A stretch of 64,000 bases of DNA from Galbibacter marinus (lineage in GTDB: Bacteria; Bacteroidota; Bacteroidia; Flavobacteriales; Flavobacteriaceae): positions 59,614 to 123,613 of the forward strand of contig NZ_AMSG01000010.1 in assembly GCF_000300875.1 (NCBI RefSeq), written 5' to 3'. Made by a program: the position numbers and the translations under genes. Every line of letters begins with the position of its first letter. The stretch's first letter is position 1. The notes beneath the pieces were generated by a model that was not told where the DNA came from, ran no database searches, and saw nothing but the letters and a program-made list of their open reading frames with translations. This document shows, piece after piece, positions 1-64,000 of this stretch.

Positions 1-945
1 CCAATTGCGACGGTGTGGTATTTTTTCAAACGAAAAAAGCAAATTGCCTCCCTTAAAATCTCAAGTATTCAAGGGTTTAAAGGGACCGCATCGATATTGA
101 CAAAACTCAAACCGATGTTGTTTGTAATGCGTCTAGTAGCTTTGGCTGCTCTTATCACTGCCATGGCCAGACCCCAACGCGAAGATATTTCTACAAGAAC
201 TAAGACTACTCGAGGAATTGATATTGTAATGGCGATTGACGTTTCATCAAGTATGTTGGCACGCGATTTGAAGCCTAATAGGTTGGTAGCTTTAAAGGAA
301 GTAGCAGCTGATTTTATCAAAGAACGAGTGAATGATCGTATTGGCCTTGTTGTCTATTCTGGAGAAAGTTATACAAAAACCCCTATTACCAGTGATAAAA
401 GTATTGTGCTTAAGGCCTTAAATGATATTACCTATGGTCAATTACAGGATGGGACAGCAATTGGAATGGGCCTGGCTAACGCTGTTAATAGAATCAAGGA
501 TAGTAAAGCCAAAAGTAAGGTGCTAATACTTTTAACCGACGGGGTGAATAATTCAGGATTTATTGAACCAGAAACAGCAGCAGGATTAGCTGTGGAGTAC
601 GGTATAAAAACATACACCATTGGAATTGGAACCAATGGAATGGCCCTTACTCCTGTTGGCTATAACCCTGATGGGTCTTTTAGATATGGAATGAGTAAGG
701 TAGAGATCGATGAGCAGCTCCTAAAGGATATAGCTGATCAGACTGGAGGGGTGTATTTCAGGGCTACCAATAATGAAAAGCTCTCTGAGATTTACGAAGA
801 GATTAATAAATTAGAAAAGACAGATATAGAAGAAATCAAATACTATAATTACGAAGAAGAGTTTCGATTCTTTGCTCTTTTTGCTTGTGGATTATTGGTA
901 TTAGAAAGCATATTGCGTTACACGGTTTTTAGAAGTTTGGTTTAA
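1..945 (+). CDS. batA: BatA, VWA-domain aerotolerance protein (5' end outside window)
   Basis: This is the C-terminal 314 residues of a BatA-type inner-membrane protein. The frame is open to base 1, so the GTG at 13 is not convincing as a start; family members begin with another membrane segment upstream. A transmembrane helix (around LFVMRLVALAALITAMA) is followed by a von Willebrand factor A domain with the MIDAS motif DVSSS and the later LLTDG strand. A second membrane helix lies at the C-terminus. The Bat proteins are linked to stress or oxygen tolerance in Bacteroides; the biochemical role is unsettled. batB starts 3 bases downstream, so this is one operon with batB-E. MoxR and DUF58 genes are expected upstream of the window. 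Confidence 0.93.
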   Translation, partial: PIATVWYFFKRKKQIASLKISSIQGFKGTASILTKLKPMLFVMRLVALAALITAMARPQREDISTRTKTTRGIDIVMAIDVSSSMLARDLKPNRLVALKEVAADFIKERVNDRIGLVVYSGESYTKTPITSDKSIVLKALNDITYGQLQDGTAIGMGLANAVNRIKDSKAKSKVLILLTDGVNNSGFIEPETAAGLAVEYGIKTYTIGIGTNGMALTPVGYNPDGSFRYGMSKVEIDEQLLKDIADQTGGVYFRATNNEKLSEIYEEINKLEKTDIEEIKYYNYEEEFRFFALFACGLLVLESILRYTVFRSLV

Positions 946-948
946 ATT

Positions 949-1995
949 ATGTATCAATTAGACGAAAAAATTTATTTCTACGTATTGGGGATTATCCCGT
1001 TTTTGGTGGTTTTGTTTATCGGTTACAGGATATGGCAAAGGCAAACCCAGAAGCGCTTTGCTGATGCGGAAACTCTAAATAAATTAAGTCCCAACAAATC
1101 GACTTTTAAGTCATCTTTAAAGCTTGTTTTGATATTGTTAGCCATTAGCTGTTTGGCTATTGCACTTGTCAATCCAAAGATTGGAACTAAAATGGAAACT
1201 GTTAAACGCGAAGGGGTGGATATCGTTTTTGCTATTGACGTTTCCAAAAGTATGATTGCGGAGGATATTGCCCCAAATAGGATTGAAAAGGCCAAACGAT
1301 TGGTCTCTGAAATCATTAACAACTTGGCCTCAGATCGAATCGGAATTATCGCCTATGCTGGTCAAGCCCATCCTCAATTGCCTATAACCACGGATTATTC
1401 AGCTGCAAAGATGTTTTTGCAAAGTATGAATACTGATATGATGTCATCTCAGGGAACAGCTATTAATGAAGCTATAGAGTTGGCTACAACTTATTTTGAT
1501 GACCAAGACCAAACCAATAGAGTACTGTTTTTAGTATCTGATGGAGAGGATCACTCCAATGCCACCAAGGATGCCGTGGAAGAAGCTAGTGCTGAAGGGA
1601 TCAAAATATTCACCATTGGAATAGGAACTGCCAAAGGTGGCCCTATGCCGATTCGCGTAAATGGCGTGGTGGATTCATATAAAAAGGACAATAATGGAGA
1701 TGTGGTTATTACTAAGTTAAATGAACCCGTTCTTCGTGCCATCGCACGTGAAGGAGATGGTGAGTATATAGATGGAACTAATACTACTGCAGTGATTGAA
1801 CAGGTAACTGACCTGCTAAGCCAAATGGACAAGACTGAGTTTGAATCTAAGCAATTTGCCGATTTTAAAGATCAGTTCCAATGGTTTATTGCAGCAGCGA
1901 TTCTATTGCTATTTTTGGATATTTTTCTCTTGGAGCGCAAGACAGTTTGGATCCAAAAATTAAATTTGTTTAATGAAAAGAGATATGATCAGTAG
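949..1995 (+). CDS. batB: BatB, VWA-domain aerotolerance protein
   Basis: A 348-residue membrane-anchored VWA protein. Two N-terminal hydrophobic segments (about residues 10-25 and 57-73) precede a VWA domain beginning near residue 88 with the MIDAS motif DVSKS. The domain includes the metal-site threonine region (GTAIN) and the LFLVSDGED strand. A C-terminal helix (about 313-330, WFIAAAILLLFLDIFLL) anchors the other end. The architecture is the same as BatA, which fits BatA and BatB acting as paired membrane VWA subunits. The stop overlaps the start of batC by 23 bases, implying translational coupling. Identification rests on domain order and operon position; I am confident. Confidence 0.93.
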   Translation: MYQLDEKIYFYVLGIIPFLVVLFIGYRIWQRQTQKRFADAETLNKLSPNKSTFKSSLKLVLILLAISCLAIALVNPKIGTKMETVKREGVDIVFAIDVSKSMIAEDIAPNRIEKAKRLVSEIINNLASDRIGIIAYAGQAHPQLPITTDYSAAKMFLQSMNTDMMSSQGTAINEAIELATTYFDDQDQTNRVLFLVSDGEDHSNATKDAVEEASAEGIKIFTIGIGTAKGGPMPIRVNGVVDSYKKDNNGDVVITKLNEPVLRAIAREGDGEYIDGTNTTAVIEQVTDLLSQMDKTEFESKQFADFKDQFQWFIAAAILLLFLDIFLLERKTVWIQKLNLFNEKRYDQ

Positions 1996-2908
1996 GAAAA
2001 CAACATTACGAAATTCAAGGTCCAAGACCTGTGCATCAGAGCTACTAATGTTGGCTGTGCTTTTGTTGTGTTGCGTGAATGCTACCGCTCAGGATAGTAA
2101 ACTTCTAAAACAACAAGAAAAAGCAGCGGAAAATTCTTTGGATTTAACCTTCCAGGGCAATTCAGATCTAACACAAAATCAAGATGACATTCAGGCTGAG
2201 ATGGCCTATAGAAGAGCTATTTCAGAGAATGATAGCAATAGTGTAGCTAAGTATAATTTAGGAAATCTATATTACAATAACAACAGTATGGGAGAGGCTT
2301 TTATGCGTTACAAAGAGGCTGGTTTAAATTCCCAAGACAAAGCAGAAAAGCACAAGGCTTATCACAATCTAGGAAATGTGTTTATGAAGAATAAAGAGTT
2401 TTCTAAGGCCGTTGAAGCCTACAAGGAAGCCCTACGAAATGATCCTACCGATGATGAGACGCGTTATAATTTGGCCTTAGCTAAGCAGGAGCGTGAAAAG
2501 CAACAAGACCAGAACCAGGACAACCAGGATAAGGAAGATGAAAATGATCAAAAGGATCAAAATCAAGACAACAAAGATCAAAATCAAGATAATCAACAAA
2601 ATAACCAGGATAAGAAAGACGACAATAAGGGGGAGGATAAAAAGGATGAGCAAGGGGATCAGAAGGATAAAAATCAGCCAGAGGATCAAGGTCAAGAGCA
2701 GCCTCAGGATAATAAACCTGATCAAGGTGATAAACAACCCAATGAACAACCCCAAGAAAATCAACAACCACCTCGACCAAATCAACTATCACCACAGCAA
2801 ATAAAGAATATCCTTGAGGCCATGAATAATGAGGAGAAAAAAGTTCGTGAGCGAATCAATGCAGAAGAAGTGAAAGGTAAACCGATTAAAAATGAAAAAG
2901 ACTGGTAA
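1973..2908 (+). CDS. batC: BatC, TPR protein with acidic/Gln-rich tail
   Basis: A 311-residue protein with a signal-like N-terminus (hydrophobic stretch near residues 24-39) and tetratricopeptide repeats over about residues 70-165 (AKYNLGNLYYNNNSMGEA and HKAYHNLGNVFMKNKEFSKA are typical TPR helices). It then has a very long low-complexity region, about residues 170-275, of Gln, Asp, Lys, Asn and Glu, before a short charged C-terminus. BatC is thought to be a periplasmic scaffold for the BatA/BatB membrane proteins. The chosen start overlaps batB; a second Met four codons in is an alternative. The biased composition creates long antisense open frames that I regard as artefacts. Confidence 0.9.
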   Translation: MKRDMISRKTTLRNSRSKTCASELLMLAVLLLCCVNATAQDSKLLKQQEKAAENSLDLTFQGNSDLTQNQDDIQAEMAYRRAISENDSNSVAKYNLGNLYYNNNSMGEAFMRYKEAGLNSQDKAEKHKAYHNLGNVFMKNKEFSKAVEAYKEALRNDPTDDETRYNLALAKQEREKQQDQNQDNQDKEDENDQKDQNQDNKDQNQDNQQNNQDKKDDNKGEDKKDEQGDQKDKNQPEDQGQEQPQDNKPDQGDKQPNEQPQENQQPPRPNQLSPQQIKNILEAMNNEEKKVRERINAEEVKGKPIKNEKDW

Positions 2909-2914
2909 ACAACC

Positions 2915-4687
2915 ATGAAATATAAAGTTTATATATTACTATTGTTTGCATGTGTTACTGGAGTATTAACAGCTCAGGATACAGCGGTTAAATTTGAGGC
3001 AAAAGTCAGTAAATCTGAATTAGGCGTCAATGAGCGACTGCGTATCGAATTTACCATGAATAAGGACGGAGATAATTTCGTGCCACCTTCTTTCGCTGGT
3101 TTTCAAGTACTTATGGGACCAAACCAATCCGTAAGTCACTCTTGGGTAAATGGGAAAAGATCATTTTCAAAAACCTATTCTTATATATTAAATCCACAAT
3201 CCAAAGGGACCTTTACTATACGGCAAGCTGAGGTGGAAATCCAGGGGGATATCTATAAAACAACTCCAATTACGATAACCGTATCTGAGGCAGTAAATGA
3301 TCCTAATGCTCCCCCTTCTGCAAATGAAATAGCGGGGGATAATCTGCATTTGGTTGCCGAGGTTTCTAATTCGAGTCCTTATTTAAATGAGGCTGTTAGT
3401 GTTGTTTATAAATTATACGTGAGTCCACGGATCAATGTATCTAACTTTGTTCCTAAGGCCAATCCAACTTATAACAATTTTTGGTCTCAAGATATTAGGG
3501 TGAGCCGTTATCAAGTAGAAACAGGTCTTTATAAGGGGGAGCAATACAGGTATGTGATACTGAAAAAAACGGTGTTGTATCCTCAAAAATCTGGGAAACT
3601 TGAGATTGAACCTCTAGCACTAGAAGTTACAGTTGATGTACCGACCAACCGAAGAGATATATTTGGTGGTCGTTTGTACAACCAAATCAATAAAACCGTT
3701 ACCGCAGGTAAACGCACCCTTACAGTAAAACCACTGCCTGAACAAGGAAAACCAGCTGGATTTACAGGTGCTGTAGGTCAATTTAACTTTGATGTGGAAA
3801 CTTCAAAATCAGATCTAAAAGCTAACGAATCACTTACTGCGAAAATACAAGTTACAGGAACTGGGAATTTAAAACTTTTTGAATTACCAAAATTAATTCT
3901 TCCAAGTTCATTGGAGGTGTACGAGCCTGAATTAGTGGAAGATGTCACTACGACACTCTCAGGAAGTAGGGGTACGAAATCTAATAATTATACCATTGTG
4001 CCACAGTACAAAGGGAAGTATCCAATTCCAAGTGTGGCATTTTCTTATTTTGATCCCGTTAAAGGAGAGTACAATACACTGACTTCACAACAATTGTTAG
4101 TCAATGTATTTGAAGGACCTACCAATAACGTGGATACGGCTGATACTGGAGTAGTGAAACAAAGTGTTGGAGCAGACGAAAATCAGTTTAGATTTATTAA
4201 ACTCTCCACGACCTTATCTCCAAAATTAACATCAGTATTCTTTGGGTCCACTTTGTACTACCTATTGTTACTCCTGCCATTGTTAATAATACCAATAGCT
4301 ATCCTAGTTGGTAAAAAACGAGCTGAAATGGCAGGTGATGTCATTGGAAATCGTGTTAGAAAGGCTAATAAACTTGCTAAGAAGTACCTTTCGGTGGCCA
4401 AAAGAAATATAGGAGACAAAGAAGCTTTCTACGAGTCTTTAGAGCGAGCTTTACACAATTATCTCAAAGCGAAATTAAAAATAGTTACCTCTGAGTTTAG
4501 CAAGGAGAAAATAAGTGAATTACTACTGGAGAGTGGCGTAGAGAATCAAGTGGTTGATGACTTTATTTCCATTCTAAAAAGTTGTGAATTGGCGCGTTAT
4601 TCTCCCTCTAGTAAGGCAGCTATGGAAGAAGATTACCAAAGATCTGCTGATGTGATTTCTAAAATTGATAAACAACTCAAAAAATGA
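2915..4687 (+). CDS. batD: BatD, oxygen tolerance membrane protein
   Basis: A 590-residue BatD-family protein. It has a cleavable signal peptide ending near residue 20, a long beta-rich periplasmic region made of repeated immunoglobulin-like modules (to about residue 430), one transmembrane helix (about 440-465, around LYYLLLLLPLLIIPIAILVG) and a cytoplasmic helical tail of about 120 residues. Length and topology match the BatD family. It starts 6 bases after batC, and its stop overlaps the batE start in an ATGA arrangement. The molecular function is not established for the family; co-operonic placement with the VWA proteins points to a shared envelope complex. Confidence 0.92.
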   Translation: MKYKVYILLLFACVTGVLTAQDTAVKFEAKVSKSELGVNERLRIEFTMNKDGDNFVPPSFAGFQVLMGPNQSVSHSWVNGKRSFSKTYSYILNPQSKGTFTIRQAEVEIQGDIYKTTPITITVSEAVNDPNAPPSANEIAGDNLHLVAEVSNSSPYLNEAVSVVYKLYVSPRINVSNFVPKANPTYNNFWSQDIRVSRYQVETGLYKGEQYRYVILKKTVLYPQKSGKLEIEPLALEVTVDVPTNRRDIFGGRLYNQINKTVTAGKRTLTVKPLPEQGKPAGFTGAVGQFNFDVETSKSDLKANESLTAKIQVTGTGNLKLFELPKLILPSSLEVYEPELVEDVTTTLSGSRGTKSNNYTIVPQYKGKYPIPSVAFSYFDPVKGEYNTLTSQQLLVNVFEGPTNNVDTADTGVVKQSVGADENQFRFIKLSTTLSPKLTSVFFGSTLYYLLLLLPLLIIPIAILVGKKRAEMAGDVIGNRVRKANKLAKKYLSVAKRNIGDKEAFYESLERALHNYLKAKLKIVTSEFSKEKISELLLESGVENQVVDDFISILKSCELARYSPSSKAAMEEDYQRSADVISKIDKQLKK

Positions 4688-5472
4688 AAAAAGCCATATT
4701 AAAAAGCTTCAGATTTACGTTGTTTTTAGGCTTGATGTTTTATGCCTTGCCAACATTTGCCCAGCAAGGGAACATGGATTTGTTTGATAAGGCTAATAGT
4801 CTCTATAACAAGGGAGAGTACCAATTGGCCATTGAAGGTTATTTGAAAATTTCAGAAAGTGGACAACACTCCGCTGAATTGTATTACAATTTAGCCAACG
4901 CCTATTACAAGCTCAACCAAATCGCTCCGAGTATCTATTATTATGAAAAAGCCTTAATACTCAACCCTGGGGATGAGGATATATTAAACAATTTGAAGTA
5001 TGCCCAAAACATGACCATTGATTCCATTGATGAGATGCCTAAAACTGGATTCGATCGATTGGTGTCTTCTACAGTTGATGTGTTCTCTCATAGGACATGG
5101 GCTATTGGTTCTATCCTGTTTATGGTGCTTTTTGTAGTGATGTTTCTTTTGTACTATTTCTCGAGTTATCACAGGTGGAAACGTCTTTATTTTGTGCTGA
5201 GCTTTTTGATGCTACTTATCGCTATAGGAGCTGCCTTAGGAGCTTACAAGCAGTATACAATTCAAAACAGTAAAACTCTTGCCATTATATTTGCCAAGGA
5301 AACATCCGTGACTTCAGAGCCAAATTTGGGAAGTGAAGAAATTTTTCAGTTGCATGAAGGGACCAAAGTCAATGTGCTTGATTCCTTGGGGCAATGGAAG
5401 AAAATCCGCCTATCTGATGGGAAGGTGGGATGGTTACCTCAAGGTGATCTTAGAATTATAAAAGATTTTTAA
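4684..5472 (+). CDS. batE: BatE, TPR and SH3-like membrane protein
   Basis: A 262-residue protein with a signal peptide (cleavage likely after PTFA), TPR repeats at about residues 30-110 (SAELYYNLANAYYKLNQ), two membrane helices (about 140-160 and 168-187) and a C-terminal bacterial SH3-like domain (about 205-260) that ends in the typical GxVGWLP motif. It closes the bat operon; its start overlaps the batD stop by 4 bases. The TPR and SH3 modules suggest protein-protein contacts on the periplasmic side. The next gene begins after a promoter-like box, so transcription of the operon may end here. Confidence 0.9.
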   Translation: MKKAILKSFRFTLFLGLMFYALPTFAQQGNMDLFDKANSLYNKGEYQLAIEGYLKISESGQHSAELYYNLANAYYKLNQIAPSIYYYEKALILNPGDEDILNNLKYAQNMTIDSIDEMPKTGFDRLVSSTVDVFSHRTWAIGSILFMVLFVVMFLLYYFSSYHRWKRLYFVLSFLMLLIAIGAALGAYKQYTIQNSKTLAIIFAKETSVTSEPNLGSEEIFQLHEGTKVNVLDSLGQWKKIRLSDGKVGWLPQGDLRIIKDF

Positions 5473-5505
5473 TTTTTAGTTAACAAAATTTATTTTTCGA
5501 TGCCT

Positions 5506-5513
5506 TATATTTG
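5506..5513 (+). promoter_or_regulatory. Bacteroidota -7 box TATATTTG
   Basis: An exact TAnnTTTG match 26 bases before the TTG start of the small membrane protein gene. No clear TTG -33 element is visible at the expected distance. Confidence 0.35.
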
Positions 5514-5539
5514 GCATTATAAAATTTTAAACTCCTACT

Positions 5540-5851
5540 TTGAATCCAAAAAAGAAGATACTTTCTTGTTTTTTTCTGATAATTTTCGGAGCCTTTTTGA
5601 TTGCCCCTGCGGTAGTTAAAGTCATCGAGAGTAATGTGGATGTGGCAGTGTTTTTTAATGTTGCAGAAGAGGAGAAGACTGATAGTTCTACGAATCAGTT
5701 GAAGGAAGTCAAAGAATTGCCTTACCATAAATCTTCAGATTTGGCTATGGCAAGTTTGGAGCAGAAAAGATCTGAATATCATTTCTACATCTTACATAAT
5801 TATGACATGGTGATTGATGTCTTATCACCGCCTCCTGAACATATCGCTTAA
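5540..5851 (+). CDS. Small membrane-anchored hypothetical protein
   Basis: A 103-residue protein of unknown function. The only start in frame before residue 71 is TTG, placed about 20 bases after the probable transcription start, so I accept it. Residues 3-27 form a signal anchor (LSCFFLIIFGAFLIAPAVVKV); the rest is a charged, probably periplasmic stretch. It precedes the SulP transporter by about 70 bases on the same strand and may be co-transcribed. I recognise no catalytic motif and assign no function. Confidence 0.65.
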   Translation: MNPKKKILSCFFLIIFGAFLIAPAVVKVIESNVDVAVFFNVAEEEKTDSSTNQLKEVKELPYHKSSDLAMASLEQKRSEYHFYILHNYDMVIDVLSPPPEHIA

Positions 5852-5919
5852 TTTTTAGGTTAAAAATTTAAGTATAATAAAAAAAATGCTCGGTTAGTAA
5901 CTGGGCTAAATGTATAGGT

Positions 5920-7467
5920 ATGTTCAAAAATTTAAAAAATGATTTACCAGCATCGCTGGTAGTCTTCTTCGTGGCCTTACCTCTGTGTTTGGGAATTGCA
6001 CTAGCAAGTGGTGCACCCTTATTCTCAGGTGTTATTGCTGGAATTATCGGAGGAATAGTTGTTGGAGGACTTAGCGGTTCTTCTATTGGTGTTAGTGGTC
6101 CAGCTGCGGGCCTAGCCGTGATAGTATTCGCAGCAATTGCAAATCTAGGATTTGAAAATTTTCTTGTAGCTGTTGTCATTGGTGGTGCGCTACAAATTCT
6201 CCTTGGGATACTCAGAGCAGGTGTTATTGGATATTATTTTCCCTCTTCTGTTATTAAAGGAATGTTAGCCGGTATTGGTATCATTATATTCGTAAAGCAG
6301 ATACCATTAGTCTTTGGAATCGATTCATCTGCAGTATCAGCAGAAGGTTTAGGTGAACTATTTAGTTTGATTAACCCAAGTGTGGTGATTATTTCAGTAT
6401 TATCACTAGGAATTCTATTACTTTGGGATAAAGTATTAGTTAAAAAGCATGACATTTTTAAGGTAATTCCTGGTCCACTTGTGGCCGTTGTAGTTGGGGT
6501 TGTTTATTTTTTATTTTCTCAATCCGTTTCTGGTTTACAAATTTCAGGAAATCAGTTAGTTAATGTACCTGTTCCAGAGGATTTTAATTCGTTTATAGGT
6601 CAGTTTAGTTTTCCGAATTTTGCTGCTCTTAGCAATCCAGAGGTTTGGATCACAGGCTTTACCATTGCTGTTGTAGCTAGTCTTGAGACTTTATTATGTG
6701 TAGAGGCAACCGATAAATTGGATCCAGAGAAAAGGATTACACCTACCAATAGAGAGCTTTTGGCTCAAGGAGCAGGTAATATGTTGTCAGGTTTTATTGG
6801 AGGACTTCCAATCACTCAAGTAATTGTAAGGAGTTCAACAAATCTACACGCAGGTGGTAAAACGAAATTATCACCTATTCTTCATGGCTTTTTAATATTG
6901 ATTTCGGTGATTTTAATTCCGACTTTTTTAAATATGATTCCAATTGCTGTATTGGCATCCGTTTTACTAATTGTCGGCTATAAATTGGCAAAACCAGAAT
7001 TGTTTAAGCGCATGATATCACTTGGAGCTTCACAATTTGTTCCCTTTATAATCACTGTGCTTGGTGTGGTGTTTGCTGACCTTTTAATTGGAATTGGTCT
7101 TGGTTTAGCAGTAGGTATTATTACGATCCTAATCAATAGTTATCAGAATTCTCATTTTCTCCAAGTTGAACAAAAGGACAACGGTGGACAGGTAGTAAAA
7201 ATGACTCTTGCAGAGGAGATTTCCTTTTTAAACAAAGGAGCCATTTTAAATGAGTTAAATAGATTGCCAGAACAAGCTGTATTGGAATTGGATGTGAGGA
7301 AAACCGTCAGACTTAACTATGATATTCTGGAAATACTAGATGATTTCGCGTATACATCAAAGCAGAAAAACATAGGGGTCAGACTGATCACAGCACAGGG
7401 AATTGTAGAAAATCCTAACAATTTTTCTACTCTTTTGTCATCAAAAACAAAGAAAGAAGTCGCATAA
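5920..7467 (+). CDS. SulP family anion transporter (probable bicarbonate transporter)
   Basis: A 515-residue inner-membrane SulP/SLC26 permease with the usual run of hydrophobic helices over residues 10-410. It includes the N-terminal VFFVALPLCLGIALASGAP and the glycine-rich GLSGSSIGVSGPAAGL segment. The C-terminus (about 430-505) resembles a short STAS domain (LELDVRKTVRLNYDILEIL). SulP proteins carry sulfate, bicarbonate or other anions. The next gene, 40 bases downstream, is a carbonic anhydrase; in many bacteria such pairs or fusions mark bicarbonate transport, which I think likely here. Substrate specificity cannot be read from the sequence. Confidence 0.88.
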   Translation: MFKNLKNDLPASLVVFFVALPLCLGIALASGAPLFSGVIAGIIGGIVVGGLSGSSIGVSGPAAGLAVIVFAAIANLGFENFLVAVVIGGALQILLGILRAGVIGYYFPSSVIKGMLAGIGIIIFVKQIPLVFGIDSSAVSAEGLGELFSLINPSVVIISVLSLGILLLWDKVLVKKHDIFKVIPGPLVAVVVGVVYFLFSQSVSGLQISGNQLVNVPVPEDFNSFIGQFSFPNFAALSNPEVWITGFTIAVVASLETLLCVEATDKLDPEKRITPTNRELLAQGAGNMLSGFIGGLPITQVIVRSSTNLHAGGKTKLSPILHGFLILISVILIPTFLNMIPIAVLASVLLIVGYKLAKPELFKRMISLGASQFVPFIITVLGVVFADLLIGIGLGLAVGIITILINSYQNSHFLQVEQKDNGGQVVKMTLAEEISFLNKGAILNELNRLPEQAVLELDVRKTVRLNYDILEILDDFAYTSKQKNIGVRLITAQGIVENPNNFSTLLSSKTKKEVA

Positions 7468-7484
7468 TCAACATTAAAAATTAA

Positions 7485-7492
7485 TACTTTTG
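7485..7492 (+). promoter_or_regulatory. -7 box TACTTTTG before carbonic anhydrase
   Basis: Exact TAnnTTTG match. It overlaps the upstream TTG codon at 7490, which therefore would not be in the mRNA if this promoter is real. This favours the ATG at 7508 as the start. The gene may also be read from the transporter. Confidence 0.4.
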
Positions 7493-7507
7493 TCAAAAAT
7501 AAACATA

Positions 7508-8134
7508 ATGAACACTGAAGCAGTATTTGAGAACAACAAAAAGTGGATCGCCCATAAATTGGAATTAGACCCTGAATATTTTAGTAAGCTTGGTCAAGGC
7601 CAAGATCCTAAGCTTTTATATATAGGGTGTTCCGATAGCCGAGTTACCGCAGAAGATCTTATGGGACTGGGACCTGGGGAAGTTTTTGTACATCGTAATA
7701 TTGCCAACTTAGTTGTAGGGACGGATTTAAATGCCATGTCTGTGGTAGAATACTCTGTGAAACATTTAAATGTGGAACACGTAGTAATTTGTGGACATTA
7801 CGGTTGCGGTGGAGTTAAAGCTGCTATGCAATCGGCTGACCTAGGAGTTTTAAATCCTTGGCTGAGAAATATTCGTGATGTATATCGTTTACATCAAAAA
7901 GAATTAGACGCCATAGAAGATCCTGAAAAACAATACAATCGACTCGTTGAGCTTAACGTACAAGAGCAATGTGTGAATCTGATTAAAACTGCGGTTATTC
8001 AAAAGGCGGTTCGTGATCACGATTTAAAGGTTCATGGTTGGGTATTCGACATCAAAACTGGAAAGTTAATTGATCTTAAGATTGATTTAGATGGAATACT
8101 AAAATACATCATGCAAATATATAAGCTGGATTAA
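7508..8134 (+). CDS. Beta-class carbonic anhydrase
   Basis: A 208-residue cytoplasmic enzyme that interconverts CO2 and bicarbonate. The beta-class zinc-site motifs are complete: CSDSRV (Cys and the catalytic Asp-Arg dyad) and CGHYGCGGV (His and Cys ligands). I chose the ATG at 7508 over a TTG six codons upstream because the TTG lies inside a promoter-like box. The gene follows the SulP transporter by about 40 bases, suggesting the pair supplies bicarbonate for anaplerotic carboxylation or pH balance. Length is normal for the class. A hairpin terminator follows. Confidence 0.94.
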   Translation: MNTEAVFENNKKWIAHKLELDPEYFSKLGQGQDPKLLYIGCSDSRVTAEDLMGLGPGEVFVHRNIANLVVGTDLNAMSVVEYSVKHLNVEHVVICGHYGCGGVKAAMQSADLGVLNPWLRNIRDVYRLHQKELDAIEDPEKQYNRLVELNVQEQCVNLIKTAVIQKAVRDHDLKVHGWVFDIKTGKLIDLKIDLDGILKYIMQIYKLD

Positions 8135-8155
8135 ATTCAGTTGATATTTTTTTAT

Positions 8156-8184
8156 AAAGAAGCATCTCATAGAGGTGCTTCTTT
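8156..8184 (+). terminator. Hairpin after carbonic anhydrase
   Basis: AAAGAAGCATCTC pairs with GAGGTGCTTCTTT across an ATA loop, with one G-T pair. It sits between two convergent genes and may serve both strands; the U-tract is weak. Confidence 0.6.
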
Positions 8185-8207
8185 AGTTTAAAGCATTTAG
8201 CAAAAGC

Positions 8208-8777
8208 TTAAATAGAGTCTTGTTGACTATGTGGATTTTGTTTCAAGGGAACTTGATTGTTGTCAAAATCAAAATTGAGTTTTTCTAAGGTAGGCTCCTC
8301 ACGTAATACCCAAGCAAAAATGTAATTTCCTACACTTTTTACCTTCCCATAGGTAATAGAACTCTCCAATGTATTTTGATTTATCAGCCCAAAACTTTGA
8401 TTTCCACGATCAATAAAAACTAGTATTGCGCCCAAAATGATGGCAATCTTCACCCCGCCAAGAACAGCTCCGAAGAGCTTGTTTATAAATCCTAAGGCCG
8501 CAAAATTAGCAATCTTGGTTAGTAATCTCCCGATAAGTGAAACAGCGATGATGATAATGATAAAGGTTAGCGCGAAAGCAATAAGACTTATATAGCTAGG
8601 GTCCCACTGTACTTCCTGCTTCATAAAGTCACCTATGAAGTATGAAAAATGAATTGCACCATAGATTCCAATAATAAAAGCGAGTATAGAGGCGACCTCT
8701 ATAAAAAATCCTTTTAAAAAGCCACGGACAACTCCATAAAGTAATAATCCTCCGATAATAATATCAATGTAATTCAT
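8208..8777 (-). CDS. CvpA family membrane protein
   Basis: A 189-residue integral membrane protein with four hydrophobic helices in residues 1-125 (for example IIGGLLLYGVVRGFLKGFF at the N-terminus, with the RGFLKGFF pattern typical of CvpA) and a hydrophilic C-terminal tail. CvpA family proteins were first linked to colicin V production and more generally to envelope homeostasis. It stands alone on the minus strand, convergent with the carbonic anhydrase gene and divergent from the next. Specific function unknown. Confidence 0.85.
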   Translation of the reverse strand: MNYIDIIIGGLLLYGVVRGFLKGFFIEVASILAFIIGIYGAIHFSYFIGDFMKQEVQWDPSYISLIAFALTFIIIIIAVSLIGRLLTKIANFAALGFINKLFGAVLGGVKIAIILGAILVFIDRGNQSFGLINQNTLESSITYGKVKSVGNYIFAWVLREEPTLEKLNFDFDNNQVPLKQNPHSQQDSI

Positions 8778-8859
8778 CTATATCCACTCAAGTAATTTAA
8801 CAAATATAATATTTTTAGCCGATAGAAGTTCTAAGGCAACAAATGTGAATTTAGTTGAT

Positions 8860-8867
8860 TACTTTTG
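8860..8867 (+). promoter_or_regulatory. -7 box TACTTTTG before 8884 gene
   Basis: Exact TAnnTTTG match 16 bases before the ATG at 8884. It lies inside the longest open frame, so the upstream GTG (8845) is unlikely to be translated. Confidence 0.45.
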
Positions 8868-8883
8868 CAGTAAAATTTATGAA

Positions 8884-9240
8884 ATGGCAAGAGATGAGGA
8901 CTTGAAGTTGAAATGGAACACACTAGTGGAGAAGCTCTCTAATCGTTTCTCGGAGGGTGAAGACTTAGATTTAGAATCCATTATATACCTTGTTGGAGTT
9001 CAGGAGTTAGGGCAGTTAAATAGAGGGTTTAAAAAGGATGAGAAATTAAACCTAATGCACATTGCTATCTGTAAATTATTAGAGCCCTACGGCTATTACG
9101 AGTTTGATTTCTACGATGAGGATGGATGGCCCCATTATACTGTTAAAGATCAATTACCTAATCTTAAGGCAGGTGAACAATCTGTATTAATGAAAGAAGC
9201 TTTAGTACAGTATTTTACACAGAACGGCTACTTAGACTGA
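8884..9240 (+). CDS. Conserved hypothetical protein
   Basis: A 118-residue acidic, soluble protein. The open frame extends back to a GTG at 8845, but a promoter-like box covers that stretch and the sequence from MARDEDLKLKW looks like the natural start. No signal peptide or membrane segment. The C-terminal half has a notable aromatic/acidic patch (YGYYEFDFYDEDGWPHY). I recall similar short proteins upstream of pheS in flavobacteria but know no function. It may share a transcription unit with pheS, about 100 bases downstream. Confidence 0.75.
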   Translation: MARDEDLKLKWNTLVEKLSNRFSEGEDLDLESIIYLVGVQELGQLNRGFKKDEKLNLMHIAICKLLEPYGYYEFDFYDEDGWPHYTVKDQLPNLKAGEQSVLMKEALVQYFTQNGYLD

Positions 9241-9312
9241 TCCCGAAATCTAATTTAGGGAGATCGTTAGAATAATTACTTCAAGTAAAGAAGGTATTTT
9301 ATTAAGAATAAT

Positions 9313-9320
9313 TAAATTTG
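9313..9320 (+). promoter_or_regulatory. -7 box TAAATTTG before pheS
   Basis: Exact TAnnTTTG match 20 bases upstream of the pheS ATG; no obvious -33 TTG. Confidence 0.4.
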
Positions 9321-9340
9321 CGCATTCAAAGACAAGACGT

Positions 9341-10360
9341 ATGATATCGACCATTAAGGAACATATTGAAAAGGTAAATGCATTTTCAAGCGATCAATTA
9401 GAGGAAGTAGAGAGTTTCAGAATTCAATACTTAGGGAAGAAAGGAGTTCTTAATGCTTTTTTTGCAGAGTTTAAAAATGTACCTAACGAGCAGAAGAAAG
9501 AATTTGGTCAAGTGATCAATGAACTAAAAAATGCTGCTCAGGACAAGGTAACTTCTCTTAAGGAGTCCTTGGAAAATAGTGCTAGTTCCACTGCTCAATA
9601 TGGTGATTTAACTCGACCTGGGATGCCATATGAAGTGGGATCAAGACACCCGATATCTCTAGTTAAAAATCAGATCATTGATATTTTTTCACGTATTGGT
9701 TTTAATGTCTCCCAAGGGCCTGAGATTGAAGATGACTGGCATAATTTTACTGCCTTAAACTTACCAGAATATCACCCTGCCAGAGATATGCAGGACACCT
9801 TCTTTGTACAAACTGATCCAGATATTCTTCTAAGAACACATACATCTTCGGTACAGGTACGTTATATGGAAAATAACAAACCTCCTATTAGAACGATCTC
9901 ACCAGGGCGCGTGTATAGAAACGAAGCGATTTCATCACGTTCTCACTGTTTCTTTCACCAAGTGGAAGGCTTGTATATAGATAAAGGTGTTTCATTTGCT
10001 GACTTAAAGCAAACTCTTCAGTTTTTCACTCAAGAAATGTTTGGGAAATCTAAGATTCGTCTACGTCCATCATACTTTCCATTTACCGAGCCTAGTGCTG
10101 AGGTAGATGTATATTGGGGTCTTGAAACTGAAACTGACTACAGGATGACTAAAGGTACTGGTTGGCTTGAAATTATGGGCTGTGGTATGGTGGATCCTAA
10201 TGTATTGGAAAATTGTGGAATCGATTCTAAAGAGTACACTGGTTTTGCTTTTGGAATGGGTATTGACCGTATAGCACTGTTATTGCATCAGATTTCAGAT
10301 ATTCGTCTGTTGAGTGAAAATGACCTTCGCTTCTTAAAGCAATTTAAATCAGTGTTATAG
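9341..10360 (+). CDS. pheS: Phenylalanine--tRNA ligase alpha subunit
   Basis: A 339-residue class II aminoacyl-tRNA synthetase catalytic subunit. An N-terminal coiled-coil arm (about residues 1-85) that binds tRNA precedes the catalytic core, with the conserved GPEIEDDWHNF segment, motif 2 (PGRVYRNEAISSRSH) and motif 3 (GFAFGMGIDRIALLLH). Length is normal. The beta subunit gene (pheT) is not adjacent; instead a small gene overlaps the stop codon by one base. It works in the cytoplasm as an alpha2-beta2 complex charging tRNA-Phe. Confidence 0.97.
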   Translation: MISTIKEHIEKVNAFSSDQLEEVESFRIQYLGKKGVLNAFFAEFKNVPNEQKKEFGQVINELKNAAQDKVTSLKESLENSASSTAQYGDLTRPGMPYEVGSRHPISLVKNQIIDIFSRIGFNVSQGPEIEDDWHNFTALNLPEYHPARDMQDTFFVQTDPDILLRTHTSSVQVRYMENNKPPIRTISPGRVYRNEAISSRSHCFFHQVEGLYIDKGVSFADLKQTLQFFTQEMFGKSKIRLRPSYFPFTEPSAEVDVYWGLETETDYRMTKGTGWLEIMGCGMVDPNVLENCGIDSKEYTGFAFGMGIDRIALLLHQISDIRLLSENDLRFLKQFKSVL

Positions 10361-10755
10361 TGAAAAAGGATATACAAATTCCTATTGCAGAGGATGTTTT
10401 TGTGGTTGCGATTCATCAGTGGGATGAAGAAAAGTTAAATAAGGATTGGTGGGTGTATTTGATTAACAACCAAAAACAGGCTTTAGAAGCTACTATTTTA
10501 GTATCTAAAGGTTATGGAGACGGATTAAAAACATCTACAATCAGACATGGTTTTGGAACTCTAGAACCAAAATCTGCAACCAAGGTTGAGTTACTCCAAG
10601 AAGAAGTATTTAAATTATCCAATGAGTTCTTTTTAACTTTCTTTAAGGATGGGAAACTTTTTGAGAAAAAGTTTGTTTTTGAACCTTATCAACTTTCTGA
10701 AGAAAATATTGCTGATATTCCTCTTGTGGACGAAAAAGGCATACTAGCCAAATAA
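10360..10755 (+). CDS. Conserved hypothetical protein coupled to pheS
   Basis: A 131-residue soluble protein whose GTG start shares a base with the pheS stop (TAGTG), so translation is probably coupled. No signal peptide or membrane helix. It appears as an all-beta/mixed small domain with conserved-looking aromatic positions (KDWWVYLIN, IRHGFGTLEP). No recognised catalytic motif. The overlap suggests a partner of the translation apparatus or simple read-through expression, but I cannot assign a role. Confidence 0.75.
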   Translation: MKKDIQIPIAEDVFVVAIHQWDEEKLNKDWWVYLINNQKQALEATILVSKGYGDGLKTSTIRHGFGTLEPKSATKVELLQEEVFKLSNEFFLTFFKDGKLFEKKFVFEPYQLSEENIADIPLVDEKGILAK

Positions 10756-10950
10756 GAAACTCCTTGATTTAGAAAGTATTTCACACTTTTAACCTGAATT
10801 TATATTTGCATAGTACCCAAATTTACTGGGGTAAAGATTGTTAAACATGTCGATATTCAGCGATAATAATTTATAAATTTAGTTAATTAACTATTTGATT
10901 AGCAATGTGATAAGGCGATTAACTTTTAATTAACAAATTATTAACTTTGA

Positions 10951-10974
10951 TTAGTTCGGTTAAAACCGAACTAA
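10951..10974 (+). promoter_or_regulatory. 24-bp perfect palindrome, probable GbsR-type operator
   Basis: Half site TTAGTTCGGTT, two central A, then its exact complement AACCGAACTAA. It lies 3 bases upstream of the -7 box of the regulator/efflux operon, where a bound repressor would block RNA polymerase. Most likely the autoregulatory site of the adjacent regulator. Confidence 0.7.
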
Positions 10975-10977
10975 GTG

Positions 10978-10985
10978 TACTTTTG
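10978..10985 (+). promoter_or_regulatory. -7 box TACTTTTG of the efflux operon
   Basis: Exact TAnnTTTG match just downstream of the palindrome and 18 bases before the ATG at 11004. Confidence 0.5.
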
Positions 10986-11003
10986 TGCTCGTTAAATTTA
11001 GTT

Positions 11004-11522
11004 ATGGCAAATCCATTGGAATTATTAAAAATTAAAAAGCAGTTAATTGAGGAGATGGGCGTGTATTTTGAAAGTCAAGATGTACTCTCACCATTATCTT
11101 CAAGAATATTTGCATTTCTTGCCCTGACAGGGAATTCTGGAGCCACCTTCGATGAAATTGTCGAAGAATTAGAGGTGAGCAAGAGTTCTGTATCCACTAA
11201 TCTTCAATTATTACAAACTATGGGAAGGGTTGGATACTATACTAAATCAGGAGATCGAAGGCGTTATTTTAAGATTGCCGAACACAACATGGTGAACCGA
11301 TTGGATGATAAAGTAGCCTCATGGGAGCGTGAGAAGGTACTTCACATGAAGGTTCTAGAGTATAAGAAGTTACAATTTGAAAATTGTTCATTAACAAAGG
11401 AAGAACAACAACGAGAAATGGGATTTTCTACCCATTATATTGAGTTTTTAGAAAGTATGATTGAAAGCTTGAAAAAACTTAAAAATAATATATTAATAAC
11501 CATCAATCAGGAACAAAAATGA
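11004..11522 (+). CDS. GbsR/MarR-type transcriptional regulator of the efflux operon
   Basis: A 172-residue winged-helix DNA-binding protein. The helix-turn-helix lies at about residues 48-75 (ATFDEIVEELEVSKSSVSTNLQLL), followed by a wing with basic residues (YYTKSGDRRRYFKI) and a C-terminal helical dimerisation part. The open frame starts earlier, but a promoter box and a palindrome fall in the upstream part, so the ATG at 11004 is chosen. Its stop overlaps the fusion-protein start by 4 bases (ATGA). The context says it is the local repressor of the pump, probably relieved by a pump substrate. Confidence 0.85.
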   Translation: MANPLELLKIKKQLIEEMGVYFESQDVLSPLSSRIFAFLALTGNSGATFDEIVEELEVSKSSVSTNLQLLQTMGRVGYYTKSGDRRRYFKIAEHNMVNRLDDKVASWEREKVLHMKVLEYKKLQFENCSLTKEEQQREMGFSTHYIEFLESMIESLKKLKNNILITINQEQK

Positions 11523-12640
11523 GGGCAAAATTGAATTTAAAATTATTCTCCATAGCAATAGCATTAACTCTTGGTGCTTGCGGCGGAAAAGAACAACAAG
11601 GTGCAGCACAACAGGCCTTACCTTTTCCAGTAGTGAAAGTAGGATCTAAACAGGTTGCTGGACACAGTAGTTATCCGGCGAGCATAGAAGGTATTGTCAA
11701 TAGTGATATTCGTGCTAAAGTATCTGGTTATATAAAAGAGGTGTTGGTCGATGAGGGCGAGAAAGTCCGAGCTGGCCAAACACTTTTTAGACTTGAAACA
11801 GCATCCTTATCTCAAGAAGCCGAGGCTGCTAAAGCAACCGTTAATGCGGCTCAGGTTGAAGTTGATAGATTAGGACCTCTTGTTGAGAAAGGAATTGTTA
11901 GTAATGTACAACTTGAAACTGCTAAGGCTAAATTAGCTCAGGCAAAAAGTACGCACAACAGTATTGCAGCAAACATTGGTTATGCAACTGTAAAGAGTCA
12001 AATCAATGGATATGTTGGAGCTATTCCTTACCGAGTAGGGTCATTAGTAAGTCCTGCAGATCCAACTCCGCTCACTACGGTTTCTGATATTAGTGAGGTA
12101 TATGCTTATTTTTCTATGAATGAAAAAGATTACCTTGACTTTATCCAAAACGCCGAGGGAGAAACACTTCAGGATAAATTGGACAATTTCCCTGAGGTAA
12201 GTCTAGAGCTAGCAAATGGTAGCATATACAAAGAGAAAGGGAAAATCCAAACAGTCACTGGTCAAGTTAATCAGAGCACTGGTACGGTAAGTTTTCGAGC
12301 TATTTTTGAGAACCCCAATCTAATCGTTACCAACGGTAATAGTGGTAAAATTTTAATTCCTTCAACCTATACTGATTCCCCAGTAATTCCTCAAGCGGCA
12401 ACCTTCGAAAGACAAGGTCAGATCTTAGTGTATCACGTGAAGGAAGATAATACAGTTTCTGCTGATGTAATTGAAATTACAGATAGAATCGATAATTTGT
12501 ATGTTGTCAAATCAGGAGTCGAAGAGGGTGATGTTATAGTATCTGAAGGTGTTGGTAAACTACGACCAAACATGGCTATCGTTCCTCAGGAAGTTTCTTA
12601 CGATAGCGTAGTTAAGCCACTAGAAATCTTGTTTAAGTAA
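11519..12640 (+). CDS. RND efflux periplasmic adaptor (membrane fusion) lipoprotein
   Basis: A 373-residue AcrA/MexA-like adaptor. The N-terminus is a lipoprotein signal with lipobox LGAC. A barrel-sandwich/lipoyl segment (IRAKVSGYIKEVLVDEGEKV and later VKSQINGYVGAIP) flanks an alpha-helical hairpin (about residues 95-150), followed by beta-barrel and membrane-proximal domains. It links the inner-membrane pump to the outer-membrane channel encoded downstream. Second gene of the four-gene operon. Confidence 0.93.
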   Translation: MRAKLNLKLFSIAIALTLGACGGKEQQGAAQQALPFPVVKVGSKQVAGHSSYPASIEGIVNSDIRAKVSGYIKEVLVDEGEKVRAGQTLFRLETASLSQEAEAAKATVNAAQVEVDRLGPLVEKGIVSNVQLETAKAKLAQAKSTHNSIAANIGYATVKSQINGYVGAIPYRVGSLVSPADPTPLTTVSDISEVYAYFSMNEKDYLDFIQNAEGETLQDKLDNFPEVSLELANGSIYKEKGKIQTVTGQVNQSTGTVSFRAIFENPNLIVTNGNSGKILIPSTYTDSPVIPQAATFERQGQILVYHVKEDNTVSADVIEITDRIDNLYVVKSGVEEGDVIVSEGVGKLRPNMAIVPQEVSYDSVVKPLEILFK

Positions 12641-12670
12641 TATAAGGATCTCACGATTAAATTGTAAGAC

Positions 12671-15600
12671 ATGATAAAAACGTTTATAGAGAGACCTGTT
12701 TTATCCACAGTGATCTCGATCATTATAGTAATATTAGGTGTTTTAGGGGTGACTACCCTACCTATTGAACAATACCCAGATATTGCGCCACCAACTATTA
12801 CGGTTTCTGCTACTTACCCAGGGGCAAACGCTGAAACCATTTTGGAGAGTGTTATTATCCCGATCGAAGAACAAGTGAATGGGGTGGAAGGAATGACCTA
12901 CATTACTTCTACCGCTACCAATGCTGGTACGGCTGAAATCACTGTATATTTTGATCAAGATACAGATGCCGATATCGCATCGGTTAACGTGCAAAACAGG
13001 GTAGCTCGTGCGAATCCTTTATTACCTCAAGAGGTGATTCAGACAGGGGTGACCACTCAAAAGCAACAAACGAGTGCACTTATGTTTATGTCGTTCTATT
13101 CAACCAATGAAAATTATGATGCGACATTCTTGGCTAACTACCTAAAAATTAATGTTACTCCTGAAATTCAGAGGGTTAATGGGGTTGGTAATGTGCAGGT
13201 GTTTTCTTCACAGGATTACTCGATGAGAATTTGGTTGAAGCCTGAGAAATTAGCGGCTTATAACCTTATTCCTACCGATGTAATGGCAGCTCTTAATGAG
13301 CAGAGTTTGGAAGCAGCTGCTGGTTCTCTTGGTGAGAACAATGGAGAAGCTTTCTCTTATGTAATTAAATATAGCGGTCGATTTAAGACTGAAAAACAAT
13401 ATGAGGATATTATAATTAAGGCCTTAGGCAATGGGGAGTACCTCAAATTAAAAGATGTGGCGGAGATTGAATTAGATGCTTTTTCTTATGCCTCAAGTGC
13501 CAAGACTAATGGATATCCAAGTGTGAGTATGGGTATATTCCAGACAAAGGGATCCAATGCTCAGGAAATTATTGAAAACATTAAGGACAAACTAGATGAG
13601 ATGTCAGCTACTTTCCCTGAGGGAATAGATGTCTTTATTCCTTATGACACTAACGTATTCTTAACAGCCTCAATTGACAAGGTGATAAATACGCTCATTG
13701 AAGCCTTTATACTGGTGTTTATAGTAGTATTTATTTTCTTACAAGATTTTAGGTCTACTTTAATTCCAGCCATAGCAGTGCCAGTGGCAATTGTGGGTAC
13801 ATTCTTCTTTTTGAATGTATTCGGTTATTCGATAAACTTATTAACCTTGTTCGCTTTAGTTCTAGCTATTGGTATTGTGGTGGATGATGCCATTGTGGTG
13901 GTCGAAGCGGTCCATGCTAAAATAGAAGAGGGTGGATCAAAAACCGCCATGGAAGCTACTCATAGCGCCATGGGAGAGATTACTGGAGCTATTATATCCA
14001 TTACCTTGGTGATGTGTGCGGTGTTTATACCAGTGACCTTTATTCAAGGACCTACTGGGGTGTTTTATGAACAGTTCGGGGTTACGTTGATTGTGGCTAT
14101 TTTAATTTCAGCGGTGAATGCCTTGACTTTGAGTCCTGCATTATGTGCGTTGTTTTTAAAAACACACTCAGAGGAGGAGAAAAAGAAAAAGAGCTTTTTA
14201 CAACGTTTCTATGATGCTTTTAATAGAGGTTTTAATGCCACAACAGAAAGATACGGTAGAGCATTAGGTTTCTTAGTGAAAAACAAATGGATATCGGTAG
14301 TGATGTTATTGGCATCAGCAGCTGGTATATACTGGGCAACAATGGTCACTCCTACTGGGTTTGTTCCAAATGAAGATAGAGCAATGATGTTTGTTAACGT
14401 GGAGCTACCTCCTGGGTCCTCTATGGACAGAACGGCACAAGTAAATGATCAATTATACAATAAGATTAAGGACATGCCTGGTCTTGATGGTGTAACATTG
14501 ATTACTGGATTTAGCTTGATCGGTGGTCAAGGAAGTAACTACGGTTTAGGATTCATTAAATTAGATGATTGGAGCCTTCGTGAAGATGAAACACTTTCCG
14601 TTGATGCTATTACCAAAAATCTCTTTGGTGTAGCGGCTACAATACCTGGAGCAAATATTATTTTCTTTGCGCCTCCAAGTGTACCTGGATTTGGTATGTC
14701 TGCTGGATTTGAATTTAATTTATTGGATAGATCAGGAGGAGCATTTACAGATCTTGATCAGGTAAATCAGGATTTTATCATGTCGCTTATGCAACATCCC
14801 GAAATTCAGTACGCTCAATCCTCATTTAATACCAACTATCCTCAATATGAAATGGAAATTGATGTTCCAGTTGCTAAGAGCTTAGGAGTACCTATTAGTT
14901 CGATTTTCTCCACCTTACAGGGGTATATTGGAGGGATCTATGCAGCTGACTTTTCTAGATTTGGTAAGCAGTACCGAGTGTTTTTACAAACACTTCCTGA
15001 GGACAGAGCAAATTTAGAATCACTTGATGGATTATATGTAAGAACTGGCGATGGGCAAATGGCTCCTATCACTCAATTCATTACTCTCAAAAGAGTTTAT
15101 GGACCACAGTCGGTAACACGTTTTAACTTGTATAATTCTACCAATGTTTCTGGAGCAACCAATCCAGGATATAGTACGGGAGATGCGATTAATATTATTG
15201 AACAAGAAATTACAAACCTTTCAACGGACTATGATATTGCTTATTCAGGTTTAACACGTGAGGAGGTTAATGCTGGAAGTCAAACGGTTTTAATTTTTAT
15301 TTTAAGTATTGTGTTTGTGTACTTCCTACTCGCCGCTCAGTATGAAAGTTATATGCTTCCATTTGCTGTGATTCTATCACTGCCATTAGGGGTGTTTGGT
15401 GCTTATTTCACCACAATGATCGCTGGTTTGGAGAACAATATTTATTTCCAAATTGCACTGATAATGTTAATTGGTCTTCTGGCGAAAAACGCGATTTTGA
15501 TCGTCGAGTTTGCCATACAAAGACGCAAAAGAGGAGAAAGTCTTACCGATGCGGCCATACACGGGGCTAAGGTTCGTTTACGTCCTATCTTAATGACCTC

Positions 15601-15811
15601 ATTTGCCTTTATTTTAGGATTGATGCCTTTGGTACTTGCTGGTGGTGTAGGTGCTGCTGGAAACCGATCTATCGGTACTGGTGCTGTTGGTGGATTGTTT
15701 ATTGGAACCGTTTTAGGGGTATTTGTAATTCCTGTACTTTTTGTTGTGTTCCAATGGTTACAAGAGAAGGTAAGTTCAAAAAAAGAACCATTCACTGAAA
15801 TTGAAGCTTAA
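12671..15811 (+). CDS. RND multidrug efflux permease (HAE-1 type, AcrB/MexB-like)
   Basis: A 1046-residue inner-membrane proton/drug antiporter of the hydrophobe/amphiphile efflux-1 family. The N-terminal MIKTFIERPVLSTVISIII is diagnostic, and TM4 carries the proton-relay aspartates (GIVVDDAIVVVE). Twelve transmembrane helices are arranged in two halves (single helix plus clusters at about 340-500 and 870-1030) around two large periplasmic porter loops. Length is standard. It starts 30 bases after the adaptor and is followed by the outer-membrane channel, so the pump is complete. Likely substrates are amphiphilic antibiotics, detergents or bile-like compounds, not defined by the sequence. Confidence 0.96.
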   Translation: MIKTFIERPVLSTVISIIIVILGVLGVTTLPIEQYPDIAPPTITVSATYPGANAETILESVIIPIEEQVNGVEGMTYITSTATNAGTAEITVYFDQDTDADIASVNVQNRVARANPLLPQEVIQTGVTTQKQQTSALMFMSFYSTNENYDATFLANYLKINVTPEIQRVNGVGNVQVFSSQDYSMRIWLKPEKLAAYNLIPTDVMAALNEQSLEAAAGSLGENNGEAFSYVIKYSGRFKTEKQYEDIIIKALGNGEYLKLKDVAEIELDAFSYASSAKTNGYPSVSMGIFQTKGSNAQEIIENIKDKLDEMSATFPEGIDVFIPYDTNVFLTASIDKVINTLIEAFILVFIVVFIFLQDFRSTLIPAIAVPVAIVGTFFFLNVFGYSINLLTLFALVLAIGIVVDDAIVVVEAVHAKIEEGGSKTAMEATHSAMGEITGAIISITLVMCAVFIPVTFIQGPTGVFYEQFGVTLIVAILISAVNALTLSPALCALFLKTHSEEEKKKKSFLQRFYDAFNRGFNATTERYGRALGFLVKNKWISVVMLLASAAGIYWATMVTPTGFVPNEDRAMMFVNVELPPGSSMDRTAQVNDQLYNKIKDMPGLDGVTLITGFSLIGGQGSNYGLGFIKLDDWSLREDETLSVDAITKNLFGVAATIPGANIIFFAPPSVPGFGMSAGFEFNLLDRSGGAFTDLDQVNQDFIMSLMQHPEIQYAQSSFNTNYPQYEMEIDVPVAKSLGVPISSIFSTLQGYIGGIYAADFSRFGKQYRVFLQTLPEDRANLESLDGLYVRTGDGQMAPITQFITLKRVYGPQSVTRFNLYNSTNVSGATNPGYSTGDAINIIEQEITNLSTDYDIAYSGLTREEVNAGSQTVLIFILSIVFVYFLLAAQYESYMLPFAVILSLPLGVFGAYFTTMIAGLENNIYFQIALIMLIGLLAKNAILIVEFAIQRRKRGESLTDAAIHGAKVRLRPILMTSFAFILGLMPLVLAGGVGAAGNRSIGTGAVGGLFIGTVLGVFVIPVLFVVFQWLQEKVSSKKEPFTEIEA

Positions 15812-15822
15812 TAAATTAAACA

Positions 15823-17223
15823 ATGATGAAAATCAAAACATATAAAGTTTTACTTGGTCTTGCGGTTCCATTTTTGCTACAATCTTGTTTTGTAGCTAAG
15901 AATTACGAACGACCAGAGGTTGAAACCGAGAATTTATATAGAACAGATCAGATTTCCCTCGATAGTACTTCCCTTGGAATGGTATCGTGGAGAGATTTGT
16001 TTGATGATCCGATATTAAAAGGACATATTGATACTGCACTGGCTAACAACTTGGATATACGAGTTGCTTTACAGCAGATTGCTGCAACTGAGGCATACCT
16101 TAAACAAGGTAAGGCTGGCAATTACCCTACTTTAGGTATAAATGCTACTGCGACTCGTACTGAAAATTCGGAGAACAGTCAATTCGGAAGTGTTTTTAGT
16201 GGTGCGATGACTCAGTATGATTTATCAGCTCAACTGTCTTGGGAGGCTGATATATGGGGTAAAATTAGAAGTAATAAACGTGCTTTTCAAGCAACTTACT
16301 TACAGAGCATAGAAGCTCACAAGGCTGTAAAAACAGAATTGGTTGCTGCCATTGCTTCTATGTATTATCAATTGCTTTCTTTAGATAAGCAACTTGAGAT
16401 TACTCAGCAGACCATTGAAACACGCGAAGGTAGTTTAGAAACAACCAAAGCGTTGAAAGAAGCTGGGATGTTAACTGAAGTGGCAGTTCAACAAACAGCT
16501 GCACTTTTGTACAATGCTCAGTCTATTCAAATAGATATCGAGAATCAAACTAAAATTTTAGAGAATGCGTTTTCTATTCTCTTAGGAGAACCCGCTCATG
16601 GAATTGAACGTGGTATCCTTGAGGGTCAAGAAATCACTACAGATTTGGTTACAGGAGTACCTTATTTGTTACTTCAAAATAGACCTGATGTATTAGCTGC
16701 TGAATTTGGTTTGATCAATGCTTTTGAGCTAACTAATGTCGCTAGAAGTAGTTTCTATCCATCGATCACCTTAGGGGCTACTGCTGGTTTCCAAAGTATG
16801 GAATTTGACAAGTGGTTAGATGCAAGTTCATTCTTTAATACTTTAGTTGGAGGTTTAGTTCAGCCAGTTTTGAACGGACGAAAAATTAGAACCCAGTATG
16901 AAGTTTCTAAAGCGCAGCAAGAACAAGCGGTATTGTCTTATAAAAAGGCTTTGCTTACCGCTGGAGGAGAAGTGTCCGATGCTCTATATAATTATGAAGC
17001 AACTACGGATAAAATCGAGTTAAAGGAGAAAGAGTACCAAGCCTATAGATTGGCCTCTGAATATTCGGAAGAATTACTTAATCAAGGTTTAGCTAACTAT
17101 CTTGAGGTATTGAATGCCCAGGAGAATGTACTTAATTCTCAATTAGCATTAGTTAACAATAAATACTTGCAATTAAACGCTATTGTAAATCTCTACCAGG
17201 CCTTAGGAGGCGGATGGCAATAA
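15823..17223 (+). CDS. TolC/OprM-type outer-membrane efflux lipoprotein
   Basis: A 466-residue outer-membrane factor of the NodT/OprM group. The signal peptide ends at a lipobox (LQSC), so the protein is lipid-anchored. Two internally duplicated helical halves carry typical OMF features, including AQLSWEADIWGKIR and the repeated LLNQGLANYLEVLNAQ-type helix. It trimerises to form the exit duct for the RND pump encoded just upstream (11-base gap). A rho-independent terminator follows. Confidence 0.94.
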   Translation: MMKIKTYKVLLGLAVPFLLQSCFVAKNYERPEVETENLYRTDQISLDSTSLGMVSWRDLFDDPILKGHIDTALANNLDIRVALQQIAATEAYLKQGKAGNYPTLGINATATRTENSENSQFGSVFSGAMTQYDLSAQLSWEADIWGKIRSNKRAFQATYLQSIEAHKAVKTELVAAIASMYYQLLSLDKQLEITQQTIETREGSLETTKALKEAGMLTEVAVQQTAALLYNAQSIQIDIENQTKILENAFSILLGEPAHGIERGILEGQEITTDLVTGVPYLLLQNRPDVLAAEFGLINAFELTNVARSSFYPSITLGATAGFQSMEFDKWLDASSFFNTLVGGLVQPVLNGRKIRTQYEVSKAQQEQAVLSYKKALLTAGGEVSDALYNYEATTDKIELKEKEYQAYRLASEYSEELLNQGLANYLEVLNAQENVLNSQLALVNNKYLQLNAIVNLYQALGGGWQ

Positions 17224-17262
17224 TATGCACAGATAAAGAAATATTCCTTCTATGATCAATAT

Positions 17263-17286
17263 AACCCTCGCAAATTGCGGGGGTTT
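17263..17286 (+). terminator. Terminator of the RND operon
   Basis: AACCCTCGC pairs with GCGGGGGTT (one G-T pair) and is followed by TTTATTGT. Forty bases after the OMF stop. Confidence 0.8.
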
Positions 17287-17385
17287 ATTGTAAACCATAA
17301 TTTTTTTTCAAAGTCAACTTCCTTTTTGCGCATTACCCCTTTTAAATTGTCGTAATGCACCATCTTTTCTGCCCTTTGCTTTAAA

Positions 17386-17393
17386 TATCTTTG
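17386..17393 (+). promoter_or_regulatory. -7 box TATCTTTG before AHSA1-like gene
   Basis: Exact TAnnTTTG match, 44 bases before the ATG at 17438. No -33 TTG at the usual spacing. Confidence 0.4.
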
Positions 17394-17437
17394 GAGTATC
17401 AACTCATTTAGTATTCAAATCTTTAAATCAAAATCTT

Positions 17438-17887
17438 ATGTCAGACAATAGTGTTAGATTACACCGAATTTTAACAACATCTGTTGAGAAGGTCTTTAGA
17501 GCTTTCTCGGACAACGATGCATATTCCTCTTGGATTTCGCCTTATGGTCATATATGTACAATTGATTCTAGAGAATTTAAAGAGAAAGGGAGTTATAAGA
17601 TGGCCTTTAAGAATTTTACCACTGGTAACGGCCATAGTTTTGGAGGTGAATTCTTAGAAATCACCAAAAACAAAAGCATCACCTATACGGATCGATTTGA
17701 CGATCCTAACTTACCAGGTGAAATTCTAACAACTGTGGAGTTTAAGGAAGTGATGTGCGGAATGGAGCTAACAATACATCAAACGAATATACCTGAAGCG
17801 ATTCCTGCCGAATTGTGTTATTTGGGTTGGCAGGAATGCCTCGATAAGTTAAAGCGACTTGTTGAGCCAGAAATAACAGATATGTAA
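17438..17887 (+). CDS. SRPBCC / AHSA1 domain protein
   Basis: A 149-residue single-domain protein of the START-like SRPBCC fold, AHSA1 subgroup. The N-terminal pattern (LHRILTTSVEKVFRAFSD), the central GGEFLEI and TYTDRF strands and the long C-terminal helix (GWQECLDKLKRLVE) are typical. These proteins bind hydrophobic ligands or act in stress response; bacterial members are mostly uncharacterised. It is a single-gene unit, convergent with the DUF1080 gene only 6 bases away. Confidence 0.88.
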   Translation: MSDNSVRLHRILTTSVEKVFRAFSDNDAYSSWISPYGHICTIDSREFKEKGSYKMAFKNFTTGNGHSFGGEFLEITKNKSITYTDRFDDPNLPGEILTTVEFKEVMCGMELTIHQTNIPEAIPAELCYLGWQECLDKLKRLVEPEITDM

Positions 17888-17893
17888 AAAGTT

Positions 17894-18793
17894 TTATTGT
17901 TTAGCTTTTTCCTTTTCTGCAGCGATTAGGGCATCAACAGTAGTATTCAGTTTTTCTTTATCTTGATAAATAGGGTCTAAATCGACGATTTCTACTTTTC
18001 TGAATTCAATCGGATGACTTTCACTTTGAAGTGATATAAAACCTTCTGTTAAAGCTTTTCCGTCTTGTTTAACAGCTGGGTCGAAAGGTTCTACACTTCC
18101 TCCACCAATCTGTGGTTTGGTGTATTGTAGAACAGTCTCACCTTCTAAGATATGCTTTACTATGGAATCTTTTAAAACAAGGAAAGTAGCTCGGACCCAC
18201 TGATCACCATGGTAGGTTTTTGAATCAGAATTGGTACAATGTGGGGTGAATAGCTCACCATCCATTACTACATTCGTTCCTGGGGTACATAGATTAGATG
18301 TTGTGCGCTCATCTTTTCCATTTCCTCCTAGAAATTGTGCTTCTATACTTATGGGGAAATTCTGGTCTTTTAGCATAGTTCTTGGATCTTGTCCATGTAG
18401 CATGGCACCACTATTTCTCCAAGCCCATCCTTCACCACTGGCAATTTGCTCATCAATAAATCGATATTCTACCGCTAGAAAATAGGCAGAAAATGATTTG
18501 TCATAGAATAAGTGGCCATACTGATAGTCATATACATCATTGTAGCCGTCGTAGTTTACTAATATTTTACCGTCTTTTACCGAGAACGTATTAGCATAGT
18601 TCTCTCCAACTTCGTGCTTTGCTATCTTGGGAATCCATCCGTTAAGATCCTTGCCGTTAAAGAGTTGTTGCCAATTTACTTGAACTTCTGTTTCGGCCTT
18701 AACCTGAGTAGTTTCTGCTTTACTGGACGTTTTTTGCTCTTTACAAGCACTCAAAAAAATCAATCCTAAAATTAAAATCCCATATATTCTCAT
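17894..18793 (-). CDS. DUF1080 (3-keto-disaccharide hydrolase-like) lipoprotein
   Basis: A 299-residue secreted lipoprotein (lipobox LSAC near residue 16). The mature part is a DUF1080 domain with the family hallmark WQQLFNGKDLNGWIPK at the start and the concanavalin-like beta-sandwich segments YFLAVEYRFID and WAWRNSGAMLHGQDP. Some DUF1080 proteins hydrolyse 3-keto-glucosides; others are only carbohydrate-binding. No sugar oxidoreductase gene is adjacent, so the substrate is open. Confidence 0.87.
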   Translation of the reverse strand: MRIYGILILGLIFLSACKEQKTSSKAETTQVKAETEVQVNWQQLFNGKDLNGWIPKIAKHEVGENYANTFSVKDGKILVNYDGYNDVYDYQYGHLFYDKSFSAYFLAVEYRFIDEQIASGEGWAWRNSGAMLHGQDPRTMLKDQNFPISIEAQFLGGNGKDERTTSNLCTPGTNVVMDGELFTPHCTNSDSKTYHGDQWVRATFLVLKDSIVKHILEGETVLQYTKPQIGGGSVEPFDPAVKQDGKALTEGFISLQSESHPIEFRKVEIVDLDPIYQDKEKLNTTVDALIAAEKEKAKQ

Positions 18794-18903
18794 AAATAAA
18801 ATGTGTAAGATCCACTGAATTTCAGCGGGAAGGAAATATATATTCCCGTGGTTATACTAGTTTTCTTAGTTTTCGAAATAGTTAAGGCAGTATCTAAAAA
18901 TAG

Positions 18904-18929
18904 TTTAGCCCACCCGAAGGTAGGCTAAA
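18904..18929 (-). terminator. Terminator of the azurin-like gene
   Basis: On the minus strand TTTAGCCTACC pairs with GGTGGGCTAAA around a TTCG tetraloop, then CTATTTTTAG. It starts 30 bases after the stop. Confidence 0.75.
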
Positions 18930-18958
18930 TTATTTTATTTGTCAACTATGAATTTTCT

Positions 18959-19477
18959 TTATTCAACGATGAACTTACCTTGCATAGCTGCAAAGTGTCC
19001 AGGGAAGCTACATAAGAAATCATAAGTTCCAGGCTCTGGAGCTTCAAACTCTATAGTAGTAGTTTCACCTCCACCAATTAATTCTGTGTGTGCAAGAACA
19101 TCATCAGTTCCTTCAGGAATATATTCATTGTCAGCTGCTTCAACAGCAGCAGTAGCGAATGCGATTAAATCAGCACCTTTTTTAAGGATAACAAGGTTGT
19201 GTCCCATAACTTTTACATCAAGTTTACCAGTATGTTTTAGGGTGATAGTAACCTTTTCTCCTGATTTAACTCGAATTTCTTTGGTGCTGAATTTCATCAT
19301 GTCATTCGCAGTGATAAGAACATCGTTTTGCGATTTCTGTTCACTAGCCGCTTTAGCTGGCGCTGCAGCTTCTTGCTCATATTGAAATTTCTCTTCTTTT
19401 TTTTCTTTTTTACCATCACCACAACTTATAATGGCTAAGGCAAATACGAATGCGATTAACTTACTATAGATATTCAT
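18959..19477 (-). CDS. Azurin-like cupredoxin lipoprotein
   Basis: A 172-residue small blue-copper electron-transfer protein. The open frame begins further upstream, but the ATG at 19477 gives a proper lipoprotein signal (AFVFALAIISCGDG), so I start there. After an Ala/Glu/Lys-rich linker (residues 23-50) comes the azurin domain with all four type 1 copper ligands visible: His in KVMGHN, Cys and His in FLCSFPGH, Met in AAMQG. Likely a periplasmic electron carrier in respiration. Confidence 0.92.
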   Translation of the reverse strand: MNIYSKLIAFVFALAIISCGDGKKEKKEEKFQYEQEAAAPAKAASEQKSQNDVLITANDMMKFSTKEIRVKSGEKVTITLKHTGKLDVKVMGHNLVILKKGADLIAFATAAVEAADNEYIPEGTDDVLAHTELIGGGETTTIEFEAPEPGTYDFLCSFPGHFAAMQGKFIVE

Positions 19478-19831
19478 TTTTACTAAAATTTTTATTACTA
19501 TGCGAAGATACTGAATTCTTATTTTGATGGCTAATTTTAAAACAAGTTTGCTCAAATATTTATGGATAACAATTTGTTGAAGTATTCGGGGCATAACCAT
19601 AAGTATATTACCTAGGTTGATTTAAAAAACGATGTTATGTCAGTGAGTTAAAATAATGGTTTTTGCTGGCTTTTAATATGAGTATTTAATTGGAAAAAAA
19701 AGCTGAGTTTGGAGATAAGTTTAATTCGCTTTTTAAACCTTGTAGCAGCTTGGTTTTCCCTTTAGATCTCAATTTTAAGTCAAGTTATTTTTATACTTTT
19801 GAAGGATTCGATGGTGAAATAAGACAACGAA
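19478..19831. other. Intergenic region, azurin to Crp/Fnr gene
   Basis: About 350 bases between divergent genes. It holds a -7 box for the Crp/Fnr gene (19794-19801). On the minus strand a weaker box TATCTTCG lies at 19503-19510 for the azurin-like gene. No small gene or RNA is evident. Confidence 0.5.
19794..19801 (+). promoter_or_regulatory. -7 box TACTTTTG before Crp/Fnr gene
   Basis: Exact TAnnTTTG match, 30 bases before the ATG. Confidence 0.45.
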
Positions 19832-20398
19832 ATGGAACAAATCCGAGAATATTTTGAAAAAAACTTTGAACTCACAGAGCAAGATTGGCAAATTTTTTCT
19901 TCAAAACTTATTCAACGGGAGTTTGAAAAAAAGCATCTTTTATTAAGGCAGGGGCAGATTGAAAACCATCTTTCATTTATACAACAAGGAATCGTACGTT
20001 TTTATATTGCCAACCAGACCAGTGATCTCACCTTCTCATTTGCCTTTCACAATAGCTTTGTTAGTGGTTATAATTCCTTTTTGACACGATCCCCTTCAAG
20101 TTATTATATAGAAACGCTGACCAATACAGTACTGTGGCAACTGACCTATGAGGACCTACAAGAGATTTATAGACATACAAATATTGGGAATGCCATCGGA
20201 CGACATGCTAGCGAAGATTTATTTCTAAAAAAATCACAAAGAGAACTTTCTCTGCTCAACGAAACAGCCCAAGAACGATATATAAACCTATTTGCTGAGC
20301 AACCCCAATTATTAAAAGAGATCCTTTTAAAATACATTGCTTCTTATATTGGGGTTACACCACAGGCACTAAGCAGGATACGTAAACGAATTTCTTAA
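19832..20398 (+). CDS. Crp/Fnr family transcriptional regulator
   Basis: A 188-residue regulator with an N-terminal cyclic-nucleotide-binding-like beta-barrel (about residues 10-115, HLLLRQGQIENHLSFIQQGIVRFYI) and a C-terminal helix-turn-helix (YIASYIGVTPQALSRIRKRI). There are no Cys ligands for an iron-sulfur cluster and no clear cAMP phosphate cassette, so the signal is unknown. This form is very common in Bacteroidota. It may control the DoxX-like gene 50 bases downstream. Confidence 0.88.
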   Translation: MEQIREYFEKNFELTEQDWQIFSSKLIQREFEKKHLLLRQGQIENHLSFIQQGIVRFYIANQTSDLTFSFAFHNSFVSGYNSFLTRSPSSYYIETLTNTVLWQLTYEDLQEIYRHTNIGNAIGRHASEDLFLKKSQRELSLLNETAQERYINLFAEQPQLLKEILLKYIASYIGVTPQALSRIRKRIS

Positions 20399-20450
20399 CC
20401 TAGGTTCATTGATTTGTCCCAAATAAGAATTGAACTTTGTAAAAAAAATT

Positions 20451-20903
20451 ATGAGGCCATTATTTGTGTTACTCGGAGTATTTATTGCCTGCTTACTGAT
20501 CACCAAATTAATTAGAGGTAATTACGAAATTGCTTTATCTGGCAGGATAGCCCTATCTGCCATGTTAGTCTTTACTGCAATAGGACATTTCATATTTACA
20601 AAAGGAATGTCCCTAATGATGCCAGATGGTATACCTTATAGAGAGGAAGTTATCTACTTCACAGGGATTCTAGAACTTGTGATAGCAGTTGATCTTTTGC
20701 TGGAGAATTATAGTGTTGTATCCGCTTGGGTACTAATTGTTTTTCTCCTGTTGGTTCTCCCCGCAAATATTTACGCTTGTGTAAAGGAGCTAGATTATCA
20801 AAATGCGACATTTGATGGAAACGGTTTGGCGTATCTGTGGTTTCGAATACCCTTACAGCTATTCTTTATAGCCTGGACTTATTTTGCAGTACTCCATAGA
20901 TAA
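20451..20903 (+). CDS. DoxX-like small membrane protein
   Basis: A 150-residue membrane protein with four hydrophobic helices. The pattern (AMLVFTAIGHFIFTKGMSLMMPDGIPYREEVIYFTGILEL) is typical of the DoxX-like/DoxD group, several of which respond to oxidative or sulfur stress. The frame extends to a TTG at 20430; I prefer the ATG at 20451. Same strand and close to the Crp/Fnr gene. It ends 24 bases from the convergent hydrolase. Confidence 0.8.
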   Translation: MRPLFVLLGVFIACLLITKLIRGNYEIALSGRIALSAMLVFTAIGHFIFTKGMSLMMPDGIPYREEVIYFTGILELVIAVDLLLENYSVVSAWVLIVFLLLVLPANIYACVKELDYQNATFDGNGLAYLWFRIPLQLFFIAWTYFAVLHR

Positions 20904-20927
20904 AGCATATTTGCCTTTTTTAAATGC

Positions 20928-21887
20928 TTACCGTAAATCTTGTATAAATTCAATTGTTCTCTGTTCATTATAATAAAATTCTCCATACTTGAAAAATCCG
21001 ACATGTCCTCCATAAGCTGGCGATTCAAAAAACAAAAAAGGATGATTCTTTGCGATTTCTTTTGGAAAGCAACTTGGCGATAAAAACGAATCATTTAGAG
21101 CATTTAGAATAAGAGTCGGGATTTTAATCTGAGATAAATATTGCAGGGAACTACTTTTTCTGTAGTAATCCTCAGCATCTATAAAGCCATGAGCTTTAGA
21201 GGTATAGATGTCATCAAAATCTTTTAATGTTCTTATGCTATTAATAGCATTTATATCAATACGATCAGGGAATAGCAGCTGTTTTTGTCTTAGCTTCTCT
21301 AAGAGGGTTTTTTTAAATCTATAGGCGTAAATCCAATTTTTGGATTTGTGTAACTCTAACATCGTGCCATAGAGATCACAAGGGGCAGATACCGCAACCG
21401 CTGCTTTAATTTGATCTGGATAGTCCTGTTCGCCTAAGTACTTTAGTATTATATTAGCCCCAAGACTAAATCCATTTAGATAGATGTGTTGGTAGTGGTT
21501 TTTCGACACTATTGAATCCACTACAATTTTTAGATCATCTGATTTTCCAGAATGATATGAAGTATATAGTTTGTTGGGTCCACCTCCACAGCCCCTTAAA
21601 TTTAAGCAAACGGCATCAATATTATGGTGATTAAATGCTCGGACACTTCCTCTCATATACGGACGACTACTGTCACCTTCTAGACCATGGACAATGATTG
21701 CAAGACTACTGGTTGTGTTGGCTGTTTTGCTCCAATCCAAATCAAGTGAATCCCCATCGGGCGTAGGTAGTTGAGTTCTGTGCAGTTGAATGTTTTCTAT
21801 TTTTCTCATCCCACTAGCAAAAACAGTTGAAAAATGACCATTTCTAAAAGGAATTGGAGGACGATAAGTACTACTAAGAAGAGGCAT
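20928..21887 (-). CDS. YheT-like alpha/beta hydrolase
   Basis: A 319-residue hydrolase of the YheT/EMB8 group. The catalytic serine is in GFSLGAN (GxSxG), the oxyanion segment is VHGLEGDSSRPYMRG, and the likely acid and histidine are in NDSFLS and GGHVGFF near the C-terminus. No signal peptide. Family members act on short-chain esters or lipids, with poorly known physiological substrates. Monocistronic and divergent from the thioesterase gene. Confidence 0.9.
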   Translation of the reverse strand: MPLLSSTYRPPIPFRNGHFSTVFASGMRKIENIQLHRTQLPTPDGDSLDLDWSKTANTTSSLAIIVHGLEGDSSRPYMRGSVRAFNHHNIDAVCLNLRGCGGGPNKLYTSYHSGKSDDLKIVVDSIVSKNHYQHIYLNGFSLGANIILKYLGEQDYPDQIKAAVAVSAPCDLYGTMLELHKSKNWIYAYRFKKTLLEKLRQKQLLFPDRIDINAINSIRTLKDFDDIYTSKAHGFIDAEDYYRKSSSLQYLSQIKIPTLILNALNDSFLSPSCFPKEIAKNHPFLFFESPAYGGHVGFFKYGEFYYNEQRTIEFIQDLR

Positions 21888-21934
21888 AGCGTGAATTATA
21901 ACTTAAATAGTATGCATGCATAGTATTTGTTTCT

Positions 21935-21942
21935 TAATTTTG
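21935..21942 (+). promoter_or_regulatory. -7 box TAATTTTG before thioesterase
   Basis: Exact TAnnTTTG match 53 bases upstream of the ATG. Confidence 0.35.
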
Positions 21943-21995
21943 CATAAGAGTGCTTAAAATTAATAAAAGATTCTAAAACAAGAATAGAAATTCAC

Positions 21996-22472
21996 ATGTA
22001 TACAAAGGAATTTGAAATTAGGTGGAACGATTTGGACGCAAACAGACATTTAGCTAACAAGGCTTATGTTGAATTTGCAGCCCATACAAGAATGTCATTT
22101 TTAGTTGAAAGTGGATTTGACCAACGACTTTTAGCAAAAGCAAATATTGGACCTGTGGTCTTTTACGAGCACATTTATTATTTCAAGGAAGTTTTCAGCG
22201 GTCAACCTGTTCGAGTGAGTTTGGAGTTTAAGGGAATGAGTGAAGACGGAATGTTTTTTGAATTTCATCACAATTACTACGATCATAAAGGTAGGAACAT
22301 CGCTCATTGTGAGATTATGGGAGCCTGGATTGATTTGAAAACAAGGAAACTGATTGGATTGCCTGAGGATGTACTTCCGTTATTTGATAAGGTGGAGCGT
22401 GCAGAAGGTTTTAGAATTCTTACTAAAGAAGACACCCGCAAACACACTAAAACACCAAAGGATCTACAATAA
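21996..22472 (+). CDS. Hotdog-fold acyl-CoA thioesterase
   Basis: A 158-residue 4HBT-type thioesterase. The N-terminal strand with the catalytic-type Asp (IRWNDLDANRHLANKAYVEF) and the following long helix are diagnostic of the hotdog fold. It probably hydrolyses acyl-CoA or acyl-ACP in the cytoplasm. It ends 2 bases before the convergent EamA transporter gene. Substrate chain length cannot be judged. Confidence 0.88.
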   Translation: MYTKEFEIRWNDLDANRHLANKAYVEFAAHTRMSFLVESGFDQRLLAKANIGPVVFYEHIYYFKEVFSGQPVRVSLEFKGMSEDGMFFEFHHNYYDHKGRNIAHCEIMGAWIDLKTRKLIGLPEDVLPLFDKVERAEGFRILTKEDTRKHTKTPKDLQ

Positions 22473-22473
22473 T

Positions 22474-23367
22474 TTAATTTGCAGGCCTTTTAACTCGGGT
22501 AACAAGATACACACCAGTGAAAACAGTTGCAGCCGAAAGGATCTTTAAAAAAGTAAGCTTATCAGCACCCACCATTGTGGCAAATAGGATACCTACTAAG
22601 GGTTGCACATAAACAAAAGCACCAATAGTGGAAGCTTTAAGCTGTTTTAGGGCAAAAATGTTTAGTAAATAAGTGCTGAAGGTGGTTCCTACAACCACGT
22701 AGGTCATTCTCCAAATGGCGTCCCATGGTAGACTTGTCCATTTCACAGCTGTAAATTCACCTATGGTGAAAGGGATGTTTACCACAACACCTACAGTGAA
22801 TAACCATTTCATGAGCGTGAAGGCATGATACTTTATGGTTAAAGGTTTTACGACGATTAAATAAATACCATAAGAAATAGCATTGATGATAAAAAGAATG
22901 TTCCCTAAGGTAACATTAGGTGCATTGTGTTGTATCTTTTCGCTAAAAAAGATCAAACCAAGAGCCCCTGCAAATCCAAGTAAAATACCTATTGTACGTA
23001 TGGCAGTAATCCTTTCTCTAATCATAATTGCCGAGAGTATAAAGACAAAAATGGGAGTGATCGTTGCAATAACCGAACTGTTAATTGGCGTAGATAAACT
23101 CAGTCCTTTAAAGAACATTAGCATATTGATGACCATGCCAAAAACGGCACATAACAGAAGTCTGGGCCAGTCCTTGGATTGGATCTTTTCTCTTGGTCCA
23201 AAAAAACTAATAAGCCAAAACAAAATAGCCGCACCACTAACTCTAAGCATGATAAAGCCAAAAGGTTGAATGTGGGTTGGCATAACATCTTTTGCCACAG
23301 TATGATTAATACCGTAGATGACACTTGCTCCAAATGCTGCGAGAAGGGCTAAAACTCTTTTACTCAT
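22474..23367 (-). CDS. EamA/DMT superfamily transporter
   Basis: A 297-residue inner-membrane protein with ten hydrophobic helices in two EamA repeats (first about 5-140, second about 155-290), each ending in the usual helix with glycine and alanine patches. The drug/metabolite transporter superfamily exports amino acids, metabolites or drugs; the substrate is unknown. It starts inside the end of the ArsC-like gene (4-base overlap), so the two are co-transcribed. Confidence 0.88.
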   Translation of the reverse strand: MSKRVLALLAAFGASVIYGINHTVAKDVMPTHIQPFGFIMLRVSGAAILFWLISFFGPREKIQSKDWPRLLLCAVFGMVINMLMFFKGLSLSTPINSSVIATITPIFVFILSAIMIRERITAIRTIGILLGFAGALGLIFFSEKIQHNAPNVTLGNILFIINAISYGIYLIVVKPLTIKYHAFTLMKWLFTVGVVVNIPFTIGEFTAVKWTSLPWDAIWRMTYVVVGTTFSTYLLNIFALKQLKASTIGAFVYVQPLVGILFATMVGADKLTFLKILSAATVFTGVYLVTRVKRPAN

Positions 23368-23714
23368 GAAAAGCTGCCTTTAGCTGCTTCTACAACCTTA
23401 GCACTGTTACCGACAAAGATTTTATTTTGATTGATAATTACGGGCCTTTTTAAAAATGTATAATGTTCTAAAAGGAGATTTTTGTAATCTTGCTCTGAGA
23501 GGACTTTGGATTTTAAATCACGTTCTTTATATAGCCTTGCGCGTTTACTAAACAGAGCTTCATAAGAACCGGCGAGTTCCTTCATTTGTTCCAATTCAGA
23601 CACACTTATGGGTTCAGATTTAATATCCTGAAAGATGATATCTGAAGGAAAATCTAGTTGATCAATAATACGTCTACAAGTATCACAGGTGCTTAAATAA
23701 TAGATCTTCTTCAT
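23364..23714 (-). CDS. ArsC/Spx-family thioredoxin-fold protein
   Basis: A 116-residue ArsC-like protein. The N-terminal CDTCRR matches the CX2C redox site of the Spx/MgsR/YffB type, and the C-terminal segment FLKRPVIINQNKIFVGNS matches the conserved arginine-proline region of arsenate reductase-like proteins. It may be a true arsenate reductase, a thiol reductase or a regulator; no arsenic genes are nearby. Overlaps the downstream EamA gene by 4 bases. Confidence 0.85.
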   Translation of the reverse strand: MKKIYYLSTCDTCRRIIDQLDFPSDIIFQDIKSEPISVSELEQMKELAGSYEALFSKRARLYKERDLKSKVLSEQDYKNLLLEHYTFLKRPVIINQNKIFVGNSAKVVEAAKGSFS

Positions 23715-23820
23715 GGTTATCTTGACTTTTAGGACAAAGTTAGGATAATTAAGCTATTATCTGAAATATAGGCTGTTGCTTAGTGATTGCTTTGTAAGGA
23801 AAGTGTTATATTTTTAACGC

Positions 23821-24579
23821 TTATTCTGTAGTGTCAAGCCAACTAGAATTAATATAAGCTTTCGCTTGATCCATAGGAATTTGAATCGTTGTTTGCCCAT
23901 CGGCATAAGCAGCTATCTCGTATGGATTGTAAATCAGAATGACTCCTTGGTTGTCAAAACCGATGCTAGCAGGTAAATGGAATTTGTCGTCTTCGAACAT
24001 AAAACCAGCACTATTGATATTATCTTCAGGCTTAAGATCGTTTTGCTCTCTAAAGATCGTTTCTACAAAGGCAGTAAACTCTTTTGGATTATTGAAAAAG
24101 TCACCCTCTGATAGCTCCTCACCAGTTTGTAAATCAAAATTTAAAAATGATGTACTTCCATATCCATGGGCCCCACCTGTAAAAACATAACTGTCGAATA
24201 AAATACTTACAAATCTTTCGTTTTCGTAGGACACTTCACCTTTAACTTTAGCTTCCCATGGAACAATGTTTTCAGGATACGCCTCCTTTAATTTTTTGTA
24301 CTGAAGATTAAAATCAGCAATAGCATCGGCGATAGAATCAGGACGATCCTCATCGGTATAATAAAGAATAGAAATAGCAAATTCAGTTAGAGTCTCGTTG
24401 ATTTTCTGCGCCTCGGGTGTAGTCTCTGGTTGAGCTATTGGAAGATCAATTGCGATTTTTGGACAATCTTCGCAATTGTTTTCAATAGGATCGATATTTG
24501 TAAAGCTTATCTTTTCCTCTGTGCTACAGCCTGCGATAAACAGCGTTAATATTATTCCGAATACAAAAAATCTACCCAT
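23821..24579 (-). CDS. DUF3298/DUF4163 domain lipoprotein
   Basis: A 252-residue lipoprotein (lipobox IAGC near residue 17). The N-terminal half resembles DUF4163 and the C-terminal half DUF3298, with the typical GAHGYGSTSFLNFDLQTGEEL and FHLPASIGFDNQGVILIYNPYEIAAYADG stretches. The family includes the anti-sigma protein RsiV; no sigma factor is adjacent here. Probably an outer- or inner-membrane tethered periplasmic protein of unknown function. Confidence 0.85.
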   Translation of the reverse strand: MGRFFVFGIILTLFIAGCSTEEKISFTNIDPIENNCEDCPKIAIDLPIAQPETTPEAQKINETLTEFAISILYYTDEDRPDSIADAIADFNLQYKKLKEAYPENIVPWEAKVKGEVSYENERFVSILFDSYVFTGGAHGYGSTSFLNFDLQTGEELSEGDFFNNPKEFTAFVETIFREQNDLKPEDNINSAGFMFEDDKFHLPASIGFDNQGVILIYNPYEIAAYADGQTTIQIPMDQAKAYINSSWLDTTE

Positions 24580-24621
24580 AATAACTTAGTTTGTTAAATA
24601 TCGATTAAAGGTAAGACCTTC

Positions 24622-24653
24622 TTTGCAATACCCAAAAGGAAATAATATTTTTG
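24622..24653 (+). promoter_or_regulatory. Full Bacteroidota promoter TTTG-N20-TATTTTTG
   Basis: -33 TTTG at 24622-24625 and -7 TATTTTTG at 24646-24653. It lies 20 bases before the ATG of the trans-sulfuration enzyme, and is one of the best promoter matches in the window. Confidence 0.65.
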
Positions 24654-24672
24654 TGATAAGAATAATGGAGCT

Positions 24673-25830
24673 ATGAGTAAAGACAATCTTCGTTTCAATT
24701 CAAAGCTAATTCACGGAGGACAAATTCCTGATAAAGCGTTCGGCGCAATAGTACCACCGATTTATCAAACTTCAACTTTTAAACAAGACTCACTCGGAGT
24801 AAACAAGGGTTATGAGTATTCTAGAAGTGGTAACCCATCTCGTGCAGCTTTAGAGCGTAGTTTAACCAGTATTGAAAGCGGAAATTTTGGGTTTGCATTT
24901 GCAAGTGGATTGGCCGCTATAGATGCGATAATGAAACTATTAAACCCTGGAGATGAAGTGATTTCTGCTAATAATTTATATGGTGGAAGTCATCGATTGT
25001 TTACGCAAATCTACCAAGATAAGGGCGTGAAATTCCATTTTGTGGATGTAGGTGACCCAAATAACATTAGTCCTTTGATTAATGATAAGACAAAACTTAT
25101 CTGGATTGAATCACCAACCAATCCACTTTTACATATAGTGGATATAAAAAAGATTGCAAATAAGTCGAAAAAGCACCAAGTTTTGTTAGTGGTCGATAAT
25201 ACCTTTGCATCGCCGTACTTACAGCGTCCCTTAGCGTTGGGAGCTGATATTGTTATGCACTCTGCAACCAAGTATATCGGAGGTCACAGTGACTTAGTAA
25301 TGGGTGCTTTGGTGGTCTCAGATGAAAGTTTAGCAAATAAATTGTATTTTATACAAAAAGCTACTGGAGCTGTTCCAGGTGCTATGGATTGCTTTTTGGC
25401 ACTAAGAGGTATTAAAACCTTGGCACTTCGAATGGAAAGACATTGCGAAAATGCCAGATCGGTTGCCTTGTTTTTGGAAAGTCATCCAAGTGTTGAAAAA
25501 GTGTATTGGCCAGGATTAAAATCTCACCCTGGACATGGAATAGCCACCTCTCAGATGAAGGATTATGGTGGTGTTGTATCTTTTGTTGTCCAAGATGATA
25601 GCCGAGAAGCAGTAGAGCGTGTAGTTTCTAAATTCGAACTGTTTTCTTTAGCAGAATCTTTAGGGGGTGTTGAATCACTTGCTGCACATCCAGCAAGCAT
25701 GTCTCATGGTGCAATGACAAAACAGGCACGAGAAGAAATGGGTGTCACAGATGGGTTGATTCGTCTTAGTATTGGCATTGAAGATAAAGAGGACTTAATT
25801 GCTGATATTGAGAATGCATTAAAAAGTTAA
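24673..25830 (+). CDS. PLP-dependent trans-sulfuration enzyme (cystathionine gamma-synthase/lyase type)
   Basis: A 385-residue Cys/Met metabolism PLP enzyme. The PLP-binding lysine is in HSATKYIGGHSD, the cofactor-binding aspartate in VVDNTFASPYLQRP, and the N-terminal YEYSRSGNPSR is the active-site tyrosine/arginine segment. It makes or breaks cystathionine, homocysteine or methionine C-S bonds in the cytoplasm; synthase, lyase and methionine gamma-lyase cannot be separated by eye. Single-gene unit with its own promoter. Confidence 0.93.
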   Translation: MSKDNLRFNSKLIHGGQIPDKAFGAIVPPIYQTSTFKQDSLGVNKGYEYSRSGNPSRAALERSLTSIESGNFGFAFASGLAAIDAIMKLLNPGDEVISANNLYGGSHRLFTQIYQDKGVKFHFVDVGDPNNISPLINDKTKLIWIESPTNPLLHIVDIKKIANKSKKHQVLLVVDNTFASPYLQRPLALGADIVMHSATKYIGGHSDLVMGALVVSDESLANKLYFIQKATGAVPGAMDCFLALRGIKTLALRMERHCENARSVALFLESHPSVEKVYWPGLKSHPGHGIATSQMKDYGGVVSFVVQDDSREAVERVVSKFELFSLAESLGGVESLAAHPASMSHGAMTKQAREEMGVTDGLIRLSIGIEDKEDLIADIENALKS

Positions 25831-25888
25831 AAATCTTAGGATTTTGTGTAATTTCGTCAATTAGCCCTATAAATCTCCTGTAAACCTC

Positions 25889-25896
25889 TATTTTTG
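25889..25896 (+). promoter_or_regulatory. -7 box TATTTTTG before gdhA
   Basis: Exact TAnnTTTG match 35 bases upstream of the gdhA ATG. Confidence 0.45.
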
Positions 25897-25931
25897 TTAC
25901 AGAAAGTTAAATAAATAATACGTATGATTAT

Positions 25932-27284
25932 ATGATTTCAATGGACCAGAAAATTAAGGTTTTCATGGAAGAAGTGAGAGCCCGAAACCCACATGAAAAA
26001 GAATTTCTTCAAGCAGTACATGAAGTAGCTGAGGCAGTAATCCCGTATATCGCTGAACACAAGCTTTACAACGGGAGGAATATATTATTGCGACTAGCTG
26101 AACCTGAAAGAGCAATTACCTTTAGGGTTCCATGGGTAGATGACACTGGAGAAATACGTGTAAATAGAGGATATAGGATTCAGATGAGTTCTGTAATTGG
26201 TCCTTACAAAGGAGGTCTACGATTTCACCCTACAGTGAATATGAGTATTTTAAAATTCCTTGCCTTTGAACAAGTTTTTAAAAATAGTTTGACTACTCTT
26301 CCAATGGGTGGTGGAAAAGGCGGGTCTGATTTTGACCCTAAAGGTAAATCTGATCGTGAAGTAATGCGTTTTTGCCATAGCTTTATGACCGAACTATATC
26401 GCCACATCGGACCTAATACGGACGTTCCTGCTGGTGATATAGGTGTTGGAGCACGTGAGGTTGGTTTCTTATTCGGTATGTACCGTAAGATCAGCAATGA
26501 GTTCACTGGTGTTCTCACAGGTAAAGGACTTTCATGGGGAGGATCATTAATCCGTCCTGAGTCTACAGGGTACGGAACGGTGTACTTCGCACAGAATATG
26601 TTTAAATTAAAAGGAGATAGCTTTAAAGGCAAAGTTGTAACCATCTCAGGATCGGGTAACGTAGCGCAATATGCCACAGAAAAAGCGAATGAACTTGGAG
26701 CTAAAGTGGTGACACTTTCAGATTCTTCAGGAACGCTTTATGATAAGGATGGTATTAATAGCGAGAAACTTGCATATGTAATGCACCTTAAGAACGTAAA
26801 ACGTGGTAGGATATCTGAATATCTAGAAAAATACCCTACAGCTGAATTCTTTAGTGGAAAAACACCTTGGCATATCCCATGTGATGTTGCCCTTCCCTGT
26901 GCTACACAAAATGAATTACATGGAAAGGATGCCGCCACATTAATTGAAAACGGATGTATTTGTGTGAGTGAAGGCGCCAACATGCCTAGTACACCTAAAG
27001 CTATGAATGCTTTTGTAAATGCTAAAATTCTTTATGCACCAGGGAAAGCATCGAATGCGGGTGGTGTTGCTGTTTCGGGCTTAGAAATGGCACAGAACTC
27101 TATGCGTTATAGCTGGAGTAGAGAAGATGTTGATGAAAAGTTACAAGGAATTATGAATCAGATCCACGATTCTTGTATTGAACATGGAACTGACCCTGAT
27201 GGATATATCAACTATGTAAGAGGTGCCAATATTGCTGGTTTTGTTAAAGTTGCTGATGCAGTATTAGCCCAAGGCGTAGTTTAA
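25932..27284 (+). CDS. gdhA: NADP-type glutamate dehydrogenase
   Basis: A 450-residue hexameric glutamate dehydrogenase assimilating ammonium into glutamate from 2-oxoglutarate. Substrate-site motifs PYKGGLRFHP and the catalytic lysine in LPMGGGKGGSDFDPKGKSD are intact, and the Rossmann motif GSGNVAQYA follows. Length and the GKGGSDFDPKGKSD form fit the small hexameric, usually NADPH-dependent class. A strong terminator follows, so the gene is a unit by itself. The ATG at 25932 gives MISMDQK; a second Met three codons in is also possible. Confidence 0.96.
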   Translation: MISMDQKIKVFMEEVRARNPHEKEFLQAVHEVAEAVIPYIAEHKLYNGRNILLRLAEPERAITFRVPWVDDTGEIRVNRGYRIQMSSVIGPYKGGLRFHPTVNMSILKFLAFEQVFKNSLTTLPMGGGKGGSDFDPKGKSDREVMRFCHSFMTELYRHIGPNTDVPAGDIGVGAREVGFLFGMYRKISNEFTGVLTGKGLSWGGSLIRPESTGYGTVYFAQNMFKLKGDSFKGKVVTISGSGNVAQYATEKANELGAKVVTLSDSSGTLYDKDGINSEKLAYVMHLKNVKRGRISEYLEKYPTAEFFSGKTPWHIPCDVALPCATQNELHGKDAATLIENGCICVSEGANMPSTPKAMNAFVNAKILYAPGKASNAGGVAVSGLEMAQNSMRYSWSREDVDEKLQGIMNQIHDSCIEHGTDPDGYINYVRGANIAGFVKVADAVLAQGVV

Positions 27285-27306
27285 GTATTGTAAAACACCA
27301 TGGATG

Positions 27307-27346
27307 CCCTGGAATTTCTATGAGATTTCAGGGTTTTTCTTTTTTG
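27307..27346 (+). terminator. Terminator of gdhA
   Basis: CCCTGGAAT pairs with ATTTCAGGG (one G-T pair) followed by TTTTTCTTTTTT, 22 bases after the gdhA stop. Strong intrinsic terminator. Confidence 0.88.
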
Positions 27347-27370
27347 GGAAAATCCAATCAGTGAGTTCAT

Positions 27371-27378
27371 TACTTTTG
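27371..27378 (+). promoter_or_regulatory. -7 box TACTTTTG abutting recO start
   Basis: Exact TAnnTTTG match ending 4 bases before the recO ATG, so transcription would begin at or within a few bases of the start codon. Confidence 0.5.
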
Positions 27379-27382
27379 CAGT

Positions 27383-28099
27383 ATGATTATCACCACTAAG
27401 GCTATTGTTTTATCAGCGATTAAATACGGAGATTCTAGTTTGATCGTACGTTTATTTACTGAAAGTGACGGGATGAAATCCTATATGGTAAGAGGTGTGC
27501 TCTCTTCAAGAAAGGGTAAATTTAAGAAAGGGTATTTTCAACCACTTACTATTTTGGAAGTTGTAGCAAACCATCGTAACAAAGGCACTTTAGAGGGCCT
27601 TAGAGATGTTAAACTGTATTCGGCTTATAGGAGCTTACAAACCGATGTTATAAAAAGTTCTCTTGGAATGTTCCTCTCGGAAATGTTAGTTGTATCTCTG
27701 CAGGAAGAGGAGAAAAACCAGCCCTTATTCGATTTTATTTCCAAAGGGTTTATTTGGTTGGATACCAATGAAAAAATTGCTAATTTTCATATCGTTTTTC
27801 TTCTAGAACTTACCAAGTATTTAGGATTTTACCCAGATACCTCTGGAATCAATTATCCCTATTTTGATTTAAAAGAAGGGGATTTTACTCCAACACTTCG
27901 AAGTGAAGTGGTTGATGGTGCTATATTGGAGGATTTTAAAAAGTTCTTGGATACCGATTTTCAAAGTGCCAGTGAAATTAAGCTAAATAGGCAGTCCAGA
28001 GGATTACTTCTGGATCAAATAATTCGATATTATCAGTATCATTTGGTGGCTTTTAAAAAACCAAAATCCTTGGAGATTCTACCAGAAATTTTTACTTAA
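27383..28099 (+). CDS. recO: DNA repair protein RecO
   Basis: A 238-residue RecO. The N-terminal OB-fold (TKAIVLSAIKYGDSSLIVRLFTESDGMKSYMVRGV) is characteristic, followed by a helical C-terminal domain. Members of this phylum often lack the zinc-binding cysteines, and none are seen here. RecO anneals single strands and loads RecA with RecR in recombinational repair. The start is very close to a promoter box, suggesting a near-leaderless mRNA. The next gene follows after 28 bases. Confidence 0.92.
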   Translation: MIITTKAIVLSAIKYGDSSLIVRLFTESDGMKSYMVRGVLSSRKGKFKKGYFQPLTILEVVANHRNKGTLEGLRDVKLYSAYRSLQTDVIKSSLGMFLSEMLVVSLQEEEKNQPLFDFISKGFIWLDTNEKIANFHIVFLLELTKYLGFYPDTSGINYPYFDLKEGDFTPTLRSEVVDGAILEDFKKFLDTDFQSASEIKLNRQSRGLLLDQIIRYYQYHLVAFKKPKSLEILPEIFT

Positions 28100-28127
28100 A
28101 GATTAATGTTAGATAGTACATTGAACT

Positions 28128-29504
28128 ATGAATTATGCAATTATAGATGTTGAAACTACAGGTCTTTCTGGTACTTACAATAAAGTAACTGAAATCGCGG
28201 TGGCTATACATGATGGATCAAAAGTGATCTCAGAATTTCACACCTTAGTTAATCCACAGGTTCCGATCGCTCCTTATGTGGTTGGTTTAACCGGTATTGA
28301 TGATAGTATGGTAATGGATGCTCCAGTATTTGAAGAAATTGCAGATCAACTTCTTCAACTTATGGATGAATGTGTATTTGTGGCTCATAATGTAAGCTTT
28401 GATTATAGGGTCATTCAAAATGAATTCAAATCTCTGGGAATATCCTTTGACCGTAAAAGACTCTGTACAGTTCGATTGTCTCGTAAATTATTTCCTGGGT
28501 TAAAATCCTATAGTCTTGGTAAGCTGTGTAGTTATCTTAGTATTGAATTGAATAATCGTCACCGCGCTAAAGGTGATACAGATGCCACTGTGATTCTTTT
28601 CGAAAAATTACTTCAAAATGATACAGAGGGGCTTATTTTAGGACAACTCAATAGTCGTAAAAGTGAAGCTGCTTTACCTTCATTATTATCCAAGGAAACA
28701 GTTGATAAATTACCTGGCAAGCCGGGAGTTTATTATTTTAAAGACAGCAATGGAGTGATCATTTATGTTGGAAAAGCGATCCATATAAAAAAAAGAGTTT
28801 TGAGTCACTTCTATGATAAAAAAGAAAATGAAATTGCCTTATGTCGCGAGACGGCAACAATCGATTTTGAGGAATCTGGAAATGAACTATTGGCCCTGCT
28901 GATGGAATCTGTTGCAATTAAAAAACACTTTCCAAAATTTAATCGTGCTCAAAGAATCTCTAATAGAGGTTATGCGATACTTTCTTATACCAATAGACTT
29001 GGGATCATTCAGCTGGGATTTAACAAAACAAAACTCGTTCCAAAGCCATTGGCAATCATTTATAAAGTTAGCGATTGCATTGCCTTTTTAGAGGGACTAT
29101 GTGAGCAATTCGATCTGTGCCCAAAATACACTCAACTGCTGCCATCTTCAAATAGCACCTCTGGTTGTGACCATTTTAAGCTCAATAATTGCCGCGGAAT
29201 ATGCATGGGCGAAGAAACAATTAAGGACTATAATAAAAGGGTTAAAGAAGCTCTGGAGACTTCAAAAGTATTGGCTGATAATTTTGTTTTAATTGGGCCT
29301 GGACGAAGTGCAGAAGAAAAGGGTATAATCTGGGTTGAAAATGGGATATATCGCGGATATGGTTTTGTAGAAACTACTTTGCAGATTTCTTCTTATGATC
29401 AGTTCATGGATCATATACAACTTCAAAAAAACGACAACACCAGTTCTAGTATAGTACGACAATTTCTAGCTAAGGAAAAAGATTATAAAATAATTAGACC
29501 ATAG
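28128..29504 (+). CDS. DnaQ-like exonuclease fused to GIY-YIG (UvrC/Cho-like) nuclease
   Basis: A 458-residue two-nuclease fusion. Residues 1-165 are a DEDDh 3'-5' exonuclease: AIIDVETTGL (motif I), FVAHNVSFDYRV (motif II) and the HRAKGDTDAT C-terminal motif with its His and Asp. Residues about 195-275 form a GIY-YIG domain (GKPGVYYFKDSNGVIIYVGKA) with the downstream Glu in LLALLMESVAIKKHFP. The remaining part resembles Cho/UvrC-type nucleases with several cysteines. It could process repair intermediates; it is downstream of recO, which fits a DNA-repair role. Confidence 0.9.
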   Translation: MNYAIIDVETTGLSGTYNKVTEIAVAIHDGSKVISEFHTLVNPQVPIAPYVVGLTGIDDSMVMDAPVFEEIADQLLQLMDECVFVAHNVSFDYRVIQNEFKSLGISFDRKRLCTVRLSRKLFPGLKSYSLGKLCSYLSIELNNRHRAKGDTDATVILFEKLLQNDTEGLILGQLNSRKSEAALPSLLSKETVDKLPGKPGVYYFKDSNGVIIYVGKAIHIKKRVLSHFYDKKENEIALCRETATIDFEESGNELLALLMESVAIKKHFPKFNRAQRISNRGYAILSYTNRLGIIQLGFNKTKLVPKPLAIIYKVSDCIAFLEGLCEQFDLCPKYTQLLPSSNSTSGCDHFKLNNCRGICMGEETIKDYNKRVKEALETSKVLADNFVLIGPGRSAEEKGIIWVENGIYRGYGFVETTLQISSYDQFMDHIQLQKNDNTSSSIVRQFLAKEKDYKIIRP

Positions 29505-29529
29505 ATTAATATATTTTTTAAAATACTTT

Positions 29530-29537
29530 TATTTTTG
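29530..29537 (+). promoter_or_regulatory. -7 box TATTTTTG before tRNA-Arg
   Basis: Exact TAnnTTTG match 9 bases upstream of the tRNA 5' end. Confidence 0.45.
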
Positions 29538-29546
29538 TCTTTAAAT

Positions 29547-29618
29547 AGCCCCGTAGTTCAAGGGATAGAATAGAAGTTTCCTAAACTTTAGATCCAGGTT
29601 CGAGTCCTGGCGGGGCTA
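29547..29618 (+). tRNA. tRNA-Arg (anticodon CCU)
   Basis: A 72-base cloverleaf: acceptor AGCCCCG pairs with CGGGGCT, D-stem GTTC/GAAT, anticodon stem GAAGT/ACTTT with loop TTCCTAA (anticodon CCT), T-stem CCAGG/CCTGG with loop TTCGAGT, discriminator A. CCA is not encoded. It reads AGG codons. Confidence 0.95.
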
Positions 29619-29732
29619 CTAAATAGAGTTATAATTACCTTTAGTAAGTTTGGGATTGAACTATGGATGCCACAATTGTAACAGAACTATATGGCACTTA
29701 TTATTTTCGCGGTCAATATGACACTAAGGTAA

Positions 29733-29769
29733 ACTTATCCACCCATCTTAAAGTGACAGATGGATAAGT
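29733..29769 (-). terminator. Possible terminator hairpin of the esterase operon
   Basis: ACTTATCCA and TGGATAAGT are perfect arms, with an additional ATCT/AGAT inner pairing. It lies 36 bases beyond the carboxylesterase stop; no U-tract, so termination is not certain. Confidence 0.35.
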
Positions 29770-29804
29770 CATTAGGTTATTTAACGAACAAGTCTAAACT
29801 AATT

Positions 29805-31367
29805 TTAATCCGCCCAAGCTTTACCTTCAGGGGTTCTTCGCCACTGAAAATAGTCGTCAAGTACCTTAAGAGATTTAGCACTAGGAACAACGCCTAGATG
29901 AGGTGTTGGTCCAAAGTACATTACACTTTGCTGCTCTTGATTATAATTAGGCCAATTTGGTAAACCTTCACCATTTGGATTTCCGGACTTTGCGAAGTTT
30001 GTCCAATATGTGGCCATGGCTTCTGAAATTGCGAGATCAGAATCGGTAGTTTCAGCATTGCTAGGGTCAAGATTATTAAACACATAGGCTACTTCTTGAC
30101 CATGAGGAGATCCATAACCATATTTTGGTGAATCTTCAGGGTATTCAGGATGCTGATCAAAATAATAATAATACACCTTAGATTTTCCAGTTTTCGATTG
30201 AAGGTTTGCCCAGCTCCACGTATGCCATCCAAATGCTGCGTCACGCATTAGATCTCGAGCAGTTTTAGGAATGGATTCCTCTGCTACTGGATAAGCCTTT
30301 AACAAGTCATCGGCAAACTCTCCATATCTTTTCTCAACATTCTTTATAAACTCTTCTGGGTTTTCCTCACGTATAAAACTAGCACCTTCATCTGAGTTGT
30401 AACCAATAAGGACTGGAACATCATTGTAGTTGCCCGCCTGATATAATTTGTGTTGGTCATCTGGGATTACATAACCATCAGTAATTGGCCAAGCACTACC
30501 CATTCCCATTCCCATAGGGATATTATCTACAGCTAAACTTCTTAGCTCACTAATAGTACTTACTCCAGCTTTTTGTAGGTATTGTTCACCATCTTTTTCT
30601 GCCTTTTCTAGAGTTTTCATGTTTTCCCCTGGATAGGTAGTCTCTCTAGTAGGACCAAAAGAGCCACCACTTTGCGAGATTGCTCCTTGAAATAGGCCTT
30701 CAGCCAGTGGAGATGCACAGAGCATACTCACTGAAATACCCCCTGCAGATTCCCCAAAGATGGTCACCTTATCTGGATCACCGCCAAAGGCAGCTATATT
30801 TTCTTGAACCCATTTCAGACCAGCGATCTGATCTAATATGCCATAATTTCCAGAAACCTTATTAGGATTTTCGGCACTTAATTCTGGGTGGGCAAGAAAG
30901 CCAAGTTGGCCTACGCGATAAGCAATACTGACAAGTATTACACCTTTTTTTGCCAATGCTGCTCCATTATAAACGGGTTCTGATGTTGAACCAAAGCTAA
31001 AACCACCGCCATATATCCAAACCAATACTGGTATTTTCTCATCCATTGTCTTGGCAGGGGTCCAAATATTCAGATAAAGACAATCCTCACTTTTACTTGT
31101 TGTATCATTACCTTGGATAGGAGCAGGTCCATACTTGGTTGTGAGTTTAACACCCTCCCAAGAATCAGGTGGCTGTGGTGCACTCCATCGCAGTTCTCCA
31201 ACTGGTGGCTTTGCAAATGGGATACCCTTAAAAACAAGTAGACCGTCCTTAATAGCCCCTTTGACAATACCAAAGTTTGTTTCTATCTCAGTGGGATCTT
31301 TTGGTTTTTCTTGGCAACAAATTAAAGTTACCAAAATCAAAAGGTATAAAAGCTTTTTCTGTATCAT
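29805..31367 (-). CDS. Type B carboxylesterase, secreted lipoprotein
   Basis: A 520-residue alpha/beta hydrolase of the type B carboxylesterase family. The catalytic serine is in FGESAGGISV (GESAG), the oxyanion region is VWIYGGGFSFGS, and the catalytic His is in YGSPHGQEVAYVF. The longer open frame runs into the upstream gene, so I start at the Met of MIQKKLLYLL (31367; 31373 also possible). This gives a lipoprotein signal with a C-C pair (TLICCQ). Last gene of the minus-strand GH95/esterase operon (11-base gap). Probably deacylates decorated polysaccharide or other esters at the cell surface. Confidence 0.9.
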   Translation of the reverse strand: MIQKKLLYLLILVTLICCQEKPKDPTEIETNFGIVKGAIKDGLLVFKGIPFAKPPVGELRWSAPQPPDSWEGVKLTTKYGPAPIQGNDTTSKSEDCLYLNIWTPAKTMDEKIPVLVWIYGGGFSFGSTSEPVYNGAALAKKGVILVSIAYRVGQLGFLAHPELSAENPNKVSGNYGILDQIAGLKWVQENIAAFGGDPDKVTIFGESAGGISVSMLCASPLAEGLFQGAISQSGGSFGPTRETTYPGENMKTLEKAEKDGEQYLQKAGVSTISELRSLAVDNIPMGMGMGSAWPITDGYVIPDDQHKLYQAGNYNDVPVLIGYNSDEGASFIREENPEEFIKNVEKRYGEFADDLLKAYPVAEESIPKTARDLMRDAAFGWHTWSWANLQSKTGKSKVYYYYFDQHPEYPEDSPKYGYGSPHGQEVAYVFNNLDPSNAETTDSDLAISEAMATYWTNFAKSGNPNGEGLPNWPNYNQEQQSVMYFGPTPHLGVVPSAKSLKVLDDYFQWRRTPEGKAWAD

Positions 31368-31377
31368 ATGCATAAAT

Positions 31378-32535
31378 CTATTTAAATAATAATTGTGCAA
31401 ATTCATGAAGTGACCTACGCCAAGTCTGCCACTCATGAGCAGTTTTAGGAGACTCATAGAATGTATAAGAAATCCCTTGTTTTTCTAACATATCCTTAAA
31501 AGCACTCACAGATCCTGGGAAAGGTACTGGCTCTGTGGTCCCAATGGATAAAAAGAAAACATCTGACTTTTGATCCACTGCAGCGCCATCCTTAAAAGCT
31601 CCATTTAAAAAAGTAACAGGATCAATTGAATCACTACTAGGATAATTAGAAGTTCCGCTAAATCCGCCATAAGAGGCGAATTTATCCAAATTATTCATAA
31701 AGATTCTCATGGTCTGGTTAGCACCCATCGAAAGGCCTGCAATGGCTCTATTTTTGCGATCAGTAAGAGTGCGGTACTCTGCATCTATCATTGGAATTAC
31801 TTCCTTTAGAATCACCTCTTCAAATGCAGATGGTGGACCCTTACCTTCTGACTGCCCATGTGGTTTAGAGGCGTATCCATTCTCCATAACAATAATAAAA
31901 GGGACAGCTTTGCCTGCAGCGATTAGGTTATCCAGAATCAAATTGGCTTTACCTTGAGAGGACCAACCTGTTTGATCTTCAAAACTTCCATGTTGAAGGT
32001 ATAATACTGGATATTGAGTATCTAAATCCTTATGATAATTAGGCGGTGTATAGATAAAGCAATCTCGCCAAGTTTTAGTAACCTTCGAAAAATAAAACTT
32101 TTGGGTGATCTCTCCATGTGGCACTTTTTTCATTGCATAAATTTCTTGATCATGTGCAGGGATTTCAATGCCGCTTCCCCAACGACCAGCGCCGTAATAG
32201 GATTTACTTCCAGGATCATTAACAAAGGCACCATCTATCACTATTTGATAATAATGAAAGCCTTCATCTTGAGGTTCTGATTCTCCACTCCACATGCCAT
32301 CGGCAGTTTTGACCATGTCGTATTTTACACCTCCAATGTCCAGTTTTACGTAATTGGCATCAGGTGCATTTACGCGGGCACGCACTTTGCCTTGTGAGTT
32401 TACCATTGGGTATTGTTTCCCTGGTTGATTGGTATTTGGAGAGAAATAGCCCTGGTTGTCACTGTCCTTTTGAGATGATCCCAAAAAAGGGACCATCATT
32501 AAAAACAGGAGTACAACGGTTAATTTGTAATTCAT
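31378..32535 (-). CDS. CE1-type esterase with N-terminal CBM48-like domain (copy 1)
   Basis: A 385-residue secreted esterase. After a signal peptide (to about residue 22) comes an E-set/CBM48-like module (about 30-125, VKLDIGGVKYDMVKTADGMWSG, ending NDPGSKSYYGAGRW). An esterase D/feruloyl esterase-like domain (about 130-385) follows, with nucleophile GLSMGANQT and oxyanion LYLQHGSFEDQTGW. The His near the end is in TAHEWQTWRRSLHEFA. It is a tandem paralogue of the next upstream gene. Known relatives act as feruloyl or acetyl xylan esterases. Confidence 0.9.
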   Translation of the reverse strand: MNYKLTVVLLFLMMVPFLGSSQKDSDNQGYFSPNTNQPGKQYPMVNSQGKVRARVNAPDANYVKLDIGGVKYDMVKTADGMWSGESEPQDEGFHYYQIVIDGAFVNDPGSKSYYGAGRWGSGIEIPAHDQEIYAMKKVPHGEITQKFYFSKVTKTWRDCFIYTPPNYHKDLDTQYPVLYLQHGSFEDQTGWSSQGKANLILDNLIAAGKAVPFIIVMENGYASKPHGQSEGKGPPSAFEEVILKEVIPMIDAEYRTLTDRKNRAIAGLSMGANQTMRIFMNNLDKFASYGGFSGTSNYPSSDSIDPVTFLNGAFKDGAAVDQKSDVFFLSIGTTEPVPFPGSVSAFKDMLEKQGISYTFYESPKTAHEWQTWRRSLHEFAQLLFK

Positions 32536-32555
32536 ATTCTTAATGATTTCGAAAA

Positions 32556-33686
<1,131 letters not shown>

Positions 33687-33865
33687 TTAATGTTGCTGTG
33701 TTAATGTTTTAAATCGGCAAAAACACTTTAAAATGTCTTCGCTAAAGGTTTGCGCTTACATTATACTAGGTGGTGCTAGTGTTAGTTGTCTTGCGCAGGC
33801 TTCCAGACGCTAAGTAAATCGATGAGCCCAGTAGTATAAAAATTGAGTTGTAATCACGTGAAGAA

Positions 33866-36331
33866 TCATTTGCTGTTTTTTGATTTAAAGGTGTATTTTT
33901 TTCCAGCCTCTGTTTTTAAATCATAAAGCAAAGTGGTGGGTAGATCTAATGCTTCAATGTCTGAGGCCTTAGAAATTATAGGGGAATCTACTTGTGGAAC
34001 TTTAAAAAACGGGTTTGTGTTTTCACCCTTTGCTGCTCTTAGGTTTCCTGCTCTTTGGATGGTAAGCTGATTAGGAGTTCTTAATCTCAAGTTACCTCCG
34101 AGCTCTGACTTTATAGTAACACTTTCTAGTTTTTTATCTTTCCACTTCATATTGATAATTTCAAAACCACCTCTTGATTTAAGACCTGTTACCTCTCCAT
34201 CTTTAAGCGCATCTGCAATAGCAGGTAATAGATGTAAGGCACCATCTGAACTTTGCATAAGCATTTCAGTTATACCAGAGGTACATCCAAAATTCCCATC
34301 AATTTGAAAAGGGGGATGGGCATCAAATAGATTGGCATACGAGCCTCCTTGACTTTGCTCACCTGCAACGGGAGTCAATTGATTTTTTATCAGTTCAAAT
34401 GCGTGATTACCGTCTTGCATTTTAGCCCACCAGTTCACTTTCCAGCCCATGCTCCATCCTGTAGAAACATCTCCTCGTTGAATAAGTGTATTGCGTGCTG
34501 CGGCAAACAATAAAGGAGTTCTGTATGGTGAAATTAGATTCGATGGGTATAGCCCATATAGATGTGAAATATGCCTATGGTTGTCAGTTGGACTGTCTAG
34601 ATCCTCTAACCACTCTTGTAACTGATTGTGCTTTCCTATTTGCATAGGTGGAAGTTTATTTTTAATCACTTTTAAGGAATCAGTAAAGGCAGTATCTGTA
34701 TTCAGGGCTTCAGATGCGCTGATAACAGCGTTAAAGATGTCTTCCACCAATTGATTGTCCATTGTTGAACCAGCGGTTATTGATGTTCCTTGACGACCTT
34801 GAGCTGCGTTTTCTGGGGAATTACCAGGTGCGACGACCAAATACGGATGATCGGGATGTTGCGCTAAGAAATCAACGTAGAACAAGGCAGCTCCTTTTAA
34901 TAAATCATAATTTTCTCTTAGGAATTCAGTATCGCCCGTGTAGAGGTAGTGTTCCCAAATATGCTGACTGAGCCAAGCACCGCCACCATTCCATATTCCC
35001 CAAAAGGCACCATCAATGGCCCCTGTTACTCTCCAAATATCAGTGTTGTGATGAGCCATCCATCCTCTGGCGCCATACATATCATTTGCTGTCTTTTTAC
35101 CAGTCTGTGATAATTCCTGAACCATATTTAAAAACGGTTCATGGAGTTCGGAAAGATTGGTCTTTTCAGCAGGCCAATAATTCATTTGAGCATTAATATT
35201 GATGGTATACTTACTATCCCATGGCGGGGTTAAACTTTTGTTCCAAATCCCTTGTAGGTTGGCAGCTTGTCCACCAGGTTTGGAACTTGAAATAAGTAAG
35301 TACCTTCCATATTGAAAGTATAATGAAACAAACGAAGGATCCTGATTTTTTCTGAAATTTTCTAAGCGTTCATCAGTGGGTTGGTTGGAAGCTTCTATAG
35401 TTCCTAATTGCAAGGAAACACGGTTGAAATAATTTTGGTAAGCCTTTATATGAGCATCTTTTAAATTCTCATAATTTTCAATAAATGCCTTATCTAAATC
35501 GTTCTTCGCTCTTAGTGTTTCATCTGCACTTAAATCATCGTAATTTTTAAAGTTCGAAGCAATCGATATATACAGTGTAGCTGAATCAGCATTTGTAACT
35601 TCGATGGTGTTTCTGCCTTGAGTAATATCTCCATTTAAAGTTTTTATTCGAAGTAGAGCTTGAAATTCTACCTTGCCCAGAACCCCTTCATGGTCACTCG
35701 TTACACCCCAAAGAGAAAGATTGTTGTCCATAATAGCAATCTTCTGTTTTTTATGTGGAGTTGTAAAATCCGCCTTAAAACTGATTTTCCCAGGTTGATC
35801 TGCAGAAATTTTTATCACCAGTACCTTGTCGGTTAATGAAGTAAAAGCCTCACGGGTATAGGTGACGCCATCTACTGTATATGTTGTTTTACTTACTGCA
35901 TTACCAATATTGAGTTCTCTAGAATAGTTGTGGAAATCTTGATGCCCTTCGAATGTCAACTCTAAATTCCCAACTGGCTGAAACATCTGACCATGAGATT
36001 TCTTAGTAATTATTTTTTCGTTAGCTAGGTCCTCAGCTGCTTTGTACTGCTTGTCGAATATGAGCTGTCTGATCTTAGGCAATGCCTCTAATGCAGCAGG
36101 ATTATCATTTCGATTCGGACTACCACTCCATACAGTACTTTCATTTAGTTGAAAGATTTCTTTTGATACGTTTCCATAGACCATAGCACCGATATTCCCA
36201 TTCCCCAGAGGTAATGCATTTTCCCATACATCACCCGAGGGCTCATCATACCACAGTTTTAAAGGATCAGTTTGCTGTCCAAAAGCTAGTATGCCTGTTA
36301 TTAATACACTTGCGAGAATTAAATTTTTCAT
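33866..36331 (-). CDS. GH95 family glycoside hydrolase (alpha-fucosidase/galactosidase type)
   Basis: An 821-residue secreted GH95 enzyme. I start at MKNLILASVL because it gives a clean signal peptide (cleavage after AFG); the open frame extends 20 codons further. Order: N-terminal beta domain (GH95-typical WYDEPSGDVWENALPLGNGNIGAMVYG, residues 28-280), linker, (alpha/alpha)6 barrel, C-terminal beta domain. Barrel motifs INAQMNYWPAEKTNL and APGNSPENA contain the expected Asn pair and Glu of the active site. GH95 members are 1,2-alpha-L-fucosidases or alpha-L-galactosidases. Probably the first gene of the operon with the esterases, although a 194-base gap follows. Confidence 0.92.
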   Translation of the reverse strand: MKNLILASVLITGILAFGQQTDPLKLWYDEPSGDVWENALPLGNGNIGAMVYGNVSKEIFQLNESTVWSGSPNRNDNPAALEALPKIRQLIFDKQYKAAEDLANEKIITKKSHGQMFQPVGNLELTFEGHQDFHNYSRELNIGNAVSKTTYTVDGVTYTREAFTSLTDKVLVIKISADQPGKISFKADFTTPHKKQKIAIMDNNLSLWGVTSDHEGVLGKVEFQALLRIKTLNGDITQGRNTIEVTNADSATLYISIASNFKNYDDLSADETLRAKNDLDKAFIENYENLKDAHIKAYQNYFNRVSLQLGTIEASNQPTDERLENFRKNQDPSFVSLYFQYGRYLLISSSKPGGQAANLQGIWNKSLTPPWDSKYTININAQMNYWPAEKTNLSELHEPFLNMVQELSQTGKKTANDMYGARGWMAHHNTDIWRVTGAIDGAFWGIWNGGGAWLSQHIWEHYLYTGDTEFLRENYDLLKGAALFYVDFLAQHPDHPYLVVAPGNSPENAAQGRQGTSITAGSTMDNQLVEDIFNAVISASEALNTDTAFTDSLKVIKNKLPPMQIGKHNQLQEWLEDLDSPTDNHRHISHLYGLYPSNLISPYRTPLLFAAARNTLIQRGDVSTGWSMGWKVNWWAKMQDGNHAFELIKNQLTPVAGEQSQGGSYANLFDAHPPFQIDGNFGCTSGITEMLMQSSDGALHLLPAIADALKDGEVTGLKSRGGFEIINMKWKDKKLESVTIKSELGGNLRLRTPNQLTIQRAGNLRAAKGENTNPFFKVPQVDSPIISKASDIEALDLPTTLLYDLKTEAGKKYTFKSKNSK

Positions 36332-36395
36332 AAAAATGGTATTGGTTGGATATTTCTTAAGTGTGCAATAAACACATATAAAAGTATACAATTTT

Positions 36396-36425
36396 TTATA
36401 AATAAAATGCTGTGCTTATTTATAA
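36396..36425 (-). repeat. Inverted repeat at GH95 transcription start
   Basis: TTATAAATAA (36396-36405) and its exact complement TTATTTATAA (36416-36425) separated by 10 bases, immediately downstream of the minus-strand -7 box. Candidate operator or leader hairpin. Confidence 0.45.
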
Positions 36426-36433
36426 GTAAAATT

Positions 36434-36441
36434 CAAAGGTA
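36434..36441 (-). promoter_or_regulatory. -7 box TACCTTTG for GH95 gene
   Basis: Minus-strand TAnnTTTG exact match, about 103 bases upstream of the GH95 ATG. Confidence 0.4.
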
Positions 36442-36504
36442 TTATAAGAATTTACTTAAATAAATAAAATGGTTTTATCTTTATCAATTGCACTTTGTTT
36501 GTTG

Positions 36505-36536
36505 TTGACCTTCAACCTGTTATTGTGTTATTTTTG
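36505..36536 (+). promoter_or_regulatory. Promoter TTG-N21-TATTTTTG for yceI
   Basis: -33 TTG at 36505-36507 and -7 TATTTTTG at 36529-36536, 131 bases upstream of yceI. Confidence 0.5.
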
Positions 36537-36667
36537 ACCATTTGATATGGTTTTTGATTACTTAATTAGTATCTTAGTTATTCTAGAGTTGAATCTTTGA
36601 CAGGGGTGTATTTTTAAAATAACTCCCCACAACTTTTAATATTCACGAAAACTAAACCAATTTAATC

Positions 36668-37237
36668 ATGAAAAAAACACTTTTAGTACTAGTAGCAATT
36701 TTACTCTCTGTAGGTACATATGCTCAAACACAGTGGAAGGTTGATCCCAATCACTCTTCATTAAATTTCAACATTTCTCACTCTGGAATTAGCTTTGTCA
36801 ACGGTAAATTTTTGGATTACCAGGGTACTATGACCACAAAGGATGATACATTAAATGATGCAAGTTTTAATTTTACCATCCAGGCGGAAAGTATCGATAC
36901 CAGTGTGGAAAACAGAGATAATCACCTTAGAAGCGCAGATTTCTTTGATGTAGAAACTTATCCTACCATTACATTTAAAAGTAATAAGATATTGGCAACT
37001 GGTAAATCCGATCAGTATTTGTTATATGGCGATCTTACCATAAAAGATGTTACTAAACCTGTTATTTTTGATCTCACCTACGGAGGTGCAGTCACGGGTG
37101 AAAATGGAGTTAAAATGGGACTAAAAGCAAAAACAACCATCGACAGATTTGACTTTAATATAGATTACGATCCTACTGCTGCTGGGATTGGAAAGGATGT
37201 AAATATCGTGGTTCACTTACAATTAGCCAAGCAATAA
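36668..37237 (+). CDS. YceI family periplasmic protein
   Basis: A 189-residue secreted protein with a signal peptide (cleavage after YAQ) and one YceI lipocalin-like domain. Typical segments are WKVDPNHSSLNFNISHSGISFVNGKF and LRSADFFDVETYPTITFKS. The fold binds polyisoprenoid or amide lipids in a hydrophobic channel. The gene is a single unit with its own promoter and is divergent from the GH95 operon; no functional link is obvious. Confidence 0.93.
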   Translation: MKKTLLVLVAILLSVGTYAQTQWKVDPNHSSLNFNISHSGISFVNGKFLDYQGTMTTKDDTLNDASFNFTIQAESIDTSVENRDNHLRSADFFDVETYPTITFKSNKILATGKSDQYLLYGDLTIKDVTKPVIFDLTYGGAVTGENGVKMGLKAKTTIDRFDFNIDYDPTAAGIGKDVNIVVHLQLAKQ

Positions 37238-37313
37238 CAACAGCGTCTTTATAAAGACCGAAAATTAAGAATTAGGTGCAAACACATACTGATATGTTAA
37301 CCTTATTCCATCA

Positions 37314-37336
37314 GGGCCATCGTAATAAGTGATGGT
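37314..37336. terminator. Possible bidirectional hairpin
   Basis: AGGGCCATC pairs with GATGGTCCT (one G-T) between the convergent yceI gene and the 37339 gene. Weak U-tracts. Confidence 0.35.
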
Positions 37337-37338
37337 CC

Positions 37339-38205
37339 TTAATTGTGATGTAGGTAGTCCAGTATCAAGGCGGTGGACATGTTGTCAAATCGTTTCCACT
37401 GACTCTGACTTCCATAACGGTAATAATGAGTGTTAAAGAACTTAGGAACAGTAATCGGGATTGCTAAACGGGCATTTTTTTCAGTATCTTCTTTTGTAAA
37501 GTCTACCCACTCCAAGGAAATAATGATATTGTTTTCTGTTAACCACGGTTTTCCCTTCGGAAAATCATAGATTATCCACCCGCTTTTAAAATTTTGGATA
37601 TCCAAAATATAATTTTCAGGATTTAAACGCTTTTTAGGCATGTTATCTTCGATGCCATATATGTTAATTCTCAGCTTGATGCGATCGAATTGATTTTCAC
37701 TGATAAAGAATCGCAAGGATTTCAACGTGTTTTTCCCTTTTTTTAAATGGAATCTTCTCCCAATTTCAGCACCTAAATTCTCATTTCTTTTACGATGTAT
37801 CGAAAAGTTAACCTGCTTAGCTGAATTTACCTTGTCATGGCCAATGGTATATTCATTTATGGCATTCGAACTTACAGTTACTTGATCTAAAACAGTGATA
37901 TGTTGCTCTAGTTCGACCCTAATTTCACCCTTATATAATTCCTTATCCACTAGTGAATACGTTTTTGAAATAAAGCCAATACAGGATATTTTTAAAATAT
38001 TGTTAGGATTCTTTAACTCTTCTGGGCTCAGAGTAAGTTCAAAGAAACCATTTTCATCCGTAACGGTTCCTTTCTCCCCATTTACTATACCTATATTTAC
38101 GTAGGCAATTGGTTGTTGATCTTTATCTACAATCTTTCCCTTGACACTAGATTGGGGATGTACAAATAAAGGCAGTAATAAAAATAACAATGTCCTAACT
38201 TTCAT
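37339..38205 (-). CDS. Secreted protein with CarboxypepD_reg-like domain
   Basis: A 288-residue secreted protein. I start at MKVRTLLFLLLPLF (38205), which gives a signal peptide and clears the upstream gene. Residues about 20-105 form a carboxypeptidase D regulatory-like beta-sandwich (VKGKIVDKDQQPIAYVNIGIVNGEKGTVTDENGFFEL), as found at the N-terminus of TonB receptors. The remaining beta-rich part has no named domain. There is no TonB plug or barrel. Third of three small secreted-protein genes downstream of the TonB receptor; function unknown. Confidence 0.75.
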   Translation of the reverse strand: MKVRTLLFLLLPLFVHPQSSVKGKIVDKDQQPIAYVNIGIVNGEKGTVTDENGFFELTLSPEELKNPNNILKISCIGFISKTYSLVDKELYKGEIRVELEQHITVLDQVTVSSNAINEYTIGHDKVNSAKQVNFSIHRKRNENLGAEIGRRFHLKKGKNTLKSLRFFISENQFDRIKLRINIYGIEDNMPKKRLNPENYILDIQNFKSGWIIYDFPKGKPWLTENNIIISLEWVDFTKEDTEKNARLAIPITVPKFFNTHYYRYGSQSQWKRFDNMSTALILDYLHHN

Positions 38206-38221
38206 TGGATTCCACGGGTTA

Positions 38222-38929
38222 TTAATTTTTTGTTGTACTGGATTCCTTAACCTGACAGTTACAGTTGTCAAAAATTTCATTTGCTGTATGTTCAGCGCCC
38301 CACGCGGGGTATAAATAATCAGTTCTCAAATTGGCTTGCATTGCAAAATATTTATTTGCTAATAGTAAGTCACTACAAACGTTGTAATTCTTGTTAAAAA
38401 ACTTTGACATTCCTTGTTGAAATAAAGCGTTTAAATAGATTGGCCTTGGATTCTCTGGGTATAAGGCTGTCGCCTTGTCAAATAATTCCGTCACTTTTGG
38501 TGCCAATTCTCTACCATGTTTAATAGGATCGGAAGAAAGTGCTGTCAGATAAACAAACCCTTTTAAGGTATATATCTCACTTTTTTGACGATCTGTGACA
38601 CTTTGTTTTAAGACCTTGTCGAAACTGACCATAAATGAATTATAGGCGTTTTGCGCAACCTCACTGGCTTTGGCGTTTCTAATGACTAATATTTTGAAGT
38701 ATAATAGGTAATAATGACTACTCCAATCATCGTATTTTCGAACAAGGCGTTCTAACAATTGCGTTGAGGCAGTGGCGGTTTCAATCGAGTTGTCAAGTTC
38801 TATTTTCTTGACACAATCAGTGATAACACTATCCAATTCCCGTTTTTGGACATCATTTAATTCTGTGGACTGTGCAAAACCAAAATGAAATCCGATACCT
38901 AGCATAAGAATTATTAGAATATTTTGCAT
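38222..38929 (-). CDS. Secreted hypothetical, helical repeat protein
   Basis: A 235-residue protein with a signal peptide (LIILMLGIGFHFGFAQ). The mature part is helical with TPR-like spacing (LVRKYDDWSSHYYLLYFKILVIRNAKASEVAQNAYN and ATALYPENPRPIYLNALFQQGMSKFF). No catalytic motif. The start codon overlaps the preceding gene by one base, and the 37339 gene follows after 16 bases, so the three small secreted proteins form one unit. Function unknown. Confidence 0.75.
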   Translation of the reverse strand: MQNILIILMLGIGFHFGFAQSTELNDVQKRELDSVITDCVKKIELDNSIETATASTQLLERLVRKYDDWSSHYYLLYFKILVIRNAKASEVAQNAYNSFMVSFDKVLKQSVTDRQKSEIYTLKGFVYLTALSSDPIKHGRELAPKVTELFDKATALYPENPRPIYLNALFQQGMSKFFNKNYNVCSDLLLANKYFAMQANLRTDYLYPAWGAEHTANEIFDNCNCQVKESSTTKN

Positions 38930-39393
38930 TAGTCTAAAGTTATGTTGATTTGTTTATTTTTTTGGTCTAATGTTATTTTAGTTTCTTCAAACGATGGTGG
39001 GCCAAATGTCCCTTTGACATTCTTGCTGAATCCATAAGGCTCCTGAGGCATTCCTACAAAATTTTTATCGAGCTTTTGATTGTCATTCTCATCTAGGAAA
39101 GAAGCGATAGAGTATTGGTGACCTAGACACAATCCTTCGATAACCACCTGAATATCTTCCCCACTCAACATGTCAGCTCTTTTTTGTTTAAAGTAGTTTG
39201 TTAGGAAATTTTCTTTGCTGTCGTATACTGACATATTTATAACTCCTTTAGCTTTGTCCGAGGTAAAATTAATTGTTAGGGTTGTTTGATTCTCAGTCTC
39301 ACATCGGTGGGAATCTTGGGCGGTCAAAGAATGACTATTGAATACCACTAATAAAAGGGTGAAATACACATAAAAAATACTATTGTTTCTCAT
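38929..39393 (-). CDS. DUF2141 domain secreted protein
   Basis: A 154-residue periplasmic or secreted protein. The signal peptide (cleavage after LTAQ) is followed by one DUF2141 beta-sandwich with its hallmark HQYSIASFLDENDNQKLDKN and the GFSKNVKGTFGPPSF loop. DUF2141 proteins often sit beside outer-membrane receptors in Bacteroidota; function unknown. It lies 116 bases after the TonB receptor stop on the same strand and may be co-transcribed with it. Confidence 0.87.
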   Translation of the reverse strand: MRNNSIFYVYFTLLLVVFNSHSLTAQDSHRCETENQTTLTINFTSDKAKGVINMSVYDSKENFLTNYFKQKRADMLSGEDIQVVIEGLCLGHQYSIASFLDENDNQKLDKNFVGMPQEPYGFSKNVKGTFGPPSFEETKITLDQKNKQINITLD

Positions 39394-39509
39394 ATTGTTA
39401 TTGTTTAAAGTTATTGTTGGTTTAAATTGTAATTCTCGTTGTTAAAATTTAAAATTCTCATAAATAGTGCCAATTGTAGAAGCTGGTTCTTAATTGAAAC
39501 CGAATGCTT

Positions 39510-41717
39510 CTAAAAATCTCTAGCTTTTTCCCGAGCCGTTTTTCCTCCGAAAGTATAGAACACTCCCAGAAAATAAAAATTGTCTGCAGAAGGTAGTATT
39601 TTTTGTTCAGGATAAACACCTTCTTGATTGACAGCCCCATAATTATAGTTGGCTACATTACTAAAACCTAGGATATTTGATGCAGAACCATGAATGAACA
39701 AATTCTGCGAAATCAAATATGTAAAACTAAAATCTAAGCTCTGGTAGGGTTTGATATAAGAACCTAAAAATCCATTTTCGTTGTTCGGATTGGTATAGGG
39801 TCGTCCACTAGTATAGTAATAGGAAAGACCTAAGAGGCTGTTAAGTGGATTAACCCATAACTGGGTGTTAACTGAGAGATTGTGTTTGGAATAAAACGTA
39901 GGATTTACTTCAAAAGGGTAATTTTGATAATCTCTTTCCGAATCCAAATAAGTATAAGAAATCCGATATTCTAAGTTGTTAAAGGTTTCGTTATCTGATA
40001 TGAAGAAATCAATACCCCGAGCAGTCCCATATCCTTGGTTATTAAACTCACTTGGATTTCTATCATCCCCAACATAGGAATACTTAACCAAGTTGGTGTA
40101 TTTTTTATTAAAGGCATCTATAAATATAATTCTGTTGTCATTCTCCCAATAAAGGTTGATCCCGAATTGGTTGGCCTTCTCATTGGTTAACTTGTTTTCA
40201 AAATCAAAAATAAGATCACCATTCCTCGGGTTTTGGTAGAAATCTCCATAGTATGGAGCGATAGTTAAATTTTGTATTTTTTTGAATTCCAATCGAAACC
40301 TAGGGGAAATCACATTTTCTTCTAACAATGCAGAAAAATCTGTTCTCAATCCAGATTTTAATATAAGATTTGGTGTGATTTTATATTTTAGGTCAGCAAA
40401 ACTGGTATAGACGGAATTGGTTATTCCTCTATTCATTACATTATCTGTGAAACTAGGATCTACGTAATCAATAAAGTAGTAATTGCTATTGAATTGTAAC
40501 CCTGTGGTCAACTGCAGCTTCTCAAAAATTTTGTAATTTATTTTTGTTTTGAACTGAAGGAAATTGTCAATTACAAATGACTCATCATTGTTTGAGTATA
40601 TCCCGGAGGCATCTCTTTCATTAATACTATACACCATTCCCGCAAAGAAATTGAGCTTATCACTAAAACTATAATCAAAGGTGTTATTACTATAGAAATT
40701 TAAATCCTTCAAGGTAGAGTTAACCTTTTCGTTCTTATTAATAGCAATATCTTCTCTTAGATAGTCAAAACGAGTAATATCAAAACGATTATAGGACTTA
40801 ATCCTTCCATTTTTAAGATTTATCATAGGACTTAACTCAGCAGAAATTACGTTAAAATCCTCATTCCATTCATATCTGGAGGGAAATAAACTCCTATACG
40901 GGGCGAGATTAAGGTACTCCAGTTTGGTTGTTAAAGCAATGGTTTCACTAAAGTTTCTGGACATGGAGGCATCTACACCTACACTTTTCACTGAGACTTC
41001 ATATTCATCATTTAGGACATTACTCTTGGTATCTAAAAGTAATATGCTCGACATTGCACCCCCATATTCTGCACCAAATCCTCCTGTTGAAAAAGAAACT
41101 CCTTCAAACAACATGGGCGAAAATCTACCTCTGCTGGGGATGCTTGGGCCTGACCCTGAGAAAGGTCGGTGTACTTGTAAATCATTGATGAAAACTTTGG
41201 ATTCATAATGATCTCCTCCTCTCACGAAAAATCTTCCGTCTTGTGGGTTATTCTGCATACCAGGATAGGATCTAATCACTGCAGCCATGACATCACCTAA
41301 CGCATTGGGTGTAGTAATCAAATCAATAGAATTCAGAGTAGAAATATATTCTGTTGACCTATTTCGTTTCACCTGAACAACAACCTCTTCTAAACCAGTA
41401 TCGTCGTATTGCATGACGATTTTATAATTTTTTTTGGGGGAGGCATCGTGCTCCACCCTTAAGACAAAATCCTTATATCCCATATAGGTAAACCAAATGT
41501 TAATTCCAAGGTCCTGCTGCTTATCTGATTTTAATTCAAACCTGCCTGTTTTATCAGTGCTAGTGCCGTCTAGGGAATTTTCTATAAAAATATTAACGCC
41601 TTCCATTGGTTTGTTGTATTGATCCACAACAATTCCTTTTATTTCATTCTGTGGATAGAGTAGTGTAGGAAAAATACAGATAAGGACGAGTAAGAGTAAA
41701 CAAGTGTTTTTATGCAT
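39510..41717 (-). CDS. TonB-dependent outer-membrane receptor with CarboxypepD_reg domain
   Basis: A 735-residue outer-membrane receptor. After the signal peptide come a carboxypeptidase D regulatory-like domain (about 25-105, EIKGIVVDQYNKPMEGVNIFIENS), a TonB plug (about 110-220, NALGDVMAAVIRSYPGMQ) and a 22-strand type beta-barrel that ends with an aromatic residue. It is shorter than SusC and has no SusD partner. Its start overlaps the acyltransferase stop by 8 bases, so translation is coupled to the lipopeptide-type cluster upstream. It could take up or export the cluster product; siderophore-like uptake is one possibility. Confidence 0.88.
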   Translation of the reverse strand: MHKNTCLLLLVLICIFPTLLYPQNEIKGIVVDQYNKPMEGVNIFIENSLDGTSTDKTGRFELKSDKQQDLGINIWFTYMGYKDFVLRVEHDASPKKNYKIVMQYDDTGLEEVVVQVKRNRSTEYISTLNSIDLITTPNALGDVMAAVIRSYPGMQNNPQDGRFFVRGGDHYESKVFINDLQVHRPFSGSGPSIPSRGRFSPMLFEGVSFSTGGFGAEYGGAMSSILLLDTKSNVLNDEYEVSVKSVGVDASMSRNFSETIALTTKLEYLNLAPYRSLFPSRYEWNEDFNVISAELSPMINLKNGRIKSYNRFDITRFDYLREDIAINKNEKVNSTLKDLNFYSNNTFDYSFSDKLNFFAGMVYSINERDASGIYSNNDESFVIDNFLQFKTKINYKIFEKLQLTTGLQFNSNYYFIDYVDPSFTDNVMNRGITNSVYTSFADLKYKITPNLILKSGLRTDFSALLEENVISPRFRLEFKKIQNLTIAPYYGDFYQNPRNGDLIFDFENKLTNEKANQFGINLYWENDNRIIFIDAFNKKYTNLVKYSYVGDDRNPSEFNNQGYGTARGIDFFISDNETFNNLEYRISYTYLDSERDYQNYPFEVNPTFYSKHNLSVNTQLWVNPLNSLLGLSYYYTSGRPYTNPNNENGFLGSYIKPYQSLDFSFTYLISQNLFIHGSASNILGFSNVANYNYGAVNQEGVYPEQKILPSADNFYFLGVFYTFGGKTAREKARDF

Positions 41718-42795
41718 TTTGAAAGCTTATAAACATGTTGAAATTATCTTGAGAAATTGGAAATACACTAAAGCTTATTCGGTTAAATAAGTAGTGATCT
41801 TCATCGATTTTAAATACGCTATAATTACCTTGGTTAAAATCTTCTTTGGTCAAGGAGTTTATGTTCAAAGAAATATTTTCGGCTGCAAGAATTTCTTTTG
41901 GTAAATATTTGTGAATGTAAAACCAAGACTCCCACTGATCGTAGAATTTTTCAATATAGTGCTCAAATAGCCCATAAAGTCTCTTAGTAGTGACCTCTGT
42001 AAAGGTCACAATGTCTTTGGTGTTATCCCTTTTAAGTTGGTCAAAAAATTTAATATGAGGAACCATTCCATCTTCAGAATAATAAGCCACAAAGGGAATA
42101 ATGGGAATATCCATGAAATAGGCAATTGTAGATAGCCCAGTCCTAGAGCTAATCGCACTACTTAAAAATGGAATCTCAATGGTTTTCTCTTTGTTATATA
42201 CACCCTTATATCCAGAGTTCCCATCGATATAAGCAAAAAGAGAAAAGCCACTCTTTATCAGTTGCATCATCTCTAGAGCCGTGTTGGGTTTTTCGACATT
42301 TATGATCTTCAACTCATTGTCTAATCCAAATGCATTTTTGAATTTATCGTTAATTGCAAGTATGGTAGATGCTTGATTTTTATAGGTGCTTTCATCTACC
42401 ACCAATGCGATGTTCTTTACCCCATTTAAAATTAACAGGCTTATAGAAGCTTTGCAGAAACCAAGGTGACAGGTGATGTATATTTTGGGTTTGTCTACCT
42501 CCTTAAAGAGTTCATTGTCTTTTATGGTGGAAAGCTTGTTGGATATTTTATGCAGATCCGTGAGGTCAAATTCCCGCAGCCTCATCGTGGTTATTATTTT
42601 TATATAAATATCCCAATGATCTTCTCTTGGAACTTGTGGCAAAAAACGACTTAGACTCGCAGACATAAAATTAAAATCTTTCATCTGATGAGACTCTTTT
42701 TTTAGAATCTCTTTCTCCAAAACCTTTGAAGAGATTGATTTGCGAATCTCAGATTGGTTTTTAGAAAGGATGTTATTGTTATAGGTGATTTCCAT
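41710..42795 (-). CDS. LpxL/HtrB-like acyltransferase of the hybrid cluster
   Basis: A 361-residue acyltransferase-like protein without a signal peptide. Residues about 105-260 resemble the LpxL/HtrB fold. ITCHLGFCKAS supplies the catalytic-type His, and FAYIDGNSGYKG resembles the DQ/DGxxGxKG segment. It is followed by IEIPFLSSAISSRTGLSTIAYFMDIPIIPFVAY, as in the substrate-binding region of lysophospholipid and lipid A acyltransferases. The usual acidic partner four residues after His is not obvious (HLGFCK), so activity is uncertain. The context, after a peptide arginase and a fatty acid synthase, suggests acyl transfer to a peptide or lipid. Confidence 0.72.
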   Translation of the reverse strand: MEITYNNNILSKNQSEIRKSISSKVLEKEILKKESHQMKDFNFMSASLSRFLPQVPREDHWDIYIKIITTMRLREFDLTDLHKISNKLSTIKDNELFKEVDKPKIYITCHLGFCKASISLLILNGVKNIALVVDESTYKNQASTILAINDKFKNAFGLDNELKIINVEKPNTALEMMQLIKSGFSLFAYIDGNSGYKGVYNKEKTIEIPFLSSAISSRTGLSTIAYFMDIPIIPFVAYYSEDGMVPHIKFFDQLKRDNTKDIVTFTEVTTKRLYGLFEHYIEKFYDQWESWFYIHKYLPKEILAAENISLNINSLTKEDFNQGNYSVFKIDEDHYLFNRISFSVFPISQDNFNMFISFQNA

Positions 42796-42798
42796 AGT

Positions 42799-43551
42799 TT
42801 AATTAATGTATTTTACAATTTGCTGAATAGCCTTATAATTGTTGTTCAACGTAAAATGTCCGTGATTCTCATGTACGTAAAGCGTATAATTTTCAAATAC
42901 ATCAGAACACTTATCTCTATAATCGGAGCGAATCAATGGATCCTTGGTTCCAATTAAAATTAACGGATCCGCCCTTTGAACCTTATATTTATTGTTGCCC
43001 TCGAGATGTTGGATCTGTTGAAGTAAGGTTCTGTTTAGACCATTGTTTTTTAAATAAGTAAAGAACATAAGGGTCAAAAATGGATTCTCATTTTTTTCAT
43101 CTTCTGTATAGCTAAAATCAATAAGGTATTTAGAGAAATCAAATAATTTGTTTTGGTGTAATGTCTCTTTGAGTGTGTTATAGAATTCTTTATCTGAGGA
43201 ATCTCCATAGGGAATACTTCCAATGAGGATTAATTTTTTTGAAGTGTCGTATAGTTGGGTGAATTTTGCTGCGAGATTTCCACCATAACTAGCTCCAACG
43301 CAGATACTCTCCTTAGGCGGAAGAAGAGTGTACTCCTGGTAAAAATAAGAGGCTAATTCCTCAAAACTGTCGAGTGAAATATGAGCAGTTTTAACATATC
43401 CTGGGTAATCCGTAAAAACCAGTTCTAAGTGGTTGAAGTGTTCTTGAATTTTGAGATCTTTCAACCAATACTCGGAAGTCATTCCTAAAGGATTGAAAAA
43501 TATGAGCCTAATTTCCCCTGAAGGATTATGAATGTCAGTAATCATACTCAT
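42799..43551 (-). CDS. Alpha/beta hydrolase (thioesterase-like) of the hybrid cluster
   Basis: A 250-residue cytoplasmic alpha/beta hydrolase. The serine nucleophile is in VGASYGGNLA (GxSxG), the acid is probably in GTKDPLI and the His in NHGHFTLN. It resembles type II thioesterases and proline iminopeptidase-like hydrolases. It overlaps the arginase-family gene by 4 bases and precedes the acyltransferase by 3 bases. It may release acyl chains from the carrier protein, edit stalled chains, or hydrolyse the peptide; the sequence does not decide. Confidence 0.8.
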   Translation of the reverse strand: MSMITDIHNPSGEIRLIFFNPLGMTSEYWLKDLKIQEHFNHLELVFTDYPGYVKTAHISLDSFEELASYFYQEYTLLPPKESICVGASYGGNLAAKFTQLYDTSKKLILIGSIPYGDSSDKEFYNTLKETLHQNKLFDFSKYLIDFSYTEDEKNENPFLTLMFFTYLKNNGLNRTLLQQIQHLEGNNKYKVQRADPLILIGTKDPLIRSDYRDKCSDVFENYTLYVHENHGHFTLNNNYKAIQQIVKYIN

Positions 43552-44771
43552 TTTTCGATAACATTTAAGAGTTCAAAGATGATTTCACAGGCAATTTGCT
43601 TGTTGATTTCTGCCTCCGGTGCATCGACGTATAGCTCAACAATATCAACCCCTATAATTTCCTTATTCTTTAGAGTGGATAAGATTAGTTGTTTGCATTG
43701 ACTGGTACTTAACCCATTGATTACTGGAGTGGTTGTGCCCTTAAAATAAATTGGGTCAATAATGTCAAAATCAAACGTGACATAGTATTTTTTGTCCTTT
43801 GGCAATTCCTCGAAGGTATGCTCGTTTTCGATCTGTTCGATCAGTTTATGAGCCCAATAAATGGATTGGTTTTCATTGCTTTTTTGATTAAAATTCACCA
43901 ATCCTCTAATGCCAAATTGATAGGCATGTTTAAGTCCAAATTCAAAACATTTACTCATGAAGTTTCCATGATGATGGACTTCATTGTGATGTTTGATCTT
44001 GTCATAAGTAGAACTATAGGTGTCAGTGTGCGCATCAAAATGTAACACGCATAAATCGTCTCCATATTTTTCAATGGCGGCCTTAATCACAGGAGCGGAC
44101 ACGGAATGATCTCCACCTATGAAAAATGGAGTGACTTTGTCCTGGTCAAACAATTGTTTAGAGAGATTGTATGTTTTCTCATACATAAAGTTTGGAGATT
44201 CTTTGGAATCAAAGAATACATTCCCCAGATCGTATAGCCGTTTATTTTTAATGAGTTCAAACAAAGCGATATATCTTTCTTTTCCTCCTAAAGCTTCTGT
44301 TTCCAACACAGCACCAGGGCCTAAATTAATGTTGTATTTGCTTGAAAATGCTCGTAATGAATTGGGAAACTCACTCGAGGAATAATTAGATCGATTTCCT
44401 ACTCCCAGTGGGACTCCAACGAATACAACTGGCTTTGAAGTGATCTTAGCTGCTTTCGATTCTGTCAAATAGGGCAAATTAAACAAATGAGGGGTATAAG
44501 GCTTTATAGCGGTAATCGCTTTGTCAAATGCGTTGTTCTTTATTAAATATTTTTTATGGGTCAGGGTGTCCAAAATCCCTGTTAGATCCTCACCTATATC
44601 AGGAAACTTCTGCAACATCTCCTTCTCACTTTTTGCATTCTGTAGAAATTGAACTATTTCGATGATTTTATCACCAACCAATAGTTTTTCACCCGTAACC
44701 GTATTAACTAATTTACGTTGATCTTCTTTGTCAATTAGCACGTATGGATTTATCTGAAATACTGAGCTCAT
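43548..44771 (-). CDS. Arginase-family enzyme with N-terminal PqqD/RRE-like domain (probable peptide arginase)
   Basis: A 407-residue ureohydrolase with an unusual N-terminal extension. Residues 1-80 look like a PqqD-type RiPP recognition element (VNTVTGEKLLVGDKIIEIVQFLQ, then a helix and DTLTHKKYLIK). Residues about 110-405 are the arginase domain with all manganese-ligand motifs: GGDHSVS, HFDAHTDTYS, FDFDIIDP and the final VDIVELY. Known peptide arginases (OspR type) convert arginine in RiPP precursors into ornithine, releasing urea. The adjacent precursor genes and the RRE-like domain make a peptide substrate far more likely than free arginine or agmatine. Overlaps its neighbours by 4 bases on both sides. 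Confidence 0.85.
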   Translation of the reverse strand: MSSVFQINPYVLIDKEDQRKLVNTVTGEKLLVGDKIIEIVQFLQNAKSEKEMLQKFPDIGEDLTGILDTLTHKKYLIKNNAFDKAITAIKPYTPHLFNLPYLTESKAAKITSKPVVFVGVPLGVGNRSNYSSSEFPNSLRAFSSKYNINLGPGAVLETEALGGKERYIALFELIKNKRLYDLGNVFFDSKESPNFMYEKTYNLSKQLFDQDKVTPFFIGGDHSVSAPVIKAAIEKYGDDLCVLHFDAHTDTYSSTYDKIKHHNEVHHHGNFMSKCFEFGLKHAYQFGIRGLVNFNQKSNENQSIYWAHKLIEQIENEHTFEELPKDKKYYVTFDFDIIDPIYFKGTTTPVINGLSTSQCKQLILSTLKNKEIIGVDIVELYVDAPEAEINKQIACEIIFELLNVIEK

Positions 44772-45979
44772 ATGGAAATATATGTTTTTACCGTTTTTAC
44801 TATTCTCAAGGTAAATTTTACGATGACCCTGATGAATATATAGGCGATTAAAATGTTATAGATGTTTTCACTAATTCCGCATAATGAAAAGTCTATGTTT
44901 TGAATGCTGAAGCTGGAGGCACTACGGATAATCCGCGTAATTAAAATATAAATTAAATAGAGTAAAAGTAAGTTGGTTATACTTTTGGCTAACGTATAGA
45001 TGATTAGAGGAATGCTTCTTGTTTTGAGTTGTTTACGCTCTTTTTCTGCTAAGTATATGGGCAGTCTTAAATAAGTTTTCGCAACGTACTTTAATAGATT
45101 ACGTGACTGCCTTCCCAGGTTGGATAAATTGAAGAAATCACTGTAGCACCAATAACCATCAAATTTAAAAAACGGAAATAAGTTCACTAGCATGGTAAGT
45201 GAGTTGGCTACAAATATAGTATAGAGGGTTTGTGTAGCCATGGAGTTAGGATACAGCTCTAAGCTGTTGTAATAGGCTATAAATAAAATGACTCCAAGAA
45301 TCCCTTGAATAAATATACCTGCCAAGTTTACAATCATCCTTTTTTCTTTGCTCAGCGACCAGATTGCGGTCACATCGGCAAAAAATACAGGGAAAATGCT
45401 ATAGAATCCAAAACCTATGGATTTAGACTTTACGCCAAACTTCAAGGAAGATGCCGCATGTCCAAGTTCGTGAAATATCATTATAAAAAACAAAGACAAA
45501 TAAGTCAGCCCACTACTAAGTAAAGAGGTTTCACAATGCTGAAATTCGACTGCAGGATTATTTAGCTTAAATAATACGGTTATATTAAAAATTAATAGTG
45601 GGAGAATTAAAACCCAGAAAAGTGTGGGGGTAAATAAGAACTTAATGGGTTTAATAAGATTTTTATATTGAGAATAGGTCAGTATTTCCTTTTTGAACCA
45701 AAATGCAGAGGTCTTGTTTCTATTTAAAGAATGTTCTTTAAGAAATAAAGGAGAGATGTTTTTATCAATGATTTGATGGACTTCCTCTGCAGTGGTCGTA
45801 ATGTCAAATTCTTCACCTATTGTTTGTGCAATTTTCTCATAAGAATCACCATTTTTAATACATGAGAGAATACAATACGTAATCGCATTGATATCGTAAA
45901 AGATACCATTGATAGACAGGGTATACCTGTCTCCCATTTGTTGGATACTAAACTGCGCCTTGTTTTTTCCGCTTTCCAT
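44768..45979 (-). CDS. M50 site-2-type membrane metalloprotease with PqqD-like N-terminus
   Basis: A 403-residue membrane protein of the peptide zinc metalloprotease type (YydH/EpeP-like). Residues about 8-85 resemble a PqqD-like winged-helix (RYTLSINGIFYDINAITY followed by helices and a VHQIID segment). Several transmembrane helices follow. The zinc site HELGHA is at about residue 165 and the distal aspartate is in FKFDGYW. Such proteases cleave modified peptides inside the membrane during maturation. The gene overlaps the arginase-family gene by 4 bases and the DUF2306 gene by 32 bases. The likely substrates are the two precursor peptides. Confidence 0.85.
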   Translation of the reverse strand: MESGKNKAQFSIQQMGDRYTLSINGIFYDINAITYCILSCIKNGDSYEKIAQTIGEEFDITTTAEEVHQIIDKNISPLFLKEHSLNRNKTSAFWFKKEILTYSQYKNLIKPIKFLFTPTLFWVLILPLLIFNITVLFKLNNPAVEFQHCETSLLSSGLTYLSLFFIMIFHELGHAASSLKFGVKSKSIGFGFYSIFPVFFADVTAIWSLSKEKRMIVNLAGIFIQGILGVILFIAYYNSLELYPNSMATQTLYTIFVANSLTMLVNLFPFFKFDGYWCYSDFFNLSNLGRQSRNLLKYVAKTYLRLPIYLAEKERKQLKTRSIPLIIYTLAKSITNLLLLYLIYILITRIIRSASSFSIQNIDFSLCGISENIYNILIAYIFIRVIVKFTLRIVKTVKTYISI

Positions 45980-46592
45980 TTGCTCTTATATAATGTCTTA
46001 TTAAAAAACTTCCGATAATTGCAGGTAATATCCAATTTAAGATCCTGAAATAAAATATATTGTTCACCACCACAAAGGCAGTTGACATCGCGATATAGCT
46101 CCCAATCATCTTACCGATATGCAGTGATATTCTATTCTTTGTTGTGAGTTTTCTGCCTTGTTTTATAAATATTCTATAATCTACCAGATAGGAATTTGCG
46201 GCACCTAAAAGCCCAAAAAATATCAGAATGATACCACTTGTAATACTGCCTTGAGAAAATTGGTAAAATGCGTAAAGGATCATTACCACAGCGGTAACAA
46301 TCATAGTTAATGCTAAAACTTTAAGTTGCTTTGCATTTATCTTAAAAGCAAAGAATCCGCTTAGGAGAAAATACAAAGTTAAAATACCGATGGTGAATAA
46401 AAAAAGATTATAATGGTTGGGTGAACTAGCAATAATCAACGAGATGATGGTTCCTAAAAAACCTGCTATAAAATATAATTTACCGATGCGCTTATGTAGT
46501 GCATTGCCTTTTTTCAGGAATAAAACCATAGCACCAGTGAGCAGTGCTAGGCTTCCAAAAACAATATGAATACTAATTAGGATATTTGTCAT
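45948..46592 (-). CDS. DUF2306-like polytopic membrane protein
   Basis: A 214-residue membrane protein with about six helices. The N-terminal IHIVFGSLALLTGAMVLFLKKGNALHKRIGKLYF has the His pairs and HKRIGKLY motif of DUF2306-like proteins. Function unknown; some relatives may bind haem through conserved histidines. It follows the precursor genes after a hairpin and overlaps the M50 gene. In this context it might be an immunity, export or membrane-partner protein, but nothing in the sequence proves that. Confidence 0.78.
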   Translation of the reverse strand: MTNILISIHIVFGSLALLTGAMVLFLKKGNALHKRIGKLYFIAGFLGTIISLIIASSPNHYNLFLFTIGILTLYFLLSGFFAFKINAKQLKVLALTMIVTAVVMILYAFYQFSQGSITSGIILIFFGLLGAANSYLVDYRIFIKQGRKLTTKNRISLHIGKMIGSYIAMSTAFVVVNNIFYFRILNWILPAIIGSFLIRHYIRANGKRKKQGAV

Positions 46593-46620
46593 CAGATGCT
46601 GTTTACTTATGGTTAAAATA

Positions 46621-46651
46621 GGAGTCTTAATTGTGGTTGAATTAAGACCCC
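46621..46651 (-). terminator. Attenuator/terminator hairpin after precursor genes
   Basis: On the minus strand GGGGTCTTAATT pairs with AATTAAGACTCC (12 pairs, one G-T) around a 7-base loop, followed by TATTTTAACC. It starts 17 bases after the stop of the second precursor gene and ends 29 bases before the DUF2306 start. Probably partial termination that keeps precursor mRNA high. Confidence 0.7.
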
Positions 46652-46667
46652 TAGTAATTCCTCGGTC

Positions 46668-46805
46668 TTAAAGTGCTTTAAGCTCAAGATTTACATCAGC
46701 CTCATTACCTGAACATCTTTTAGCGTCAAGTGCAAAAACTGAAGTCTCAAATCTGTCTTCCAATTCAACTATAGAAATAGAAGAAATTAAATTTGGTGTT
46801 TTCAT
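46668..46805 (-). CDS. RiPP-like precursor peptide A
   Basis: A 45-residue peptide gene too short for most gene finders. Residues 8-24 are SSISIVELEDRFETSVF, a leader-like amphipathic segment nearly identical to peptide B. The C-terminal part from residue 27 is DAKRCSGNEADVNLELKAL, with Arg30-Cys31 and an Ala-Asp-Val-x-Leu-x-Leu tail conserved in B. No signal peptide, GG cleavage site or lanthionine-type Ser/Thr/Cys richness. It is directly followed by a strong hairpin and then by genes for a DUF2306 protein, M50 protease and arginase-family enzyme. Arg18 and Arg30 are conserved candidates for arginase action; Arg30 in the core is the more likely. Confidence 0.8.
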   Translation of the reverse strand: MKTPNLISSISIVELEDRFETSVFALDAKRCSGNEADVNLELKAL

Positions 46806-46898
46806 TTTAAAAACAATTAAAGGTTAAACATTAGGTAATTTCATTAACGAAACTACCAGATTAAATAGCCTAGAGGCTGGTAATGGGTGTTGTACACC
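46806..46898 (-). other. Structured spacer between precursor genes
   Basis: A 93-base gap. Just after the peptide B stop is a small hairpin (GGTGT/ACACC, 46886-46898). A second lies at 46855-46881, where ACCAG/CTGGT and AGCC/GGCT arms compete. Neither has a U-tract; they may stabilise or process the mRNA. No exact -7 box is visible here on the minus strand. Confidence 0.4.
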
Positions 46899-47027
46899 TT
46901 ACAGTGAAAGCGTAACATCCGCACGGTTGTTATTACATCTATCAAGATCTAATGACAACACAGATGTTTCGAATCTTTCTTCTAACTCTACGATGGAGAT
47001 AGAAGACAATAATTCTTGATTTTTCAT
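46899..47027 (-). CDS. RiPP-like precursor peptide B
   Basis: A 42-residue peptide, gapless paralogue of peptide A with 28 of 42 positions identical. Shared positions include residues 8-16 (SSISIVELE), 18-23 (RFETSV), Leu26-Asp27, Arg30-Cys31, Asn34, Ala36-Asp37-Val38, Leu40 and Leu42. Its core from residue 27 is DLDRCNNNRADVTLSL and contains an extra arginine (Arg35). Identity is highest in the leader half and lower in the core, as expected for two substrates of one set of enzymes. It follows the CPBP protease gene after about 120 bases. Confidence 0.8.
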   Translation of the reverse strand: MKNQELLSSISIVELEERFETSVLSLDLDRCNNNRADVTLSL

Positions 47028-47147
47028 CTATTAATGAATTTTGGTTAAAAAATAAACGTATATCTCCAAGGAGACTCTTAAGGCTATGCGTTCATTAGAT
47101 AATGAAGCATTGTACTCTACTTTCGTAAAGAAGTAAAGGGATCATTA

Positions 47148-47930
47148 TTATTTATAGTTTATCCATAATGTTTTGCTCTTTACACCAAAAGGGATATTCA
47201 TTTTCCTTTTGTAGATAATCGTACTTGTTATGGCTAGAATGATAGTCAATGCTCTTATTAAATTTGCGGTCCATCCTCCAAAGGCATTATCTGAGACACC
47301 GTACATATTCCATGATAGATTCATGAAAAAATGTAAGCCTACAGGAACCCAAAGATTGAAACTCCACTCCACGTAGAGCCATGCAAACAAACCAGCACCT
47401 AAAAAGGTTGTAACAAATATCCCTACTAAATCAAAAAGATGTTCGCTTTGGTATGAGTGTAAACTAGCGAACAGCATGGCTCCTATTATTAAGGAAGGGA
47501 AAAATCCAAGTCTACTATTTTTGAATAATTGCCCAAAGAAAAATCCTCGATAATATAGCTCTTCAAAGAAAGCAGCAAAGAGGCAACTGATTATAAAATC
47601 CTTTAGTGTTAAACGGATTTGGAAATCGTTGACAAGACCAAAACCAATAATCATTGGCAAAGAAAAAATCAAGGAGACCCAAAGGCCTTTTATAAAATTC
47701 CCACGTAATCCAAGCGGTGTAAAAACGGTTTTGTTGTTGGTGATAAAAACAAAAAGAAATACGGGAATCCCTATCATTATATAGGTTAGAAAAATACTGA
47801 CCATTTCCAGGTTGAAAATGGCATGTATGTATTTGTAGATGCTTGAAAAGAATACTTTATCTAGAATAAAATAAAAGCAAAAACTACAAAACAATAAAAT
47901 GATATAATGATATTTAATGGATTTCAACAT
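47148..47930 (-). CDS. CPBP (ABI) family intramembrane protease
   Basis: A 260-residue polytopic membrane protein of the CAAX protease/bacteriocin-processing family. The catalytic motifs are present: paired Glu and Arg in FFEELYYRG, and His in FASLHSYQSEH. The last conserved element is the HFFMNLSWN stretch. Family members process peptides or provide immunity in bacteriocin clusters. Here it lies between the carrier protein gene (15 bases upstream) and the precursor genes, so a role in peptide maturation or self-protection is likely. Confidence 0.88.
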   Translation of the reverse strand: MLKSIKYHYIILLFCSFCFYFILDKVFFSSIYKYIHAIFNLEMVSIFLTYIMIGIPVFLFVFITNNKTVFTPLGLRGNFIKGLWVSLIFSLPMIIGFGLVNDFQIRLTLKDFIISCLFAAFFEELYYRGFFFGQLFKNSRLGFFPSLIIGAMLFASLHSYQSEHLFDLVGIFVTTFLGAGLFAWLYVEWSFNLWVPVGLHFFMNLSWNMYGVSDNAFGGWTANLIRALTIILAITSTIIYKRKMNIPFGVKSKTLWINYK

Positions 47931-47945
47931 CTTAATCTTCTGTGA

Positions 47946-48230
47946 TTACTTGTTGTCATTTAAGGCAACTGCCGCTAAATTGGCCAATGAATTAACGTTG
48001 ATAAAAGTTTCTTCATTAAAATCTGTGGGCGGGATATCATACTTCTCCGATAGTATGGTTGCGACCTCTAGAATGACCAAGGAATCTTCGATAATTCCGC
48101 TTTCAGGATTCTCTTCGGTACCAAAGAAACTTTGGTCATCTTTAATGTCCTGTGGACTCATGTCAAGACGAAGCACATCGATTAATACTTTTTTAATTTC
48201 TGTTTTGATTGAAGCTAAATTGTTTTCCAT
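47946..48230 (-). CDS. Acyl carrier protein of the hybrid cluster
   Basis: A 94-residue acyl carrier protein. The four-helix pattern and the phosphopantetheine attachment serine in IIEDSLVILEVATILSEKYDI (Asp-Ser-Leu) are clear. It carries the growing acyl chain of the local synthase. The start is 5 bases downstream of the ketosynthase stop. A dedicated carrier plus a dedicated Sfp-type transferase in the same operon argue for a specialised rather than housekeeping fatty acid. Confidence 0.9.
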   Translation of the reverse strand: MENNLASIKTEIKKVLIDVLRLDMSPQDIKDDQSFFGTEENPESGIIEDSLVILEVATILSEKYDIPPTDFNEETFINVNSLANLAAVALNDNK

Positions 48231-48235
48231 AATCT

Positions 48236-49462
48236 TTAAATATTAATTCCGTTTTTTATTAGTATACTAGACATATTACCTCCAAAAGCGAAAGAGTTGG
48301 AGATGGCATATTCAAAAGGTCTTTCTATTGCTTGATCTGGGATTGCAATAGTATCCGGATATTCTAAAAAATCATTTCGCTCGACATTTATATTGGGTGG
48401 GATAAAACCTTGGTTCATCCCCATGATAGTCGTAGCTAGTTCTACAGCACCAGCGGCTCCGAGACAATGTCCCAACATACTCTTGGTTGAGCTGACATAA
48501 AGCGGTTCTTTGGAATTGCGCTCTTGAGCTAATAAAGCGATACCTTTTAATTCACTGGAATCATTGACTTTAGTAGCCGTACCATGTGCATTGACGTAAT
48601 CGATTTGATCCGCGTGGATATCAGCTTTGTCTAAAACATTTTTCATGCATTGGTAAACTGAACTACCATCTGATTTCAGTGAGGTTGGGTGATATCCTTC
48701 ATTAAAAAAATGATATGATACTACTTCAGCGTAGATGGTCTTCCCAGCTTTCTTAGCAGATTCTAAATCTTCTAATACGAAAAAGGTTGATGAATCCCCT
48801 AACATTAATCCTTCTCTGTTTTGTGAAAATGGTTTGCAGTTGGTGGTCGATAAAGCTTGCAAACAATTAAAGCCTGTGAAGGCCAATTCCGTAAAGATAT
48901 CTACTCCACCAGCAATAATCTTAGTTGCCTTTCCTGATCGTAACATGTCAAGCCCTCTTCCAACGGCATTTGTACTTGCAGAACAAGCGGTAGATATTGT
49001 ACACATGGGTCCGTTAATTCCAAAATGATCCGCGATATCTCCTGTAATTGTTTGAGCAGAGTTACTAGATAGCTCTAACAAATCATCAGGAATCTCATGG
49101 TTCAGAACGTACTGTTTAAAGAACTCAGAAAATGTATGGCTCGCGCCGATAGATGTCCCTATTACTAGTGCTGCATTGGAGATTTCTTCATCACTGAGTT
49201 TAGCGTCTTGGATTGCTTCAGCTATACTGTGAATTCCACAACTGATCTGAAGTGTTTTATCATCCTTTGCAATTTTTTCCAATACCTCTTTATCTAAGAC
49301 ACATGCATTGGTATTTCTGTAAATTGGATGTTCCGTATTAAATAATGTAATCGGTTTAATCCCAGATCGCCCTTCTTTTATACCCTTAGTGTGACTCTGG
49401 GTGTCTGTTCCCAAAGCGCTCAGCACTCCAATTCCAGTAATTACTACTCTCTTTTTATCCAT
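48236..49462 (-). CDS. Beta-ketoacyl-ACP synthase (active KS subunit)
   Basis: A 408-residue FabF-like condensing enzyme. The catalytic triad is intact: Cys in TACSASTNAV, first His in AHGTATKVNDS and second His in LGHCLGAAGAVE. Length is standard. It extends acyl-ACP with malonyl units. With the degenerate paralogue encoded two genes upstream (50210) it would form a KS/chain-length-factor heterodimer, as in type II polyketide, aryl polyene and flexirubin systems. No malonyl transferase is in the cluster; the housekeeping FabD would supply malonyl-ACP. Confidence 0.94.
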   Translation of the reverse strand: MDKKRVVITGIGVLSALGTDTQSHTKGIKEGRSGIKPITLFNTEHPIYRNTNACVLDKEVLEKIAKDDKTLQISCGIHSIAEAIQDAKLSDEEISNAALVIGTSIGASHTFSEFFKQYVLNHEIPDDLLELSSNSAQTITGDIADHFGINGPMCTISTACSASTNAVGRGLDMLRSGKATKIIAGGVDIFTELAFTGFNCLQALSTTNCKPFSQNREGLMLGDSSTFFVLEDLESAKKAGKTIYAEVVSYHFFNEGYHPTSLKSDGSSVYQCMKNVLDKADIHADQIDYVNAHGTATKVNDSSELKGIALLAQERNSKEPLYVSSTKSMLGHCLGAAGAVELATTIMGMNQGFIPPNINVERNDFLEYPDTIAIPDQAIERPFEYAISNSFAFGGNMSSILIKNGINI

Positions 49463-49473
49463 TTCGCATTAAT

Positions 49474-50226
49474 TTATCCAGATATTCCTCCATCTATAAT
49501 AAGCTCCTGTCCGGTCATATATTCCGGTGCAGTTGATCCGAGGTAAAACACAACATTGGCAACTTCATCGGCATATCCCATCCGTTTGTAAATGCTATTT
49601 TCAATTCGGAGTTTGTAGTATTTCTCAGGGATATTCTGTACACTTTCAGTTTCTATAAAGCCTGGAGCTACAGAGTTTATAATGATTCCCATGGAACCAA
49701 TTTCTTTGAGTACTGATTTGGAAAAGGCATTCACTGCAGCTTTGGCAGCTGCGTAAGGAGCATGTCCTGGATTTCCTTTTAATCCTGAAATAGAAGTGAT
49801 GTTGACAATTCTTCCTTCTTTCTTTTTAATAAATATAGGAAGGATTTCACGTACAGAATTCACCACAGATTTTAGGTTTAATTCCATGATTTCCCAGAAG
49901 TATTCATTACTGCAAAACAAAAACGGAGCAGTTTTTCCATGTCCACCTGTGTTGTTTACTAAGACATCAATTGCAGTGAATTCATCTTTGTTTTCTTTAA
50001 AGAGACTTTTTACCTCCTGTACATTAGACATATCACATTGGAATGCTACAGCTTCAGGACAACTAAATTTATCTTTGATGGTGCTCACTAATTCATGGGC
50101 TGCATCCTTATTTGACTTATAACTGAAATACACTTTAAAACCGTGCTCAGCAAATTTTAGGCAAATTGCTTTTCCGATTCCTCTTGAGCCTCCAGAAACA
50201 AATACGGTCTTATGGTCGTTGGTCAT
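49474..50226 (-). CDS. 3-ketoacyl-ACP reductase (FabG-like SDR)
   Basis: A 250-residue short-chain dehydrogenase. NADP-binding GGSRGIGKA is at the N-terminus and the catalytic Ser/Tyr/Lys set is in ITSISGLKG and YAAAKAAV. The C-terminal YMTGQELIIDGGIS is typical of FabG. It reduces 3-ketoacyl-ACP to 3-hydroxyacyl-ACP. The start lies inside the end of the upstream CLF-like gene (17-base overlap). It works between the ketosynthase and dehydratase of the cluster. Confidence 0.93.
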   Translation of the reverse strand: MTNDHKTVFVSGGSRGIGKAICLKFAEHGFKVYFSYKSNKDAAHELVSTIKDKFSCPEAVAFQCDMSNVQEVKSLFKENKDEFTAIDVLVNNTGGHGKTAPFLFCSNEYFWEIMELNLKSVVNSVREILPIFIKKKEGRIVNITSISGLKGNPGHAPYAAAKAAVNAFSKSVLKEIGSMGIIINSVAPGFIETESVQNIPEKYYKLRIENSIYKRMGYADEVANVVFYLGSTAPEYMTGQELIIDGGISG

Positions 50227-51433
50227 TTCTCATTGTTTTTAGCATTAATAATGTGTTGCTGCCACCTACAGAAAAGGTGTGCGTAATACTTGTAAATTCT
50301 TCATTTCCCTTTAGGGAGTCTAAACTGATGTTTTTTGGAGGATCCCTAAGTACGACGGCGTCTTTTAATACATTAGCCAAACGTCCTTTAGTGTGAGCCA
50401 ATAGGGTGGACACTAGGGTGCAATTATTCGATCCTGATAAACCTTCCCCAATAGAAGCCTTGGAGTTACCATAACTGAACTCAAAAGGCAGATCTGATAG
50501 TGCTTCCCATTCGTAGGATTGTATATGCCATGGCAGACAAGCAGATCCGTAAAAGAGTAATGGATCTTTGTCTCTAATTTGGTTTTTATTTAAAAGTTCG
50601 ATCAAATTACCCTGAAGAGAATCAGTGGATCTTTCAAAGATTACTTTGCTTGAACGTTGATCTCTAAACTGTTTGTAGTCCACAATTTCAGCATATATTT
50701 TGGCTCCTCTTTTCTGGGCAGATTCTAAAGATTCGATAACAACAAATGATGCAGCCTCACTGAATATCGATTGATCCTTTTGATTGTCATTGATCAAGTG
50801 TTCGTATACCGATGTTCCATTTGGAGAAACTAATCGTGCTTTCTTATCTGCTAGGTATATATTTAATTCTGTGATTTCATCTACTCCTCCACATACGATA
50901 ATGTCCGTATGGTCATTGTTGATTAAATCAACACCATAGGTAACGCTTTCCTCCCCATATACAAGAGAACCTGGCCCTTTAAGCCCTAATATTCTTGAAA
51001 TATCACCAAGAATGCTGTTGGAAGTTGCTTTAGAGAAATTAAATGGACTGACCCTGTCAGGTCCTTTTTTATACAATTTAGAAAGATAGGACTGTATGGC
51101 TGTGCTGGCACCGAGTGTCGTTGTGATTACAAGTCCTGCCTTTTCTGTAAGTTCTTTATTTTCTAGAAGACCTGCATCTTTTAAAGCGTTGATGCAAGCT
51201 AAAAGTCCTATGCTTGAATATCTATTAGGAAAAGGTGGTCTTAAAGAATCAATTTGTTGTAAAATATCAAATTCTGGAATCGCACCAAAATATTGCGGAC
51301 CCAAATGCTCTGATTCCCAATCTTCTTTCTTGGAGTATGCTAGTTTGTTGTCAAAACTAGATTCAAAATCCTGATTAGACAATCCAAAAGGACTCACAAT
51401 ACCCCAACCTGTTATAACTATTCTTTTATTCAT
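50210..51433 (-). CDS. Ketosynthase-like protein lacking catalytic residues (chain-length-factor type)
   Basis: A 407-residue thiolase-fold protein paralogous to the active ketosynthase. The position of the active-site Cys is replaced (GSLVYGEESVTYGV), the first His region reads FYGSACLPWHI, and the second His region reads KASIGEGLSGSNN. All three catalytic positions are therefore lost. Such partners set chain length or act as decarboxylases in type II synthases. Most known chain length factors have Gln at the Cys site; Glu here is unusual. It starts one base from the dehydratase stop. Confidence 0.88.
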   Translation of the reverse strand: MNKRIVITGWGIVSPFGLSNQDFESSFDNKLAYSKKEDWESEHLGPQYFGAIPEFDILQQIDSLRPPFPNRYSSIGLLACINALKDAGLLENKELTEKAGLVITTTLGASTAIQSYLSKLYKKGPDRVSPFNFSKATSNSILGDISRILGLKGPGSLVYGEESVTYGVDLINNDHTDIIVCGGVDEITELNIYLADKKARLVSPNGTSVYEHLINDNQKDQSIFSEAASFVVIESLESAQKRGAKIYAEIVDYKQFRDQRSSKVIFERSTDSLQGNLIELLNKNQIRDKDPLLFYGSACLPWHIQSYEWEALSDLPFEFSYGNSKASIGEGLSGSNNCTLVSTLLAHTKGRLANVLKDAVVLRDPPKNISLDSLKGNEEFTSITHTFSVGGSNTLLMLKTMRNDQRP

Positions 51434-51434
51434 G

Positions 51435-51878
51435 TTAAGAGAGCACTAATTCACTGTGACAAACCAATTTACCATCCATATGTATTTCACAGTCGAACAC
51501 AAAGAAAGCCATCATCTTATGTTTGAATTTTGCGGAAATTTCTATAAGCTGATCCGGTTTTACCTCTTTTGAAAACGAGGCATTTTTAACTTTAACAGCT
51601 CTTCCCATAATCATCGGAAATCCAGGGGTGGTTTCTGCAGATATGCGTAAGTACAACCCACAGGTCTGAAACATACTTTCCAAAAGAATGACTCCTGGAG
51701 TAATTGGATTCCCCTGAAAATGACCTTGGTAAAAAAAAGCCTTTTCATCAAAAGAGGTAGTGGCTTTAATCCATTTTCCAGGTTCAAAGTCAGTGATTTT
51801 ATCCACTAATGACATAGGCTTATCATGTGGAAGGATATCTTCTGGTTTAGGATACGTTTTTGTAGTTTGCATAATCAA
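51435..51878 (-). CDS. FabZ-like 3-hydroxyacyl-ACP dehydratase
   Basis: A 147-residue hotdog-fold dehydratase. The FabZ-type motif is GHFQGNPITPGVILLESMFQ, with the catalytic His in GHF and the acidic residue in the LES helix. It dehydrates 3-hydroxyacyl-ACP to the 2-enoyl form. The start overlaps the phosphopantetheinyl transferase stop by 32 bases; the second Met (51872) is an alternative. No enoyl reductase gene is in the cluster, so double bonds formed here may be kept. Confidence 0.9.
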   Translation of the reverse strand: MIMQTTKTYPKPEDILPHDKPMSLVDKITDFEPGKWIKATTSFDEKAFFYQGHFQGNPITPGVILLESMFQTCGLYLRISAETTPGFPMIMGRAVKVKNASFSKEVKPDQLIEISAKFKHKMMAFFVFDCEIHMDGKLVCHSELVLS

Positions 51879-52413
51879 TTGCTTTTTTTATCGAAATTTC
51901 TTTAATCAAAATGGTTTTTGGTTGGCCTTGATAACAAAGCACACAATGATAATCTTTATGAATATGAATGTTTTCGGTTTTGATTTTGTTTAACTGAAGA
52001 TTTTCTGGTTGAAACTTCCCTAGACGCTGCCCCGTTAATTTCACAATTGCTTCTAATCGACACCAATCGTCTAATTGGTTAATGTGGAATAGCTTCCCAT
52101 ATACTTCATTGGCAAATTCAAAGCACTTTCTAGGAAGGAAGCGCTTAAATTCAATATCGATACCAATAGGATGATCTGAAATAGCACAGATTACTATTTC
52201 CTTGGAATGTGAGATGCTGATATGGAATGTATCTCCCCAACTTATTGGTTTACCATGCTGATCATATTTGAATTGTAACTGCTGTTGGTCTTTAAAGAAA
52301 TAATTAAACAGAATCCTTGAGAGTTTCCCAGAATAGGACACCTGAAGCTCTGATTGCCTATGGCCATAGAAGACCATTACCGTATCCTTATTTAGAAAAG
52401 GTAAATTTCTCAT
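51847..52413 (-). CDS. Sfp-type 4'-phosphopantetheinyl transferase
   Basis: A 188-residue enzyme that converts apo-carrier protein to the holo form. The magnesium/CoA motif GIDIEFKR and the second motif WCRLEAIVKLTGQRLG are present, as is the ISISHSK segment. It is a specialised Sfp-type enzyme inside the cluster and overlaps both neighbours (dehydratase and adenylating enzyme). The presumed target is the cluster carrier protein at 47946. Confidence 0.9.
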   Translation of the reverse strand: MRNLPFLNKDTVMVFYGHRQSELQVSYSGKLSRILFNYFFKDQQQLQFKYDQHGKPISWGDTFHISISHSKEIVICAISDHPIGIDIEFKRFLPRKCFEFANEVYGKLFHINQLDDWCRLEAIVKLTGQRLGKFQPENLQLNKIKTENIHIHKDYHCVLCYQGQPKTILIKEISIKKAIDYANYKNVS

Positions 52414-53794
52414 GGTTGTCTTTTATAATTAAAGCTTGCATTACCGTAGGGCTAAATCGTTCCTTCAAACGTTCACTGAAATGAACGCTACTATCTGTAT
52501 AACTGCGTTTGTTTCTAATTAACCCCAATTGTAATTGCGCAGTTTCATCACGATGAATATTTACTTTTAACAGGCCAGGTATTTCCTCAAATAGAATGTC
52601 TTCGATTTGAAAACGCCAAAGTTCACCTGTAGCCTTAAAATGGTCAGTTGCCCTACCTAGGATATAATATTCATTCTGTTGTTTGAACACAATATCACTA
52701 GTTTCCAACCTAGTGGATGCCTTATGGTATTGATGTGTGCCTATAAGGTAACCCAAGAAAGCTGAAGGAGTTTTAATATGTAAATAACTGCTGACTTGTC
52801 CCTGGTAATGTCCTATCGCACTACCAGTAGATAATTGTACATTTCCTATTGGAGTTCCTATGTAATTTGGACGAAAGGCATGGACTTCCTCATAGGCTAA
52901 TGTATAGGTGGACACCCTCGGACCAGCTTCGGTTATACCATATGTTTTATGATAATAAGTACATGGGAATTGCTTTGTGAACTTAACAAAACAGTTTTTG
53001 CTCAGATACCCTCCGCCTATAGCAACAAACTTAAGGGGGGCAAATTTCAAATGACTTTGATAAGCGCTTAAAACGCGAACAAGAGTTGGGGTTATAAAGA
53101 AATTTGTCGGTCGGTGTTTTTTAAGGACATCATTTAGGTAAAGTGGAATAAAGCGATTTGGCGCTAGAATAATATCAGCTCCTGCAACCAAATGAGATAA
53201 AAACTGTCCAATTAAACTATAAGAATAATATATTGGTAAGCAGATTAGAGTACGATCCTTTTCATTGATCCCTAGTGCTTCTATGTTTGATTTTATATTT
53301 TGAAGAACCCCAGCTGCTCGACATTTAATTATTTTTTTGATTCCAGTAGAGCCCGAACTAGTTAGTAAGAGCGAACAATCTTCAGTCATTGGAGTGTCCA
53401 ACTGAGATTCGTTGATTCTCAGTTCTCCAAAAGGTGTGTCAAAAGATCGGAAATAGTCATCGGAAACACTTAAAAGACTTTGTTTTTGACCTATAATTGC
53501 AAAATAAGTGATTTCATTTAGCAAGTTTGGTTGGTTCTTAGACACTTCAAGAATTAGAGGTATCCCTTTTTGTTCCAAAATAAATAGGAACAACACCACC
53601 AAATCCAAAGAATTCTCATAAAAATCGAAAACAACTATTTTTTGCTCGAAATTTACGTTGTGAAACCTTCGTTTGAGTTGAGCTATAGCAGAGCAAACCT
53701 CTTGATATTTTAAAGTTTTATTCTCCTTTACATCTATAATCGACGACGATTTGAAGTGGTTAAGGGCATATTTTATTTCACTAATTAAACTCAT
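52388..53794 (-). CDS. Acyl/aryl adenylate-forming ligase
   Basis: A 468-residue ANL-superfamily enzyme. The phosphate-loop motif is LLLTSSGSTGIKKI and the adenine-binding motif is KTYGITEAGPR. The C-terminal domain is short, with the catalytic lysine possibly in NHEKFTFSK at the extreme end. It would activate a carboxylic acid and load it on the carrier protein as a starter unit, as the adenylating enzymes of aryl polyene clusters do. The substrate could be fatty or aromatic. Overlaps the phosphopantetheinyl transferase gene by 26 bases. Confidence 0.85.
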   Translation of the reverse strand: MSLISEIKYALNHFKSSSIIDVKENKTLKYQEVCSAIAQLKRRFHNVNFEQKIVVFDFYENSLDLVVLFLFILEQKGIPLILEVSKNQPNLLNEITYFAIIGQKQSLLSVSDDYFRSFDTPFGELRINESQLDTPMTEDCSLLLTSSGSTGIKKIIKCRAAGVLQNIKSNIEALGINEKDRTLICLPIYYSYSLIGQFLSHLVAGADIILAPNRFIPLYLNDVLKKHRPTNFFITPTLVRVLSAYQSHLKFAPLKFVAIGGGYLSKNCFVKFTKQFPCTYYHKTYGITEAGPRVSTYTLAYEEVHAFRPNYIGTPIGNVQLSTGSAIGHYQGQVSSYLHIKTPSAFLGYLIGTHQYHKASTRLETSDIVFKQQNEYYILGRATDHFKATGELWRFQIEDILFEEIPGLLKVNIHRDETAQLQLGLIRNKRSYTDSSVHFSERLKERFSPTVMQALIIKDNHEKFTFSK

Positions 53795-53795
53795 C

Positions 53796-54212
53796 TTAAG
53801 ACAGCCTGTTTAGTTCCATAAACTTATTCATGAATTTTTGAAATGATTCTTCGAAGTCTTGTTCTTCGATTTCTTTTGTATTTTCCGTTAAATAGGTGTA
53901 ATCCTGCATTAAATTATTGGACAACCCAAGTCCGTATGGAATGTTTTTTTCAATCATAAACCTCAGAAATACAATTTCATAAGATTTTTGCTGTTCTACT
54001 ATTGTGTCCATTGCTTCTTTATAAGTATTGAGAAGCTCTATTTTCTTTAAGGGATTTAGCGCAATCTTAGCCTTGTATGCAGTTGCAACTGCAGAATAAG
54101 CTTCTAAAAGAGGGGTGGTCTTTTCTCTGGATTCGAGTTCCTTTATAAATTTTTTTATTTCTTTTTTGTTTCCTTCTCTACAGTTTGAAACTAGTTGTCT
54201 TATATTCTTCAT
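53796..54212 (-). CDS. Helical hypothetical protein, first gene of hybrid cluster
   Basis: A 138-residue all-helical soluble protein of unknown function. Segments such as TPLLEAYSAVATAYKAKIALNPLKKIELLNTYKEAMDTIV and IVFLRFMIEKNIPYGLG resemble short TPR-like proteins that I associate with flexirubin and related polyene clusters, though this is recollection and not proof. It starts the operon, one base before the adenylating enzyme, and has a promoter-like box 20 bases upstream. Confidence 0.7.
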   Translation of the reverse strand: MKNIRQLVSNCREGNKKEIKKFIKELESREKTTPLLEAYSAVATAYKAKIALNPLKKIELLNTYKEAMDTIVEQQKSYEIVFLRFMIEKNIPYGLGLSNNLMQDYTYLTENTKEIEEQDFEESFQKFMNKFMELNRLS

Positions 54213-54231
54213 GATTTGTGGCTATAGTTAT

Positions 54232-54239
54232 CAAATGTA
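54232..54239 (-). promoter_or_regulatory. -7 box TACATTTG, probable promoter of the hybrid cluster
   Basis: Minus-strand exact TAnnTTTG match 19 bases upstream of the first cluster gene. No TTG -33 at the usual distance. Confidence 0.45.
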
Positions 54240-54548
54240 ATTAATAACCTAAATTATATAGTTCTTTACATGTTAAAGTAATTGTTAATAAAACGAGCCT
54301 TTAAGGTTAATACGATGATATTAATCTTTTATGGCTTTCCGTAAAGTAGTTAACGAGAGTGCAAATACAATATTGTGTATCGGTGCATAAAAGTTTAATA
54401 TTTCCTATTTTATTGCACTAAAATTCTAAAATAATCTTGCTATTTTATGAATAATTAACCAAATTGTTACTGATGTCTTATAGTTATCATAATCCAAATC
54501 TTACGATAAAATTGAATTTCTACATCTTTTTTTGAAGTACACATCAAG

Positions 54549-54598
54549 CAAAAAAAAAGCTGTTAAAATGGTTCTTTCGATAAACCAAGATAACAGCT
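54549..54598 (-). terminator. Terminator of the sus locus
   Basis: On the minus strand AGCTGTTA pairs with TAACAGCT and an inner TTGGTT pairs with AGAACC or AACCA, followed by a run of eight or more T. It lies 64 bases after the amylase stop. Confidence 0.85.
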
Positions 54599-54661
54599 CT
54601 TAAACGTATTAAACTAAACTAACTAACTATTATAAAAATATGTTTGTATTATCATCTTTAT

Positions 54662-56095
54662 TTATTGTAATTCTGCGATGCTATAAATCGCAAAGCCATT
54701 AGCTGGAACTTCAAGTTGGCTAACACCTTGGTCATCAACAGTGGCTACAAAGGGGGTGTTATTACTGTAGTCAATTAATATGGTTTGCTTCCAATTGGTG
54801 GTCACCGAGCGTCTTTTGACAGTTTTCGAATGGTTGATATACAAAACTAGTCCAGGGTTGTCTCCCTCTCCATCTCTTCTCATGATGTATTCATCGCGGT
54901 CTACATAGAGTATTTGGGTGGGTCCAACTGCTAAGCTATTATGTATTTTAATTAATTGTTTAAGGGGGGGCTTAAAGTCTAGGTTTTCGTAATCCGAATA
55001 AAAAATGGTAGGATAACCAGGATGTGTTAAAATATACGCATAGGCCTTTAATTTATTTTCAGGGTCTATGTTATTATCCTCATTTGCATCCTTTTCGGTA
55101 TCGTGATTTGCTGTAAAAGTTACAGCTTTATCTGGATGAGTCTGCCATAGCATGTCCTTATCCAAATATGTAAGATCATTAAAGCGATCTAATGCTTCTT
55201 CAAGTTTATAAAAAGTAGAAAAATCAAATACACCACTGCCTGTTTCATCCACATATTTTGATAATACGCTGGCATTTCCATCCCATAATTCACTTACGGA
55301 AAATCCACCAACCTCAGTGAGCCATGCTTTCACTACCCATGGTTCATACCCCAGAACATAGTCAAATCTCCAACCATCAAATCCCATGACATTTTTGTAA
55401 TATTTTGCCACGGAGTTTTCGGATTTCCACAACCAATCCTGAACATAGGTTTGATTGTGATCTAAATTGGTTTCCTCATAAAATAGACTTCCATCGTCAT
55501 AATTACTAGTACTATTTGGGTAGAAATTCTCGTAATTTCTATTAAACATCCCAGAGGCATTACCGTGGGTTTGGTCAAATAGGGTATAGGTGTCTTTTTC
55601 GCGATAAGGGTTGTACTCTAGGCCGCCACCTGAATTATGATTTATCACAATGTCAGCGATTACTTCTAGATCCAAATCATGCGCCTTAGAAATTAAGGTC
55701 TCAAGTTCTTTTCTACTTCCAAATCTTGTGATTACAGTTCCATGTTGATTGTACTCTCCGAAATCAAAGTAATCCGAAGGGTCATAACCCATAGAGTAAC
55801 CACCTGATTGTCCTTTAGTAGCCACAGGTAACCATATTTTTTCTATCCCACTCTCACTCCAATCAGTAAGATGATCTGTTATGATGTTCCACCATTGTCC
55901 ACGAGGTTCAACATCCCAATAGAAACTTTGCATCATCACTCCCTGACCACTTGAGTAATTCTCTAAAATAATAGGAGTTATCACTACATCAGTCGGGGGG
56001 GGATCCACCTCAGGCTCCCTCTGTGGCGAGTCATCGCTAGAACAACCGATACAAAGCAAGGTAAGTAGGATACTTAAAAAGTGTATTGTTTTCAT
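54662..56095 (-). CDS. GH13 alpha-amylase, lipoprotein
   Basis: A 477-residue surface lipoprotein (lipobox LCIGC near residue 18) with a GH13 barrel. The catalytic nucleophile is in GWRFDYVLGY, the acid in SELWDGN, and the transition-state Asp in TANHDTEKD. Conserved region I is DIVINHN. The C-terminal beta domain ends in a short IYSIAEL strand. It resembles SusG-like or secreted endo-acting amylases that cut starch at the cell surface. It follows the SusE/F gene on the same strand but is separated from it by a strong terminator hairpin. Confidence 0.94.
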   Translation of the reverse strand: MKTIHFLSILLTLLCIGCSSDDSPQREPEVDPPPTDVVITPIILENYSSGQGVMMQSFYWDVEPRGQWWNIITDHLTDWSESGIEKIWLPVATKGQSGGYSMGYDPSDYFDFGEYNQHGTVITRFGSRKELETLISKAHDLDLEVIADIVINHNSGGGLEYNPYREKDTYTLFDQTHGNASGMFNRNYENFYPNSTSNYDDGSLFYEETNLDHNQTYVQDWLWKSENSVAKYYKNVMGFDGWRFDYVLGYEPWVVKAWLTEVGGFSVSELWDGNASVLSKYVDETGSGVFDFSTFYKLEEALDRFNDLTYLDKDMLWQTHPDKAVTFTANHDTEKDANEDNNIDPENKLKAYAYILTHPGYPTIFYSDYENLDFKPPLKQLIKIHNSLAVGPTQILYVDRDEYIMRRDGEGDNPGLVLYINHSKTVKRRSVTTNWKQTILIDYSNNTPFVATVDDQGVSQLEVPANGFAIYSIAELQ

Positions 56096-56110
56096 ATTTT
56101 GCTTTTAGAT

Positions 56111-56147
56111 AAAAAAAGCCTGGTACATTGACTTTTGTACCAGGCTT
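56111..56147 (-). terminator. Hairpin terminator between SusE/F and amylase genes
   Basis: On the minus strand AAGCCTGGTACA pairs perfectly with TGTACCAGGCTT (12 bp, 8-base loop) followed by seven T. Intrinsic terminator or attenuator inside the locus. Confidence 0.85.
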
Positions 56148-56162
56148 GATTTATGTGGTTAA

Positions 56163-57311
56163 TTATTGTTGAGGGATCAAAATATAACGTCCATCAAGAT
56201 CGTTAAACCATATATTGTAAGTTCCAGCAGCTACTGAAATATCTGGATCATTATCGTTGAAACCTTGACCACTTAGAGGCGTAGAACCTCCCCAGCTATT
56301 TTCCCATTCATCCTCAGCTCTGAATTTAACTGTACCATCAGTAAGTTCAATGCCTTCAATTACCCAAACGTGTGGATCAAATGCTGTAGGTGTGAGATCT
56401 TGGTCTACATCCCATCCACCAGCTGTTGCATCACCTAAAATTCCAATAGTGGTATAAGATGGTGCAGCGGAAGCATCATATGGTTCAAAAGTGTAAGTCA
56501 TATCTTCTTTGTTTACAGTGAGGCTGAAATAGCCATCAGTAGCTACAGGAAATGCAGAAGGATCTGTTCCTAGTATAGCAGTACTGCTCAGTGCTCCACT
56601 ATCATCGAGTCCCCATTGTGAAGGCCAGTCTCCCAGGACCTCTAAAAGTTTAAATCCTTCAGTTTCGGTAGTTCCTGCAAATCTACCTGTGAAATTAAAC
56701 ATTAGATCGTTTTCTCCATCTCTAAATAATGGCGTATTGTTATTGTTTGCATCCCAACCAGCTGCAGTAACATCACCAACTAGGTACATTTGTGGTTTCA
56801 TTTCAACTCCACCTTCACCTTCACTTGCCTCAATAAGTACTACCGCAAGAGCGATTACAGGAGATAATTGCTCAGTGTCTCCTCCTGCATTACCTACATA
56901 AGCTTTCACTCTAAAGTAAAGTGAACCTGTATTAGGAGCATCTGTTTCTGGATCGTTATCCAAACCAGCTTGACCAGCTAGATTTAACAGATAATCTATG
57001 GTAACTCCATAATTAGTTGCAGTTAGCTCCCCAGCTACAACTTCCTGAGCTTCAAAAGACTCTGTAGTTGAAGCTTGAAGTTCGTATTTTACTGGAGATG
57101 GTACACCAAAGTCAGTCGCGTTCCATACAAAACGTTCTGCTAGATTATCCTTGTTAGCTGCATTTAGCGGATAGGATTCTAAGAGGGTATTTTCAAAAGC
57201 GATGCCTTCTGGGTTGGGCTTAGCCACAAATGTGAAATCATCGTCCTCGGAACATGCGTTAAAACCTAGGACAGAAAGTAGGGCGACGAATATAAATATT
57301 GTTTTTTTCAT
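56163..57311 (-). CDS. SusE/SusF-like outer-membrane starch-binding lipoprotein
   Basis: A 382-residue lipoprotein (LLSVLGFNACSE). An N-terminal SusE-type domain (about 35-165) is followed by two repeated starch-binding beta-sandwich modules (about 175-280 and 285-382; the repeat units contain DVTAAGWDANNN and DATAGGWDVDQD). It would bind maltooligosaccharide on the cell surface and hand it to the SusCD transporter. It follows susD after 16 bases. Confidence 0.9.
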   Translation of the reverse strand: MKKTIFIFVALLSVLGFNACSEDDDFTFVAKPNPEGIAFENTLLESYPLNAANKDNLAERFVWNATDFGVPSPVKYELQASTTESFEAQEVVAGELTATNYGVTIDYLLNLAGQAGLDNDPETDAPNTGSLYFRVKAYVGNAGGDTEQLSPVIALAVVLIEASEGEGGVEMKPQMYLVGDVTAAGWDANNNNTPLFRDGENDLMFNFTGRFAGTTETEGFKLLEVLGDWPSQWGLDDSGALSSTAILGTDPSAFPVATDGYFSLTVNKEDMTYTFEPYDASAAPSYTTIGILGDATAGGWDVDQDLTPTAFDPHVWVIEGIELTDGTVKFRAEDEWENSWGGSTPLSGQGFNDNDPDISVAAGTYNIWFNDLDGRYILIPQQ

Positions 57312-57327
57312 CAGTTTATTTTTAGTA

Positions 57328-58956
57328 TTAGTAACCTGTATTTTGAGTTAGATTAGAGTTGATAGAAAGTATATTTGAAGGTAAAGGGAATAAGACTCTA
57401 TAATTATCTACAGAGGTTCCATTTTTAACTCCACCTTTAAATGGCCATAAATAGCTTGTTCCAGTATAATACCCGTAACGGATTAAATCAGTTCTACGTT
57501 GACCTTCCCAATACAACTCTCTTGCGCGTTCATCAAGAATAAAATTTAATGTAACATCACCAGCTGCGATGTTTCCACTTGAATTTCCGTAAGCTCTTGA
57601 TCGTAATTGGTTAATTAAACTAGCGGCTGTATTAACATCACCACCAGCGCCACCTCTTACCACAGCTTCTGCATAGGTAAGGTAAATCTCAGCCAATCGA
57701 ATTAACGGTAAATCAGTGTCGGTAAATTCACCTCCAGCATCACTACCTGGGTTCCCTTGTGAGTCTACATTCTTGAATTTAGAAACCGCATAGCCATCTG
57801 TAAATGTATTTGCAATAGTGTTGATCTCATAAGCTTGACCATCGGTATGAAACATTGCTCTACCATCATTCCATGCTACTGGGTATCCATCTCCATTGCT
57901 CGCAGAAATTGAGCTTGCAAATTTGCTAACTAAAGCACTAGTAGTACGGATACCATCCCATCCACCGTTAACACCATAGACTGCAGGATCCATATTTCCA
58001 CCAATTGCTGCGTGAATCAGAAATGTTGTTCCACCATAGGTACGAGATTGATTTCCATCAAAGTTAAGTGCAAAAATGAATTCGTTTTGCGCTCCGTTAG
58101 AATTGTTATCCGCCAGGAATAATTCATCATAAGCATTACCATTTTGATTTGCATCAGTGGTGTTAATGCTATAAGAAGATTGAATTACTTTGTTGGCGTA
58201 GGTAACAGCTTCTGTGTATAATTGCTCACCTGTCCAAACTTCAGCATTTAAGTACAATTTAGATAGCAATGCCCAAGCAGCAACCCTGTCAACTCTACCA
58301 TATTCATTTGCTTGGCTTTCTTTCAATTGGTCTTGAATCTCTAAAAGCTCAGCTTCCACAAATAGGAAGATTTCAGTTCTTGAGTTCTGTAATGGTAATT
58401 CTGTTGAAACTGCCGTTACAAGTGGTACATCTCCATAAAAATCAATCAAGTTGAAGTAAGCGAATGCACGTAGAAAACGAGCTTCAGCAATATATGTTGC
58501 CACTTCAGGATTTTCAGTGAGTTGTTCTGCATTTGAAATAAATGAATTACAGAAAGAAACTTCCTGAGCAAGACGATAGTACATCGCAGTAGAAAAGTCA
58601 TTACTGGCATCCCAACTCATTTCATGAAGATTGGGAAGTCCTGGGTCTCCCCAACCTATCACTGCATTATCAGTTGTCAGCTCATTGAGATTAAATAACA
58701 TCCGGCTGTATTGAGAAGTTCCCTCATCGATACCCGTAATATCTGGTTGTCCTGCAGGACCCGATTGCCCAGTCAATGCCAAGGAAGCATACAATTTGGC
58801 TAGTGCACCTTTTGCATCCTCAGCAGTAGCGAACACATTTTCTTCTGTGAAGCTATCTGGATCAATGCTAGGATCAACATTGAGATCGTCATGACAGCTT
58901 GTAAAAACAGCGCCTGTAATGACTAGGCTTAATAATATCTTATATGTTTTTTTCAT
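57328..58956 (-). CDS. susD: SusD-like surface glycan-binding lipoprotein
   Basis: A 542-residue RagB/SusD protein with a lipoprotein signal (AVFTSC). The alpha-helical TPR-like N-terminal half includes ARFLRAFAYFNLIDFYGDVPLV, which is diagnostic of the family. The C-terminal signature is LIRLAEIYLTYAEAVVRGG with INQLRSRAYG, and RRTDLIRYGYY lies near the end. It caps the SusC barrel encoded 10 bases upstream. Substrate is probably starch or maltodextrin, given the SusE/F and amylase genes. Confidence 0.95.
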   Translation of the reverse strand: MKKTYKILLSLVITGAVFTSCHDDLNVDPSIDPDSFTEENVFATAEDAKGALAKLYASLALTGQSGPAGQPDITGIDEGTSQYSRMLFNLNELTTDNAVIGWGDPGLPNLHEMSWDASNDFSTAMYYRLAQEVSFCNSFISNAEQLTENPEVATYIAEARFLRAFAYFNLIDFYGDVPLVTAVSTELPLQNSRTEIFLFVEAELLEIQDQLKESQANEYGRVDRVAAWALLSKLYLNAEVWTGEQLYTEAVTYANKVIQSSYSINTTDANQNGNAYDELFLADNNSNGAQNEFIFALNFDGNQSRTYGGTTFLIHAAIGGNMDPAVYGVNGGWDGIRTTSALVSKFASSISASNGDGYPVAWNDGRAMFHTDGQAYEINTIANTFTDGYAVSKFKNVDSQGNPGSDAGGEFTDTDLPLIRLAEIYLTYAEAVVRGGAGGDVNTAASLINQLRSRAYGNSSGNIAAGDVTLNFILDERARELYWEGQRRTDLIRYGYYTGTSYLWPFKGGVKNGTSVDNYRVLFPLPSNILSINSNLTQNTGY

Positions 58957-58966
58957 GTTGTCTTTT

Positions 58967-61879
58967 TTAAAAATCTAGGTTAACTCCAAATACAAACGAT
59001 CTTGGTCTTGGGTAGAAATTGTTATCAATACCACCGTATATTTCAGGATCTAAACCGTCATAATCTGTGATGGTAAGAACATTTTGAACCGAACCATAAA
59101 GACGTAGGCTCAAATCAGCATCGATAAAATCTCTAAGGGTATATCCAAGAGTAATGTTGTCTACTTTAAAGAAAGACGCATCTTGTATATAATAATCACT
59201 TTGTAAGTTTACCTCCGTTAGAGTGTTAAATCCTGTGTTGAAATAATCTGTATGTAAGTTTGTAAGAATGCTATTTTCTCTTGATCTCAATCCGTAAGTT
59301 TTACTAGATGCCATGTTGTTGTAGGCATAGTTTCCTAAGTTTGCTCTAGTAGCAACTGATAAATCCCAGTTTTTGTAGCTTACGCTGGTATTGAAGCCCA
59401 TGATGATATCAGCATACGGATCATTGTATAGGTAACGGTCATCATTGTTAATTTGATTGTCTCCGTTTCTATCTACAACCGCTCCTTCTATTGGGCGATT
59501 TTGATCATCATAAACTTGCTTATACACCCAGAAACTATAAGGAGCATAGCCTTCTTTGTGTAATTGGATGTTGTTTCCAGTACCTCCGTTGATTCCACCA
59601 ACTTCTACCTCATCAGGTAAGTTCGTTAGCTTATTATCATTAAATGAAATGTTATAACCTACATTCCAGGTAAAGTTTTCAGTCTGCACTGGAGTAGCAT
59701 TGATTTCAAACTCAATACCTTTGTTCTCCATATCTCCAATGTTCTTATCAATAGCATTAGAGAAGTTGGTAAACGGATCAACAGTAACCCAACTAATTAG
59801 ATCTTCGGTTTTCTTAATGTATGCGTTAACAGATCCTGAGATTCTGTTGTTAAATAATCCAAAGTCTATACCTGCGTTTAGGGTATTTCCAACTTCCCAT
59901 CTTAGGTTCTCATTATAAGCCTCAGGACGGTACGTTTGGTAAAAACCATTTCCTAATTGGTAATTGGCGTTGGATTGACTCTGTGTATATCGTGTCAGGT
60001 ATAAATAGTCACCTAAACCTGATACGTTACCGATCTCACCATAACCAACTCTGAATTTTAAGTTATTGATCACTTCTGAATTTTCTAAGAATTGCTCGTT
60101 GTTGATGTTCCATGCAAAAGCGAACGATGGGAAATAACCCCAACGGTCATCTGGATTCAACTTCGAAGAGGCATCCGCTCTAAGGGTCGCCGTAAATAAA
60201 TAGCGGTCATCAAAGCTATAGTTTAATCTTCCAAAATAGGATAGTAATACGCTCTCCCATCTGTCGATAAAAATAAAATCATTTCCATCTTCTTCTGCCT
60301 CGCTATCATAGCTGTCGTTGTCAAATTCGAAGCTTTGGTAAGAATAACCTGCTACAGCATTTATGGAGTGTACATCATTGATGTCTTTGGTATAAGTAAG
60401 ATATGCATCAAATAATTTGTTCGTTGACTTGTTTGAGTATGTACCTAGAGAACCATTCCAGTCATTTTGTGAAGATGGCATCTCAATAGGAATAATTGTT
60501 CTTCCATTACTGTCTGACTTGTCAATACCAACATTTACTGTTGCTGTTAAGTCAGGAAAGAAATGTAGTTGATAATCTACCTTTGCATTGGCGATTAAAC
60601 GTCTTACCTCTGCAGTATCATCTTTAAGATCAACTAGAGCTACTGGGTTAGTCGGTGCCAAGCTGTTTTGTCCCCCTTGAGTATTTAACCAAGTAAAATA
60701 ATTGGCAAATGGAGAATTTTCATCATAGATCGATTGCGTAGGATCGAAATCTACAGCCGCTCCGATGGCGTCTCTGTTACCAAAAGAGTTTTCAGTGTAC
60801 GAACCACGTCCGTTTAATTCGATTTTTAAATGACCATCAAAAAACATTGGACGAAGGTTAAGAGACCCTGTGGTTCTAGCGAAATTATCACCTTTTAAAA
60901 TACCACTTTGATCTGTATAACCTAAAGATGCTCTTACTGGCATAAAACCTTTAATGTTACCTGTTGTACTAAAGTTGTGATCAAAACCAATGGCTTGTCT
61001 ATATATTTGATCTTGCCAGTTGGTGTTGCTATTTCCTAAACGTGAAATGGCAGCTTGATCTCCAGAATTTTGAATTATGGTTCTGAATTGATCTGCGTCC
61101 ATAACGTCAACGAAATCCGTTGGGTCATAAACTGTAGTGGAAGCAGCATAGTTAAATTTAAACTCTCTTCCTTTACCTTTTTTAGTGGTAATCATAATAA
61201 CCCCGTTAGCAGCTCGTGCACCGTAAATTGCAGTTGCCGAAGCATCTTTTAATACGGTCATACTTTCGATATCGTTAGGATTGATAAAGTTCAGTGGGTT
61301 TCTACTCCCTCCAATATTACCATCGGCTAAGGGAATACCATCTACAACATAGAGTGGATTACTACTCAAAGAAAGAGATCCTTGACCACGAATAACGATG
61401 TTTTGACCCTCACCAGGAGCTCCACCACCAGAACTAATAGATACACCCGCTACTTTTCCTTGGATTAATTGTTGGGCAGAAACAATTGGCCCTTTGTTAA
61501 AATCCTCCGATGTAACTTGATCCACAGCACCTGTAACATCTTTTTGGCTTACTGAACCATATCCGATGACTACCACTTCTTCGAGTTGTTCAGTGTCTTC
61601 TTGTAAGGTTACATTTAACCTCGTTCCACTTACGGCTACTTCTTGGGGGGTAAATCCGATGTAAGAGAACTGTAGTACAGTTCCGTTTTCCGCTTCCATC
61701 TGAAAGTTACCATCAAAATCCGTAGAAGTACCTTCGGTAGTTCCTTTAATCACTACGTTCACTCCTGGTATAGGAGTTCCTGTCCCTGCATCAGTGACTG
61801 TTCCTGTAACAACCTGTTGGGAGAATGCTCCCAGAGGTATCAGGAAAGCCAGCAGTTTTATTGTCTGAATTAGCTTCAT
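58967..61879 (-). CDS. susC: SusC-like TonB-dependent outer-membrane transporter
   Basis: A 970-residue SusC-family receptor. Signal peptide, then CarboxypepD_reg domain (about 22-98, VTGTVTDAGTGTPIPGVNVVIKG), TonB box and plug start EEVVVIGYGSVSQKDVTGAV, plug domain to about 230 (VLKDASATAIYGARAANGVI is the classic plug motif), then a 22-strand barrel ending in FGVNLDF. It imports oligosaccharide across the outer membrane with the SusD partner. First gene of the sus locus. Confidence 0.96.
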   Translation of the reverse strand: MKLIQTIKLLAFLIPLGAFSQQVVTGTVTDAGTGTPIPGVNVVIKGTTEGTSTDFDGNFQMEAENGTVLQFSYIGFTPQEVAVSGTRLNVTLQEDTEQLEEVVVIGYGSVSQKDVTGAVDQVTSEDFNKGPIVSAQQLIQGKVAGVSISSGGGAPGEGQNIVIRGQGSLSLSSNPLYVVDGIPLADGNIGGSRNPLNFINPNDIESMTVLKDASATAIYGARAANGVIMITTKKGKGREFKFNYAASTTVYDPTDFVDVMDADQFRTIIQNSGDQAAISRLGNSNTNWQDQIYRQAIGFDHNFSTTGNIKGFMPVRASLGYTDQSGILKGDNFARTTGSLNLRPMFFDGHLKIELNGRGSYTENSFGNRDAIGAAVDFDPTQSIYDENSPFANYFTWLNTQGGQNSLAPTNPVALVDLKDDTAEVRRLIANAKVDYQLHFFPDLTATVNVGIDKSDSNGRTIIPIEMPSSQNDWNGSLGTYSNKSTNKLFDAYLTYTKDINDVHSINAVAGYSYQSFEFDNDSYDSEAEEDGNDFIFIDRWESVLLSYFGRLNYSFDDRYLFTATLRADASSKLNPDDRWGYFPSFAFAWNINNEQFLENSEVINNLKFRVGYGEIGNVSGLGDYLYLTRYTQSQSNANYQLGNGFYQTYRPEAYNENLRWEVGNTLNAGIDFGLFNNRISGSVNAYIKKTEDLISWVTVDPFTNFSNAIDKNIGDMENKGIEFEINATPVQTENFTWNVGYNISFNDNKLTNLPDEVEVGGINGGTGNNIQLHKEGYAPYSFWVYKQVYDDQNRPIEGAVVDRNGDNQINNDDRYLYNDPYADIIMGFNTSVSYKNWDLSVATRANLGNYAYNNMASSKTYGLRSRENSILTNLHTDYFNTGFNTLTEVNLQSDYYIQDASFFKVDNITLGYTLRDFIDADLSLRLYGSVQNVLTITDYDGLDPEIYGGIDNNFYPRPRSFVFGVNLDF

Positions 61880-61912
61880 AGATTGTTTGAAAAAATTAAT
61901 TAAGTGTTAGAT

Positions 61913-61929
61913 TTATTTTTACTTCTCAA
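61913..61929 (+). repeat. 17-base repeat upstream of susC (copy 1)
   Basis: TTATTTTTACTTCTCAA, identical to 63311-63327 before the MFS gene. Located 34 bases upstream of the susC start. Confidence 0.55.
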
Positions 61930-61941
61930 GGTAAAACAACT

Positions 61942-61962
61942 GTAAAGTTTAGGTAAAGTTTA
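61942..61962 (-). repeat. Tandem direct repeat upstream of susC
   Basis: GTAAAGTTTA occurs at 61942-61951 and 61953-61962 with an 11-base period, close to one helical turn. Located 60-85 bases before the susC start; a possible activator site. Confidence 0.4.
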
Positions 61963-61988
61963 AGTATACGCAAATCTCAAGTGCAGCG

Positions 61989-61998
61989 AAATCGATTT
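61989..61998. promoter_or_regulatory. LacI-type operator candidate AAATCGATTT
   Basis: Ten-base palindrome with a central CG in GCGAAATCGATTTAG, as in many LacI-family operators. It lies between susC and the LacI regulator gene. Confidence 0.4.
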
Positions 61999-62139
61999 AG
62001 TGTTCACAAGTTTTTACATTTTAACAAATACCTAATCAGGGGGGTAGCGTTCTTTAATTCCTTTTAAAGTTAGCTTTTTGATGATAAAGATTCAAGTGTA
62101 AGCTTTAAAAATTAGTTAGATTTCTAGAGATTTAGTCCT

Positions 62140-62147
62140 TATTTTTG
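62140..62147 (+). promoter_or_regulatory. -7 box TATTTTTG before LacI-family gene
   Basis: Exact TAnnTTTG match 26 bases upstream of the ATG. Confidence 0.45.
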
Positions 62148-62173
62148 TTAAATTACCACTTAAGCATAAAGTA

Positions 62174-63196
62174 ATGAAGAAGAAGATTACCATGAAAGAA
62201 ATTGCGAGAGAACTGGATGTGTCCATTTCTACAGTTTCTAAGGCATTGAACAATAGTCCTGAAATTAGTCAGGATACTATAGATAAGGTTCAAGCGTTCG
62301 CAAAATTCTACAATTACAAACCTAACAATATAGCCTTAAGTCTTAAGAATAAAAAAACTAAAAACATTGCGGTAATTATCCCGGAAATTGTTCATCATTT
62401 TTTTACTTTAATTATCAGTGGTATAGAACAAAAGGCTAATGAGTTGGGATATAATGTTATCGTGTGTCTTTCTAATGAATCCTTTGCCAAAGAAGTCATC
62501 AATTTGGAAACTATGGCCTCCGGAAGTATCGATGGGTTTTTATTGTCGCTTTCCAAAGAAACCATGGCTAAAAAAGATTTCCATCACTTAAGGGAGGTCA
62601 TCAACCAAGGAATGCCACTTGTCATGTTTGACCGTGTTTCTGATGAGATTTATTGTGATAAAGTCATTATAGATGACGCTCGTGCTTCTTATAATACAGT
62701 GAAGCACTTAATTTATTCCGGCTGTCAAAGAATTGCACTACTAACAACTCCTGATTACGTTTCGGTTGGGAAGCTAAGAACTTTGGGTTATAAAAATGCG
62801 CTGAAGGATGAAGGTATTGAGATTGATGAAAACCTTATTGTTAGGGTAGAAACAGTAGAAGAATTAGATGGCAAAGTTAAATCCCTATTTGATACTGAAA
62901 AATTTGATGCCGTTTTCGGGGTGAACGAACTCTATGCTGTTGTTGCGATGCGTGAGGCTCATAGTAGAGGTTTAATTATCCCTCAGGAAATGAGTTTCGT
63001 TGGTTTTAGTGATGGTATTTTATCTAAATATGCCTACCCTAGCTTAACAACAGTTGTTCAACACGGCTTCGAGATGGGGCAGAAAGCTGCTAAAATGCTT
63101 ATTGACCGCCTGGAAAGTGACCACACAGATGACTCCTATAAAATGGAGGTTATTAAAACATCGATCTTGCAACGAGAATCTACGAAACCTGTTTAG
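62174..63196 (+). CDS. LacI family transcriptional regulator of the sus locus
   Basis: A 340-residue LacI-family repressor or activator. The N-terminal helix-turn-helix and hinge (MKEIARELDVSISTVSKALNNSPEIS, residues 7-32) are typical, followed by a two-lobe periplasmic-binding-protein-like effector domain (about 65-335; IAVIIPEIVHHFFTLIISGIE at the start). It is divergent from susC and upstream of a sugar transporter gene, so it most likely senses maltose or a maltodextrin and controls both units. Confidence 0.92.
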   Translation: MKKKITMKEIARELDVSISTVSKALNNSPEISQDTIDKVQAFAKFYNYKPNNIALSLKNKKTKNIAVIIPEIVHHFFTLIISGIEQKANELGYNVIVCLSNESFAKEVINLETMASGSIDGFLLSLSKETMAKKDFHHLREVINQGMPLVMFDRVSDEIYCDKVIIDDARASYNTVKHLIYSGCQRIALLTTPDYVSVGKLRTLGYKNALKDEGIEIDENLIVRVETVEELDGKVKSLFDTEKFDAVFGVNELYAVVAMREAHSRGLIIPQEMSFVGFSDGILSKYAYPSLTTVVQHGFEMGQKAAKMLIDRLESDHTDDSYKMEVIKTSILQRESTKPV

Positions 63197-63267
63197 GGAT
63201 TTTACGAAAAAGTTTCGGAACTCCGCTTATATGAAGCTGTTAAAATGTTAAGCTCATTAATTAATGC

Positions 63268-63297
63268 TTTGCCAGTATCAAAAAAATTGTATCTTCG
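63268..63297 (+). promoter_or_regulatory. Promoter TTTG-N18-TATCTTCG for MFS gene
   Basis: -33 TTTG at 63268-63271 and -7 TATCTTCG (one mismatch to TAnnTTTG) at 63290-63297, about 98 bases upstream of the MFS start. Confidence 0.45.
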
Positions 63298-63303
63298 CCC
63301 TGA

Positions 63304-63350
63304 TCAAAACTTATTTTTACTTCTCAAAAATAAACATAAGTAAGTTTTGA
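63304..63350 (+). repeat. Inverted repeat in MFS leader
   Basis: TCAAAACTTA (63304-63313) and its exact complement TAAGTTTTGA (63341-63350), with an inner TTATTTTT/AAAAATAA pairing, directly after the promoter. Leader hairpin or operator. Confidence 0.5.
63311..63327 (+). repeat. 17-base repeat upstream of MFS gene (copy 2)
   Basis: TTATTTTTACTTCTCAA, identical to 61913-61929. Lies within the left half of the inverted repeat. Confidence 0.55.
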
Positions 63351-63394
63351 TAAGTCGTAGCGCTTATCGTATTAAGAATTAACAAATTACGATA

Positions 63395-64000
63395 ATGAAA
63401 AAGCGTATTTTAGGATTCTGGGAGATATGGAACATGAGTTTCGGATTTCTAGGAATACAATTCGGGTTCGCCTTACAAGGTGGATTTATGTCCCGAATAT
63501 TTCAAACGCTGGGTGCAGATAAAGAGAGTCTTCCGCTATTGTGGATTGCTGCTCCTTTAACAGGTCTGATAGTCCAGCCTATCATTGGGTATTTAAGTGA
63601 TAAGACATGGCATTCTAGACTAGGTAGGCGTCGTCCTTACTTTCTAATTGGTGCTATTTTGAGTTCATTTGCCTTATGTTTAGCTCCGCATTCTTCGGCA
63701 TTGTGGATGGCAGCTGGTTTCTTATGGATTTTAGATGCCTCCATTAATATAAGTATGGAACCCTTTAGGGCCTTGGTGGCGGACAAATTACATGAATCAC
63801 AACGATCCTACGGATTTGTGGTTCAAGCGCTCATTATTGGAGTAGGTACATTAGTGGCAAGTAACTTACCTTGGCTGGTTAATATTTTAGGAGTGAGCAA
63901 TGAAGCGGCTCCTGGAGTAGTGCCCTTATCCGTTAAAGTAGCCTTTGGTATTGGGGCAGTAGTTTTTATGGATCAAGAACAATTTCTGGGTTTTTACTAT
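63395..64000 (+). CDS. Sugar MFS transporter (maltose/SLC45-like), cut by window end
   Basis: The first 202 residues of a major facilitator transporter; the frame is open to the last base. Helices 1-5 are visible, starting FWEIWNMSFGFLGIQFGFALQ, with the loop 2-3 motif GYLSDKTWHSRLGRRRPY typical of glycoside/cation symporter-like and SLC45-like sugar carriers. The last 12-13 residues (MDQEQFLGFYY region) interrupt what should be another hydrophobic helix, so a frameshift or sequence error near 63970 is possible. Downstream of the LacI gene; probably imports maltose or maltodextrin released in the periplasm. Confidence 0.85.
   Translation, partial: MKKRILGFWEIWNMSFGFLGIQFGFALQGGFMSRIFQTLGADKESLPLLWIAAPLTGLIVQPIIGYLSDKTWHSRLGRRRPYFLIGAILSSFALCLAPHSSALWMAAGFLWILDASINISMEPFRALVADKLHESQRSYGFVVQALIIGVGTLVASNLPWLVNILGVSNEAAPGVVPLSVKVAFGIGAVVFMDQEQFLGFYY

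What the first reader, a model, noticed from the sequence alone, without database searches (positions are those of the whole stretch)
41710..54212. Hybrid RiPP and type II fatty acid/polyene synthase cluster, candidate new lipopeptide system
Seen: one minus-strand run of tightly packed genes joins an adenylating ligase, Sfp-type transferase, dehydratase, CLF-like and active ketosynthases, ketoreductase and carrier protein to a CPBP protease, two paralogous precursor-like peptides, DUF2306, M50 protease, arginase-family enzyme, hydrolase and LpxL-like acyltransferase. Known: peptide arginases make ornithine in RiPPs, and selidamide-type peptides are N-acylated on Orn or Lys by GNAT enzymes; lipolanthines and goadvionins combine peptide and acyl pathways. 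Inferred: here ornithine is formed at Arg30 and acylated by a non-GNAT, LpxL-like enzyme with a locally made chain. I know no described system with this gene set.
Basis: partly seen in the sequence, partly recalled or inferred. Interest (0 to 1): 0.95.

Follow-up and report, generated by a model that had tools for sequence, protein, structure and literature searches.

The report
Arginase-linked ribosomal lipopeptide gene cluster
This stretch of bacterial DNA holds one tight row of genes that joins two tiny gene-encoded peptides, each with an arginine beside a cysteine, to an arginase-family gene, an acyltransferase-type gene and genes for a small fatty-acid-type synthase, and it likely makes a new sort of fat-tailed peptide; the arginase and acyltransferase genes sit together in eight other bacteria, seven of which have such peptide genes beside them.

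Summary
M50, arginase and LpxL-fold genes recur together at 8 of 80 arginase loci fetched, the 8 best-scoring ones; precursor matches (30, in 7 of 8 genomes) all lie in that cluster. Arg-Cys is in 117 of 120 listed precursor homologues. The synthase is a variable companion (5 of 9 loci). In Neolewinella agarilytica it is flexirubin-type: three flexirubin families pass their cut-offs, with no dialkylresorcinol synthase over cut-off in that genome. The arginase is PF00491 with an extra N-terminal domain, unlike OspR (PF12640). The acyltransferase family lacks the acid of the HX4(D/E) motif (22 of 22). Best reading: Arg becomes Orn, then the peptide is acylated, most likely on Orn, with an ACP-borne chain. 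No activity or product has been shown. New variant of lipidated RiPPs, with a possible aryl-polyene-peptide branch.

The parts
53796..54212 (-). 138-aa protein of unknown function, first gene of the run
   Evidence: ORF; no Pfam match over threshold; 45% identical homologue at the same place in Chryseobacterium L011
52388..53794 (-). AMP-forming acyl ligase, predicted to load a starter acid onto the ACP
   Evidence: PF00501 95 bits; best NCBIfam match AmcH, 128 bits against a cut-off of 370
51847..52413 (-). Sfp-type phosphopantetheinyl transferase
   Evidence: NF042922 HetI 44 bits, AusB 33 bits, all under cut-off; homologues in L011, L012
51435..51878 (-). FabZ-like dehydratase (TTG start)
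   Evidence: PF07977 78.8 bits
50210..51433 (-). CLF-like ketosynthase homologue without the catalytic Cys
   Evidence: PF00109 55 bits; no TAC[SA], HGT or GH[CT]xG motif; aligned
49474..50226 (-). ketoreductase (FabG-like SDR)
   Evidence: PF13561 186 bits
48236..49462 (-). active-type ketosynthase (Cys160 in TACS, His293 in HGT, His332 in GHCLG)
   Evidence: PF00109 and PF02801; motifs
47946..48230 (-). acyl carrier protein with DSL phosphopantetheine site
   Evidence: PF00550 19.3 bits, just under gathering score 20.8; DSL motif
47148..47930 (-). CPBP (Rce1-like) membrane protease
   Evidence: PF02517 56.8 bits; EELYYRG motif
46899..47027 (-). precursor peptide A (42 aa), leader plus core beginning about Arg30-Cys31
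   Evidence: family
46668..46805 (-). precursor peptide B (45 aa), Arg30-Cys31
   Evidence: family
45948..46592 (-). DUF2306-like membrane protein
   Evidence: PF10067 30.9 bits, just under gathering score 31.6
44768..45979 (-). M50 membrane metalloprotease (HELGH, FDGYW) with PqqD-like N-terminal domain; predicted leader protease
   Evidence: PF02163 31.8 bits; NF041824 daptide_HExxH 107 bits, cut-off 300, and PqqD-family hit NF050069 E 0.0011, under cut-off
43548..44771 (-). arginase-family (PF00491) enzyme with an N-terminal PqqD-like domain; predicted peptide arginase
42799..43551 (-). alpha/beta hydrolase (GASYG), possible thioesterase
   Evidence: PF00561 45 bits; motif
41710..42795 (-). 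LpxL/PatA-fold acyltransferase with C-terminal PqqD-like piece; predicted peptide acyltransferase
39510..41717 (-).
   Evidence: PF00593 61 bits; 50% identical in L011, 29% in L012
38929..39393 (-). DUF2141 protein
   Evidence: PF09912 89.7 bits; homologues in L011 and L014
38222..38929 (-). 235-aa protein of unknown function, last conserved gene
   Evidence: homologues in L011, L012 and N. agarilytica

Best explanation
The gene row 38222-54212 is predicted to be a RiPP pathway in which the PF00491 arginase likely turns the core Arg30 into ornithine and the LpxL-fold acyltransferase likely attaches to the peptide, most likely to that ornithine, an acyl chain predicted to be built by the local KS/CLF synthase. 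Proposed order: the leader (SIVELEERFETSV...) is recognised by PqqD-like domains of the maturases; the arginase releases urea and bares a primary amine beside Cys31; the ligase, KS/CLF, KR, dehydratase and ACP (no enoyl reductase in the row, so probably an unsaturated chain) make an acyl-ACP; the LpxL-fold enzyme, whose relatives use acyl-ACP (recalled), transfers the chain; the M50 and perhaps the CPBP protease remove the leader; the outer-membrane receptor handles the product. Shown by sequence and linkage: the gene set, its recurrence, the Arg-Cys conservation, the kept metal ligands; the folds are predicted models. Inferred: each reaction, the acylation site, the order and the role of the receptor.
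For: Linkage: of 80 arginase-homologue loci fetched, eight (L011-L018, the best-scoring) have the LpxL-fold gene, seven of them also M50 in the locus; L017's M50 lies just past the locus edge beside its LpxL-fold gene. The other 72 have neither at E 1e-10. Genome-wide searches of 8 genomes gave one strong M50 match each and one LpxL-fold match each (two in G770), all in the cluster; the L017 genome's M50 and LpxL-fold proteins and L018's LpxL-fold protein were not in the query alignments. All 30 precursor matches (E 0.01 or less) in 7 of 8 genomes lie in the cluster; 26 of 30 have Arg-Cys, 4 have Lys-Cys, and each of the seven genomes has at least one Arg-Cys peptide; the precursors of L013 and L017 were not among the seeds. 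Arg-Cys in 117 of 120 listed homologues; in 91 of 120 no other Arg follows the Cys. Metal-ligand residues in 9 of 9 arginases. Lys stands in for Arg in four peptides of one cluster, as expected if a side-chain amine is what matters. The N-terminal domain of the arginase, that of the M50 protein and the C-terminal piece of the LpxL-fold protein pick each other out over other segments (P 5.5e-5, 1.1e-4). The LpxL-fold gene stays with M50 and arginase where no synthase is near (L013, L015, L016). KgrD, a PF00491 arginase, makes Orn beside a Cys-derived ring in enteropeptins (PMC12703449).
Against: The LpxL-fold family lacks the acid of HX4(D/E): Lys or Arg in 22 of 22. The direct comparison of the acyltransferase C-terminal piece with the M50 N-terminus is not significant (P 0.033), and arginase N-terminus against acyltransferase C-terminus was weaker (P 0.0012) and in the reverse search (0.0048). 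The Marinifilum arginase (L016) lacks the N-terminal domain (24 residues before the catalytic domain) and has Cys for Asp in DxDxxDP. No product, mass or activity is known. The Thalassotalea genome gave no precursor match. The precursor search was seeded with 15 peptides, 14 of them with Arg or Lys before Cys, so 117 of 120 is biased towards that motif; 244 of 364 homologues were not listed; the leader Arg of ELExR is just as conserved (120 of 120).
Confidence: 0.5

Rival explanations
1. Same pathway, but the acyl chain goes on the new N-terminus after leader cleavage, or on the Cys thiol, and ornithine serves another purpose (charge, membrane binding).
For: Arg-Cys lies at the presumed leader-core border and Cys is as conserved as Arg: 105 of 120 have it at one fixed distance from the leader motif; known lipolanthine-type RiPPs are N-terminally acylated (PMC13060382 passages).
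Against: An N-terminal or thiol acceptor does not need an arginase; Lys replaces Arg in four peptides of one cluster.
Confidence: 0.25
2. Two pathways side by side: the synthase and LpxL-fold protein make an aryl-polyene-like outer-membrane lipid, and the M50 and arginase make an unacylated ornithine peptide.
For: Flexirubin clusters carry a phospholipid/glycerol acyltransferase of their own (PMC3992019 passages); TonB receptor and DUF2141 suggest an envelope role (inference).
Against: The LpxL-fold gene stays beside M50 and arginase in three loci without KS or CLF genes in the flanks (L013, L015, L016) and ends in a piece resembling the arginase's N-terminal domain.
Confidence: 0.15
3. The arginase-family enzyme acts on another guanidino or amidino substrate, or is a structural partner, and the conserved Arg is read by a protease as part of its site.
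For: Closest NCBIfam profiles are agmatinases (129-130 bits, under cut-off); Arg also precedes many protease sites (recalled).
Against: Extra N-terminal domain of leader-binding look, strict linkage to the precursors, kept metal site, KgrD precedent.
Confidence: 0.1

Closest known systems
Enteropeptins with arginase KgrD (PF00491)
   Same: PF00491 arginase acting on an Arg beside a Cys in a ribosomal peptide (PMC12703449)
   Different: no radical SAM enzyme or methyltransferase in the window's row; precursors, M50, LpxL-fold protein and synthase differ
Selidamides (kamptornamide, phaeornamide)
   Same: predicted acylated ornithine in a RiPP
   Different: selidamides are acylated by GNAT enzymes, and related GNAT clusters have NHLP or Nif11-type leaders; their use of PF12640 arginases is recalled; here LpxL/PatA fold, PF00491 and another leader
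Lipolanthines, goadvionins, lipoavitides
   Same: lipidated RiPPs; some clusters carry their own acyl-making synthase (title of a cited paper seen, paper not held)
   Different: class III lanthipeptides acylated at the N-terminus; no lanthionine synthetase among the proteins scanned here
Flexirubin / aryl polyene clusters
   Same: KS, CLF-like, KR, DH, ACP, ligase; in N. agarilytica FlxA, FlxB and FlxY over cut-off
   Different: partner is a peptide cassette; no DarB over cut-off in that genome; the window's own genome has no FlxA over cut-off
Daptide and epipeptide M50 proteases (NF041824, NF058609)
   Same: 8 of 8 M50 proteins match both profiles
   Different: window scores far under the cut-offs (107 of 300 and 67 of 225 bits), and it has an extra PqqD-like N-terminus

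Membership tests
[quoted passage not shown]
   PF00491 145.8 bits and no PF12640 match at E 0.1; GGDH, DAHxD and DxD in 9 of 9; motif definition from PMC12703449 and PMC10028609
PF00491 ureohydrolases | fold and binuclear metal ligands | tested here: met
Enteropeptins | Arg next to Cys in the core | tested here: met
   both window precursors; 117 of 120 listed homologues
Enteropeptins | radical SAM thiomorpholine-forming enzyme and methyltransferase in the cluster | tested here: not met
   no such family among 18 proteins scanned at E 0.1; a radical SAM/SPASM gene was seen in L016 among ten neighbour proteins scanned in other loci, and a methyltransferase in N. agarilytica
Selidamides | GNAT acyltransferase | tested here: not met
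   no GNAT match among 18 proteins scanned at E 0.1
Selidamides | fatty acyl group on an Orn or Lys side chain | not testable with these tools
   needs mass spectrometry
Lipolanthine-type RiPPs | class III lanthionine synthetase | tested here: not met
   no match among 18 proteins scanned
LpxL/LpxM acyltransferases (PF03279) | fold and profile | tested here: met
LpxL/LpxM acyltransferases (PF03279) | catalytic HX4(D/E) | tested here: not met
   His kept, acid replaced by Lys (15) or Arg (7) in 22 of 22; motif itself recalled, and names E127 of LpxM as catalytic
Flexirubin biosynthesis (window) | FlxA tyrosine ammonia-lyase and DarB over cut-off in the genome | tested here: not met
   own genome: FlxA profile 350.5 of 700 bits, DarB 39.7 of 550 bits
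Flexirubin biosynthesis (N. agarilytica relative) | FlxA, FlxB, FlxY | tested here: met
   741, 349.7 and 531 bits, cut-offs 700, 340 and 520
Flexirubin biosynthesis (N. agarilytica relative) | DarB dialkylresorcinol synthase in the genome | tested here: not met
   best 36.1 of 550 bits in G772
RRE / PqqD-like domain | PqqD-family profile match or fold | tested here: inconclusive
   M50 N-term: NF050069 E 0.0011, under cut-off; arginase N-term by profile comparison with M50 N-term (P 2.1e-4, 5.5e-5) and model topology; a PqqD-type hit (MftB2, E 0.088) in only 1 of 33 arginases; LpxL-fold C-term weaker
Daptide metalloproteases | NF041824 over its cut-off | tested here: not met
   107 of 300 bits

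The most novel reading that the evidence does not exclude
A new RiPP class of acyl-ornithine peptides whose acyl supply is interchangeable, including aryl-polyene pigments: in Neolewinella agarilytica a flexirubin-type polyene synthase has a ribosomal peptide cassette where flexirubin makers have the dialkylresorcinol genes, so that coloured polyene chains are joined to gene-encoded Orn-Cys peptides by an acyltransferase of the LpxL/PatA fold rather than a GNAT.
Probability: 0.3. Interest if true: 0.92.

Novelty: new variant of a known kind. Interest (0 to 1): 0.82.

Why it matters
If right, ribosomal peptides can be lipidated by a second, unrelated acyltransferase fold fed directly from a carrier protein, and a common enzyme family (PF00491) has been turned into a peptide arginase by adding a leader-binding-like domain. 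It would link two large families of Bacteroidota secondary metabolism, RiPPs and type II polyene pigments, and give simple mass-shift tests (Arg to Orn, then one acyl group) in culturable strains.

Tried and rejected
Considered and dropped: the window's arginase as an OspR-type enzyme (wrong family); the window's synthase as flexirubin (no FlxA or DarB over cut-off in the genome); the worry that the Chitinophagales cluster L014, whose four first-seen precursors have Lys-Cys, has no substrate for its arginase (a fifth precursor there has Arg-Cys).

Led nowhere or weak: comparison with genomic PqqD proteins is uninformative, since two of three were read on the wrong strand and one sequence is no profile. 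The sequence profile of the acyltransferase found no PDB chain. A plasmid search at E 1e-20 gave one Vibrio agmatinase. Wider, overlapping genome draws for the arginase at E 1e-30 found only the window's own genome: 1 of 395 each in phylum, class and order draws, so the system is rare and the draws added no loci; in these and at most four candidates per genome were scored in the rows shown. The fold search of the whole arginase model did not test its N-terminal domain by itself. The Thalassotalea precursor candidate (signal-like leader, Asn-Arg-Cys, L018 8409-8630) was not matched by the precursor profile and is left out of all counts. L019 to L090 (72 of the 80 loci) have no M50 or LpxL-fold neighbour at E 1e-10 by BLAST against the window's proteins and were taken as ordinary ureohydrolase loci; they were not looked at further, except L021.

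Literature: ten full-text searches gave no paper that I recognised as describing this gene set; of their listings I opened PMC12703449 (first of five parts), PMC10028609 (outline and two sections, the second only its first part), passages of PMC13060382, PMC3992019, PMC9248904 and PMC10734526, and outlines of PMC12636315 and PMC13252029; the rest I saw as listings only. A cited paper on local fatty acid synthases in RiPP clusters (PMC11321927) is not held.
Full report
What is there. On the minus strand, 19 genes from 54212 down to 38222 follow each other with gaps from -32 to +120 bases. Three more belong to the run: a TonB-dependent receptor that overlaps the acyltransferase gene, a DUF2141 protein and a 235-aa protein; all three are found in the same order in Chryseobacterium carnipullorum (L011).

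The precursors. Two paralogues of 42 and 45 aa share the leader (SSISIVELE[ED]RFETSV) and Arg30-Cys31. A profile of 15 such peptides found 364 homologues, of which the best 120 were listed. In 117 of these 120 the core Cys is preceded by Arg, in two by Lys and in one by Asp; 105 of 120 keep the same distance from the leader motif; 91 of 120 have no further Arg after the Cys. The tail after Arg-Cys varies. Fourteen of the 15 seeds carried Arg or Lys before Cys, so this figure is biased, and the leader Arg of ELExR is equally conserved (120 of 120).

The constant core. By BLAST against the window's proteins, the eight best-scoring loci (L011 to L018) have a LpxL-fold gene at E 1e-10 or better, seven of them with M50 too; the other 72 have neither. 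In L011 to L016 and L018 the M50 gene lies next to the arginase. In L017 (Neolewinella agarilytica) three Arg-Cys precursors, M50 and LpxL-fold gene lie 8 to 10 kb from the arginase, with a SPASM gene of grasp-with-spasm type (74 of 175 bits, under cut-off) between. Whole-genome searches in eight genomes (the window's own and seven of the loci; L016's genome is not held) gave one strong M50 match and one LpxL-fold match each, two LpxL-fold in G770, all in the cluster; one further M50 match in G768 is marginal (23.7 bits). The N. agarilytica proteins and the Thalassotalea LpxL-fold protein were not in those query alignments. The precursor profile gave 30 matches at E 0.01 or less in 7 of 8 genomes, every one in the cluster region; 26 are Arg-Cys, 4 Lys-Cys, and each of the seven genomes has an Arg-Cys peptide, the Chitinophagales cluster included. 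L016, not held as a genome, has one precursor-like ORF reading ERDCCGC.

The variable synthase. KS, CLF-like, KR and dehydratase genes are in the window, L011, L012, L014 and N. agarilytica: 5 of 9 loci. L018 has a KS and a dehydratase-like gene some kilobases on but no CLF-like gene seen. L013, L015 and L016 have none of these in the fetched 10 kb flanks. In N. agarilytica the synthase is of flexirubin type: FlxA 741 bits (cut-off 700), FlxB 349.7 (340), FlxY 531 (520), upstream of the precursors on the same strand. That genome has no DarB over its cut-off (36.1 of 550 bits), whereas Chryseobacterium G767 and Aquimarina G769 have both FlxA and DarB over cut-off on other contigs than the cluster. 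Flexirubin itself joins an aryl-polyene acid to a dialkylresorcinol (PMC3992019, passages). The window's own genome has neither over cut-off, and its ligase is nearest to AmcH (128 of 370 bits), so its starter is unknown.

Mechanism. Arg to Orn by the arginase is the step best supported (linkage, conservation, kept metal site, KgrD precedent). Acylation by the LpxL-fold protein follows from its constant presence beside M50 and arginase, also where no synthase is near, and from the fold; the missing acid is a real weakness. Orn as acceptor is suggested by the need for an arginase at all and by Lys taking the place of Arg in four peptides; an N-terminal or thiol acceptor is not excluded. A local acyl-ACP as donor is inferred from gene content.

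Rarity. The arginase homologue was found in 1 of 395 genomes in each of three overlapping draws and this CLF type in 1 of 395, always the window's own; the six other genomes of the window's genus have only weak arginase-family matches (best E 3.1e-15). The cluster is patchy, which would fit horizontal spread (not tested).

Verdict.

Noticed in passing
L126 (N. agarilytica, G772:C26:150000-169900) with L124 and L017: Flexirubin-type genes (FlxA, FlxB, FlxY over cut-off), methyltransferase, TonB receptor, ACP, KS, CLF-like, DH directly upstream of three Arg-Cys precursors, M50 and LpxL-fold genes.
   Followed up: yes
L015 14731-16929 and L017 3251-5491: Grasp-with-spasm type ATP-grasp and SPASM maturase genes, all scored under their cut-offs, beside the cluster in both Neolewinella species (the L017 ATP-grasp gene by look of the sequence only); whether they act on the same peptides is unknown.
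   Followed up: partly
L016 11994-13367: Radical SAM/SPASM RiPP maturase (TIGR04463 200 bits, under its cut-off of 525) in the Marinifilum cluster, whose precursor reads ERDCCGC and whose arginase lacks the extra N-terminal domain.
   Followed up: partly
L018 8409-8630: Thalassotalea (Gammaproteobacteria) has M50, arginase and LpxL-fold genes with a small ORF upstream that has a signal-like leader and Asn-Arg-Cys; an ABC-type exporter seems to follow, by look of the sequence.
   Followed up: partly
L014 4772-7080: Two LpxL-fold genes in tandem in the Chitinophagales cluster that has both Lys-Cys and Arg-Cys precursors; one acyltransferase per acceptor type is a guess.
   Followed up: no
window 54662-58956: Upstream neighbours look like an alpha-amylase and SusE/SusD-type starch-use genes (recalled from sequence, not scanned), same strand, separated from the run by 449 bases.
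   Followed up: no
window 37339-38280: CarboxypepD_reg_2 protein overlapping the last conserved gene of the run; it may be part of the same transcript; it was not looked for in the relatives.
   Followed up: no
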